Assembly (NCBI GenBank): GCA_903813345.2 | Contig: CAIIXF020000001.1 | Span: 30,121,915 to 30,185,914, forward strand | Source: Owenia fusiformis | Lineage: Eukaryota > Annelida > Polychaeta > Sabellida > Oweniidae | Direction of reading: 5' to 3' | DNA length: 64,000 bases | The notes under the pieces: generated by a model | The model's input: only the letters and a program-made list of their open reading frames with translations | What the model was told of the DNA's origin: nothing | Databases searched by the model: none | Position numbers and translations under genes: made by a program | Shown: positions 1-64,000 of the stretch, one piece after another | How positions within the stretch are numbered: the first letter of the stretch is position 1 | Layout: every line of letters starts with the position of its first letter

Positions 1-66
1 GTTAATGAAAACACAGGATTAAATCCTGCGCAAAGGCCTGATGTGAAAAAGTCAGTCTGTTCTTAA
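1..66 (+). CDS. Possible tail of an upstream coding exon
   Basis: Frame 1 is open from the first base for 21 codons and stops with TAA at 64-66. The short peptide (contains NPAQRPDVKKS) has a protein-like composition and is followed by AT-rich, UTR-like sequence. It could be the end of a gene to the left or an alternative last exon of the giant gene. A 21-codon open run occurs easily by chance, so this is weak. Confidence 0.2.
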   Translation, partial: VNENTGLNPAQRPDVKKSVCS

Positions 67-1399
67 CTGTTCTCCCCAGAATTCTCTCTTGTATTTTGAC
101 TGAATGCAAATTTATTGTTTTAGCTTTATTTTAAAACTTCAACTGGTAATAGTAAATTTGACCAGCAAAAATGACCAGCAATGTTAGTGTTAAATGAAAA
201 CAATGTGGCGGTTGAATTCGTTGTCCCTGTATATGATGATTAAAAGTAAATTATTTAAATAATATGTAAAATTACACTTGTATTAAATGTTTTGATTGTC
301 TTTTAAATGTTTCATTCTTGAATTGGTGGGTATTATAAGTAGATATCACAAAGAAAATGTCAGCAATGCACCTCAGCTTAGTCCACAGAGTGAAAAGACT
401 CACTGAAAACAAAGACAATTGACTGAAATGACACATGCTATTTATTTGACCATTTAGTAGTAGTGGTAGTATATGTAGAGCTATATATGATTAAGCATGA
501 TGACTGGCGTGAGGAATTCTACCTCTCCTGTATGGCAGCTGGATGTGATACATGGATTGACTGAAGGATTATGTTATTTACTTCTTATTCTATATTATAA
601 GCATTTTGCTTGGAATGTAAAATGTTACTGTAAAATGATATCACTTACTTATTGTGTCAAATTATTTCACAATCCAACAAATATAGTCACCTATAGAATT
701 GTATTTACAATGTACTATGTGAAGTTTGTGCATAAGGCAAAATTAGGATGACAAAATGTGAGTGCATTATGAACCTAGGATTACACATCACACATTAGTT
801 ATGAGCTCCTGTTAAATACTACATACATGTAGATTCTGCAGTCACTAAACAATTTTATCTTAAAAAGAATTATGGTGAAGTCTAATATATGTCTGAACCC
901 TCTATTGTGTAACTGATTAATCCTATACTGATGGACCAGGTCAGTATATCGATGAATGATGAATTACTATTGGTGCTGTTTACATTCATCAATTTTTAAA
1001 AAATATTTTGTTTTGTGATTTATGTTCAGTTACAATTTGGTTGGAGGGGCCAACCTGAAATGTAATTCATTATCTGAAAAACATATATGTAGAGATCTGT
1101 TCCTATAGAAGAATGAAAAATGTCTTCCAAGCTCTAATCACTTGAATTTGGTAATGATTATTCATTACATGACTCTTGCTAATGATTCAATCTGTTTAAG
1201 AATTATTTGTGACTCAAATGATGAATGTATGATGAACTAGTACTAGAAAATCACTCTTATTATGAACTTATAAGTTTCTTCATGAACTAACTCTGCTATA
1301 TGTCCAAAAACAGTATGAAATAAGTTCCAGAATGTGTTCAAAATCTTCATATAGGATAATTGTTCAGTAAGTGTATGATAGTGTATATGATCATTCCAG
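67..1399. other. Non-coding stretch left of the first traced exon
   Basis: AT-rich sequence with no exon that I can support. An 84-codon open frame at 497-751 has no splice context and no protein-like pattern. It is probably intron, or the 5' flank, of the giant gene, because the first traced exon at 1400 begins in phase 1 and so needs an upstream exon. Confidence 0.5.
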
Positions 1400-1963
1400 A
1401 ACGAGGTAGGCTTGAAGCAGAGGAGAGAGCCAGACAAGAAGCTGAAGATGAGGCCAAACGTAAAGAAGAGGAGGAAAGACAAAAAAGGGATGAGGAAACT
1501 GCCAGAATGGAACAGGTATTCTTTAGAATTAACAGACAATCCAGCATATTCATATCTTCTTTTCAGCTGTTAATAACTTAATACTGCCTTATATTACACA
1601 CATTTTTGAAAGTAATAAAGCCAAGAATTGCATGTTATAGAAGTAGTGGTCCCAAGCTCTTGTGGGATTATTGACAATGAGTAGAGCAACCCCTTCATGT
1701 AGCTCAGAGCTCCGAGCTAGTACAATATCTATAGAGTGCTTGTTTGATTTTTTAAAAGTGTTCCCGAAAGTAGGATTCAAGTATTTTCAGGGAAATGTGT
1801 ATGGTGGCCATTTTCATTTCATTTGATTAGTATTATTTTATGTAATATCCAACATGTCAAATTCATCACTTAGGAAGAAGAGGCTAAAGCTCTCAAGAGG
1901 AAGTCTGAGGAAGATGAGGGATCAGACACAGAGGAGAAAAAACAGAAACTAGATGATGAACAT
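1400..1963 (+). CDS. Giant gene exons 1-2: N-terminal charged coiled coil
   Basis: Exon 1 is 1400-1515 (acceptor ...ttccag, donor gtattc) and exon 2 is 1874-1963 (acceptor cttag, donor gtaaat). Exon 1 enters in phase 1 and both leave in phase 0. The peptide is almost wholly Glu, Arg, Lys and Ala (EAEERARQEAEDEAKRKEEE), a strongly predicted coiled coil or single alpha helix. Exon 2 adds an acidic stretch with KRKSEEDEGSDTEEKK, which could hold a basic nuclear-type signal or a casein-kinase-type acidic patch. An upstream exon must supply one base and presumably the start codon. Confidence 0.65.
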
Positions 1964-4900
1964 GTAAATGTACCATTTTTGACAGGCTTATAGCTTATAG
2001 CGACAATATCAAGATTTTTGAGGCTGTTTTTTCATGTGAACTCTATTTTTGCCTGTTTTCCTAAATAGTTTGCAAGGTACTGATACATGTAGTTTAAGAA
2101 ACATGGACCAAAAACAAGTATTTTATCCTTGGATTAGAGGCCCACATGGGTGGCTATTCAAGTTTTCTAGATTCAAAACTTTGTACTGTCAGATAAGATA
2201 CTTATGAGGTCCTTATTGTAGTTCGAACATGACATGGGTCTCTCAACACAAGTAATGTGTAATCACTACTTTATAAGATCACTTCAAGAAGTGGCTTCCA
2301 TTCTTTTGACCAGTAGTCCCGATTCAGTAATTGACATTCAATCTCTGTAACAATTGTTACACTTTTGTAACTATTTGACATAACTTATCAGGTGATTGAA
2401 TTTTGTCATGTTATTACCTTGTTCAATACAGTGAATTATGTCATGTTCGAATGTACACTCATTATTAACATTTCATGCAATACTAATATCTACTGCTTTA
2501 GGTCCAGAATTGGGTTGGATATAGTGCAAGATGGGGCTGCTCCACTTTTGTGTAGTGTAATATTGTGAAAATGTACTTCCTTGTTATGTTTGAATGCAAC
2601 ACTTTGAATAAGAAACTTGAGTTGTTTTTAAAATTGTTAATTCACCGACTGATCAAACCACACATGTGCATTTTTACATGGTAAGTACTAAATGTAAATT
2701 GTTAAAGATGAAAAAGAGGTAAAATTATTTATCTACACATTCTGTTTATATTTGACTGAAGGATCTAAACACTTTTATTTACCTTCGAAATTATATGCTT
2801 TGGAGCTTCATATTAAATGCTGTATATAGTTTGGTGCTTAGAAAAAAGAATTTATTCATTGTGGAATTGCTTTGACTAATGACTGTGTTTCATAGCTTTC
2901 TGAGCTTTATTAGAACAGTCATATAGATCTGTTCATTCTGTACGTGCATAGAACAGAGAAGAATTGTTGATAATCTACAATACATGCAATGTATATAGTC
3001 TCTTGGTCAGGTTCTGCCTAGCTTACAGATCCGGGTTGACATTAGAATAGACATAGAGAGTGAAAGTAGGGTCCAGTGTGGACAAGCTTATTTGAAACAC
3101 GCTTATTCAAATATATGGACTCAATTCCTAAAAAGGGGACCAACAAATTTATAAGGAGAGGTAAGTCACACTCTTTTTTTACATATTTTTCTTCGACGTT
3201 GATATTACATATTTTTCCTCAACGCTAAATAAATGATATTTTATCTAAGACAGTTATAAAATACAATTGTTTGTAGTAACATCTCACAAAGGATTTGTAA
3301 AGAATGTAATCCATTAAACATCATTATGGTCATAAAAATATGAAATAATTATAGGATGATGAGGCGTATACATTGCAAATCATGAAGGTCAGAAAGTTGG
3401 AGGGAAAGTGGCAGAAACAGCAAGATGGTGTGCTCTGGGAAGATGCAAGTCAACTAGAAACTGACATATTCAATAAGGTTAGATGCAATTAAATCTGATG
3501 ACACCATGTAAAAGTTTTCCTATAATGAGTTTTTGATGAGGGTATCAAAGGAATATCTTGAAAATTAACATTGAAAGTGATTCATATTTCAAGGCTTTTG
3601 CTAAAAGAGAACTGTTAACTTATTCATGTCTTTGGTATTTTATCAAAAGCTTTACTTATATGTTATTGTGTACTTTGCTCAGGATGGTGTGTCAGCTGTT
3701 GTAGTGGCCAAGGTAAAACAGATTGATGGAGATTGGCACAAATTGAATGAACAATCTGGAGACTGGAAGAAACTAGATTCAAAGACTGCAAAGAAATATG
3801 AGGTATTCATGAAACTGTCATTACATTTGTATTTTGCCATGGCCTTGGATATACATCTATACGAGTTTCCTTTCACAATTCATACTCGGAATATTTTTAT
3901 AAAAAATGTCATTGCCCCATATAGTCCATTTGTTCACATTTCATTTATAGTTGACTACCACTTGTGAACTTATTATCCCAACGAACGAAGTTCGTTAGGG
4001 ATATAGTGAAGCCCTCCGTCCGTCCGTCTGTCCGTCCGTCCGTCCGTCTGTCCGGAAGATAACTCAAATACTAGTCGACAGATTTTCTTCATATTTAGTG
4101 GAAAGATGTATATTGGTGAATAATTTTACGCAAAAAAAAAATTTTCAAGATGGCCGCCGCTTTAAAAATGACGGGACTTTTTCGCAAAAATCATAAATTT
4201 TTCATTCTAAACCAAAGTAATTAATATTATTGTTTGAAATTTTGGTAGAGTATTCACAACATTTATCTATTTCACATATATTCCGTGTTTTTCATCCTGA
4301 CCCCCAGGGGCCATGTATGGGGGGACAGGAAAACAGAAATTTTCGCTAATTTTTAGATCTTTCTGAAGTATAGCTTTATTATACTCAAATGAAAGGCAAT
4401 TAAGAGTAGATTGCAAATATTGTATCTTTTTCTGATTCGAGCCTCGTAAAATTCAAAATGGACGTCTAATGTACGATTTCGCAATAATTTTTCGATCCCT
4501 TCAAAGTATGGCTATATTATACTCAAATTGAAGGAATTTTGGAGTAAATCACAATTATGGTATTATTTTTCAGATTTGTACCTCAGAAAATTCAAAATGG
4601 CTGCTTTGCAGGAATTCGCAATTCTAAAATCTAATTTTTTCATTTTCAACCAAAGTAATGAGTATAATTGATTGGAATTCGGTAATTGATATTTTGTTCG
4701 TTGGGATTTGCTACTCCGCGGAGTTGCCGTTATCTAGTTGATTACATTTTTATGATTCCAGACAAATGGTATTGTGCACTTTGAACAGAAGAAGGTTAAG
4801 AAAGTGGATGATGTTTGGAAAGAGTGGGATGAAGAGAACCAACAATGGAAGGATGCTGCACCAAATAATGCTCAGAAATATGAAGTGAGACATTTATGTT

Positions 4901-7900
4901 TTCATATAATCATTTCAACATTATTGGAATAACAGCAACAACATTATAATCTGGTTTAAAACTGTGTCTTGTTTCGTTAGATTATTTTTTAATACCAATC
5001 CATGTTGATATTACAAACAAATGAACGGTGAATTGTTTTCATATGTAGTATAGAAATTATTTCTTTTTAGTCTTAGTTGTTTCTGTTTACATCATCATAT
5101 GCATGTTTTACTTCAGCTGGGTGACTTCACTGCAAGACCAATAACACTAAGAAAGAGAAATGAAACCTGGCAGCAGTTAAAAGTAGAAAGCAATAGCTGG
5201 GAAGATGTTACACCAGCTAAAGCAGAAAAATATGACAAGGTAAATAGATGAAATTGAGAATGAATTGAATATTAGAAACACTGGTAACCATACAAGTACA
5301 AATGTATTTAGCTATAAAAAGTAAGCATGTCTGTTGTTAGTTTTTCATACTTGAAACATGAGTAATTTTGAGATTACTTGAAATAATTATCATCAATTCA
5401 CAACCTGTTAAGCTTATTTACTTTCCTTTACTGTAAACATTTTCTTCCCAATTTTGCAAACAGGAAGGTACTTTCCTTTACTGTAAACATTTTCTTCCCT
5501 ATTTTGCAAACAGGAAGGTATAGAAAGTGCTACAACACAACAGATAAAGGAGCAGGATGGGGAGTGGATGAGACTTCATGAGAAGTCTGGGGAGTGGAAG
5601 ACACTCAGTGCAAAGAAGGCTGAACAATACAAGGTATGTAAAAATGATGATGTAATTTATTTTCAATTTCAAAAGGATTGCACAGAAAGTCCACTCATCA
5701 AACGCATCACACAATTGTTTTCTCCATTAAAATAACCAAAAGTACCAAATTCATCAATTAATTTGCATTTATCCATTTGTGATAGTTGCTATTTCCAATG
5801 TAGGTTGAAATTCCAATAATGGACAGCTGTTTACCAGATGACAAGATGGAGACAGATAGTCAAGAGCACACGCTGCAGATAACTAAAGTTAGATATAATG
5901 AGGGCAAATGGCAGAAGAAGCTAGGTGGTGGGCAGTGGAAAGATACAAGCCAACTAGAAGCTGACACTTTTAATAAGGTATTTACATCATTTCGAGGGCA
6001 ATGCATATTCATATTTTGGTATGTGTACATATTATCAATTGGCCTATCATGAAATTTAAATGTTATTGTATACCTTGCACAGGATGGTGTGTCAGCTGTT
6101 GTAGTGGCCAAGCTAAAACAAATTGATGGAGAGTGGCACAAGTTGAATGAACAATCAGGAGACTGGAAGAAACTAGATTCAAAGACTGCAAAGAAATATG
6201 AGGTATTCATGATACTGTCATTACATTTGTATTTTGCCATGGCCTTGGATATATATTTCCGTTCATAATTCAGTCCCAGAACACAAAGTCTATCTAGCAC
6301 ATTTCCTTTATAGTTGGCATTGATTATATTTTTATGATTCTAGACAAATGGCATTGTGCACTTTGAACAGAAGAAGGTTAAGAAAGTGAATGATGTTTGG
6401 AAAGAGTGGGATGAAGAGAACCAACAATGGCAGGATGCTGCACCAAATAATGCTCAGAAATATGAAGTGAGATATTTAAGTTTTTTATTATAATTTCAGT
6501 ATTATTGGAATAACAGGAAATGGTTTAAAGCTGTTTTGTTTCAGTAGATTACTTTCTAATGATAATCCTGGTTGATATTATAAACAAATGAACATGTCAA
6601 ATGAATTGTTTTCATATGTAGTATCTGAATTATTTCTCTGTAGTCTAGTTGTTTATGTTTTCACCTTCATATATGTACACATGTTTTACTTCAGCTGGGT
6701 GACTTCACTGCAAGGCCAATAACACTAAGAAAGAGAAATGAAACCTGGCAGCAGTTAAATGTAGAAAGCAATAGCTGGGAAGATGTTACATCAGCTAAAG
6801 CAGAAAAATATGACAAGGTAAATAGATGATGATTAAGAAATTCATTTGAATTGAGAATGAACTGAATATTAGAAACACTGGTAAGCAATAGCTGGAAAGA
6901 TGTTACACCAGCTAAAGCAGAAAAATATGACAAGGTAAATAGATGATGATTAAGAAATTCATTTGAATTGAGAATGAACTGAATATTAGAAACACTGGTA
7001 AGCAATAGCTGGAAAGATGTTACACCAGCTAAAGCAGTAAAATATGACAAGGTAAATAGATGATGATAAAGAAATTCATTTGAATTGACAATGAATTGAA
7101 TATTAGAAACACTGGTAACCAATAGCTGGGAAGATGTTACACCAGCTAAAGCAGAAAAATATGACAAGGTAAATAGATGATGATTAAGAAATTCATTTGA
7201 ATTGACAATGAATTGAATATTAGAAACACTGGTAAGCAATAGCTGGGAAGATGTTACACCAGCTACAGCAGAAAAATATGACAAGGTAAATAGATGATGA
7301 TTAAGAAATTCATTTGAATTGAGAATGAACTGAATATTAGAAACACTGGTAAGCAATAGCTGGAAAGATGTTACACCAGCTAAAGCAGTAAAATATGACA
7401 AGGTAAATAGATGATGATAAAGAAATTCATTTGAATTGACAATGAATTGAATATTAGAAACACTGGTAAGCAATAGCTGGGAAGATGTAACACCAGCTAA
7501 AGCAGAAAAATATGACAAGGTAAATAGATGATGATTAAGAAATTCATTTGAATTGACAATGAATTGAATATTAGAAACACTGGTAAGCAATAGCTGGGAA
7601 GATGTTACACCAGCTAAAGCAGAAAAATATGACAAGGTAAATAGATGATGATAAAGAAATTCATTTGAATTGACAATGAATTGAATATTAGAAACACTGG
7701 TAAGCAATAGCTGGGAAGATGTTACACCAGCTAAAGCAGAAAAATATGACAAGGTAAATAGATGATGATTAAGAAATTCATTTGAATTGACAATGAATTG
7801 AATATTAGAAACACTGGTAAGCAATAGCTGGGAAGATGTTACACCAGCTAAAGCAGAAAAATATGACAAGGTAAATAGATGATGATTAAGAAATTCATTT

Positions 7901-10900
7901 GAATTGACAATGAATTGAATATTAGAAACACTGGTAAGCAATAGCTGGGAAGATGTTATACCAGCTAAAGCAGAAAAATATGACAAGGTAAATAGATGAT
8001 GATAAAGAAATTCATTTGAATTGACAATGAATTGAATATTAGAAACACTGGTAAGCAATAGCTGGGAAGATGTTACACCAGCTAAAGCAGAAAAATATGA
8101 CAAGGTAAATAGATGATGATTAAGAAATTCATTTGAATTGACAATGAATTGAATATTAGAAACACTGGTAAGCAATAGCTGGGAAGATGTTACACCAGCT
8201 AAAGCAGAAAAATATGACAAGGTAAATAGATGATGATAAAGAAATTCATTTGAATTGACAATGAATTGAATATTAGAAACACTGGTAAGCAATAGCTGGG
8301 AAGATGTTATACCAGCTAAAGCAGAAAAATATGACATGGTAAATAGATGATGATCAATAAATTCATTTAAAAAGCTATTTTAGTGTTCATTTTTCATACT
8401 CAAAGTTGATAAATTTTCTTTCCATATTGCAAACAGGAAGGTATAGAAAGTGCTACAACACAACAGATAAAGGAGCAGGATGGGGAGTGGATGAGGCTTC
8501 ATGAGAAGTCTGGAGAGTGGAAGACACTCAGTACAAAGAAAGCTGAACAATACAAGGTAAGTAAAATTATATTGCAACTTATTTGTTCAACTCAAAAAGG
8601 TTGCTCAGAAAGCACACTTATCAATCAATCTGAGGAAATAATACATATATTCTCTCACAATGAATAGAAATAACCAAAATACCTAATTTCATTAGTTCAT
8701 TTGCATTTATCAATTTCTAATAGACACTATTTCCCATTTAGGTTGAAATTCCAATAATGGACAGCTGTTTACCAGATGACAAGATGGAGACAGATAGTCA
8801 AGAGCACACACTGCAGATAACTAAAGTTAGATATAATGAGGGCAAATGGCAGAAACAGCAAGGTGGTGGGCAGTGGAAAGATGCAAGCCAAGCAGAAGCT
8901 GACACATTTAATAAGGTATTTAGTATTTACAGTGTTAATACTGCAGTATATTATTAGGTGATTGAGTGATTCAAGTCAAATACATTTGTTGATATTCTAT
9001 TATTGCATTAAGCCCCTGTGGGGAGGTGACAATATTCCTTTGACTGCATACACACTGATTTATGATTGCATTTATTCCAGGATGGCCTTGATGCAGTTGA
9101 GCTAAGAAAAGTGAAACAGATTGATGGAGTATGGCATGAATTCAATAAAGAAGCTGGTGCCTGGCAAAAGGCGGATCATCAAACTGCGCAACAATATGAG
9201 GTAGCCCTATCTTTTTCGATTTTTTCCTCATTATGTCTGGCTATGCCTATAAAGAATGTTGATGAACCCTGAGACATGTTTCTAGTTAGCAATACACACA
9301 CCTACCTAATTAATATCCTTTTATTTACACATCTTATCTCATCTAGACAAATGGTATTGTGCACATTGAACAGAAGAAGGTTAAGAAAGTGGATGATGTT
9401 TGGAAAGAGTGGGATGAAGAGAACCAACAATGGAAGGATGCTGCACCAAATAATGCTCAGAAATATGAAGTAAGACATTTAAAAGAAATTGTGATGGAAT
9501 ATTTTCTGCTCCAAATTAGCATAAATATAGCACAATTTGAAGTTGAACAATAGTATTGAAGCCACAAGTGGTGAACTTTGACTCAATTAACTTTTGAAGT
9601 TCAGTGATAAAATGGAGGACCAATTTTCTACTGTTTCAACTAAATCTGTACAACTGAAATATCTGAATTTGTCAGTTTTCTTGACAGAAGTGAAGAGCAT
9701 TGTTTCTCCATTTTAAAACTGGACTGCCGTGAAAAGTAAAGTAAATCACAGTCCAGCACTTGTGCCTTTTGTGGCCTCAAAATCATTGATCTCCGTGAAT
9801 TATGAACAGAAAAAGCAAAGTAAACAGTATTATCTTACAAAGAACAACCAATAAAAATGAGTGCTGTAACAATGTACATGGCAGAATGATGCTTTTATTT
9901 TAGACTGGGGAATTCAATGCAAACACAGCTATTGTGCGGAAACAAAATGGAATATGGCAGGAGCTTGATAGTAATGATATATCCTGGAAAAATGTATCTT
10001 CACAAACAGCTGAGCGTTATGAAAATGTATGTATGAGGTTGATCACATAAAAGCCAACTTAGTTTTAATGATATAAGAACTGTCTTTCAAAGGTTCAAAG
10101 AAGTAGTAATATCAAGAATGAATGTATAAGCTCACTACAATGTAATATATATGTTTATTACTTCCAGGATGGTATTGAACATATAGCAACCAATAAAATC
10201 AAAAGGGATAGTGCTGGACAATGGTCGATGTTGAATGACAAGAATGGAGAATGGACAAAAATTGATCCTAGAAAAGCACGAGAGTATGAGGTACTTGCTC
10301 TGGTTGTTTATAGCAGTGATGATATTGCTGAATATGTGCAATTGTTCAAATTAACTTTGAGTTTTATTTTCCTTCACAGGTTGAAATTCCAGTTGTGGAG
10401 TATGGTGAAGATCTAGTTGGTGAAAAGAAAGATGAATTGAATCAGTTACGAAACATCGAAGGACAATGGCAAACTTTGAACAGTAAAACAGGAGAATGGT
10501 GCAATGTCGGCCCTGTTTTAGCCAAACAACTGGACAAGGCATCTCTAGCTTTCAATGAAGATCCTGGTGAACTAAGAAAAATTGATGGGCAATGGCAAAA
10601 ACAAGATAGTAAAACTGGAGAATGGTCCAATGTGAGCCCTGCTTTAGCCAAACAACTAGATGTGGCAGCCTTATCTGTTAATGAAGATCCTGGTCAACTA
10701 AGGAAGATTGATGGACAATGGCAGAAACAAGACAGTAAAACTGGAGAATGGTCCAATGTGAACCCTGCTTTAGCCAAACAACTAGATGTGGCAGCCTTAT
10801 CTGTCAATGAAGATCCTGGTCAACTCAGAAAGATTGATGGACAGTGGCAGAAGCAAGACAGCAAAACTGGAGAATGGTCTAATGTGAAACCTACTTTAGC

Positions 10901-13900
10901 TCACAAACTAGATGTGGCAGCCTTATCTGTCAATGAAGATCCTGGTAAACTCAGAAGGGTTGATGGACAATGGCAGAAACAAGACAGTAAAACTGGAGAA
11001 TGGTCCAATGTGAGCCCTGCTTTAGCTCACCAACTAGAAGCGGCAGCCTTATCTGTCAATGAAGATCCTGGTCAACTAAGGAAGGTTGATGGACAATGGC
11101 AGAAACAAGACAGCAAAACTGGAGGATGGTCCAGTGTAAGCCCTGCTTTAGCCAAACAACTAGATGTGGCAGCCTTATCTGTTAATGAAGATCCTGGTCA
11201 ACTAAGGAAGATTGATGGACAATGGCAGAAACAAGACAGCAAAACTGGAGAATGGTCTAATGTGAACCCTACTTTAGCTCACCAACTAGATGTGGTAGCC
11301 TTATCTGTCAATGAAGATCCTGGTAAACTCAGAAGGGTTGATGGACAATGGCAGAAACAAGACAGCAAAACTGGAGAATGGTCCAATGTTAACCCTGCTT
11401 TAGCTCACCAACTAGAAGCGGCAGCCTTATCTGTCAATGAGGATCATGGTCAACTAAGGAAGGTTGATGGACAATGGCAGAAACAAGACAGCAAAACTGG
11501 AGAATGGTCCAATGTGAACCCTGCTTTAGCTCACCAACTAGATATGGCAGCCTTATCTGTCAATGAAGATCCTGGTGATCTCAGAAAGATTGATGGACAA
11601 TGGCAGAAACAAGACAGCAAAACTGGAGAATGGTCCAATGTGAACCCTGCTTTAGCTCACCAACTAGATGCGGCAGCCTTATCTGTCAATGAAGATCCTG
11701 GTGATCTCAGAAAGGTTGATGGACAATGGCAGAAACAAGACAGTAAAACTGGAGAATGGTCCGATGTGAACCCTGCTTTAGCTCACCAACTAGATGTGAC
11801 AGCCTTATCTGTCAATGAAGATCCTGGTCAACTAAGGAAGGTTGATGGACAGTGGCAGAAGCAAGACAGTAAAACTGGAGAATGGTCCGATGTGAACCCT
11901 GCTTTAGCCAAACAACTAGATGTGGCAGCCTTATCTGTCAATGAAGATCCTGGTCAACTCAGAAAGATTGATGGACAGTGGCAGAAACAAGACAGTAAAA
12001 CTGGAGAATGGTCCAATGTGAACCCTGCTTTAGCTCACCAACTAGATGCGGCAGCCTTATCTGTCAATGAAGATCCTGGTCATCTCAGAAAGATTGATGG
12101 ACAATGGCAGAAACAAAACAGCAAAACTGGAGAATGGTCTAATGTGAACCCTGCTTTAGCTTACCAACTAGATGTGGCAGCCTTATCTGTCAATGAGGAT
12201 CCTGGTCAACTAAGGAAGGTTGATGGACAATGGCAGAAACAAGACAGTAAAACTGGAGAATGGTCTAATGTGAACCCTGCTTTAGCTCACCAACTAGATG
12301 CGGCAGCCTTATCTGTCAATGAAGATCCTGGTCAACTAAGGAAGGTCGATGGACAATGGCAGAAACAAGACAGTAAAACTGGAGAATGGTCTAATGTGAA
12401 CCCTGCTTTAGCTCACCAACTAGATGCGGCAGCCTTATCTGTCAATGAAGATCCTGGTCAACTAAGGAAGGTCGATGGACAATGGCAGAAACAAGACAGT
12501 AAAACTGGAGAATGGTCTAATGTGAACCCTGCTTTATGCAAACAACTTGATGTGGCAGCCTTATCTGTCAATGAGGATCCTGGTCAACTAAGGAAGGTCG
12601 ATGGACAATGGCAGAAACAAGACAGTAAAACTGGAGAATGGTGTAATGTGAACCCTGCTTTATGCAAACAACTTGATGTGGCAGCCTTATCTGTCAATGA
12701 GGATCCTGGTCAACTAAGGAAGGTCGATGGACAATGGCAGGAACAAGACAGTAAAACTGGAGAATGGTCTAATGTGAACCCTGCTTTATGCAAACAACTT
12801 GATGTGGCAGCCTTATCTGGCAATGAGGATCCTGGTCAACTAAAAAAGATTGATGGGCAGTGGCAGAAACAAGACAGTAAAACTGGAGAATGGTCCAATG
12901 TGAACCCTGCTTTAGCTCACAAACTAGATGTGGCAGCCTTATCTGTCAATGAAGATCCTGGTCAACTAAGGAAGGTTGATGGACAGTGGCAGAAACAAGA
13001 CAGTAAAACTGGAGAATGGTCCAATGTGAGCCCTGCTTTAGCCAAACAACTAGATGTGGCAGCCTTATCTGTTAATGAAGATCCTGGTCAACTAAGGAAG
13101 ATTGATGGACAATGGCAGAAACAAGACAGTAAAACTGGAGAATGGTCCGATGTGAACCCTGCTTTAGCACATCAACTAGATGTGGCAGCCTTATCAGTCA
13201 ATGAAGATCCTGGTCAACTAAGGAAGGTTGATGGACAATGGCAGAAACAAGACAGTAAAACTGGAGAATGGTCTAACGTGAACCCTGCTTTAGCTCACCA
13301 ACTAGATGTGGCAGCCTTATCTGTTAATGAAGACCCAGGTCAACTAAGAAAGATTGATGGACAATGGCAGAAGCAAGACAGTAAAACTGGGGAATGGTCC
13401 AATGTTAACCCTGCTTTAGCTCACCAACTAGATGCGACAGCCTTATCTGTCAATGAAGATCCTGGTCAACTAAGGAAGATTGATGGACAGTGGCAGAAGC
13501 AAGACAGCAAAACTGGAGAATGGTCCAATGTTAACCCTGCTTTAGCTCACCAACTAGATGCGGCAGCCTTATCTGTCAATGAAGATCCTGGTCAACTAAG
13601 AAAGGTTGATGGACAATGGCAGAAACAAGACAGCAAAACTGGAGAATGGTCCAATGTGAACCCTGCTTTAGCCAAACAACTAGATGTGGCAGCCTTATCT
13701 GTCAATGAAGATCCTGGTCAACTAAGGAAGGTTGATGGACAATGGCAGAAACAAGACAGTAAAACTGGAGAATGGTCTAACGTGAACCCTGCTTTAGCTC
13801 ACCAACTAGATGTGGCAGCCTTATCTGTTACTGAAGATCCTGGTCAACTTAGAAAGATTGATGGACAGTGGCAGAAACAAAACAGCAAAACTGGAGAATG

Positions 13901-16900
13901 GTCTAATGTGAACCCTGCTTTAGCTCACCAACTAGATGTGGCAGCCTTATCTGTCAATGAGGATCCTGGTCAACTAAGGAAGATTGATGGACAATGGCAG
14001 AAACAAGACAGCAAAACTGGAGAATGGTCTAATGTGAACCCTGCTTTAGCCAAACAACTAGATGTGGCAGCCTTATCTGTCAATGAAGATCCTGGTCAAC
14101 TAAGGAAGGTTGATGGACAATGGCAGAAACAAGACAGTAAAACTGGGGAATGGTCCAATGTGAACCCTGCTTTAGCTCACCAATTAGATGTGGCAGCCTT
14201 ATCTGTTACTGAAGATCCTGGTCAACTAAGGAAGATTGATGGACAGTGGCAGAAGCAAGACAGTAAAACTGGAGAATGGTCCAATGTGAGCCCTGATTTA
14301 GCCAAACAACTAGATGCTACAGCCTTATCAGTCAATGAAGATCCTGGTCATCTCAGAAAGATTGATGGACAATGGCAGAAACAAAACAGCAAAACTGGAG
14401 AATGGTCTAATGTGAACCCTGCTTTAGCTCACCAACTAGATGTGGCAGCCTTATCTGTCAATGAGGATCCTGGTCAACTAAGGAAGGTTGATGAACAATG
14501 GCAGAAACAAGACAGCAAAACTGGAGAATGGTCCAATGTTAACCCTGCTTTAGCTCACCAACTAGATGCGACAGCCTTATCTGTCAATGAAGATCCTGGT
14601 CAACTAAGGAAGGTTGATGAACAATGGCAGAAACAAGACAGTAAAACTGGAGAATGGTCCAATGTGAACCCTGCTTTAGCTCACCAACTAGATGTGGCAG
14701 CCTTATCTGTCAATGAGGATCTTGGTCAACTAAGGAAGATTGATGGACAGTGGCAGAAGCAAGAAAGTAAAACTGGAGAATGGTCCAATGTTAACCCTGC
14801 TTTAGCACATCAACTAGATGTGGCAGCCTTATCTGTCAATGAAGATCCTGGTCAACTCAGAAAGATTGATGGACAGTGGCAGAAGCAAGACAGTAAAACT
14901 GGAGAATGGTCTAATGTGAACCCTGCTCTAGCTCACCAACTAGATGTGACAGCCTTATCTGTCAATGAGGTTCCTGGTCAACTAAGGAAGATTGATGGAC
15001 AGTGGCAGAAGCAAGAAAGTAAAACTGGAGAATGGTCTAATGTGAACCCTGCTCTAGCTCACCAACTAGATGTGGCAGCCTTATCTGTCAATGAGGATCC
15101 TGGTCAACTAAGGAAGGTTGATGGACAATGGCAGAAACAAGACAGCAAAACTGAAGAATGGTCTAATGTTAACCCTGCTCTAGCTCACCAACTAGATGTG
15201 GCAGCCTTATCTGTCAATGAGGATCCTGGTCAACTAAGGAAGGTTGATGGACAATGGCAGAAACAAGACAGCAAAACTGGAGAATGGTCTAATGTGAACC
15301 CTGCTCTAGCTCACCAACTAGATGTGGCAGCCTTATCTGTCAATGAGGATCCTGGTCAACTAAGGAAGGTTGATGGACAATGGCAGAAACAAGACAGCAA
15401 AACTGGAGAATGGTCTAATGTTAACCCTGCTTTAGCTCACCAACTAGATGTGGCAGCCTTATCTGTTACTGGAGATCCTGGTCAACTAAAAAAGATTGAT
15501 GGGCAGTGGCAGAAACAAGACAGTAAAACTGGAGAATGGTCCAATGTTAACCCTGCTTTAGCCAAACAACTAGATGTGGCAGCCTTATCTGTCAATGAAG
15601 ATCCTGGTCAACTAAGGAAGGTTGATGGACAATGGCAGAAACAAGACAGTAAAACTGGAGAATGGTCCAATGTGAACCCTGCTTTAGCTCACCAACTAGA
15701 TGCTACAGCTTTATCTGTCAATGAGGTTCCTGGTCAACTAAGGAAGGTTGATGGACAGTGGCAGAAACCAAACAGTAAAACTGGAGAATGGTCTAATGTG
15801 AACCCTGCTTTAGCTCACCAACTAGATGCTACAGCCTTATCTGTCAATGAGGTTCCTGGTCAACTAAGGAAGGTTGATGGACAATGGCAGAAACAAGACA
15901 GCAAAACTGGAGAATGGTCCAATGTTAACCCTGCTTTAGCTCACCAATTAGATGCAGCAGCCTTATCTGTCAATGAAGATCCTGGTCAACTAAAAAAGAT
16001 TGATGGACAATGGCAGAAACAAGACAGTAAAACTGGAGAATGGTCTAATGTTAACCCTGCTTTAGCACATCAACTAGATGTGACAGCCTTATCTGTCAAT
16101 GAAGATCCTGGTCAACTAAGGAAGATTGATGGACAGTGGCAGAAACAAGACAGTAAAACTGGAGAATGGTCCAATGTGAACCCTGCTTTAGCAAATCAAC
16201 TAGATGCGACAGCCTTATCTGTCAATGAAGATCCTGGTCAACTAAGGAAGATTGATGGACAGTGGCAGAAGCAAGACAGTAAAACTGGGGAATGGTCTAA
16301 TGTAAACCCTGGTTTAGCCAAACAACTAGATGCTACAGCCTTATCTGTCAATGAAGATCCTGGTCAACTCAGAAAGGTTGATGGGCACTGGCAGAAACAA
16401 GACAGCAAAACTGGAGAATGGTCCAATGTTAGCCCTGCTTTAGCCAAACAACTAGATGCTACAGCCTTATCAGTCAATGAGGATCCTGGTCAACTAAAGA
16501 AGGTTGATGGACAATGGCAGAAACAAGACAGTAAAACTGGAGAATGGTCCAATGTTAACCCTGCTTTAGCTCACCAACTAGATGCTACAGCCTTATCTGT
16601 CAATGAGGATCCTGGTCAACTTAGAAAGGTTGATGGACAATGGCAGAAACAAGACAGTAAAACTGGAGAATGGTCCAATGTTAACCCTGCTTTAGCACAT
16701 CAACTAGATGTGACAGCCTTATCTGTCAATGAAGATCCTGGTCAACTAAGGAAGATTGATGGACAATGGCAGAAACAAGACAGTAAAACTGGAGAATGGT
16801 CCAATGTGAACCCTGCTTTAGCCAAACAACTAGATGCTACAGCCTTATCTGTCAATGAGGATCATGGTCATCTTAGAAAGGTTGATGGGCACTGGCAGAA

Positions 16901-19900
16901 ACAAGACAGCAAAACTGGAGAATGGTCCAATGTTAACCCTGCTTTAGCTCACCAACTAGAAGCGGCAGCCTTATCTGTCAATGAGGATCCTGGTCAACTA
17001 AGGAAGGTTGATGGACAATGGCAGAAACAAGACAGTAAAACTGGAGAATGGTCCAATGTGAACCCTGCTTTAGCCAAACAACTAGATGCTACAGCCTTAT
17101 CTGTCAATGAAGATCCTGGTCAACTCAGAAAGGTTGATGGGCACTGGCAGAAACAAGACAGCAAAACTGGAGAATGGTCCAATGTTAACCCTGCTTTAGC
17201 TCACCAACTAGATGTGACAGCCTTATCTGTCAATGAAGATCCTGGTCAACTAAGGAAGGTTGATGGACAGTGGCAGAAGCAAGACAGTAAAACTGGAGAA
17301 TGGTCCGATGTGAACCCTGCTTTAGCTCACCAACTAGATGCTACAGCCTTATCTGTCAATGAGGATCCTGGTCAACTTAGAAAGGTTGATGGACAATGGC
17401 AGAAACAAGACAGTAAAACTGGAGAATGGTCCAATGTGAGCCCTGCTTTAGCTCACCAACTAGAAGCGGCAGCCTTATCTGTCAATGAAGATCCTGGTCA
17501 ACTAAGGAAGGTTGATGGACAATTGCAGAAACAAGACAGTAAAACTGGAGAATGGTCCAATGTTAACCCTGCTTTAGCTCACCAACTAGATGCAGCAGCC
17601 TTATCTGTCAATGAGGATCCTGGTCAACTAAGGAAGGTTGATGGACAATGGCAAAAACAAGACAGTAAAACTGGAGAATGGTCTAACGTGAACCCTGCTT
17701 TAGCCAAACAACTAGATGCTACAGCCTTATCTGTCAATGAGGATCCTGGTCAACTAAGGAAGGTTGATGGACAATGGCAAAAACAAGACAGTAAAACTGG
17801 AGGATGGTCCAATGTAGGCCCTGCTTTATCCAAAGAACTTGATGCTGCAGCCTTAGCTGTCAATGAAGACCCCAGTCATCTTAGAAAGGTTGACGGACAA
17901 TGGCAAAAACAAGGCAGTAAAACTGGAGGATGGTCCAATGTAGGCCCTGCTTTATCCAAAGAACTTGATGCTGCAGCCTTAGCTGTCAATGAAGACCCCA
18001 GTCATCTTAGAAAGGTTGATGGACAATGGCAAAAACAAGGCAGTAAAACTGGAGGATGGTCCAATGTAGGCCCTGCTTTATCCAAAGAACTTGATGCTGC
18101 AGCCTTAGCTGTCAATGAAGACCCCAGTCATCTTAGAAAGGTTGATGGACAATGGCAAAAACAAGACAGTAAAACTGGAGGATGGTCCAATGTAGGCCCT
18201 GCTTTATCCAAAGAACTTGATGCTGCAGCCTTAGCTGTCAATGAAGACCCCAGTCATCTTAGAAAGGTTGATGGACAATGGCAAAAACAAGGCAGTAAAA
18301 CTGGAGGATGGTCCAATGTAGGCCCTGCTTTATCCAAAGAACTTGATGCTGCAGCCTTAGCTGTCAATGAAGACCCCAGTCATCTTAGAAAGGTTGATGG
18401 ACAATGGCAAAAACAAGACAGTAAAACTGGAGGATGGTCCAATGTAGGCCCTGCTTTATCCAAAGAACTTGATGCTGCAGCCTTAGCTGTCAATGAAGAC
18501 CCCAGTCATCTTAGAAAGGTTGATGGACAATGGCAAAAACAAGACAGTAAAACTGGAGAATGGTCAAATATTGACAAGAATTTTGAAAAACAACTTAATA
18601 AAATTGTATCCTCAACAAATAAACCCAAGAAGAAGAAAAATAGAAAAGAAACCAATCCTAATGGAAACCGTGAGAAATCTGCCAAAGCCAAACAGGTTAG
18701 TATGTTGTTTCAGTCATTTGAAAATCATTTGGAGGAACGTGTAGGGGTAAAGGGTAAACATGATATATCCCTATCTAGGTTTTGATATGCCCAAAGGTGT
18801 TAATTGTAATGAAAACAATAGTTTTTCAGTGCGAAGTATTTTGAACCTGTTTTGTGAATAATTTTTCTTCAGTTATTTGATAAATTTAAGGGCATCATTT
18901 TTATTTTTGGGCAAATTATTCAGAATTGGTATAATAAAATCTCGTTGGAACTCTAGAATTTTTGTCATTTTGAATGTTGTCTTTAATAAAAGTATATCCT
19001 GAAGTTGGCTAAAATAGACAATTTCTCACACTTTAGTTCATACTTTTTAATCCGAAAATAATATGATATAGGAGTTTTTTCAAAATCTGAATTTTGACAT
19101 TTGCCTCCATTATAGAATGAAATGTTGGTAACTGAACTCGAGGAAAGAATGAGACTGGAAGATGGAGAATGGAAAAAGATAGATCCAGTGACCAAAGAGA
19201 CTTTGCCATTGTCTCCAAAGGAGTTGCAACTATTACAAACAGTAAGTGACAAGAAAAAATAAATAAATATCATTTGATCTGAAAATCACTTAAACTTTCT
19301 TAAATTATTCATGCATATAGTATGCATATAGTTTTGGTCTCCAAAAAGAAATGTAGAGGAATATTTAGCATTACCATTATTTGATTTCTATTATAACAAT
19401 ATTATATTAATTCCCATTAGGATGGTATTGTTGCTATGGAGACTAATACATTAAAGGAGATAGATGGTGAATGGCATCAGTGGAATAATGAGGCCGGAGG
19501 ATGGGACCCCGTAGCCGATGATTCAATAGATGCACAGTTAGCAGAGGGGGTAGAAGTCTATCAGCCCACTAAGTTGAAGAAGGTTCATGGGAAATGGAAA
19601 GAGTGGAATCCTCATAATAATAAATGGCAAGCAGTATCCGATGAAAGGGCAAAGCAAATAGAGGTACAGTTTCACATTTTGCATTACCTGTAAATATGGT
19701 TACATGGATGTATTACTCAAAGTGTGTATTGGACTTAAACATTTTCAGTTTACTGTATGAAGGTATCATAAATGTGACAGTTAGGCCTTATTAGAATTAT
19801 ATTTGTCATTGAATATTCAAAAGTACATAACCAATGCAAATGGTTTGTTTTACTTGACAGTCTGGTGATGGACCAGATGCCACAGTGAAGGTACGTAGAG

Positions 19901-22900
19901 TGGCTGGAGTGTGGCAACAACAAGACAAAGACACAAAACAGTGGAAAGATATGTCACTCGACAATGTTGGAACACTTGAAGAGGTATGTAGTCTTTGTAA
20001 TAACACTTTGTTCTCTCAATATTGCTTCCAGCTCAAAAGAAGTTACAATGGGGGAGAGATTTTATGACTTCAATCTGTTTTTTGGGTAATGGTTTCCAAG
20101 GTTCCAAGATGTTCATAGAGAAGGTGACTTAAAATTAGTCTGGTGCTATGAACTAATGGAATACACTTAAAAATAGTATATGATTTGCTATTTATTGCCA
20201 GGAGGGAATTAAGGTTTGTGAGACAAAGAAAGTGAGAGTGAATAATGGTCAACTTGAGAGCCAAACACATGGGGGTAGTTGGCAACCTGTGTCTGACCCC
20301 CAGGTAGGATTCACCACCCCTATCACTAAGAAGCTGAAGAAGGTTGATGGCAAATGGCAAGAAAAAACTGGAGACCATTGGTCAGCTTGGGTTGAGCCCC
20401 CTGATAACCAGGAGACATCTAAGAGAGAGGTGGGTCACAGAATATTTAAACTTGGTAGAAACCCGGGGTGAAAATATAAGAAATGAGACATTATTACCTC
20501 ATTTTACAACACCAAACAGAAATGAGTTTCAAAATATTTGAAGTTTTGAGAAGAGATAATAGTAATACTGATGTATGACCATTATGTTATAACAATGAAT
20601 TTTTATCCCATGAGTTTTTTTTACTCAATTAAGGGTGATCCTGAAAGGAAGAGAGCTCGTCAACTGCGGGAAGTGGATGGGCAGCTATTAAAATATGATG
20701 GGGCAAACAATACAGTTGTAGATGTAGGACCTGCTGGCCTAGAGGTAAGATCAGATATATGTATTTTTATATAAATTACTGCATTGGTGTTTGGAATTTT
20801 TTTATGTACAATTCATATGAGAGTGATAGAAAGTTGAATACTAAAGGGCATCATTCATCTCCACATATAGACTTTCTCGTGTATAGATTTTTACGCCATA
20901 ATGATACAGTAGAAAGTATGTATGACTGTATGTCAATATGTTACTCTGTAGGAGGAAGACATTGTTACCAGTGAAGCAGGAAAGGTGCGCAATAAGAATG
21001 GACAATGGCAACGTTTTAACTCTCACACTGGAGACTGGGTAGATTGCAACGAAAATGATGCTAAGAAATTAGACAAGGTAAGGATGGTTGTTTAAACTTA
21101 GATGAGTAACTTAGATGTCATATAAGCAAGAAATCAGCTTATCATTGGCCTCTCTGACTGCTGTTTTCAAAATGACCTGGTGTTGAAAGTATTTTACTGC
21201 CCTGAATGCCAGTTGACTAAGACACTCTACTCATATAAAACTATGACAGATGAATTTACAGTTTTGAGCCTGATGGTAAGATTTCAGGTGAGTTCATAGA
21301 AGTTTGAAATGAGTGCTTGCTACCTTTATGTTTAAAATGCTGTCCTGATTTTCTTTCTTCACCTTCTGATTAGATATTCCGTAGGCAACATGGAGATCGA
21401 AGAATTTTCTCTCAAATTTAAAGTGTAGATTGAGTGAAGCTCATATAAAGGATAGGATGCCACTTCATGTACTTTTATGTTATTCTAGGATGGATTAATG
21501 TCTCAAGAACAGAAGAAAGTGAAATTGTTGAACAACCATTGGCATGAATGGAATGAATCTAAAGGAAAATGGGAACCATTGAGCACAGACAAGGCTAGGA
21601 AACTCAATGAGGTATGAGATGAAGGTATTCAGTAATGAAACTCATTAGAAATTAGCATTTTTTTGCCCTTGTTATTATAATTTACTCCAATTCTTAAAAC
21701 ATAGTTATATAAACATTTAAAAAAAAAAATATATATTTATGAAATATTTTTGCTTGTATATTTTCACCAGGAGGGTATCCATGTTTTACGACCTAAGAGA
21801 ATGAGGAAAGTGAATGGGAAGTTGCAAGTTTGGAATAAGAAAACCAACAAGTGGAAACAAGTGTCAAAAGAGGCAGCCAACAAATATAAGGTCAGGATTA
21901 ATAATTCACTTGTATTTACCCATGGGTAGGCAATGGAACCCAAGCCCTAGTGACTAAATTTACCTTCAGTCTCCTCCATGGCTAACCAGTTAAAACGACT
22001 GCCTTAGATTCGTACAGTATCAGTAGTTGCTTGTGGTATTGTGATTTATATACTATCTTTTATAATATTAAATCCTAGTTTGACAAACTATGGTTGCACC
22101 AATTCAAAATATTAAATTTAATTTTGCAGGAGAAGCCTGCCTGTGTGAAGAAGATAGATGGTAAATGGTGTGAGAAGAATGAAGAGACCGGACACTGGGA
22201 AGTGTTACCTGATAACGAACAAGAGAGTATAGACAAGGTTGGTATTAACCACATTATTAAGACCTCCACATTAGGTTGTTGTTGTACTTTTCTTTTTATG
22301 AACAAACAAGTGGCATCTCCATATATGGGCAAAAAGGTGGAGTTTACAATAAGCAATGCAGGGATTGACACAATTGACACGAAGAAGTCTCGATGAATCT
22401 CGCTTAAACTCCGCCCCTTCTTTGCGAAAAATCATGTGAATTCCGGCTTTTGCTCGGTCATATCCGGGCGTCTCGGCTTCGAACCCAATCAGAAGTTTCA
22501 ATTTTGAATGACATTGCATAAATTATCCCAAGTCTAGCCCAATATATTTATGTATACGTTAATTAGTTTGTATGTCTTCTACATGTATAGTCTATCAAGT
22601 CTTATTTACAATGTAATTGCACATTTATAAAGAAGTGTAAAGCGTGAATGTAATCTACAGTAGTCTTAAGTATTTATATGTAATTTCCTATTTACTAGAC
22701 AAATTGTAAAGCCTTGTCTGGAACTTGTGACCGGTTAAATGTTTTCACATAAACAACAAAAAAGATACTATAAACATGAGTTCACCTTGAGAGATGTACA
22801 TTGTATACATATTTTTCTGTACATTTTGCAGTTTGGCTTAGTAGCTGTGGATAGCAAGAAGGTACGTCTATCTGGGGGCAAATGGCAGGAGTACAACAGC

Positions 22901-25900
22901 AAGCTTGACAAGTGGATCCCTGTGAAACCTGATCAGGCAAAGAAATTACAGGTTTGCAATATTGCTTTCCCTTACTCTCCCTATACATGTACATGCTGTA
23001 CCAATCTTTCCTAGAGGCCTAGTTCAAGGAAACACTATACATTTAAACCTCAGTGATATGAATGAAGGCGATGTAGATTTGATAAATATTAGAAGATTTA
23101 TAAAGTATACAGTTGGACTTAAGATTTTTTGCAAACATAGCATTGAAGTTGATCTACTCCTTAATATACTATATATAATGTGTACTTCTAATTGGAATTT
23201 GTGTGGTTGGCTAAATAACATATGTATTTACACTAGGGAGGCATAGAGACTGTGGATCCAATAAAGATTCATCAACACGATGGTGTCTGGTACAAACAGG
23301 ACAAAGAGAATCCTGATACTTGGACAGAGGTGGACAAACATGTAGCTAAACAACTCAGGGTAACTACAGTTTCACAGGGTTGCCAATTGCGATACTTCTT
23401 ATTTCTAAATTATTGTCATTCTCTTCTCTTGTTATGTCACCACCATAAGTAATGGCATATTGTTATAGTCGCCAACTTTTTATGAATGGTGTTCACCAGT
23501 TGGTGTTTGGTGGTTGGGGTCTGTAACAAATGGCAAGTGGTGACATTTTGCATGTAAATCCCTTGTTTGATTTTATTATAGTTTTTGAATATGTAAAAAT
23601 GTGCTGTTTTTATTATAATATTATAACTATGGCTTGCAGGAAGAGGGTTTGGGTGTAACAGATGGCTCAGATAAACTTCAGAGAGAAATGAATAAAGAGA
23701 GATCACGGAAGATATCTAGCAATGATATTCCATCTGGTAAAGACCGCCCATCTAGTAAGGATCGTCCATCTAGCAAGGATCGTCCATCTAGCAAGGATCG
23801 TCCATCTAGCAAGGACCGCCCCATGAACAAAGAGCGCACAGGCATCAGGGATAAGCGTGGAGATGACGACATATATGTGGTCGAGGCTGGGAAGCTAAGG
23901 AAGAAAGATGGTAAATGGGAACGATGGAATGATGCCCAACAGAAGTGGAAGCCAGTAAGCCAGAGAGAAAGCAGCAAGCTTGAAGTAAATAACCTGTATT
24001 GATAATCTGTTCTGTATTCTATATCTCACTCTTGCTTGTTGTTCAAAGATTTATATCAGGATTTATTTATAATTTTAAACCTAATACAGTACTTTGTCAG
24101 ATGGAACGCATTCTATTTTCAGCAGTGAATGTGGTAATAGTTTGTTATGTCACCACCAAGAAGTGGTGAATGACACAAATGTACTTGTACTTATTTGCTT
24201 TGAAATAAGAAATAGTCTTTTTTTTATTCATGTATTATCGAGGATTTATGCTTTACAGAAGGATGGTCTTAAAGTTGAGGAAAGCAAGAGAGTGAAGCTG
24301 ATAAATGGTCAATGGACAGAAAGAGATACAACCACAGGCCAGTGGAGACCAGTCAGTGAAGACTTAGCCAAGAAGCTCAATGTAAGAAACAAGAAAAAAT
24401 ATTGGAAAAACAATCTAAAGTTAATAAAAACTATGGGACCAGCAAAAATGTTTGTTCTGAAAGGTGTTCAAAGGGTTCTGATATCATAAGAGTATTAGAT
24501 GAGTTTTTTATTTTCACCAACAACCAACCAAACTAAATGAAAGTAATTTACTATTTTCCTCATGCAAAAGCTTAAAGTTTTGTATATTTTGGTATTTCGA
24601 TCCCTACTTTAGGTGAAAGTAAAGGTAAATGGCAGTAAGCGTGTGAAGAAGCTGAATGGAGTGTGGCATGAGCTAGATCCTAACACTAACACATGGAACC
24701 CTGCCTCCCAACACCAAGCTAAGAAATATGATGTGAGTGAATACATTAAAGCAATCTTGAAATATGGAGAGTGATGGACATGAATTAAATCTTCCTTGTT
24801 TTATAGAATAAAGTTCAAATATTGCATTGTACATACTTAGTATTGTATTTATGTATATCTTTTATTTATAATATACTATGGTCCCATTTCCCCATGCACT
24901 TGTAAAATTTGAAGCATTAACCGTGTCTTTTGGTGAAATGAACATTGGATTAAAGAGTGATTAGAATTCACATTATCATAGACTATCATTGGGAATAATA
25001 GGTTATTTTTTCAATTGATTTGGTATCGCTTTTGTGTACAAATGATATCTTTCTTTCTTCAGGCTGGGGATATGCATGTAGTGAAGGAGGTGAGACATAG
25101 TAAGGGAAAATGGCTAGAGAAAGATCCACAAACTCAGCAGTGGAAAGAGATGTCTGCAGCTGATGTGGAGAATATTGAACAGGTACAAACATGTACAATA
25201 GAAATTAATATGATGCATGGTTTGACTAGAATCATCATGATTTATGTAAAGTTTGACCAGAATAGTTTGGTTTATCAAAGTGAGCTTTAATTTAGCATCA
25301 TGAACATTTTGGTGTCTCAATGATCAGTCCCAAAATCACCAGAATTAAAGTGTTTGGTTCGGAAGCCAATGTTGCACTTATTTAAGCTACTTAATGAGAA
25401 ACCAAATTGTCTAGGAAGTAAAAAGTGAAAAGTAAAAGTTATGTTTCAACTGTAGTATAGACCAGTATATTCTTCTATAGAATGGCTTGGAGATATTAGA
25501 TAGCAAGGATGTGAGGCAGAGAGGTGACAAATGGGAAGAGAGAGGTGACAATGGAGTCTGGTCCGAAGTCACACCTGGTTCTAAGAAACAGATTGAGGTA
25601 ACTATTGATGTTTTTGTGTCTGTATGTTTTTATGAGAGTTGATATAATATGTGACAATAAAGACACACAGAGTACATGTATGATATGATATGTATGTGCC
25701 GTTATGATACATTGACATGACTTGCGTTGTTATCTTAAAATGAATATGCTTCTTATAATTTCAAAACATATTTGCATGGGGAATAATAAGAGCCCTTTGT
25801 TTACATACGGTATGTACATAGAATTTCAAAATGCAGACAACTTATGACAAAATTCTGAGTCATTTAAAACAATTCATTAGAGATGTATATACATGTAGTA

Positions 25901-28900
25901 TACTAAAAAGAGCATTTGCATAGTAATATGAATAATTATGTAAGCTGATGAATGAGTCAATGTTTTAACAGTGAAACCGTTCTAAAATGAACACTGCCTA
26001 TATGAGGCTCTCATAATAGGGAAATTAATGGGGACCAAGAGATATTCATCTTTTGGGGTATTTACATGCAGTACATGTTTTACTGTGTTATTCACAATGT
26101 TCCTAGGCTGGCATACCAACTATGGAGACCAAGAAAATCAAGAAGATAGGTGGCGTATGGCATGAGAGAGATGAGGAGAAGAAGATGTGGAAGAAAGTTT
26201 CTAAAATTCAAGCCAACAAATATGAGGTAGAGAAATCAATACAGTTAGTAGATAAGCAAAAACACACCGAGTTAAATAACTTTATTAGTTCTAATAGTAC
26301 ATTTTTTAAATGTTTAATAATTTTATTTGTGTGCTTGAAAATAGAATACATTCATTGTGATATAAGCTGTGTTCATCTCTTGTTATCATCGTTGCAAACC
26401 ATTTTAATGAAGTATTTTATTGTAAATTTAATGTTCAGCTGGAGAACCTGTCCAACCATGGCAAGAAGCTGAGATTACATGAGGGTGGCATTCAGGAGTG
26501 GAATGAGGACACCAAGCAGTGGCAAGACTCTGGCAAAGACAAGGAGAAAAAATCAGAGGTATTTGGAATTTCCTGTGTTGTCAATTTGATTTATTTCCAA
26601 ATTTCAACCAACCTAATAAAAGCTTATAGCTATGATCAGTGCATTCAAAATGGTAAAAACAGAGAAGAAAGAAGAAGAAATATACATGAAATTTCATTCA
26701 TTGAACATTAAAACATATGGTTGCGGCTACCTATTTCAAGCATCACATTCACATACCTAAGAAGAAAAAATAAACATGTGCCAAGCTATCTGTTTTGTTC
26801 CTCCAGGATAACATCATGTCATATGAGCCTAAGAAAGTCAGGTTCATGGATGGTAGATGGCAAGAGAAGAAGGAGGGAGCAGAAGAATGGGAAGATGTTT
26901 CTGATGCCGAGGCAGACAAGTATAATGTAAGACTTTATTCTAAGATTTTCATTGTATCATTTATTGACAAACATCATTACTTCAATGAAACATCAACCAA
27001 ATTTTTAAATAAGAAGGTATTACCAAGCACAAAACATTTTTCAGGGCCTTTGTTAATAGGATATACTTGTACAGATGTATGTTCCTTTGCCCATTAAACA
27101 CTTTTTTAGTGAGGATGTGGAAATGTTTGATTTTGGCAGAGGAAATGTTGAAAGGGAACATCACACAAAACATAAAGACCAAATTATTCCTCAAAACTTG
27201 TGTCCATTTTTATTGCTTTACATTTTAAGGTTGTCTGTTAAAACATTGAAGAATTATAATTACAGGCAGAAATAGTTGCATGTGAAGGTAAGAAGCTGCG
27301 TCTGCATGACAACAAGTGGCAGGAATACAATGAGGAAACTGACTCCTGGGAGGATGCCCCCTCTTTAAGGGTACAACAGTATGAAGAGGTGAGCATCCAT
27401 ATTTGGAAGAAACGAAAATGACTGGAAACAAACCATTCACCCCTCAGATATAAACTGTAGTGTTAATAAATAATTCACTCTTGTAACAATGAATGATGAG
27501 ATGAAAATAAAATTGCAATTCTACTTGTTCACAGGAGGGTGTTCCCATACAGGAGACCAATAAGGTACGCAAGGTGGATGGGGAATGGGAAGAATGGGAC
27601 CCCCATACTCAACAATGGAAACAAGCAAGCAAGGAGACCAATAAAACATATGATGTGAGTGATCTGATTTTGGTTGATTTACAAAATGCTTGATTTTTTC
27701 ACTGAATGTAAATCCTAAAAAGTCATATGGGCATATTATGGTAGGATTCCTATCTTCTGCTATGAGAATTTTTGTATATACAGATAAGTTATATTTACCT
27801 TGTCTGCCAAATATTTCTTTTTCTTTTCTCATATACTAGCAATACATGAACATACATATACTGATAGTCATATCTCTGAAAGAATGTGATGATGCCAGTC
27901 TCCATAGAATAAACAATAAATAAGCCCAATTATTCTTGGAATTCCTACAAAAAAGAAGAGAATAATAAACTAAGCCTTCCTTTATTTTCTAAACTGGATC
28001 TTGTCTTCATTAGGGGCAACTTTTATTTTCTCTTTTGTCTTCAGGAGAATGGCATGCCAGAGACCAAGAAAGTGAAAAGAATCAACAAAGTGTGGCACGA
28101 GTGGGATGATTCCACCTCAACATGGGTGCCTGTCTCTGAAGAAAGGGCAAAGAAATATAATGTAAGTCATCTGTTGAACACTTTTTTGTCTCCGACTCAG
28201 ATGTTTCAAAAAGATTTGCACTTGGATGATTTCAGAACTTTGATGGTGTCTGAGGAGGTTTTTCTGTTACATTATAGTAATTGATCTGGCAGTGGAAACA
28301 AATTACTAATTCATGCATGCTTTAATTCTCTGGAAAGGATATCATACATATTATATGGTTTAGAATGCACATGGGTTTACAGAAATTACAAACATGTTTG
28401 ATATAATTGCAGGATGTTCTTCATGTGTTACGCAAACATCGAGTTAAACGTATTGACGGCAAATGGCACGAGTACAACATAAAAGAGCGCAAATGGTTCC
28501 CAGTTGATGAGGCCAAGGCTAAAAAGTATGATGTAAGTAAAATCAGGCTTCTTATAACACATGTATGAAAGTATGAAATCATTGAAATGTAGTTGTATTA
28601 CATTAAATGAAATGCAAAATCATTCTAGTAACATTCAGTCACAATGACAGTGATATTCATGATTGTGTAAAGTTGTCAGTTCAGATGTATTTTTGTCAAC
28701 TGTGACAATATGACACTATTGAAATATGAAAATATTTAATGTTGAAAACATTTTAAACTTCAAAACAGTGCATTTTTGAAAACAAGAGAGAAGAACGTTT
28801 TTATTTGACAAACTATACATTTATTTCTGAAATATTCAAATGATTGCGTTGGGTTTAATGGGATGCGTTCTTTGTAATATAGACAGAGGGGGTGCCTGGA

Positions 28901-31900
28901 ATGGCATCCAAGAAGATTCGCAAGATTGATGGCAAATGGCACGAGTATGATGAATTGGAAAAAGGTTGGATGCAGGTTTCCAAACAACAAGCTCAGAAAT
29001 ATGAGGTAAAAAGAATTTATGAAGGAAGGAATCTCATAAAAATATGTTCATATTTAATATGTATATTGAAGTTTATTTTTTATAATTATTTCCATTCTCT
29101 ACCTTGCCTATTTTCTTTGTATTTCTGATCTTAGTTTAAAAATTATAGAATATACTTGATGTTCCTATGCTGCATAAAATAAAACCCTGCGTGAACTGTT
29201 TTTCAGGCTGAAAGACTCCATAACAAGAAGCCAATGAGGAAGGTGTCATTCAAGGATAGTCATAAAGAGAAAGATTCAAAATCAGGGGTATGGCAAGAGC
29301 CCCATACAGTCCAAAATACTGAAATTGAAACAGCCTCAAAGATTTTATCTATAATTGAATTCACTCATGTTATATTCAAAGTGTTGCAAATACAAACACC
29401 TTGAAGATAGGTTTTGTTATAAAAAGTTCATGGTTTGTGCAAAGTTGTCGTTTCAGATGTATTTATGTCAATTGTGTCTTACGTGTTAATTATCTTACTG
29501 ATAATACACTGATATTGTTCTATTTTAGGTATGGTTACATAATCATGTCTATCACATTCACTTGTTGATTAGCCCATCTTCCTTTGTAGGAGAATCAGGA
29601 CGTACAGGATCCTGCCAAAAAGGTGGTGCTGCTTAGAACAATATTATATGAATTTGCTAAGCAATTTGTTTATCAATTTGCTCAGCATTTAGCTTTCAGA
29701 TGCCAAACACATTCATACTGCTGCTTACAGGCATTTTTATTATACACTGTAGTATTGTAGGGGTTGCTTTCACTTCAAAACATTATACATGTCAATTCTG
29801 GCTTCATTACTCATAGTATACAATTTCAATGTTGACTTACATGTACATTGTTGACTTAATTGTCAACTGAAGAAATAAGTTTTTGTTTTAAATCTAATAT
29901 ATGATTACTGACATATTAGTTACATTCTCTAAGTGCAGGGGTACAGATCTAGAACTCATTCATTAGTTTCTTTTTGGAGAAGTAGAAAGGAACAATGTGG
30001 ATTATGTCTGGACCACTGCATTTGGAGGATGCATAACATGTAGTGTTTTAAATGCACACTTTTACTCTTAGTTGTTAGTTCATTCACATAGTAACATAGC
30101 ACTTGCAGATTTTCTGTAGTATTTTAATGTCTGAGTATTTCTTTGTATCGTCTTAGTTTTATCTTATAGCTTTCTTACATAAACGTGTGTTTTTGTTAAG
30201 CCTTATGTGTTCCATTTGGAAGCCACTAGTGTTCTGTCTAATGCTTTATATTTCCACTCGATAGCATCACTGTATTAGAGGAATAATCACATATGTAAGT
30301 TAACACTTTGGCCTCATTAACTGGCAGTTTACTTAAGGTAGACGGAGTACAATAACAATCTTCTTACATCTGTACATGGAGGCTTGTATCTCAATTATTC
30401 AACAGATTGAAATTAAAATACTGATCATGGAAAACTGCTAGTCAGTGAGGTCAATGTGGTTAGCATGTATTTGTTCATCATATATTGCATACATGTAAAT
30501 TAGTATTTGCATGAAAGAACACAAATTAATAGCATCATAGGTTTTGCCTGCCATGTATGATATGCAAAACATTGAATCAATGAAAATTGTTGCAGTGCAA
30601 TTGTGTTTCTTAAAGAGAACAATCAATGAGAAAACACAATTATGCAGCACAACCATCTTGTATTGTGATATGTTGTGTTCAGCTTTCTATGTTTGTGTGT
30701 TGCCATTACCAGGAGGCTGAGAGCCAGAAGGGTGATACTAAAAATGTGGATGAGCAGACCTCTGAGCCTGATAGCGTTGTTACTCAACCAGAACCTAACA
30801 TAGAAACTACTATTGCACCTCTGACTAACACAGTAGCTGATACCCCTATTAACAGTCTTGACTCGCACATTACTCCTGTAATTCTCTGATTAAATAAGTT
30901 GGTAGTATGATAGTAGATTTAAGATTTGCAGTGTAGAACTAGATTAGTTAGTTTGAAATCTTAACTTCTTTAAAAGTTTTTTCAACTTTTATTTGCTGAC
31001 TATGTAGTTTGATGTATGATCTATGTAGAAAATGCTAGCCTATATTGTTTGTGAATGATATATTGTGCTCTAATGGTCCAAGGGCTTATGCACATACAGT
31101 ATTAAGAAGTTGCTATTCATGTTGCTTTTCATGTATTGTAACAGTCAATGTCTATTGAAAACAGACCTCTTATAAAATATGGTGCCTTTTCGGATAGACA
31201 ATTAGAAATTGAATAGCTTCTCTTAAAATAGAATGTTATATTCACCATCTTCGTCCATGTCCCTGTGATAGAATAAGTAAACCCCATTTTATAGGAGGAG
31301 CTGCTTGAGGCGCAAAGGTTACAGAAGTTGGCTGAGCAGGCTGCAAAGGAAGATGAAGCACGCAGAGCAAGAGAGGCTGAAGAAGCAAAGGATCATGAGA
31401 AAACTTTAAGGGTAAATACAGAAATATCCAAATGCAAACAGATTTCAATGAAACCTGATGAATGTAATTCTAATTCTGCACCATTAAGTTAGAGCCCTTA
31501 CCCATAGCAAATATTTATCTTTTGTACAGTAACAGATGCATATGAGCCCCATTATGGGTCAATATGGGTAGGGAAGCAAAGATCGAGTAGAGGATGGTGG
31601 AAATGATAATTAATGTGAGGTGGAAATAAACAACTAATAAACATTTACATTGTCATATTGATCCTGTTTAGAATGCTGAGCAGAATGAAAAGGATGCGGA
31701 GGAAGAAATGAGAAAGGCAGAAGAGGAACTGAGGAAGGCCAAAGATGGTAAAGCAAAGAAAGCTGCGGAGGAAGCTGCCAAGAAAGCTAGGAATAGAGCT
31801 AAGGGTATAAACAACTTTGAAGAACCTTTATGTAATTTATTGACTATAAAATTTAAAAAAAATCAACTGAGAGTAATATTAACTGTAACTGTAATGGTAA

Positions 31901-33931
31901 CTGATATAGAATATGGTTATAACAGGGACATGGAGGATTATGAAAATATGTTTTCGCTACATTATTCATTTTCAGTCAGTTCTTTAGCATGAATTTCAGT
32001 CAGTTCTCTTTAGTGCACTATCATTTTCCATTTGGAAAATTGGGAGAATTAGACTAAATTGGACAGTAGGCTCGATATACTCTTACTCAATGTGGTGAAC
32101 ACTAATAATGCATGAACTATTATGTCCATTTACACTGGATGACTTGAATTGCAGAGTCAAAGAATAAGAAGACACGCTACAACTTAAAAATTGCTATTAC
32201 AAAGAGAGAGAAGCCACGACTGGAAAAAGCTGTGGGAGACTTCAAACAAGCGAAGCTGCCTGATGACGAGGGAGACCTTGCTAAGGGAGAGAAGATGCTT
32301 AAACTCTTCAAGTCCAGAGACGGTAAGAAAAGGCCAAACAGAAATTATATTTAAGTACATTTGCTTATGCAGATTCTGAAGTAAAATACATTTATGTTAC
32401 TTGGGCTCGATTAAAATTAAAACTAAAAATTAAATTTCATTTTAGATCTTAATGGTGCTATGCGCCGGCGCAATCTCAAGGAGATAGAGGGCGCTGTTCA
32501 CAGTTTGAAAAAGAGCGGCTTTGAAGTGAAACTTGCCAATGAGCTAGTAGATGCTAACAAACTGATGCTCCAATTGAGGCGTTTGGAGCGTATAAGAGCA
32601 GAAATCTTGGAGTTAAAACAGTCTACAGTGGCTGAGATCAGAAGCTACCACAAACCCCCACCTGTGGTGCATACAGTAATGACAGCCACATTCCTGCTAT
32701 TGGGACACAAAGAGAAGGAAACCAAGGTAGACATGTTGTCTTTATTTTTTATCTCACATGATTTATCTCATTAAAAATACTCGAATATAATGGTTAGGAA
32801 AATTATCTTTGTACCCCTTTAATTAAACTTGAAAATAACAATATCCCATCATGTTTCAGGTCTGGAAGACAGTACAAGCATTGGTGGGTAAAACAGGAAA
32901 GGATGGTTTGAAACGCCGCTGTTTGGAGTTGAAACCAGACACTGTAGACTCCTCCGCTACTGCAAGAGCGGCTGATCTCCTAGAACAGCATGGCCTGGAT
33001 GAAGTAAGAGATGTCTCTGCAGGGGCTGCTACATTCTTCCTTTGGGTAAGTTGTGACAGAATTGATCCTTATAGCTCATGTTATAACCAAGTGACCAGTG
33101 TTATCACATCCTCATCATTGCTCAATTCAACAGGTTAATTCCCATATAATGCCCCATGAGTCTATGTTTGGAAGTGAAACAGGAACTGGAGTTAATACAG
33201 AGATATTGGGAAGGAATGAAGTTAATTTATAGAAATGTACATCGTAGATAATGGTTATAATCTAAGAAGCATGTTTATACCCCATTAACTTAAATGGCAA
33301 AATCCCATGTTCATTTGACAGATTCAATGGCCTTAAAGACTATCAATAAATAGCCAAAAATTGGCTTTCATTGTATACTTAAACATGTAAAAGATCTTAA
33401 AAATTTCCTAAATTAAATTTAAATAAAATATCCAAAACCTCATGATATCAAGACTTAAAAGTTTGAGTAAATAGTTATGATGAGAAAATGTGAAATCAAT
33501 TTAATTTATTTAGTGTATTTAAAGTTTTAAGACAGCAATTTTACACATGAATCAGTGGGAGATTCATGAACAACCTACTAGAGATAATTTGTGAAATGCC
33601 ATCTATATGAGTCCTGGCTCCCAGTGCAATTGTGTGTTCATTCCAGGCTGGAAGTATTATAGAGGAGGCGAAGGCCATCAAGGAGCAGAAGAAATTTGAA
33701 GCTGAGGAGAAGAAGAAGGCTGCTGAGGCAAAGAAACTGGAACAAGAGGAGAATAAGAAACGTGCTGAAGAGGCAAAGAAAGAGAAGGAACAACGAAAGA
33801 AAGATGAAGAACAAAGGAAAAGAGAAGAGGAACAGAAAAAGGAAGATGTTGATCAAGAAGCAAATATTGAAGAGAAGACAGTTAGTGAAAAGAGTGAAGA
33901 TGCAAAACCTGCTGACTCAACAGACAGTTAA
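1400..33931 (+). CDS. Giant Trp-motif repeat protein with C-terminal dynein-type microtubule-binding domain (51 exons, 5' partial)
   Basis: Fifty-one exons with GT-AG borders and compatible phases give about 5,080 residues. Order: charged coiled coil (exons 1-2), about 106 Trp motifs (exons 3-42), linker exons (43-45), coiled coil and helical segment (46-49), dynein-stalk-type microtubule-binding domain (49-50), and a basic/acidic helix ending at TAA 33929-33931. Each Trp motif is about 40 residues: a basic run, [VI]DG.W, a second Trp after nine residues, then a short helix ending like KYE or QLD. Almost all introns are phase 0 and fall between motifs. There is no AAA+ motor. I do not recognise the whole protein. 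The C-terminal fold predicts microtubule contact, so a cytoskeletal or ciliary linker is likely; the role of the motifs is unknown. Repeat count and joins are my reading and need transcript support. Confidence 0.85.
1964..3354 (+). other. Large intron between exons 2 and 3
   Basis: About 1.4 kb of AT-rich sequence without a supportable exon. A weak acceptor-like site near 2502 is followed by a frame that stops after 18 codons. I see no recognisable element here. Confidence 0.55.
3355..5633 (+). CDS. Giant gene exons 3-7: Trp-motif cassette 1
   Basis: Exons 3355-3477, 3683-3802, 4762-4884, 5117-5239 and 5514-5633 (41, 40, 41, 41 and 40 codons), all phase 0 at both ends. Each encodes one Trp motif, for example KQIDGDWHKLNEQSGDW in exon 4 and KKVDDVWKEWDEENQQW in exon 5. 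In order they are types A (QIMKV...), B (DGVSAVV...), C (TNGIVHFEQ...), D (LGDFTARPI...) and E (EGIESATTQQ...). The same order recurs in two further cassettes downstream. Exons 4-7 are nearly identical to exons 9-12, which points to recent segmental duplication. The intron before exon 5 carries an inserted element. Confidence 0.85.
3955..4734. mobile_element. Non-autonomous inserted element, about 0.75 kb, in intron 4
   Basis: An insertion absent from the matching intron of cassette 2 (6203-6343). A 12-bp inverted repeat, atcccaacgaac at 3975-3986 and its complement at 4696-4707, bounds the core. The direct repeat tagttga occurs at 3948-3954 and 4735-4741, which would be the target duplication if the outer edges are right. 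Inside are a TCCGTC microsatellite (about 4015-4055) and no long open frame. The family is unknown to me, and the exact ends are uncertain by about 20 bp. Confidence 0.55.
5421..5520 (+). repeat. 50-bp tandem duplication of a splice acceptor
   Basis: Two copies, 5421-5470 and 5471-5520, differ at one base and each contains polypyrimidine, CAG and the first bases of exon 7 (gaaggta). Only the second acceptor (exon start 5514) leads into the open exon; use of the first would shift the frame by 50 nt and meet stops. The paralogous exon 12 has a single acceptor. Confidence 0.85.
5804..8556 (+). CDS. Giant gene exons 8-12: Trp-motif cassette 2
   Basis: Exons 5804-5977, 6083-6202, 6344-6466, 6695-6817 and 8437-8556 (58, 40, 41, 41 and 40 codons), all phase 0. 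They repeat types A to E of cassette 1. Exon 8 has a longer leader (VEIPIMDSCLPDDKMETD) ahead of its motif, shared with exon 13 and echoed at the start of the giant exon 18. Exons 9-12 match exons 4-7 almost residue for residue. The intron between exons 11 and 12 is swollen by a 117-bp minisatellite built from the end of exon 11 and its donor. Confidence 0.87.
6767..8338 (+). repeat. 117-bp minisatellite (14 units) seeded by an exon-intron border
   Basis: The unit starts at agcaatag (6767, inside exon 11) and recurs exactly every 117 bp to 8288, that is 14 units. Each holds the last 51 bases of the type D exon (coding SNSWEDVTPAKAEKYDK), a donor (gtaaat) and about 60 bp of intron. The copies lack the first half of the exon and a good polypyrimidine acceptor, and 49- or 43-nt candidate exons would break phase 0, so they are probably intronic. 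Because 117 is divisible by three and stops are absent, the minus strand shows a 548-codon open frame, which is a by-product. Confidence 0.9.
8742..10290 (+). CDS. Giant gene exons 13-17: Trp-motif cassette 3
   Basis: Exons 8742-8915, 9081-9200, 9347-9469, 9904-10026 and 10168-10290 (58, 40, 41, 41 and 41 codons), all phase 0. Types A and C (exons 13, 15) are near identical to those in cassette 2, while types B, D and E (exons 14, 16, 17) have diverged, for example KQIDGVWHEFNKEAGAW and RKQNGIWQELDSNDISW. The mix of near-identical and divergent exons suggests an older duplication with later partial homogenisation. The next exon downstream is again an A-position exon, the giant one. Confidence 0.85.
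9201..9346 (+). other. Intron between exons 14 and 15
   Basis: A 146-bp intron with donor gtagcc and acceptor atctag. An open frame crosses its right part into exon 15 in another phase and is not coding. Confidence 0.6.
10380..18695 (+). CDS. Giant gene exon 18: 8.3-kb exon with 65 tandem 42-residue Trp motifs
   Basis: Acceptor ccttcacag and donor gttagt bound 8,316 bp, 2,772 codons, phase 0 at both ends. It opens like an A-type exon (VEIPVVEYGED) and then runs through 65 copies of a 42-residue unit. The DNA period is exactly 126 bp: the landmark before atcctggt at 10561 and its equivalent at 18499 are 63 x 126 bp apart. Key residues are LRK.DGQW, a second W ten positions on (KTGEW), NPALA.QLD and SVNEDPG. 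No unit is frameshifted or stopped. Variation is mostly at I/V of [IV]DG, H/K before QLD, and D[VA][AT]A. The tail (KPKKKKNRKE) is strongly basic. The extreme uniformity implies recent expansion or gene conversion. Confidence 0.93.
17743..18498 (+). repeat. Distinct subfamily of six homogenised 126-bp units at the end of exon 18
   Basis: Six consecutive units, marked by accccagt at 17869, 17995, 18121, 18247, 18373 and 18499, share GGWSNVGPALSKELD, LAVNEDPSHL and caaaaacaa codons that the first 58 units mostly lack. They alternate QKQDS and QKQGS. The block is nearly identical internally at silent sites too, so it is a later local amplification on top of the main array. The first of the six is a hybrid that still has the older PGQL at its start. 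Confidence 0.85.
19116..21077 (+). CDS. Giant gene exons 19-24: diverged Trp motifs, two exons holding a pair
   Basis: Exons 19116-19241, 19421-19663, 19861-19983, 20202-20429, 20634-20744 and 20952-21077, all phase 0. Exons 20 (81 codons) and 22 (76 codons) each encode two motifs, as expected if the intron between them was lost or never gained; the others encode one. Exon 19 keeps only the first Trp (EDGEWKKIDP). Exon 23 is a degenerate motif with no Trp (REVDGQLLKYDG). Exon 20 has GEWHQWNNEAGGW and GKWKEWNPHNNKW. These motifs are far more divergent than those in exon 18, so they are the older form. Confidence 0.85.
21489..23984 (+). CDS. Giant gene exons 25-30: Trp motifs and a PSSKDR linker
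   Basis: Exons 21489-21611, 21771-21890, 22130-22237, 22832-22951, 23237-23359 and 23640-23984, all phase 0. Motifs include NHWHEWNESKGKW, GKWCEKNEETGHW and GVWYKQDKENPDTW (one residue longer between the two Trp). Exon 30 is long (115 codons): before its motif (GKWERWNDAQQKW) it carries a basic, Ser-rich hinge with about four tandem PSSKDR hexapeptides encoded by near-identical 18-bp units (about 23730-23820). That hinge is probably flexible and interrupts the regular array. Confidence 0.85.
22238..22831 (+). other. Intron 27 with a GC-richer insert
   Basis: A 594-bp intron. At about 22375-22510 it has a GC-richer patch unlike its surroundings, with cgcccc, ccgggcgtctcggc and, on the minus strand, gggttcgaagcc, which resembles a tRNA-type internal promoter B box. 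I could not find a matching A box, so a SINE remnant is only possible. Confidence 0.3.
23434..23547 (-). mobile_element. TGTCACCAC-family short element, copy 1
   Basis: About 114 bp in the intron before exon 30, starting tgtcaccacc and ending gtggtgaca, that is with 9-bp or longer terminal inverted repeats. The inside reads agtcgccaacttttt, ggtgttcacc and tctgtaacaaatgg. The same order is found, in either orientation, at about 36374, 37610, 41634, 43804, 57072 and 60893. Confidence 0.75.
24259..26926 (+). CDS. Giant gene exons 31-37: one Trp motif per exon
   Basis: Exons 24259-24381, 24613-24732, 25063-25182, 25481-25597, 26107-26226, 26439-26558 and 26807-26926 (39-41 codons), all phase 0. 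Motifs include GQWTERDTTTGQW, GVWHELDPNTNTW, GKWLEKDPQTQQW, DKWEERGDNGVW and GRWQEKKEGAEEW. Exon 36 is aberrant (HEGGIQEWNEDTKQW), with Ile in place of the first Trp. Introns are 230-510 bp and AT-rich. A short palindromic TGTCACCAC remnant lies at about 24147-24176 in the intron before exon 31. Confidence 0.87.
27266..29622 (+). CDS. Giant gene exons 38-44: last Trp motifs and start of the linker
   Basis: Exons 27266-27388, 27535-27654, 28045-28161, 28413-28532, 28883-29005, 29207-29287 and 29590-29622, all phase 0. Exons 38-42 each carry a motif (NKWQEYNEETDSW, GEWEEWDPHTQQW, KVWHEWDDSTSTW, GKWHEYNIKERKW, GKWHEYDELEKGW). Exon 43 (27 codons) keeps only the basic strand and then a Lys/Ser-rich run, and exon 44 is a microexon of 11 codons (ENQDVQDPAKK) with donor gtggtg, so both may be optional. 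The motif array ends with exon 42. Confidence 0.8.
29623..30712 (+). other. Intron 44
   Basis: About 1.1 kb of AT-rich sequence with no supportable exon or recognised element. The acceptor at its right end is ttaccag. Confidence 0.55.
30713..30889 (+). CDS. Giant gene exon 45: linker or alternative last exon
   Basis: After acceptor ttaccag the frame runs 58 codons (Glu, Thr, Pro and Ser rich, with EPDSVVTQPEPN) to TGA at 30887-30889. A phase-0 donor, cct|gtaatt, at 30878 lies just before the stop. Splicing there (exon 30713-30877, 55 codons) joins in frame to exon 46, whereas not splicing ends the protein without its microtubule-binding end. The peptide is low-complexity and probably disordered. 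I favour splicing as the full-length form; both may occur. Confidence 0.65.
   Translation, partial: EAESQKGDTKNVDEQTSEPDSVVTQPEPNIETTIAPLTNTVADTPINSLDSHITPVIL
31295..32322 (+). CDS. Giant gene exons 46-48: coiled coil and helical segment
   Basis: Exons 31295-31411 (phase 0-0), 31672-31804 (phase 0-1) and 32155-32322 (phase 1-1). Exons 46 and 47 encode Ala/Glu/Lys-rich coiled coil (EAEEAKDHEKTLR; KKAAEEAAKKARNRAK). Exon 48 is less repetitive (YNLKIAITKREKPRLEKAV) and has the pattern L..A..kre.p.LE.Av seen in helical linkers of many axonemal proteins. The split Glu (G|AG) at 31804/32155 and split Asp at 32322/32446 support these joins; they are the first non-phase-0 introns since exon 1. Confidence 0.8.
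32446..33931 (+). CDS. Giant gene exons 49-51: stalk coils and dynein-type microtubule-binding domain
   Basis: Exons 32446-32726, 32860-33045 and 33647-33931. Exon 49 carries the incoming coil (NELVDANKLMLQLRRLERIR) and the start of the globule, AEIRSYHKPPPVVHTVM, then FLLLGHKEKE. Exon 50 continues WKTVQALVGK, LKRRCLEL and EVRDVSAGAATFFLW. This order is that of the dynein heavy-chain stalk tip: EI+S..KPP..V..V..A...LLG, W..., FL..L, then VR.VS.AA..L..W. Exon 51 is the outgoing coil (AGSIIEEAKAIKEQ) running into a long Glu/Lys helix and ending TDS-stop. No AAA+ ring precedes it, so this is a stalk tip without a motor. Homology to the dynein tip is by recognition, not by search. Confidence 0.85.
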
Positions 33932-33954
33932 ATGTTGATTATAGAAAAACAAAA

Positions 33955-34818
33955 AATAAACATTCTCAGTGGCAAATGGAACATCATTAAAGGTTTGATG
34001 AATACTGCAGAAAAGTGTAATTATACATGTACATAAAATATTTGTGCTGGGCATTTAGAAGAGCAATTATGTGTTAATAATGTGAATATTTTTTATATAA
34101 GGTATCTTGCATGTAAATGTAATTCAACGTCTCATGGGTGTTTATAAAAATCATTTCTCATTTGATGTGAGAAATTGATTGTATTTAATATACGCAATTA
34201 ATTTAATGAATGTCACCCCAAAAACTACATAATAGCATTTGTAGTATTGTTGGATATATGTACTGTATTAACCCTTTTGTATATTTTGGATGCCAACAAG
34301 ACATTCCAATAGTATACATCATTTTGTACATTTGCAAAGTCATGATGGTACCCTAGATGTATTTTAAACTATTATAGCAATCAAGTTCATGTTTTTATTA
34401 GCAAATTATATATTATAAATTCCGTCCAGGCTCTAGTTGACCATAGTTTGATTCATAATGAAATTTTATATTTGTATTTATAGAGCATATAGACTGAGTC
34501 TTATCAGTGAGTATTTTGTCGCAAAAAATAATGTTTTACTTGTGGCTGGTCCACATCAGATGTATGTACAGTGTATCAGTGGTGTAGTTATGTACTAGTT
34601 CAATGAGATAAGACCTTAGAGACTGAAGAAAAATGCAGTCTGCTGTCAAATGATAAGCTTATGTTATTTCAAAAGATGACTTTTCTGGGACAATGATAAA
34701 CAAAATAATTCAATATCAAGTCTGTGTCAATTCAGTAGAAAATTGATCAAAAAGTACAACATTATGAATATTTTGTGTTTTTGTTTGTGATCTATTTTTG
34801 TACTTGTTGCAAAATAAA
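33955..34818 (+). terminator. Candidate polyadenylation signals of the giant gene
   Basis: AATAAA occurs 24 bp after the stop codon at 33955-33960 and again at 34813-34818 in a run of overlapping aataaa-like hexamers. The AT-rich region between is a plausible 3' UTR of up to about 0.9 kb. Which site is used cannot be told from sequence. Confidence 0.45.
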
Positions 34819-34859
34819 CATTAATAAAAATATCATAAAATAAATACATTTCAAATAAA

Positions 34860-35658
34860 TTGTGGCTTTTTTATTTTTTTATTTAGCACAATTGCATTGC
34901 TCTTGGCTCATAAAGTCAACATCCTAAAATCCTATAACTACTGTACATGATGTGAGAACTTGCCATATTTTCTTGAGTAGACCAACCCTGAAGTAAACTA
35001 CAACTTATCAGTGATTGTTTTAGTTAATTTCTTTTATTAAAAAGGTGAAATTGGTAAGTCCATATGTTTCAACAATCATAAATAGAATCAATATTTCACT
35101 TTATTTTCAAAAACTGGGCTGATGAATACAGATTAAAGATTTGCACTACATGCGCTACAAGAGAGACTATTTGTTCATGTCATAAAAATTCTTGACCACT
35201 TAAAATAAGTGTCGAATGGTTAGTTCTGAAGAATCTGAAGATTTGCCCATCCTAAACCAACAATCAATCTCATAGCTTTTATAGTTCAATATGAACAGCT
35301 GTTTGATGTTGAAAAACAATTAAAGTTCCTTGTATCATCATTCAAGTAGACATGATAAAGTGAGACTAGAATAAAGAAAAAAGAAAAACCCAGTACATAT
35401 TATTTTTATATTTTGATTTGGCAGCCAGAGAGCTCTTTTTGGTAATAAAGTCTTAATTAGGGACCAGATCAAAATATCAATGTTCATGGAATTTCTTATA
35501 CACAGGAAAACACACATTCCCTCTTTAAAGCTTCTAGACATTGAAATGTCCCTATTGCCCCCTAATCACTATGTTGCCTGTTTAAACCTTATCAGGTCAA
35601 TACAAATATAAATCTGCAGAGAAAATGGTAGGATTTAATTATGTAATCTGTACATAAC
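34860..35658. other. Intergenic stretch
   Basis: AT-rich sequence between the giant gene and the small secreted-protein gene. No exon, RNA gene or repeat recognised. It should hold the promoter of the gene starting at 35659, but no clear TATA box at a convincing distance was seen. Confidence 0.5.
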
Positions 35659-37186
35659 ATGTTGCCAGGTTGTATGATGTTGCTCTATCCAGTTGCTCTC
35701 CTACTGCTTGTTCAGGGTGCAGTGGCCCAGACCAGGTGAGTGGGTACAAATTTTGAAAATTGATAAGCATCTTAAATAATATCAAATAATATATAGGACT
35801 TTGAACCAAAAAGTTGATCGAGTATTCAAACCTTGTTTTTTGGTGGAATACTATATGTAATAAGTTCGCAGAGATAATCCACATCATACATGATCGAGTT
35901 CAATATTGACAAGTTTATTTTGTTTTGTCTAAATATCATCTCAATGATAGGTGTCAGTGTGCTGCAATGGTAGAAGATGACTACCTCAACCTCTCCCCAG
36001 TGCTAGAGTTAATGGGTGATGCTGACAATGGCCCTTCCTGTGATAACCAAGCTCTCAATGACTGTGAGGACGCATGTATACTTGAGGGGGCATTTGGAAC
36101 CCATCCTGCCCTAAACATCAGTGGACTCATAAACTATGTAACACAATATAATATCCCTGCATCTCGGGGGGGGGGGGGTTCACTGTATGCAGACTAGGCT
36201 GAACCCTTAGATATCAATATGCTCCCAAACGCCATACCAAATAGTGGTCCAATGCCATACCAAATGTCCGAATCCAATGAAAAACGAAAAATTCTACATT
36301 GGCATACTTCAAAATATGCTAAAATTTTGGTCCATTGCCATACAAAATGTTAAACAAGGGATTGACTTGCAAAATGTCACCATCTGCCATTTGTTACAGA
36401 TGCCAACCATCAACTGCTGAACCCCATTCACAAAAAAGTTGGTGACTTTAACAATATGTCACCACTTGTGGTAGGCACATAAAAAGATACCACACATGAG
36501 CTGAGGATCCCCTGTCAATGTTTATATGTGATGTAGTGAACCCCTAGAGATATTTTAGATTTGTTAAACAAGTTGTAACTGCTATTCATACACTGAAGTA
36601 TATGTTTAATACCTATATTTTACCACAGAAAAATGCAACTTGGACCAGAGGTGCTGCCTACTGTGATATGATCAATGACGATGGAAATATCGTCATAACG
36701 GACCCTCCAGGCCAATTTGTTGAGGTATTTAGTAGAATTGAGGGATGTGTTGGAGCTGATTTCTGGTGGGTGACACTCCCAGAGGTACATATGAATTTCT
36801 CTATGATAGATGATAAAACTTGTGAACATTGTTTGACTCAAGTTCATTCCTCATTATAAGAGTCGGTGAAAGAATAATGAAGCAATATTTGTGGTGTCCA
36901 ATATTAGGTTTGTATATATTGTGGAATAACTAACCATTAAACATCACTTTCTATTGAGGAAAATACATTTAATGTACAATGTCGATGCAAAAAGTTTTGT
37001 CAAACCAGCTGTTTATGGGTGTGTGTGGAGTTCTTTAGATATCATTTCAACAAAATTGAGCATTTCAGGAGGAAAATCCATTTTACATGTACAATGAAAT
37101 ATATTTTATAAAAAACATTTCTTCAGGTCCAAGGTGATGACGAACTGTGCTGCAATGGTGCCACATGGAACGAAAACTGTGTCTAG
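35659..37186 (+). CDS. Small secreted cysteine-rich protein, four exons
   Basis: Exons 35659-35735, 35951-36137, 36629-36784 and 37127-37186 give about 159 residues. The N-terminus is a clear signal peptide (MMLLYPVALLLLVQG, probable cleavage near AVAQT). The split Arg codon (AG|G) at the first junction and phase-0 donors and acceptors at the others support the model. The mature part has about eleven Cys (RCQCAAM; GPSCDN; NDCEDACIL; AAYCDM; IEGCVG; ELCCNG; NENCV) and Trp-rich patches (FWWVTLP, ATWNE). Exon 2 would otherwise run into a poly-G tract. I recognise no family. It looks like a complete extracellular protein with several disulfides. Its 5' neighbour is unrelated. Confidence 0.7.
36374..36480 (+). 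mobile_element. TGTCACCAC-family short element, copy 2
   Basis: About 107 bp in intron 2 of the small secreted-protein gene: tgtcaccatctgcc, tgttacagatgcc, aaaaaagttgg.gact, atgtcaccacttgtgg. The order matches the other copies. A poly-G tract (about 36169-36178) lies 200 bp upstream in the same intron. Confidence 0.7.
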
Positions 37187-38740
37187 AGATATTCAATCAG
37201 AATATATATTGATACAGATTGTTTTACTATTATGTGAATTGAAAGATAATAGATATGTTAGTAAGATTTCATGCCATTAAGTGAATTTTGTTTACAATCA
37301 ATGTTCATGGTAACAATTTTAGACCTTTAAGATATTTCAAACAGGTGTCTAATTTAATAAACACAAATTCAGTTGTTATTGGTATGGTATCATGGAAAAT
37401 GAGTGCATGGTGTCAATTGAAAGTCTCACCAATATCTTCTCCTTTCAATACTTAATACTTGCTGTATACCCTCAAACCCTCGTCACCAATGGGAAACAGA
37501 ACATGAGAGAATATTTTAATTGATTCAGAACATGTCATTCCCTTTTCTTGATCTTCATTCTAAAAAACAAATCTTCCACAAGTGAGGGCAGAAACGAAGA
37601 CATACAAAATGTCACCACATGCCATTTGTTACAGGTGCTATTGTCATAGTGCCACAAAAATCAATAATCTACAAAAAGTTGGAGACTATAACAATATGTC
37701 ACCACTTCTGGTGGTGACATAATTAAACTTTAAGTCGATTCTTAATGGTATTTTCTCATGACTAAGATTCTGGTACCTTTACCCAATAAATATACAATAT
37801 AGCCATCTTTCGTCCTTAAAATCCACTTTTGCAGAATACAATTGAACTCGATTTTGCTTACCACCACTATGTTGCGCTGACATGAATATTGATAAGTAAC
37901 CACACAAGATCCTAGGGTACACATTTTGCTTTCTGGTAATCATACCTGTATAACATCATTCATTTTAGCAGAATGAACAATCAAATTTTTGTTTCGTGTT
38001 AAATATCCTATCAATTGTATGAAGGTTTAGATATATATAAAATAAAATAACAAATAGACTAGAAACTAATACATATGATTGATTGTATTCCAAAATATTT
38101 ATTACAATTCTTTGTGAGCAATATGTACATTTAATTAAAATTAGGATCTAAACAGGAGTATTTATGGTGAATGTAAACAGTATATGCGTATTTCAAAAGT
38201 ATGAAAACATTATATTATATAATATGTCACAACATGTAAATTTTATGTATAATAATATAATTTGATATATTTCTATTTGCTATCAATAAATATAGTATAA
38301 TGTAAAAACAGTGTACAAGTAGTCTTAAAATATTGCATATATTTTATAATACCCTGTTAAGTTATGTGTTCAACCATGATAACAGCCAGATCATTTCATA
38401 TTTTCCATTAAAAGTTGAATTCATATACATGTACTTTATGATTCCTCATACTACTACAGTGTATGTATTCAAAAGACAGACAGTATGAAATAGCCTCATT
38501 CAATGTACAATTATACATGTACATGTATGTTGAATTATATCACAATTGATTTCAATATCACAAGTAAAATATAATATGTCATGTCGTAAATGTCATAAAA
38601 TGCATCCTACACAAACACATGAGAATCCTACAATTCTTTTTGACGGTACATAGCTCTGGGAATAAGCAATTTCTTTCTCAAATCATATTTGACTGCTAAT
38701 CTTTGGTTGTTTTATTTCAATATAATGCTTTTTATCAGTA
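37187..38740. other. 3' flanks of two convergent genes
   Basis: The 3' ends of the plus-strand secreted-protein gene and the minus-strand ROCO gene face each other here. The stretch is very AT-rich and contains one short TIR element and several tttatt strings (AATAAA on the minus strand, for example near 38708 and 38096) that may end the ROCO transcript. No coding exon seen. Confidence 0.5.
37610..37720 (+). mobile_element. TGTCACCAC-family short element, copy 3
   Basis: Complete-looking copy of about 111 bp with tgtcaccac at the left and ggtggtgaca at the right. The right end is itself a small hairpin (gtcaccacttctggtggtgac). Confidence 0.75.
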
Positions 38741-41595
38741 CTAGCTTATACTGCAGGCTCTACTTAGTTCCTTTCCAGCTACAGCCATTCTCTTAGGCCT
38801 GTATCTATCATTCTGCGAACCAATCAAATCTCTCCGTCTGTCTCCATTTATATGAACACCTTCTCCACTATCAATGAATTCAATATCATTAGAGACATTT
38901 GAGTCACTCCGTTTCATGCTTTCATCTGGAATCGGGCTTTCTGGTAGAGTTCTTGAAGCGTTATGGTCTACACTCGACTCAGAATGTGGACTTGTTCTGA
39001 TAATCTTTGGTTTCATGTTCTCTGTGGTCTCCCCATGTGTGTCACCTTAATTAATAATAATGTGAAAATAATATTTGATCTACAAGATGTTATTTTAGCA
39101 TTCTAATAACGCTGGAATTATACCATATAATTCACAAATAAAGATGTAGAGTAGATCACAGGGTGGATCATTTAAGTTGTATATTGTATTGTGGGACATA
39201 GTGTTTTACATACCTTTTTTGGTTTTACCTTTATATTATTCATGTCACAGTAGAGATATTTTGTAACAGTAAAAAACATAGTAAGTCCGACATAATGCAA
39301 CGGCCCTTAAAAGGATGCAAGTTTCAGTAACTTGTGTCATATAACTTGTATTTTGTAATGTAAGCCTAAGTATTATCTCACTTTTCTCTGTTGCTGCCCT
39401 CAATTTCTTAAGTTGGTCAATAATAGCAGCTTCTCTCCAGTGATCAAAGGGAGCTACAGGGTCCATATCACTGGTCACTGAGGATTTGGTCTCTTCCTGG
39501 TGCTCCTTGCACAACCACAGTATCTTACCACTCCATGGCATCTGACATCTAAATCACATTGAGAAAATACTGAATGAGAAATGTCAAGGTCTTTATGGGT
39601 CAGGCTGTTTTATGTGTTCTCTTCAAAGCCACTGAATATTGCATTGAAATCATTGTTTTAAATATGTGAGCCCAAGACAGATATATAGGCCAAGGTTATT
39701 CTGTGACCAACTGTGGTGGTCAATAAATCATCAAGAAAAACAATGTATTGCCAACTCATTATTTTTGCAGATTGAGTATTTTTTAGATAAACAAGAAACA
39801 AATTTATAAGCTACACTAGTAACAAAAATAAACCTCTAACCACACCATGAAACGTTTTGTACCAATTTCTTCCCCCTACTCTTTTTCTGAAATGCTTGAG
39901 AGGAAAAAAGACTTGATATACATGAGTAAACCTTGTCCTCTTTAGCATATACTGTTTATGTCCATGTTTACCTTGCAAGGCCACCATATGGGGCATTGGC
40001 CTGTATGTTTCCATCCATGTGCATTATATGCTGCCTCAAGATCTTGTAAACATTATTCAACTGGTTCACACTGCCAGTATGCCTGAAAGTAAAGAAAGTA
40101 ATACTGGTACATTCTTTGGTACACTGTACATTGCCAGTATGCCTGAAGGTAAAGAAAGAAATACTGGTACATTTTTGGGTACACTGTACACTGCCAGTGT
40201 TCCTGCAAGTAAAGAAAGAAATACTGGTACATTTTTGGGTACACTGTACATTGCCAGTGTTCCTGCAAGTAAAGAAAGAAATACTGGTACATTCTTTGTT
40301 GCACTGTACATTGCCAGTGTTCCTGCAAGTAAAGAAAGAAATACTGGTACATTTTTGGGTACACTGTACATTGCCAGTGTTCCTGCAAGTAAAGAAAGTA
40401 ATACTGGTACATTTTTGGGTACACTGTACATTGCCAGTGTTCCTGCAAGTAAAGAAAGAAAAACTGGTACATTTTTGGGTACACTGTACATTGCCAGTGT
40501 TCCTGCAAGTAAAGAAAGTAATACTGGTACATTTTTGGGTACACTGTACATTGCCAGTGTTCCTGCAAGTAAAGAAAGCAATACTGGTACATTTTTGGGT
40601 ACACTGTACATTGCCAGTGTTCCTGCAAGTAAAGAAAGTAATACTGGTACATTTTTGGGTACACTGTTCATTGCCAGTGTTCCTGCAAGTAAAGAAAGTA
40701 ATACTGGTACATTTTTGGGTACACTGTACATTGCCAGTGTTCCTGAAGTAAAGCAATACACTCTATGGTACACAAGAACCATCTAAAATGGGAATGTAAT
40801 TTTACCTATAATGCAGATTACATTAGATTTGTGTAGATACTTTCTCATTTTTTCAATCTTAACATCTGGTCCAAAATATTGTACAATTCCCAGTGAGGTA
40901 ATCATTAAACAGAGCCAATAACTACAAAATATGCAATGTATATTTATGAATAGTTTCATGGGTAAACATTATATTACAATAACTATATGCAGTAATTGTT
41001 CCTTTCACATTTAGATTAATACATGGTGATAAGTCATTTACCGTTCAAGTGTTTCCATTATGAGCTTGCCAGCAGGTACATCAAGGCATGCAAGGCCCAC
41101 ATCACTGTGCTTAAGTATCATGTGTATCCTAGCTAGGTAAGGTGCACACAGCTCTAATAGATCAACAACAGACTCCTTATTTAGGTTGATCCTAAAGCAG
41201 TTTTTCGAAGTATGCCATCCACCTTCATGTTCACATAGAAACTTGAAACACATTTCTGGAATATCCTTCTCATCGGGAATAGTGTTTGTATCTGACTTAC
41301 TCTCATTGTACACATCAATGACAAATAGCCGTGGGTATTGTTTGTGCCAAGTTTGATGGGGATCGATCATTGTGATCTGTCTCAGGAACTTCCTCTGAGC
41401 TAACTCATACAATTCTTGATAAGCATTCTGAGACAGTTTTGTTTTTACATCAGATGTGTTATTCTTGTTCATTTCAGTCTCTTTTTCTTTTAGTTCTTGA
41501 ATTGTTTCCTTGCATGTTTCTAATAAATGGGGGAATGCTGCATTGTTGGGAGCTTGGAATGAATATTTCGGATATCCCAATGACAACAGTCCAAT
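38741..41595 (-). CDS. ROCO gene, exons R16-R19: conserved C-terminal region and Ser-rich tail
   Basis: Exons 41042-41595, 39972-40082, 39382-39548 and 38741-39045. The first has a coiled stretch (ETCKETIQELKEKETEM), then YPRLFVIDVYNE, MCFKFLCEHEGGWHTS, INLNKESVVDLLELCAPYLARIH and LACLDVPAGKLIMETL. This resembles the YPRLW..., FRLYFLCE...H.GY... region found C-terminal to COR in invertebrate ROCO proteins. The third has PWSGKILWLCKEHQEE. The last is Ser/Asp/Arg rich with possible phosphorylation sites (RSDSNVSND, RTSPHSES). A 60-bp minisatellite sits directly before the second exon and shares its acceptor. Confidence 0.78.
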
Positions 41596-44500
41596 CTGCA
41601 AATATAGGTACAAATAAGGCATTCAAATCCAAAATGTCACCACCTGCCATTTCTTACAGATGCCAAATGCCCAACACCAACCGCCGTCCACAAAGGTGGA
41701 GACTATAACAATGTGTCACCACCACAACAAAGGGATATTGCATCTGATATACAACATTTCTATTTAAATCTAAGTATGCAAAGAATTAATTTCTTAAAGT
41801 TACCTGTGTAACCATGGAAATTATGATGTCATAGTGAGAGGAACAATAACCTAACAAATTTTTAATTTACGAAAGCGCTTTCAGTTGTTTACCTCTGTAG
41901 CCTCCCAATTACACCCAGTCCCCATTATAGCCAACACAATGGGTGCACCTGCAGTTATGTGGGCAAACCTAAACTCACTTTGACAGTTGGCTGAGCTCAC
42001 ATACTGGAAAATAGATATGTAGAGTTATGAAATTTTCCTTTTATGGTGCATCTCCAAAATAGAGAAATGCTAGATGTCCTGGCAGTGCCAAAGTTGCGAT
42101 ATGACACAAACTTTTATTAATTTTCATTTTATTCCAATAAATCACATGATGAAATTTTGTTTATCCTATGCCAAGTAGAGTTTTAGGGAGATAAGTTGGT
42201 AAGATATATCCCGTATCCTGATTTTGAGGTTTCCATATCCAGAACCTCCATATCTCCCGCTTCGGTGCATATCTTCCCGCTTCTGGTAATGCAATAAAAT
42301 GACTTTGCATATGAATAATTTGTTTATTTTTACACCTTGAACTATTGAAATGGCCATATGCCCCTGGAAACTCTACTTGGTATAGGATAAAGCAGTTATG
42401 TACGGTCGGTTTGGATATTGGGTTCATCCCTCGTGAGATATGCACATCTACCTTCGGTCCCTACGGTCTCTCAGGTAGATATGCATATCTCCCTCTGGAT
42501 AAACCCCATATCCATAACCTCCCAGTACATAACCCTTATATATTTTTGTTTATATTATATTACCTTACCTCATCTGATATACATGCAATTATCACCTTGG
42601 AGTTTTTAATGCCATTCACAATGTCCTCAAATAGACCATTCTCACCAACTTGTTCTATGTCTAACCAGCACTACAATTAAAAGAAAGAACAATATTATTT
42701 ATCATCTTATCTTTCGCACTTCACAGATCATTCTATTCTCTGACAAGTTAAAGAATTAAGGGTAACATACTAACCTTGACACCACTGGCCTCCAACTGTT
42801 CCTTCAAGAGCCTTGGATCCCCTGCCCCAACAGAGCCAGGCTTACCCCTAGCTTTACCAGCCTTCACTGCACTACCACTGTTGGACCAGCAGTAACTCAG
42901 AAACACATCAAATTTCTCAGATTTGTTCTTCTTGACAGCCTTCTGTGTTAATCTGCTCTTGAGTTCCTTTAGCTTGTCAGGGTATTGGGACATCCTCTGC
43001 ATGTTAATATACACCTACAACATCAAGGCATGTTACATTTCATATTAAACTATCGTTAAACTGGGACTTATCAAAATACAGATGTACATGAACATTGGTC
43101 TTCCATTCAATTTTTTCCATACTAAATCTACCAATGGTGAATTAAATGTGATTATGTGAGCAAATGCTGGCTCAATCATGTTAACATGACTATGATCTGA
43201 TTTATCAGTTATGAAGAAATCTGAGGTATTATCAAAATACCATGTACCAATTTCTTCCTTAATAGCCTCAGTCACATTTGCTCTACGGCTGTCTACAAAT
43301 CTACATTGAACTGCATATCCATATATCTTATGCTGCATATTTCTCTTGATTTTGAGAGCTCCTGTCGACATACAGTTGCCGTAAATCAAATGTGACTGAG
43401 ACATTACTTGACAGAAGATAATTTCATTGAGACATCTCAAAGTTCAGTTAATTACCTGATGAGAGACCATCATTCCAATGTTTGTGTTCTGCCAGTCCCT
43501 GTTAGTGCCCACCATGGCCAGAATTGTAGGCTTGTGGAGAAAGTTCCTGGCATGAAGGTACATACTTTGACAGATGGGATCATGTACAAAGTCTGTAGAG
43601 ATGAATACTAGGATATGCTGGAAATATAGAGGGGGTAGGTATAGAATAAAGATGCATGTATTTGAGATACAGAAGTGAGGTATCAATGTATCAAGGGGTG
43701 TCATGAGAATGCAGCCTTTAATAATCTGCAAATCTGCTATTGGCAATGACAAGTCATTGCAATGCAAAGGCATACAGCTGAATTACAGGTATGAACATGC
43801 AAAATGTCACCACCTGCCATTAGTTACACACAGCAAATGCTGAACACCAACTGCCGAACACCATCGAGAAAAAAGTTGGAGACTATAAAAATGTTACCAG
43901 AAATGCAGAGGGCTAGCGCAAGGTATATTATGTACAACTTAATGAAATTAGCTAAATCATTTCAAATCAATTATTACTGTGGGTTTCTCATAACACATTT
44001 GTTAACATAACATGGCTTACATGTCTAAGATTACTTACCCTTGAATCTTGCATTGCAGTCATGATATCCTCCACATCAACATTTGTGAGATTTTCCTTGA
44101 AACAACATGAGTAGCCAGCTTCTTCTAGATCTTTCATCAGTTTTCCTGGATGAAGCTGGCTCTCATCAGACTTATCAGCTGGTATATCAGCCTGACAGTA
44201 GAGGAAGAATATGTCATGTAGGAAGTTCTGCTTCAAGTCATCTAAACCTTGCACAGCATTCTGTATTTGTAGATCAAAATCATTGGCATCACTTGGCAAA
44301 ATTGCAGCTGAAACATGAAAAAAAGGCAAAACTCAAAAAAACTGCATAGCTGATGAATGGCCTGATTACAAAAAAGAAGAGGACATTGAAGAGGGTAAGA
44401 ATATGGATGGAAAGTGCCTGGTAAGCTCTAGAATGTTCTGATATAATTTTTTAAGTGACAAAAACCAAAAGGCAAAGCTCAATAAAAAACGCCTTTTCAC

Positions 44501-47500
44501 AAGCACATTAGCAGAGAAACCCACGTCTGTTTAAGCTTCATACAATATATGACTAGATAAGACATTGAAATTTTATTTCTGCTATATGTTTAATTATTTA
44601 GTGTTGAAACGGTGGCAATCCTGTCATTTATTGTTTTATTCCTAACATGTATTTAGCACTAGAAATTGCACACATTAAATTATTGCCACATATCAGAGAT
44701 TTTGTGTACCTTGGACTTCTTGTATAGATATTGAGTGGAAATGTTTGTGACATTGTAGGAATAAAGCTCTTCTATCTACCACCCTTCTCAATATATCACT
44801 GGTGAACATCATTGGAGAATTAACCTCCTGAAATCATCATAGTTGGTACATAAACACCCAGCATAAACAATCAATTGTAATCAATACAAGGGTCATCTAC
44901 TCATTTATACTTAACACTATGGAATAACTTGTACATGTACAATAACAACCTCTTTGAAGACTTTAAGCCATGCACTCACCTCTTTGATACAATCTTTACA
45001 TGGGAGCATGTATTTGTATTTGACTCCATGGAATGACTCGTACAATAGACTCTCTATCACCTCATGTATGAGCAGGATCATATTGTCTGGCTTCACTCCC
45101 ATAGCTTCAATTTGCAGCTTGGACTGACTATAACATAACAGTATTATCCTAAACTCATCCAGGCCCGTTGCCAGGGGGGGGGTTCCATGGGTTCGAGCGA
45201 ACCCCCCCCCCCCCCTCCCATGGCCAAAAAATCTTTCAAAATCATGCAGTTTTTCACCATTCTGAGCAGTTTTTAAGTGATTTTGGCCATTTTGGCCCAA
45301 AATTGTCACAAAGGAACACCCCCTGGAAATTTTCAAAAAGTGAACCCCCCTTGGCAAATCCTGGCTACGGGCCTGTCATCTGTGTACTTTTAATTGTATA
45401 TTGATTTTAAAGATATTAAATCAAACAAATTACTAAAGAGTTAGAAAATATCAAATACTGATCAACTTACTCAAACTTTGTTATGAGCGCCATCTGGTTA
45501 TTCTTTTTCAGTAGTGAGCCATTTTTCCACATGAGGGCATTGTCTGTATACTGACACAAACGCACCTACATGAGAGCATATCAATTAATGAACAAAATTA
45601 AGGAAAACATAAATAATCAAATACAGTCTAATCAGAAAACAGAAACATTCATTGAATGGTGTAATAACTATTTTGTTCAAACTACTGAAGATTTATAAAA
45701 TATTGATTTATAAATGTTAAACTATATCGTAAGTACAGATGAATATGCCTTTAAATCAAGCTAACCTATAATGTATTGAACTAACCTGCACTCTGTTGAA
45801 GAGACCAGCTGGCAAATAATCAAATACATAGACAAGCTTTCTCTCATATTCTTCAGGGCCAAGTAAAGGCATGTCAATCTGGAATAAAGTAAGAGTATGG
45901 TTAATATGATGTTCAGCACACCACTATAATATTGCATAATGTATCTGGAAAACACATGTATTGTAATATTGAATACAATCTAGGTAATCTTAATTCTGAA
46001 AGTATCATCGAAAGCTAACATGATGAATTGAAATTAACTCATCTTTATTTATTTCACAATCGATTACCAATTATTCTAAACAGTGCTTGCTTTTTTCTCA
46101 TTCCAAAAGACTGGTGCAATCATTTGAGTAATGAGTGAGTTATTAAAAAACTGCTTATAAATATATCACCTTTGGTCTTGCAGATGGAAGCAGACAAGGA
46201 ACTATATTTGCTTCCTCATCCGGGAGTGGAAATGTCAAATCAAACGTTTCTGTCAAATGCAACAACCAATCATGGAGTTCAGGTTGATATTTCTTCCAGA
46301 TAGTGCTGACATCTTTATGTTGTAGTTTTCCATCTTGTATAATGTTGTCGTGCACAGAAACAATGCAGGACATGACATCAACTATCCACTGGGGATTGAT
46401 AACCACTTTGTCCCTCAATCGCTGCTTCTCAAAGTGCTGTATTACACCAAGGTCATTTAGGAATCTTATAACCTGGCCGACCTGGAATGAGAATTCCTTA
46501 CTTTTAATATATTTTTCAACTATTACAAGTGAAAACTTAAGTTTTGTCTTTAATATGAAAACTGTCCTCTTACGCAAATACTAGTATATAAGTAAATTTG
46601 AAAGGCTGCATATGGTACACTCTAAAAATTGGGTTTACATTTTTGAGATGTTCAATATACATTAAATGTTATTTACATGTGTACAGTATGTGTATATGTG
46701 TGACAGGATGTTTTAGATTTTCAAACCCTACTGTGGAGAGTTATATTTTTATGTATTTCAATTATATTTTCAAACCCTGCTAGGAGAATAGCTTTGATTT
46801 ACACACAGTGTGCATATGCAAGGGGATTAACCTTGATTGCATTTACTTTCCAAATCACCAGTGCTAGCCTTGATTTTGAACTGTAAAGACATGGTAAGAA
46901 ATTTTCATATATTTTTGTCACTTTTTACCCTTTAGAATATGCCAACATTATGCCAATTGTATTCATTTTATTCTCCATAACTTTAGCTCCAATTTGATGT
47001 AAATATTATTTTGTATTTCAAATACTTTTGAGTAATTTCTTTGTAAAACTTGAACAATGTGTTGAAACAATTGTCCATAAGGTGATGTTCATTTCATGCA
47101 CCTGTGCGTTATTCATTTACAATTAAAACCACCATTTATGTCATTTCATATGACTTATCTTGGTACACACGTTTTACAGGAGACACTGTGTGCGTACTAA
47201 AGATGTATGGCTAGCACTCAGAGACTGTATAGCTTATTTTATAAGGTACATTCCACATTTTATTTTATATTGCTCAATTGTAAACCTTCATGGTACATTT
47301 TGCATAAAGTAACTGAATTATATTTATATTTGGTAATTTCAATAGAGAAATGTATGTAGTGCGTCAAGCACAGTATAAGGGTTTTCTTGGGAACAGAATA
47401 AGGGCCCTTTAAGTCCCATAGCCCTTAGTACTAAGAAGTTTATCATAAAACTGTATGTTTCATTATTGTATTTTACCTGCTTTACAAACAGCTATTTGTA

Positions 47501-50500
47501 CATTACTTTTATTTGCAGCTCTGGGGTACAAACTAGGTGCACAGCCTTAAGCATTTGTGGTTTTGGTCTTAAGTGAGTTAGTGATTTAGGTAGCTTGAAT
47601 ACAAGATCAGTTAGTGATTTAGGTAGCTTGAGTACAAGATCAGTTAGTGATTTAGGTAGCTTGAATACAAGATCAGTTAGTGATTTAGGTAGCTTGAGTA
47701 TTAAGATCAGTTGAGAGAATTAGCTCATTTGCATAACATTTTGATCATTTGATTGATTATAGGGTTGAATACATTTTAAATACATTTTACATTCTTATTC
47801 TGTTAATTCGATTTGTAATGTAACCCACGTCCACTCCCCCATGGTTACATATGTATTTAGTTTTCTTCCAGTTCTTACCTCTTTGTCATTGATGCCCTGA
47901 TATTCTGCCATGCTAACCACTCTGTCCCAGTCTAATATACTGTCACCAGACCTAGCTCTGCAACATTGATAATCAATATATAATTTCACACAAAACACTT
48001 TTAAATCAAATCATTACCCAATCTTAAGATAACACAATGCGGGCCTTTAAATCTAAAAAGGTTCTGAATATAGATAAGGCATAGAAAGGCTCTACTGTAT
48101 AATATTCTTTGCAGATTCTATAAACTTGTTTCTGTAATTAAAAATATATTCTAACATAACTTATGTACACAAGTAGTATGTAGTGCCTAATAATACCCAA
48201 GTTATAAAACTGAAATTTTTGACAAAGTTTTTATCTTAAAGCACTTTTGTCTTATGTTTGTCATATGTTCAACATAGGGCTGGCACGGAACGGAATTATT
48301 GTCCGAACCGTCCGATTTTGCCTTCGGAAACGGAATTTCGGACCTATCTTCTCATATTCCGATAATTTTCGGAATTTTTATTTTCCTTAAAGAACATTCA
48401 CTTATCGTTATAGCGACAGGCTAACTTGCTATAGCAAACTAGTACTATGAAACGAAATCAATAAATATATATAATTATTAAACATTTTCACTCGGTAAAG
48501 TTGTTTTATATGTAATGAATGATAGAAATAAATAAAGTATGATTGTTTTATGTTTCAGTACCTATAAGAATTATTGTAAGAAAGACAATATACAGTTGTA
48601 TGCCAAGGTGCCAAGAAGGCAAGGACAATTAACATTTTGCCATTAGTTTTGAACATTTATGCCACTTGTTCTGGCAGTTAGATAGAGTTAGTGTTTGTAT
48701 TTAATAAACATAATACAACTTACATATATATAGTTGTACAATGCTGTTCCAATGGTAACATAATGAGAACTTAAGGGGAGAAGTAGGAACTATTTTAAAT
48801 AAGGTCCGAAATTGCGAAAGTTCCGAATTCCGAAGCCAAGTTCGGAATTCCGTTTCGTTCCGATTCTGTTCCGTTCCATGCCAGCCCTAGTTCAACATGC
48901 AAATCAACTGATAATCAAAAGCTTTTTAAAGTGATGTTCATAATTATAAACAGAATAGGTAAGGTTCTCTGGTAAATATTACAAGCTTATTATTTAGCGT
49001 ATACAAGTAGCTCACATTACATTACGAGATATATCATATCATATTATCATCATATTATATATCACAAGCGTATTACATACTTGATTAATGCCCTCTCAAG
49101 ACCTATCCAGGCTTGAGGTACTCTCTCTCCAATGTATGGTTGTTTAAGAGTGGCTTCGTTGATCCCATCTAACAGCTCAACAACTCCCTAAAAGATGGCG
49201 ACAAATCTACATGTACTTTGAATGAAAACAACACAAGGAGGATTGGCAGTCATTATTCAAACTCAATACTCCTTGCCTGTAGTGGGACAATTTGGTAAAA
49301 ATATTTCTATTAGGTTCTCTTTGGACCAAGTATTTTGTTGAAAGAAGGTCATTACGAATATTTTCTTTAACGAAAATTGTTCTATGCTGGGCAATGGAGC
49401 ATTGAGTTTGAATAGCGGCTTCCAATCCTCCTTTACTTAAAAACAACAGGTCAATATTAAAGGGATCAAAAAGTTCATTGTACTTTTTGTGTTGGGGGAA
49501 GGGTTGAGGTTGAAAGCTATTTTATTTTAGTTTGCATTCCAATATTCTTCAAGTTTGCATGAGTAATCTACAGTTTACGACCAAGATTTGCTAACTCCAC
49601 TTAGCACTTTCACAAATGATGATAATTCTTCATAAATTGAAAAAAAATTGGCTTGTAACATAACATAAAGTCACTAATTAAGTGATTTTGTATTAAAACA
49701 GTGAATAATGTAACATACTGAAATCGCTTCTGATACAACTTTTTGTTCTTACCTTGCCAGTCAGCGAGCTTATCTTGAAGAAGCCCTCAATGCTGGGATA
49801 TCGCTCCTTCAAGTCAATCTGGGGAATCTCACTTTTTGACACCTGTATTGTTATAATTATATAGAGTTATAATATTCCATTGACATTTCCTAGTCATATC
49901 TGGAAATGACACCACTTATACTCGTATCGCATAAGATAACAGATTTATGAGAGATAATGTTGAAAAACATTTCCAGAAAATTCTGATCAATTACATTTGT
50001 TATTTAACTTCAAATGACATTATTACTTGACTTAAGGGACATCTGGATAAGACAATGTGATGAGATATGTGACGTGTAAATTAAAACTGACACACATATA
50101 TTATATTAACATAGTAAACCATTGTACACAAATATTTTGCATTTTTATGAACTAAGTTTACCTTATCAGCATGTGTTCCCACTATAAATATGGGTGCTTC
50201 AGGAGCATGGCTCTGTATGGAACTCAACCAAAAGTCCAGACCTGCATGTTCATACCCCAGCCTTGTGTTCCATATAAGTAGGTACACTGCCCTCTTCGAC
50301 AGGAAGAACTATGGGAGAGAATACACTGAATTACTTTTCTAATTACATGAACATACATGAAGAACCAGCCTGTAGAACCAGTCATTTTTTAGGTTTACTG
50401 AGTCAAGTTTTATTACATTCATTTGACTTCTGGCCTATATTTGGCTGAAAATTGTATTGTATTCATTCTATTAATTGTATCCATTCTATGCAAGGCCAGG

Positions 50501-50949
50501 GGGCAAACATGTATAGTAATAAATAAGTTCTTTCAAATAGAAACATTGGTCTTCACATTTCAATAAAGTCAAATGTGATTGGGGTTTGTGCCTTCATTGT
50601 GGAATTATATCGCTCATTTGAGGATAAACTGTTGCTCAAAAGCAGTCACGGTTGAATTGATTCCCACTCCATCCAATGAATGGAGTCACCAGAGATTACC
50701 ATGATGCCTTGTAATCACATTGACTGTTAACTACCATAGTGCATTTTAATTTATCATAACCTTTGGCTTACCTGGTGGGTGTTGTAATAGAGACTCTGGC
50801 CAGCAAAGTCCCACACACTATAGCTGAGAGTCTGGTCATGTTTGGCATCAACCTGCCATGTTGAAATGTCAATACCATCAGTGATATTGTCTCCCAGTTT
50901 TGTAGGAGCCTTGTGACCATTGTCTTTACTCATCAGGGACCGAATCAAA
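38741..50949 (-). CDS. ROCO-family GTPase with two TIR domains (19 exons, 5' partial)
   Basis: Exons, in transcript order: 50772-50949, 50162-50308, 49753-49842, 49081-49187, 47879-47957, 46170-46481, 45786-45878, 45471-45565, 44980-45127, 44710-44827, 44039-44307, 43456-43617, 42775-43014, 42569-42670, 41893-42003, 41042-41595, 39972-40082, 39382-39548, 38741-39045. Phases match at every join and give about 1,130 residues. Order: Roc GTPase, COR, TIR1, TIR2, a conserved C-terminal region and a Ser-rich tail ending ACSIS-stop (TAG 38741-38743). ROCO proteins are GTP-controlled dimeric scaffolds; TIR domains signal or cleave NAD in innate immunity and cell death. An immune or stress role is inference. 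The exon with the P-loop was not found to the right. Confidence 0.88.
40073..40757 (-). repeat. 60-bp minisatellite of splice acceptors (12 units), in frame with the next ROCO exon
   Basis: gccagt recurs exactly every 60 bp from 40073 to 40733. On the minus strand each unit reads polypyrimidine, tacttgcag, gaacactggcaatgtac, copying the acceptor and first bases of exon 39972-40082 (tactttcag, gcatactggcagtgtg). All copies keep the same phase and no stop occurs, so a 262-codon frame runs through the array into that exon. The translated unit is 20 residues, RNTGNVQCTQKCTS followed by I or F-rich residues and Cys. Splicing from exon R16 to any unit acceptor would insert a multiple of 20 residues in frame. 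Confidence 0.9.
41634..41725 (+). mobile_element. TGTCACCAC-family short element, copy 4
   Basis: About 92 bp in the ROCO intron between exons R15 and R16: tgtcaccacctgcc, cttacagatgcc, gccgtccacaaa, ggagactataacaat, gtgtcaccaccac. It lies 38 bp upstream (in transcript sense) of exon R16. Confidence 0.7.
41893..43014 (-). CDS. ROCO gene, exons R13-R15: TIR domain 2
   Basis: Exons 42775-43014, 42569-42670 and 41893-42003, all phase 0. Following the link MSQYPDKLKELKSR is box 1 KFDVFLSYCWSNS, a Gly/Lys-rich loop (AGKARGKPGSVGAGDP), LLKEQLEASGVKCWLDIEQV, FEDIVNGIKNSKVIIACISDE and YVSSANCQSEFRFAHIT, then PIVLAIMGTGCNW. The NCQSE motif keeps the Glu that TIR1 lacks, so TIR2 could in principle bind or cleave NAD. 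A loop of about 20 residues between box 1 and the first helix is longer than in typical receptors. Confidence 0.85.
42160..42391. mobile_element. Inverted-repeat element of about 230 bp in a ROCO intron
   Basis: tttatcctatgccaagtaga at 42160 and its near-complement (tctacttggtataggataaa, ending 42391) form roughly 24-bp inverted repeats around AT-rich sequence. It has the size and form of a foldback or miniature TIR element. No clear target duplication was found, so the edges are approximate. Confidence 0.5.
43045..43395 (-). other. Unassigned open block of about 110 codons in a ROCO intron
   Basis: Between exons R12 and R13 the minus strand has a long open frame following a cag at 43396-43398, with protein-like text (QCRFVDSRRANVTEAIKEE; FFITDKSDHSHVNM). 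It enters in phase 0 but has no clean phase-0 donor at its end, and skipping it joins TIR1 to TIR2 naturally. It may be an optional exon, a decayed exon or chance. I do not recognise it. Confidence 0.3.
43456..44307 (-). CDS. ROCO gene, exons R11-R12: TIR domain 1
   Basis: Exons 44039-44307 and 43456-43617. After a helical link (LQIQNAVQGLDDLKQ) come a TIR-like box 1 (HDIFFLYCQAD), LMKDLEEAGYSCCFKE, VEDIMTAMQDSRHILVFIST and DFVHDPICQSMYLHARN, then KPTILAMVGTNRDW. The pattern and spacing fit a TIR fold, but where active TIR domains have C..E (the catalytic or signature Glu) this one has CQSM. It is therefore probably a structural or regulatory domain without NADase activity. Confidence 0.72.
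43804..43903 (+). mobile_element. TGTCACCAC-family short element, copy 5
   Basis: About 100 bp in the ROCO intron between R11 and R12: tgtcaccacctgcc, gttacac, ctgaacaccaactgccg, aaaaaagttggagactata. The right end is eroded (atgttacc). Confidence 0.65.
44710..47957 (-). CDS. ROCO gene, exons R5-R10: COR domain
   Basis: Exons 47879-47957, 46170-46481, 45786-45878, 45471-45565, 44980-45127 and 44710-44827. R5 gives SILDWDRVVSMAEYQGINDKE. R6 gives the classic COR core: VIRFLNDLGVIQHFE, KVVINPQWIVDVM, then the winged-helix part ending IVPCLLPSARPK. R7 has YVFDYLPAGLFNRVQ, R8 LCQYTDNALMWKNGSLL and R9 MILLIHEVIESLLYESF with CKDCIKE. This is the dimerisation device of ROCO proteins. The split codons at R4/R5 (Lys), R8/R9 (Asp) and R10/R11 (Ala) confirm the joins. 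An element is inserted between R8 and R9 without harming the exons. Confidence 0.85.
45160..45375. mobile_element. Miniature TIR element with poly-G/poly-C tracts, TCATC target duplication
   Basis: 216 bp with 16-bp terminal inverted repeats, caggcccgttgccagg at the left and cctggctacgggcctg at the right (15 of 16 match), flanked by the 5-bp repeat tcatc (45155-45159, 45376-45380). Inside are G and C runs and tcaaaatcatgcagtttttcac. It sits in the ROCO intron between R8 and R9. Related, end-less remnants appear near 54095 and 60568. Confidence 0.82.
47577..47710. repeat. 33-bp tandem repeat, four copies
   Basis: gttagtgatttaggtagctt followed by ga(a/g)tacaagatca repeats at 47577, 47610, 47643 and 47676, in the ROCO intron between R5 and R6. 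The last copy has a one-base insertion. Confidence 0.85.
48275..48889. mobile_element. hAT-like non-autonomous element with 8-bp target duplication
   Basis: 615 bp beginning tagggctggcacggaacgga and ending with the near-complement (tccgttccatgccagcccta). The perfect 8-bp direct repeat gttcaaca flanks it (48267-48274 and 48890-48897). An 8-bp duplication with TAGGG/CAGGG-type ends is characteristic of hAT transposons. It also has subterminal tccg/cgga-rich stretches (ccgaattccga). There is no transposase frame, so it is non-autonomous. It lies in the ROCO intron between R4 and R5. The intact duplication suggests it is not ancient. Confidence 0.85.
49081..50949 (-). CDS. ROCO gene, exons R1-R4: Roc GTPase domain without its P-loop exon
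   Basis: Exon R1 starts in phase 2 with LIRSLMSKDNGHK, which in Roc domains directly follows the P-loop GKT/S, then the switch region (DGIDISTW) and the G3 motif WDFAGQSLYYNTHQ. R2 has RAVYLLIWN and the G4 motif GTHADK. R3 has SKSEIPQIDLKERYP and the G5-like SSLTGK. R4 (GVVELLDGINEATLKQ, PQAWIGLERALIK) is the Roc-COR link. The G1 residues must come from the preceding exon. A search for a minus-strand exon ending GKT-AG| to 64000 gave nothing convincing. Confidence 0.85.
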
Positions 50950-52278
50950 CTGTAATATTTGTGATAAAACAATATTTAATGATATTTTAGTCAAATACAG
51001 TAGAACACAGTACCTTCAAATTTCTATTTCATGATGTGTTAACCTGTATTTTACATGTTACATTTTTGGCCCCTAATCATATTCATAATTATTAGGTAAA
51101 TAATGGCTAAACAAAAACTGGAATTTTGTATTATTGTCCATACTGGAAAAGGTGCTACATATGGTGAGATGGAGTCGGTGATATCACATAATTCAAGAAG
51201 TCTTTAATTCACTTGAAATATGGTTTTTGTTGCATAATTTCACTTTTTGCATGCATAATAATGGCATCTATGTCTTATGACCATAACACATTAGCATATA
51301 AAATGTGCACCAAATCTGGTAACTGATATCTCTGTGTTGTCAGAAAAATCAGTTTCCTGAGAAGTGGTAGCTATTTTGAATTCAGCATTTCTTCTTGCCC
51401 AGGGTCCTATGTCGATAAAGCATTGGCACATAAAATCTGAACCAAATGTGACAATTGGTAATTTAGTATGAAATAAAAAGAAGCCAGTTTGAAAAACACA
51501 AAATCAGGATATGTGAAAAATTAATCCAAACACTTTTAGCCGCTCCCAATGCCACTGGATTAAGCCAACTGAGAATAAATACTTAACTCATTGCATACCA
51601 GAGAATCTTTCATTTTGTCACATTTCTATCTTAATATCCAATGTTTGATGTTCATTTAGGTAATATTACTGAATATAGAAAATACACACATTCTAATACA
51701 TATTTTTGTAAACTGAACAAATTTTGTCAAAGGTTCAGCTCTTTAGTGAGAAATGCAATGACTGATATATCTATCAATATGGGTATCAAAGGGTTAATAT
51801 TCATCTGAAGACTTAACAATCATACTAATACCTACTAATAACTTAGCAATACTCAGACTTTATTCACATAGTTAACTTAGTCTTATTTAACAACAAATAG
51901 ACTTACTATTGTTGATTTAATGTGAAACTGCTCTATTGTAGTGCTATAAGAGAACTTAACACTTTTGCAATACGAATTACCAGGTGTTTTTCAACAGAAG
52001 ATGATGCTTCAAGCGTGAACATTGAGTAATACAATGGAGTGACATCAGAGTGTAGTATAAATTGAATATCAAATGGCAGAAAAAACAACATACATGGACG
52101 AATCTTACACTGCTAGAAAGTTCACCATCATTGAATAAATGTATACAATACTTTACTCAGCAACTTGTAAAAATCGACTTGTATTATAAATATCTAATGA
52201 TGGAGCCATGCATTTACCAAGTGAACTACAGTAAGTGATACATGAACTTAATCTAAGAAGGCAGCATTTACCTTTACT
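50950..52278. other. Stretch right of the last traced ROCO exon
   Basis: AT-rich, probably ROCO intron or 5' flank. I searched the minus strand for an exon ending in a P-loop with a phase-2 donor and found none here. No repeat or element recognised. Confidence 0.45.
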
Positions 52279-52596
52279 ATGGAAAACATCATCGAGTATA
52301 CATGTAACAAGGTCAATAATACTGATGGTGTGCTAAATAATGCCAAACATATTACTTCTGCTTGTTCGGTGAAGAATGATACTTCTAGTGGTAACATTAT
52401 TACAAGTGGTTTTCATAGACTAACAATTAGCAAAAAAGGAGAGCATATTTGTGATATTTGCCATAGAGTGTGCAAATGGAAATCTTTACTATTGGAACAT
52501 TATAAAATCCATAGTGGAGAAAAGAACTTCAAATGTGATGTATGTTCTAAAACATTTGCAAGAAAGTTTGATCTTAAGATACAGTTCATCTATTAA
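52279..52596 (+). pseudogene. Truncated C2H2 zinc-finger gene fragment
   Basis: A 105-codon single frame from ATG with one full C2H2 finger (CDICHRVCKWKS, then H-x3-H in EHYKIH), a consensus-type linker (SGEKNF) and a second finger (KCDVCSKTFARKFDL) that ends at TAA before either zinc-binding His. The N-terminal half (VNNTDGVLNNAKH) is unassigned. It looks like the broken 5' part of a multi-finger gene, perhaps moved here with the GC-rich repeat that follows. It could instead be an exon whose donor I missed. Confidence 0.55.
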
Positions 52597-52599
52597 CGA

Positions 52600-52800
52600 A
52601 AGTGTCACTTTGCCGTCCGCCGTACACTCCTTTGCCGTGCGAGTGCGATACCCTTGTTTTACTTGAGCGGCGCGGTCGCTTCGCGTGTGTGACTACCTCG
52701 CGTTTACCTTGCTTTGCGACAGGACTTAACCCGCGAACCGTTCGTGCTTACATAGCTTAACGCCAGTGTTGCCTTCGCTCAACGATTGCATACGCATATT
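52600..52800. repeat. CpG-rich block of probable repeat origin
   Basis: About 200 bp far richer in CG than its surroundings (gagcggcgcggtcgcttcgcg, cgcgaaccgttcg), starting right where the zinc-finger frame ends. It has no open frame or recognised promoter pattern. Likely part of an unknown dispersed repeat. Confidence 0.35.
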
Positions 52801-55600
52801 AATTAAACTAAACCTACATTATTTTTCATTTACATATGTAGTAGAGACTATATTAACTCAACTTTCAGACAAGATTCTAGTGTTGCGTTTTTCTCAGTTT
52901 CAATGAATATTTGATTCGTCTAAATAGAATACAAAAAGTGATTACGGATCATTCCATTTCACATTGGTCCAGTGGCACACATGTACAAACATTTGAAGCA
53001 GTTGTATACGCTTTTCGGTGATTTAATTTTTCTTTAAACATTACGTTTATTAATAAGTCGACAGGAATGTTACGCCTATTCTTCTTACAGTAGTTTCGTG
53101 CGCGTGTGTACAGTCCCGGAGTAGTTTTGATGAATAAACCTTTTTGGGAGGTTGGGAATACATTTTAAATACCCATGCTCTAGTTGCACTCCGGCCTTCA
53201 ATACTACATCATACACGGGCGGTCGGCTCTGACGAAACCCAGAGCAATATAGCAACCATGTTGCAGTCTGAATCCACTTTTCTGGCTCTAAACAAGCCAT
53301 TTGAGAAACTGCATTAATCGGTCTATAATTCTGCAATTTGTCGTCGGAATTCTTAATAAATAACACCATGGTTTAGCTCGGAACGATAGCTTCCCGATGG
53401 TAAAAAAAAGTAAATTGAGGGAGGGACAGGGTTCACGTACAAGTTCTCTAAAATACGTGTACATGTAGCTAGCCTCTCTGTTTCTACGTACACAACATCC
53501 TGTAAATGCACAAACTGTACAAAGAACATCCATATTTAATTTATCTTTTTAAAGTACTAAAAATTCCGGATTTCAAATTCGAATTAAATCCTATATAACA
53601 TCCATAGTAAGAACAATGTAAAGTATTTTCCATAAATAAGGGGTTTAAATTTAGTGACATGAAATATGTTGTCATAGATATAGTTTATTTCTACTCCCGG
53701 GCACAAGGGCCGATTACAGCTTGAAATTGTGAAATTGCAACAGACCCCTTGTACATAATTTCGGCAATATCAAATACACCAAACGTGTGAATTTAATAAC
53801 TACATTATGATATTCTGTCTCGATATTCTGTATTGGCACTCGACTTCGTCTCGTTCCAATACGGAATTTCTCGAGCAGAATATATCCTGTATTGCACTTC
53901 AAATCATTCAATAACTTTTAATATTATTTACATCCAAAACGTATCGTTCTTACTCTATTGATCTTACTCTATTGATTCACAACAAGCAAATCTAGGGAGT
54001 ATCACAAATAAAAAACATTTCCTCGCGTGCATTTAACTTCTACAGTGAGTAATTACATGTACTCCCGTGGGTTCTCAAAGTTTCACTTATTTTAGGCAAC
54101 CCCCCCCCCCCCCTGGCCAAAAACTCTTTCAAAATCATGCAGTTTTTCATAATTCTGACCATTTTCCGTGTGATTTTGGGTCAAATTTGCAAAATGAAGT
54201 CTTCGAATGAACATTCATTTGTCATGATAACCACCGAGATGCAATGGTCAACTTTTGCTTTTACGTTTAATTATAATCAACGCCTTCCCTAAATTTCTTG
54301 TTAGATCATGAATGCCTGACTTCACCAAGTATTTAAATTATATTTTGCGTTTTATCATCTTTCCCAAAAGCTACAATTCATGCATAAGGTACAACTACTA
54401 CTGACTTTGGTTTACCATTCTTTTGTTGCAAATATCAGAATATGGGGATGTTTCAACGACTTCAATCTAGGGATTTATATAGACGGGACTTCCCCTTTTG
54501 ATAATGTAATTATATATTTTTCTGTTTTGTAGGTTCCCGTGGGTAGGATACACACAAGAACAATATACGGCCCATCCTAAAGGGGTACAGACACAACAAT
54601 GGCGTTCTTCAAGTTATAGCCGTGGAATTATATAGTTTATGCATCTTGCCTCAAGCGACGTGTTAAGTCTGACGTGATAACCCTAAAAAGGTCTATCCCA
54701 TATTTGGTTTGAGAAACACAGTTGCTGAATACAAGTGCAAACTATGAAATAACCATAATATAACAATAGATAATGTTTGGCATGCATTGTGTTTCGGTTT
54801 CATTGTTTTAGTTGAAAGTATATACAAAGAAGTTAATCACCAGGAGGGATTTCATATGGGGAATATCACATGATATGAATATATCCCGAGGGAACGCAGT
54901 GACAGAGGGAAATATTGATATCATCCGAGGGATATTCTCAATATCATCCCGACAGGTGAATAACGACCTTATACCATGATCAAGAGCAAAATATATCTAA
55001 AATCCTCTTTTGAATGAGAGAAAAATGAAATTTTTTAAAATACCCGGGTTGATATCCATATCATCCCTCTAATCCCAATATCATCCATATCCTAAATATA
55101 TGATTTATCACTTGCTATTGAATACTGAGATATTGCTCTGACCATGGTATAAAAAGAATAACTTATCATAAGCAGATTTCTTTTCAGGGTGTTCAGCGGC
55201 GATGTAGGACTGGTAATAAGCGTCACACACCCCGGACGCACATTTCCTCGGATATTAGATCAAATAAGCAGTTATACCTGTTTGCATGTTTTACTTTTGA
55301 TTTGATTCGATTGTTTAAATTAGATAAAGTCTAATTTGAATTCTAATTTAAATTAGATAAAATGCGTTCAAATGTCACCAGTGTCTGGAGGGTTGAGACT
55401 TGATTTAGGAATTAAATTAGAATAAGATTTTTTACTATCTGATTTGTTTCCATCATTGTATAACGTTGATCTCATTGCCATTTTCCGTTTTGTTGCATGA
55501 GTTACTATCTTGATTTCTGTTAAAATAGATAATGCGTTGCAACCATTTAAATCCTTTTATATATCCTTTTTATATCCTTTTTATATCCTTTTTTGCTTGT
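52801..55600. other. Gene-poor stretch with repeat debris
   Basis: No gene supported. It includes a poly-C remnant of the 45160 element family near 54095-54190 (ccccctggccaaaaactctttcaaaatcatgcag), a patch of repeated atatc/cccgagg strings at about 54840-55100, and a tatccttttta microsatellite at about 55556-55590. Minus-strand frames at 53085-53533 are short and mutually overlapping. Confidence 0.5.
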
Positions 55601-55609
55601 AACCATATT

Positions 55610-56180
55610 AATTAATGAGCATATGTTTAGAGGGGCATGCCGTTTTATTTTGCCATCTACATTTTATATTATCAGCCGTATCTTGATATGTTGAGAATTC
55701 TTCAGAGACAACTCCCAGACACTATCATGGACCGACTACTTTCTTTAAAGTATAAGCTGCGGCCTTCTTGCCAAGGGGATTTTTTATTTGACAACTATGA
55801 AATTTGACTGATTAAGGCAGAACCAGATCTTTTAATAGGGGTGACAAATTGCAAGCAAAATGTACAAGTGACAACTAACCGATCAATTATTCCTTCCAAA
55901 TTTTTAAAAATAAACATGACAAGGATCGGAATGATATAAGCAAAAAATATTCAAAAATTCTTGTTAAGTCTCGGAGTTTGCTTGCTAAATCTGATTTTCC
56001 CCTTAATTAATGAGCATAGGTTTTTATGTTTGTTTCTTTGTTTTTATTTCGTTGACAAGTCACATGCATGATGGGTTTATTTTACGCGTTTATTTTGCCA
56101 TCTACATTTAATATTGTTATCTGTCTTGATAAGTTGGGAATTCTTCAAAGATATCTCCGAGAAACTAACATGGACTGGCT
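55610..56180 (+). repeat. Diverged direct repeat, two copies about 440 bp apart
   Basis: attaatgagcata, ttttattttgccatctacattt, cttgatatgttgagaattcttcagaga and acatggactgactac-like strings occur in the same order at about 55609-55740 and 56005-56185. The copies have diverged by many substitutions. Origin unknown. Confidence 0.55.
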
Positions 56181-56204
56181 ACATTATTCATAATCTGCTT
56201 TTGC

Positions 56205-56850
56205 CGAGGGGGGGGGGCTCAGCCCCGTCAGAAACTTTTCTTCAAGGGGGTGTGGTTTTACCCCCCCCCCCCTTGGGCCTGATCCGTTTCTATTACTTGG
56301 CAGTCCGAAATTGTTTACGCCACCCCTTCCCTCTATCAAATGAACTATGCATGTAGATTCCTCACATGCATAGAACTATGCTTTATGTGCTTTATCTACA
56401 TTGCAATAATATCAAAATCAGAATTACGCCTTGTTTTCTAGTAACATTCAACAAAAACAAACGCTCAACTAATTGAGACGTTTAATCCAGCGACCATTTC
56501 CCGTCATTACATTTCAATGGTATGGTGGCCAGAGGAAATGAGCCTGTATTGATATGTGATTATGGATTAAAGTGAGTTACCAGTGAAAAAAACTTAGAAA
56601 AAAACTTCCGCGCTTGCTCGGAAAATAATTTTGGGCCCCTAAAACCGAAAAGTGGGCCCAAATTTTGAAAACTTTAGGCCCATTTTCTTCAAAATTTGCC
56701 TAGTAATGACCAAAAAGGCCCACTTTTTGGTGCCTGAAGGCCTTTTTTGGCCCAACATTTTTTGAGCCCAATTTTTCTTTTTTCTGGTCCCAACTTAGGG
56801 GGGGGGGGGGGGCTGGCCCCATGCCCCCCCCCCGGATCCGCCATAGGTTA
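56205..56850. repeat. Poly-G/poly-C and ggccca-rich repeat remnants
   Basis: Two G/C-tract pieces: 56207-56275 (gggggggctcagccccgt, accccccccccccttgggcctgat) and 56620-56850, which has many ggccca/tgggcc strings, a long G run and a C run (ggatccgccat). They resemble short TIR elements common in marine invertebrates but lack defined ends here. Confidence 0.45.
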
Positions 56851-57071
56851 CTAAGTAAGTGGAAAAGCAACTTCATTCCTATCCAACAGCAATCATTCAT
56901 GACTTTTGATAAAGAGTGAAATCAACTGTTCAGGCTTCATGATCTTGTGAAACTTCAAGAAGGGAACTTAATTTACATCTGTTTTACTGGTTCAATTTGA
57001 ATATTCAACTAAGGTTTTATCTCCATTATAGATCTAGGAACTGTTTGGGATGGGTTTGGGGTCTTATATCT

Positions 57072-57178
57072 ATGTCACCACCACAAGTAGAGACATTTGT
57101 CTCCAACTTTTTTTGTGAACGATGCTTGGCGGTTGGTGTTCGGCGTTCGGCATCTGCAACAAAATGTTATCACACAGG
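57072..57178 (-). mobile_element. TGTCACCAC-family short element, copy 6
   Basis: About 107 bp in inverse orientation to copy 2: tgtcaccaccacaag, tctccaacttttttt, ggtgttcggcgttcggc, ctgcaacaaaatg. It ends tgttatcac, an eroded form of the usual ggtgaca end. Confidence 0.65.
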
Positions 57179-57745
57179 CAGATCAATAGTACTTTGATTA
57201 ATAATTATTATGGTTATACTTGTAGTGTCATCTTGTAGTATCATGGGAACCAAGGAAACTTGCATGGTATTGATAATCCTAAAAAACTTTTAACCCATAT
57301 AATAATAAGCCTTTTGATAGCAGTTTGATTTTTCATCGAACATAATTGCAATCAACTCCATGATATTTGGAAAGAGCAAATATTTTGAAAGCAAGTGTAA
57401 TCAAGTTTCGAGATTTCTGATAAAGTTCAATCAAGCTATGACGAAAAGAAGCAGTAGACCAAAGAAGAAGCGTCGCTATTATCTAGGTCACTCTGTTCAG
57501 TGGTCCGAAAGCAAATCTACAGTACTCGTTTCCGAATTTTGTTGTTCATTGTACAATCTTTTATTGATTAAAAACTCGGTATACAGACTATTAAAGCAAT
57601 GACAAAGAAGAATACTTCCGATGTTGTCATTGTTTTATTTAGCGTGCGGGTGTAAAAACAATAATTAGTAATTAGTTTGATTTAGAACTTTCGGGTCACG
57701 CAAATAGCTACACGAAATGTATAGTGAGAAAATATAAACCAATCA

Positions 57746-58463
57746 AAGGAGGAGGGAAGTTAGTGCAACAGATTTTGGACAGTCATATGTTTGATTTTGG
57801 CCATTTCCTGGGGATTTAAACAGGTGCATATGTTAGGCGAATGCATTACCTCCAGGAAAATCACTTCTAGAGATGATAAAATAATTTCGACTTTGAGACA
57901 GGGTAGATGCAAACAACCCACCCACATGTTTTTTTCTGAAACGCTTTCCTGATTTTCAACCCCTTCCATCCCTGCTTTTTTAATTTTTCTTGCATCAATA
58001 TGTTGCATTTTGACACACAGATAATCCCTCAAAAGGAATAAATGATTCCTTTTAGATAAAGTGAAAAACAATATTTCCCATGTTATTTTCCCATAGGAAA
58101 AATCATTGCTTTCAGCTAAGTTTGGTCACCCATAATGGGTATCTTTAAAACCCCTGAAGGAATCACTTATTCCTTTAAAGTGGTTAACTATGTGTCAAAA
58201 TGCAACATATTGATGCAAGAAAAATTGAAAAAGCAGGGGTGGAAGGGGTCGGATATTAGGAAAACATTTCAGAAAAAACATGTGGGTGGGTTGTTTGCAT
58301 CTACCCTGTCTCAAAGTCGAAATTATTTGATCATCTCTAGAAGTGATTTTCCTGGAGGTAATGCATTGGCCTAACATATGCAATTGTTTAAATCCTCAGA
58401 AAATGACCAAAATCCAAAATATGACTGTCCAAAATCTGTTGCGCTAATTTCCCTCCTCCTTTT
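57746..58463. mobile_element. Long palindrome (foldback-like element), about 720 bp
   Basis: The arms are about 340 bp each: aaaggaggagggaagttagt at 57746 matches the complement of ...ccctcctccttt ending near 58463. Inner matches include gacagtcatatgtttgattt, acctccaggaaaatcac and aacccacccacatgttttt with their complements at about 58425, 58350 and 58290. The centre (about 58075-58135) is unique. Divergence is a few to ten percent. It is either a foldback element or an inverted duplication. Confidence 0.8.
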
Positions 58464-58495
58464 GTCCTTTTTGAGTGCTTTTTCAGTATATATTT

Positions 58496-59788
58496 CACGG
58501 TGTATAACCCAAACGCTCCTACATGCACGACGGAGCGTTTCATTACTGAAATTAAACAAAGAAACGCTCCGGAGTAGGAAAACTGTCTGGCGGGAATGAT
58601 GAGCCGTCTGACAATTTCCCCAATAATGGGAATAAGAGGTATGAGTTACATATTTCGAGTATACCATTCGATGGGTGTGATATTCATGTTATACGTGGCT
58701 GGCTGTTGACGTTTGAAGCAATTAGGAAGAGCTGTACGAAGCAGTATAGTTATCAAAATTCAAAAACGTATTTGTCATTCTACCGGTCAAAACCCCTTTT
58801 GTCGATACATGTGATTAGTTGAGCCAAGAATAGAGCACCAACGTATATTTTAGTCAAATTCCAATGCTTCAACGCACCATACATTATCGTAATAGTGATT
58901 TGATGACCGAAAATCCAGTCTTAAAAATGATGACATTCTCATATTCAAGAAACGCTCCGATCTGGTTAACACAGTGAATTGGAAACGCTCCGGTAGTCTA
59001 GATCTGTTAAGGAAATATATAGCTTGCCTTTTCTTTTCAGGAAGAGAAAGAAAAGATCTATCATACCCCTTGGCATCAATAGAAGAAAGATTAATTCACA
59101 TATAACTTTTCGTTTTTTTTCTATAGTTTCATGATTTAGCACATGTAGGCATGACATCATCTAGTGTATAGGCTTTAATCAGCTAGTTGCACGTTTAGCA
59201 CCACCAGGTTCAGATGTTTCAATTTGCCTAACAAGTACAACACGTTTTTGAGAGATAGATTCGATTCGGAACTCTTCTCTAATAATCTGAAAATGATATC
59301 AAAACAAAAAGGTAAGAGCGTTTCTAAAATTGTGGTCTAAATCGACGGAGCGTTTCGAGGAAAGCAAGCGATTTCTCGAGAACAAGTAATGCATTTGGAC
59401 TGGGATTTTAGGAAATGAGAATATACGAGTTTGTGATCTACTACTTAAACAGAAAGATTAACCTTTTCATAAAAATACTAGTTTAATTCGTAATTTGTGG
59501 TCAAATCGTCATCTTCAGATTCGTTCGATCTACACTACGGAGCTTTGATCAAGCAAATAACAGTTTACCACCAGAAGTTGAATAAATAAGATCTTTGCTC
59601 ATGGTATTGTTCATCGAATGGTACATAATATTTCACCATGACATATGATATGTAAGAGAAACGAGAGAAACAATACTTACGGTCATAGTAGAATCTTCAT
59701 TAGCCGCCATTTTATTTCGCTCCGGAGCGTTTCCGCGTAAATGTAACGCTCCGTCGTGCATGTAGGAGCGTTTGGGTTATACACCGTG
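58496..59788 (-). mobile_element. 1.29-kb TIR element with 44-bp inverted ends
   Basis: cacggtgtataacccaaacg at 58496 is the start of a 44-bp terminal repeat whose complement ends at 59788; the two ends match perfectly. A 5-bp direct repeat, tattt, flanks it (58491-58495, 59789-59793). Several subterminal copies of aaacgctccg or its complement occur inside (for example near 58560, 58955, 58980, 59310 and 59350), as in DNA transposons whose transposase binds repeated sites. It is too short for a full transposase. It lies 32 bp from the palindrome on its left. The superfamily is not known to me. Confidence 0.85.
59179..59710 (-). CDS. Possible two-exon small gene inside the TIR element
   Basis: On the minus strand ATG at 59710 opens MAANEDSTMT (59681-59710) followed by a strong donor gtaagt. 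Downstream, an acceptor (gatatcattttcag) opens exon 59179-59286 in the same phase: IIREEFRIESISQKRVVLV, then RQIETSEPGGAKRATS and TGA. The total is 45 residues. The upstream context (aaaATGGCGGC) is a good start context. It may be the remnant 5' end of a transposase gene or a captured host exon pair. I do not recognise it, and so short a product may be chance. Confidence 0.35.
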
Positions 59789-60892
59789 TATTTGCGAACG
59801 TTCTGATTCAAAGAGCGAATCGCGAAAGGGAGAATTAACTTCATTTCCCCATTGCATTGTATCCCCAGAAAATTAAACAGGTGGAGGCATTATACTGTTT
59901 TTAATTTCAAATTGATATCATATTGCGCCTTTAATGTAGGCCGAGACCATCGTAACTAATTATCCTCAATTTTCTTATTCTTATTATTTAAAATGCAACT
60001 GTATTCTAAGATCCATTCCTGCACTTTATTGTGTTCAGTACTATGCAAAGGCGTAACCATGGGGAGGGGTGCGACCCCGATAACCAATGAAAATAGAACC
60101 ATTGGATAGAAGAAGAAAATAGCTTTAAAATGCTCTTTATTGAAAGCGTCTAGCTCAATTTTGAAGGCAGTTGCATCAATTTTTGTAAAACTCAAAACTA
60201 ATCTTCGAAAAATTTGTTTTTGCCTTGCTTATGCCAAGATCGCCCCCCCCCCCTGGGTAACCTGACTGACTGAAGGCTGCCTACGCCCCTCCAGTGTATT
60301 AAAATAACTCACGACTTTTTGCTGGCGGGAAGAGCGTCTGAGGATCAATATGATGCAAGCTTTTCCTATTTTTAATTTGAAAATTGAGAAATTGAATCAT
60401 TATCTGGTCAGAGAGTGGAATGCATCGTACATGTACATGTACAATGTCCAGTTGGAACTGATAATTTAAATTTTCCCTGATCAATTTGAAGCAAGTTAAA
60501 AAAGTTTGATCTCCTTCTGAGAACTTGTAGATTTTTTGGTCAATTTGAAGAAACTTTGGGAGCGGTTCCCCCCCCCCCCCCCGGCCTATATTCCTTTCAA
60601 ATCATGCATTTTTCACCGTTCTGATTACTTTTCGCATGATTGTTTTGCCAAAACTGTCACAAGTTACTCCCCTTGGTAATAGCCCTCCACCCTCCTAAAT
60701 GCATATTTGCAGCCGATGAAGAAAAAATATTATATTTGTTTATCAAACAATTTTTAGAAATCAAAATATCCTGTTTGTGCCGGAAAGAGATCGCCGTGCT
60801 CCAGACAATTAATTAGTATTTGTTTTGTATAGTTACTGATCAAAGATGTCAAATTGTGGGAATCATGAATAATGACCGTTCAGACCAGCTTT

Positions 60893-60992
60893 TAAAATAC
60901 CAACCACCGAACTCCGAACACAAACAATCGAGCACCGTCCACAAAAAGTCGGAGACTATATATATAATTCTAGTGGTGGCATAATAACACTT
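60893..60992 (+). mobile_element. TGTCACCAC-family short element, copy 7 (degraded)
   Basis: About 100 bp: accaaccaccgaac, gagcaccgtccacaaaaagt, ggagactatata, agtggtggcataa. The left terminal repeat is lost and the right is partly kept. Confidence 0.5.
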
Positions 60993-62129
60993 TCATCCTC
61001 CCATGGGTATACGAGGAGTCTTATATCCAATATCCAGTCTCATAATAATCAGAGGCATATTGATAATTTTTCATTTGACTTAATACGCCTCTGTTATAAT
61101 CATGGACGTCTATCCCGGTCAGATTATTCCTGGTCAATCATCATGCTACATGCAGGTATATAAGCCATGCACACAGGTATGAAAAAATAACTGTCACAAG
61201 AAATGAAAACAAGAATTTTGGAAAGCAACTATAGGTCAAATATCAAAAATATATTTTAACAACAAAGCAACACAATAAACCGTTGAAAACGTCATTGATT
61301 AAAGAAGCACAGAAAGTAATTAGCTTAACTAAATATCTATAATCGTGCTTTAATAATCTATATGTATTTTTGCAAGAGTTTGTCCCCGTCTGCTAAGGTG
61401 ATAATAGGGTTAAGACACACGTTTCTTAAAAAAGAACGTGGTTCTTTAGATAACTATTTCTCCCATTTGAACTGTTTACTTGGTCGATTGAGTATAAAGA
61501 CATACGGAAAACAATCCCAGGTGAATATGAGAGTGGAACAGTATCCCCCGGGAACGAAATAGTACACGCTCGGGTACAAGTTCTTTTAAAAACGTGTAAC
61601 TTAACCTTCTTATAAAACCAAGCAAAGGAAATGTAAAGCTAGCTTAACATCGTGAAATGAACAGCCTTTACTATTTTGGGAATATGAAGACTCTCTCTTT
61701 CAAGCAATCTAGTGCATGGCTCTGATAAATCAGAATGCTAGCTCTAATAAATTAAAAATGTATAAACTTAAATAAAGTACGCAAAATGCCTATCTAAAAA
61801 ATAATTATTCGAAATGAATGTAGAGCTCGTCATCAAAATTGTCATCATCACCGTCAACGGACCTGCGCCAACTATTTATGAATACCTGGAAGATACATTA
61901 AACCCTTAATTATTAACTTTTAAGTGTTAACAATAAAACAAGAAACTGCATGCATAAGATGAAGTATAAACACCCGGGTATAAACGCATTGTTGGGCGTC
62001 GAGGTAGCATTCGCCAATTCAACTGACGGCTGACAGATTCACCAACCAGGCTAATTCATGTCCAAATCATTTAAATATGAATAGTAAATGTCACTATTCC
62101 TTCATTTATGTTTAAAATGGCTTAAAAAC

Positions 62130-62262
62130 TAGGTTAAACCACCAGCCGGCATCCGGCAGATGAATTAAACTCCTCATTTAACTCACGAGTAGTACATGCC
62201 ATTATAAGTAATTGAGTTTACCACTGATAAAAAGTAGGTTAAACCACCAGCCGGCAACTGAA
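62130..62262 (+). repeat. Direct repeat pair, ggttaaaccaccagccggc
   Basis: taggttaaaccaccagccgg occurs at about 62132 and again at about 62235, 100 bp apart, each followed by a gaattaa/gaattcat string. A short local duplication of unknown origin. Confidence 0.6.
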
Positions 62263-63239
62263 TTCATGAATGCAACCTTAGTTCTAAATTATATCTGAAC
62301 TGTTTCTGCTGAATCACATGATGCGTTTTACACCTTTCCTTGAGTGAAGACCCCCGCCCTTCTTTACGTTGTGCCTTCCTCGCATGTGTCCATGTATAAC
62401 CCCAAAATTCATATGTCCGTCATGTCTGAAGCATTCCATTCATAGAAAGAACCTGTAAAAAGAATAATATTTAGCAGATAAGATATCAAACGGTGACTGA
62501 GACATCAAATGTTTTAACCATGGACCGGGGTTAAATATTGTAGTTGCTTAAAATTATATATGATGGCCGGGGCATGCAAGCTCAATTAATGTGGGACAGG
62601 TATTTTAAAATCAATAACAAAAAATAGCTGTCAGTGTCACATTCGCTATATGGGCTCACCTTTCGCCACTGAGTGGTTATTTCGGGCATACATTTTTAAT
62701 TAATTGTTTTAATTGGTGTGACTGGATATATCTTGTTGTTAAACGATTTGTTTTGCCCATCGTGTATACATGCTGTGTCCCGCTGTCTGCCCCAGCAAAG
62801 TATTCACACGTTGTCGAACGATGAGCACATATAAGTGTGATAGCTCCATAATAATAATGGTTTGTTTTAAACCTTAAAAATACTCAAACATGTCTAAAAT
62901 GAAAATATTATGAAAACCAGAAGCCTTGTTTCAGTTGTTTTAAATACTGAACATTGTATTAACGTTTAATGCTATTTTTAGTATGACACGGGGACTTTGG
63001 TATATTCAGGGCTGAAATCAAAGTCCCACTGAACAAGAAGGGGATTAGGCTATTTCATTATTATGTGGACTTAAACATAATGTTTGAAGTGAAAAAATTC
63101 ATATTTTCGTATATTTCTGTTTATCTTAAAAGGATATCGAATCATTGCATTACACAAATGCGTTGCTTGCAAACATAAGCGAACCTTTAAATTCGACAGA
63201 CAGTTAACTGTTATTAATTTGATTTAAATCTGTAAAAAT

Positions 63240-64000
63240 GTCTTGAGTTATTTCATAGATTTATTTGTAAAACTGCCTGGGAATTGAATGTCGTGAATAA
63301 CTCGGTCTCAATACTTTTCCGAAACCAATGCAAACATATAAAATAGTATGTACTTGTCAATACAGTGTATCATACAATGCCACTGTATGTGCATGGCAAA
63401 CTGGTTCCCCTGTAAGTATCCGCCCTGTTCAATATATTGAGTAATTTCATAGATTTACTTGAGAAACTGCCCGGGAACTGAATGTCATGGATTATACTAC
63501 AAATCTCAATACCTCCCCGAAATCAATGTATCACGCGTCCACCCTGTTCAATTGAGTTATTTCATAGATTTATTTCTAATTGAAAGCCTATGGTAAAACT
63601 GCCATTGGAATTGAATGTCATGAATTTCTACAGTCTCAATACTTTTCCGAAACCAATGCAAAAATATATGTTCTTGCCAATACAGTGTATTACACAACGC
63701 CACTGTATGTGCATGGCGAACTGGTTCCCCTGTAAGCATCCGCTCTGTTCAATTGACTTATTTCATTGATACATTAGTGAAATTGACCGAGAACTGAAAT
63801 ACTACAAATCTCAATACTTCCCAGAAATCAATGTATCAAGCATCCGCCCTGTTCAATTGAGTTATTTCATGTAGGCATATTTATTTTGTGAAACTGCCAA
63901 TACAGTAGTGGTGTATCATACAACGTCATTGTATGTACATGGCGAACTGGTTCCCCTGTAAGCGTCCGCCCTGTTCAATTGAGTTATTTCATAAATTTAT
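63240..64000 (+). repeat. Satellite-like array with alternating long and short units, continuing past the window
   Basis: tgagttatttcatagattta recurs (with changes) near 63245, 63439, 63553, 63753, 63857 and 63979. Long units (about 195-200 bp) contain aaaccaatgcaaa, caatacagtgtat, tgccactgtatgtgcatggc and aactggttcccctgtaag. Short units (about 105-115 bp) lack that middle part. All end ccgccctgttcaat. The third long unit is shortened. This is a higher-order tandem array cut by the window edge. Confidence 0.8.

Follow-up and report, generated by a model that had tools for sequence, protein, structure and literature searches.

The window, a 64,000-nucleotide stretch of Owenia fusiformis contig CAIIXF020000001.1 (assembly GCA_903813345.2, positions 30,121,915 to 30,185,914 of the forward strand), carries on its plus strand, between 1400 and 33931, 50 exons that we assembled manually from splice signals and open frames into a single open spliced frame of 5,024 residues plus a stop. 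An earlier note on this DNA had described a continuous spliced frame of about 5,080 residues in the same interval, and such a frame is present; its length matches a version that includes the exon from 30713, treated here as an alternative, which would add 55 residues if spliced at 30877. The frame thus stood, but the interval did not prove to be the complete gene, as five further exons lie at -8948 to -1327 (window coordinates, negative values lying before its first letter). The full model comprises 55 exons spread across ~43 kb (-8948 to 33931) and, counted from its ATG to the stop, 5,263 residues, with a phase-0 start in 50 of the exons and GT-AG borders in 54 of 54 introns—a signal for which the introns were chosen. 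Its parts, with the evidence for each where it applies, are as follows.

-8948 to -8808, -8177 to -8008 and -7747 to -7566, plus strand: head exons (similarity to amphioxus head, splice sites)
-1844 to -1696 and -1399 to -1327, plus strand: coil exons (splice sites, frame)
1400-1515 and 1874-1963, plus strand: charged E/K/R coil, from the head to the first Trp repeat (frame, splice sites)
3355..10290, plus strand: 15 exons with repeats 1-15, one Trp-pair repeat per exon (frame, HMM)
10380..18695, plus strand: giant exon, 2,772 codons long and containing 65 Trp-pair repeats, each 42 residues in length (TRF, HMM, pN/pS)
19116..29005, plus strand: 24 exons with 26 Trp-pair repeats, two each in 19421-19663 and 20202-20429 (frame, HMM)
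29207-29287 and 29590-29622, plus strand: two linkers between the repeats and the second coil (frame, splice sites)
30713..30889, plus strand: possible alternative last exon, its 58 codons closed by a stop; ATTAAA at 30889
31295-31411 and 31672-31804, plus strand: charged coil ahead of the tip module
32155-32322, 32446-32726 and 32860-33045, plus strand: helical region and dynein-stalk-tip-like globule (frame, phmmer, family profile, homologue model)
33647..33931, plus strand: last exon, with a CC2-like helix after the globule, a charged tail and the stop codon (frame, homologue model)

We regard this layout—EF-hand-like head, charged coil, 106 Trp-pair repeats, second coil and dynein-stalk-type tip—as very probably correct. 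The observation is real and unusual, and the known part of the protein, the dynein-type tip, is clearly separable from the unknown part, the Trp repeat.

Elsewhere in the window, a small cysteine-rich, secreted-looking protein is encoded in several exons on the plus strand (35910-37190; two scanned pieces gave no Pfam match), and a 60-bp tandem (40068-40753, 11.4 copies at 95%) has long open frames on both strands and is probably non-coding. On the minus strand, COR-A (E 9.9e-26) and Roc (E 0.00019, below the cut-off) matches mark a ROCO-type gene at 41041-50308.

The dynein-stalk-like tip and its other carriers

The C-terminal motifs had been read as succeeding one another as in the dynein stalk tip, and they do; phmmer, a single-sequence search, matched the window sequence to DNAH10 in the PDB (E 4.8e-5). 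A profile match to the dynein stalk family, proposed in the earlier note as a check whose failure would refute its reading, gave a divided answer: Pfam PF12777 had no match in the window tail at E <= 1, hence none above its gathering score, and matched five of 16 tip family members weakly (best E 0.0038), whereas the profile of the tip's own family reached DNAH6 at E 1.1e-7, with all 56 of the 56 matches listed being dynein by label. The dynein link needs either the family profile or a structural model. Structure prediction, the other check proposed, was run on homologue P0002, 64% identical to the window protein over the module, and returned the dynein microtubule-binding domain fold.

Shared with the dynein stalk and microtubule-binding domain are a short helix, H1-H6-like helices and a long following helix in the same order, as well as the motifs EIRSY.KPP, W and DVS...W. 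Unlike dynein, the module contains an extra conserved GKTGK stretch, absent from dynein in the aligned rows, and in the homologue model short helices replace the long first coil. The window protein further differs from a dynein heavy chain in having no AAA+ motor; the absence of an AAA+ ring noted earlier is borne out by five Pfam-scanned pieces (about 1,500 residues of the protein) without an AAA hit, and since the repeats occupy residues 310-4836 of 5,263, room is left only for head, coils and tip. Judged from sequence and a predicted fold, this tip and that of the dynein stalk are diverged relatives, with kinship at the fold level.

By sequence comparison, this module is common to several non-motor proteins and not unique to the window protein. 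The 12 relatives of 847-2,695 residues (eight scanned with Pfam, four judged by precomputed domains) comprise five bivalve KY-type proteins, six amphioxus CLCA/VWA-type proteins and amphioxus P0049. The bivalve KY-transglutaminase and amphioxus CLCA/VWA proteins (P0050-P0060) carry the same C-terminal tip module, at 35-38% identity to the query, but have different head domains and no Trp-repeat array; a Ciona savignyi relative, P0009, bears the UniRef name 'Dynein heavy chain coiled coil stalk domain-containing protein'. A search of the Owenia genome listed 13 matches, four of them exons of the Trp-repeat gene and the other nine on contigs C6 (two), C35 (four, in two places of opposite orientation), C46 (two) and C163 (one). 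KY-transglutaminase-like sequence adjoins the tip module on C6 (C6:30498635-30513031), on C163 and at one C35 place, and the repeat HMM found nothing in the stretches examined at these three places or in the 60 kb upstream of the window. The scores of the C46 matches and of the second C35 place resemble that of the first C35 place, of which both may be copies.

The stalk tip of dynein binds tubulin, and by analogy the tip described here might do the same, a proposal for which we see about as much reason for belief as for doubt. Under a less probable reading, gene and layout are unchanged, but the tip serves protein interaction or dimerisation without binding tubulin. Features of its own such as GKTGK, the very different heads behind which the module sits (CLCA/VWA, KY-transglutaminase) and a 125-residue core that is nearly neutral overall (21 K+R, 17 D+E) would fit this reading. 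Against it, the order of the helices and the helices on either side have been retained, as has, on the dynein-like side, a positive stretch.

The head and the probable unity of the gene

Two relatives, amphioxus Hypp8934 (P0049) and Ciona LOC100182150 (P0007), start with an EF-hand-like part, and an upstream head was therefore suspected for the window gene. Searching the amphioxus head against the 60 kb upstream gave three same-strand pieces lying 7.6-8.9 kb ahead of the window (best E 9.4e-22, 61% identity), and the three head exons and two coil exons connect in frame to the exons of the window. The combination of repeats and tip in a non-motor giant, as first proposed, is upheld, with the addition of a head that the earlier note had missed. 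The EF-hand character of this head is weak (EF-hand_6 E 0.0015, with 18.5 bits where the cut-off is 25; troponin C E 0.0032), and calcium control is doubtful because the EF-hand loops look degenerate by eye.

P0007, P0017 and P0049 share the EF-hand-like head and dynein-stalk-like tip with the window protein and, unlike it, have no Trp-repeat array; P0007 and P0017 are 394-405 aa long, and P0049, a possible gene-model fusion, has a reverse transcriptase in its middle. In an alignment to the full model, P0049 covers residues 1-166 (E 2e-51) and 4773-5190 (E 5e-95), and P0007 and P0017 likewise match both ends; running without low-complexity filtering or composition correction inflated the coil matches. 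The repeats are flanked by the two ends of an ancestral protein, which is the best evidence short of RNA that the parts belong together. We consider a single full-length transcript across all parts probable, and the joint presence of head and tip in these amphioxus and tunicate proteins is indirect evidence for it. Reverse-transcriptase-like sequence also lies in the head-coil intron of the window gene (-5770 to -4883, minus strand; tblastn E 1.4e-13 to the corresponding part of P0049), the same position, between head and coil, as in P0049.

An improbable alternative would divide the locus into two products or genes—a Trp-repeat protein ending in 30713-30889 and a short tip protein from exons 31295-33931. 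The stop and ATTAAA of exon 30713-30889 do make a form without the tip possible, the donors at 29287 and 29622 are weak (agreeing with the consensus at 5 and 6 of 9 bases), repeat-free tip ORFs of 345-365 aa occur in other taxa, and no database protein joins repeats and tip in the sizes searched (which left out 405-846 aa). Two separate products are, however, difficult to reconcile with an ancestral head upstream and an ancestral tip downstream of the repeats, on the same strand and in frame; moreover, a scan for ATG first exons splicing into 31295 gave one candidate (30465-30494; donor at least 7/9), which by eye is unlike the relatives.

The Trp-pair repeat array

An HMM derived from 36 single-repeat exons identified 106 Trp-pair repeats in the protein (each domain E < 0.01), the number first estimated as about 106, and none in 20 shuffles of the full protein. 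Fifteen precede the giant exon, 65 lie inside it in an exact 42-aa register, and 26 follow. Differences among the giant-exon copies are mostly silent, with a pN/pS of 0.23 for the first 57 and 0.28 for all 65, and both other forward frames of the exon contain stops; the array is therefore selected coding sequence. That it is an untranslated assembly or pseudogene artefact is very unlikely—65 near-identical copies in one exon, and a locus whose proneness to duplication shows in a 117-bp tandem that fills the intron after exon 6695-6817 with copies of part of that exon, might invite this view, but 2,772 codons run without a stop while the other forward frames are closed, the pN/pS values are low, and 41 further repeats lie in clean exons outside the giant exon. 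The assembled copy number could nonetheless be wrong.

The 117-bp tandem itself (window 6766-8368, 13.7 copies at 97%) combines the 3' part of that repeat exon with intron sequence. By eye, its frame is incompatible with the phase-0 exons, and its sequence suggests a failed or young expansion next to the working array.

A loose Trp-pair pattern matched 64 times in the window array and at most once in each of 59 other proteins compared, with one match in 10 of them. In a comparison with kelch repeats, profile A7 matched a designed kelch protein at E 1.6e-13, but this score is the total of six 14-residue stretches that are identical and contribute 7.4 bits each, Kelch_6 gave E 0.14 for one of eight repeats, and Foldseek kelch rows had probabilities of at most 0.30; the repeat model is bbba per unit, with a helix. 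No spectrin, Ig or FnIII family exceeded its cut-off in those pieces of the repeat region that were scanned. At a pLDDT of 65.7, the predicted repeat model is too weak for mechanics.

Proposed origin, function and comparison with known giants

The starting point would have been an old head-coil-tip protein, persisting without Trp repeats in amphioxus and tunicates, into which a one-exon, one-repeat unit was inserted and then grown in tandem. Insertion of such a unit is neutral for the frame because the repeat exons are phase-0. In the resulting protein, the tip would dock on microtubules passively, without ATP, the head would bind a partner, and the array would hold head and partner at a distance from the tip; some 4,500 residues of small units are most simply a spacer, and we infer this role for them. 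The microtubule anchoring, titin-like behaviour and possible cilia or sperm location put forward in the earlier note are likewise proposals, beyond the layout that the sequence supports. The reading we consider most likely, held with confidence and doubt in equal parts, is that this gene of ~43 kb encodes a 5,263-residue non-motor protein, grown from a head-coil-tip ancestor, that acts as a long tether docked by its tip. More tentatively, we suggest that in a so far unrecognised animal family of non-motor proteins (EF-hand, KY-transglutaminase and CLCA-type) the dynein stalk tip has been redeployed as a plug-in anchor to microtubules, and that in this lineage the EF-hand member became a giant spacer when a new bbba Trp-pair repeat multiplied to 106 copies inside it.

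If the tip does bind tubulin, the dynein microtubule-binding domain would be an exchangeable anchor, not confined to motors. As a giant molecular spacer, the Trp-repeat array would be of a new type, and its organisation as one-exon repeats illustrates how an older protein can acquire and extend such an array with the frame intact. The earlier note knew of no described family combining a Trp array with a dynein-type tip, and our literature search likewise returned none among titles and abstract beginnings, a corpus with most subscription journals outside it. In spectraplakins, EF-hands and a microtubule-binding end accompany a spacer, and like them and the titin-like giants, the window protein has a long repeat spacer—a functional likeness, not membership. 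Its microtubule-like end, by contrast, is of dynein type.
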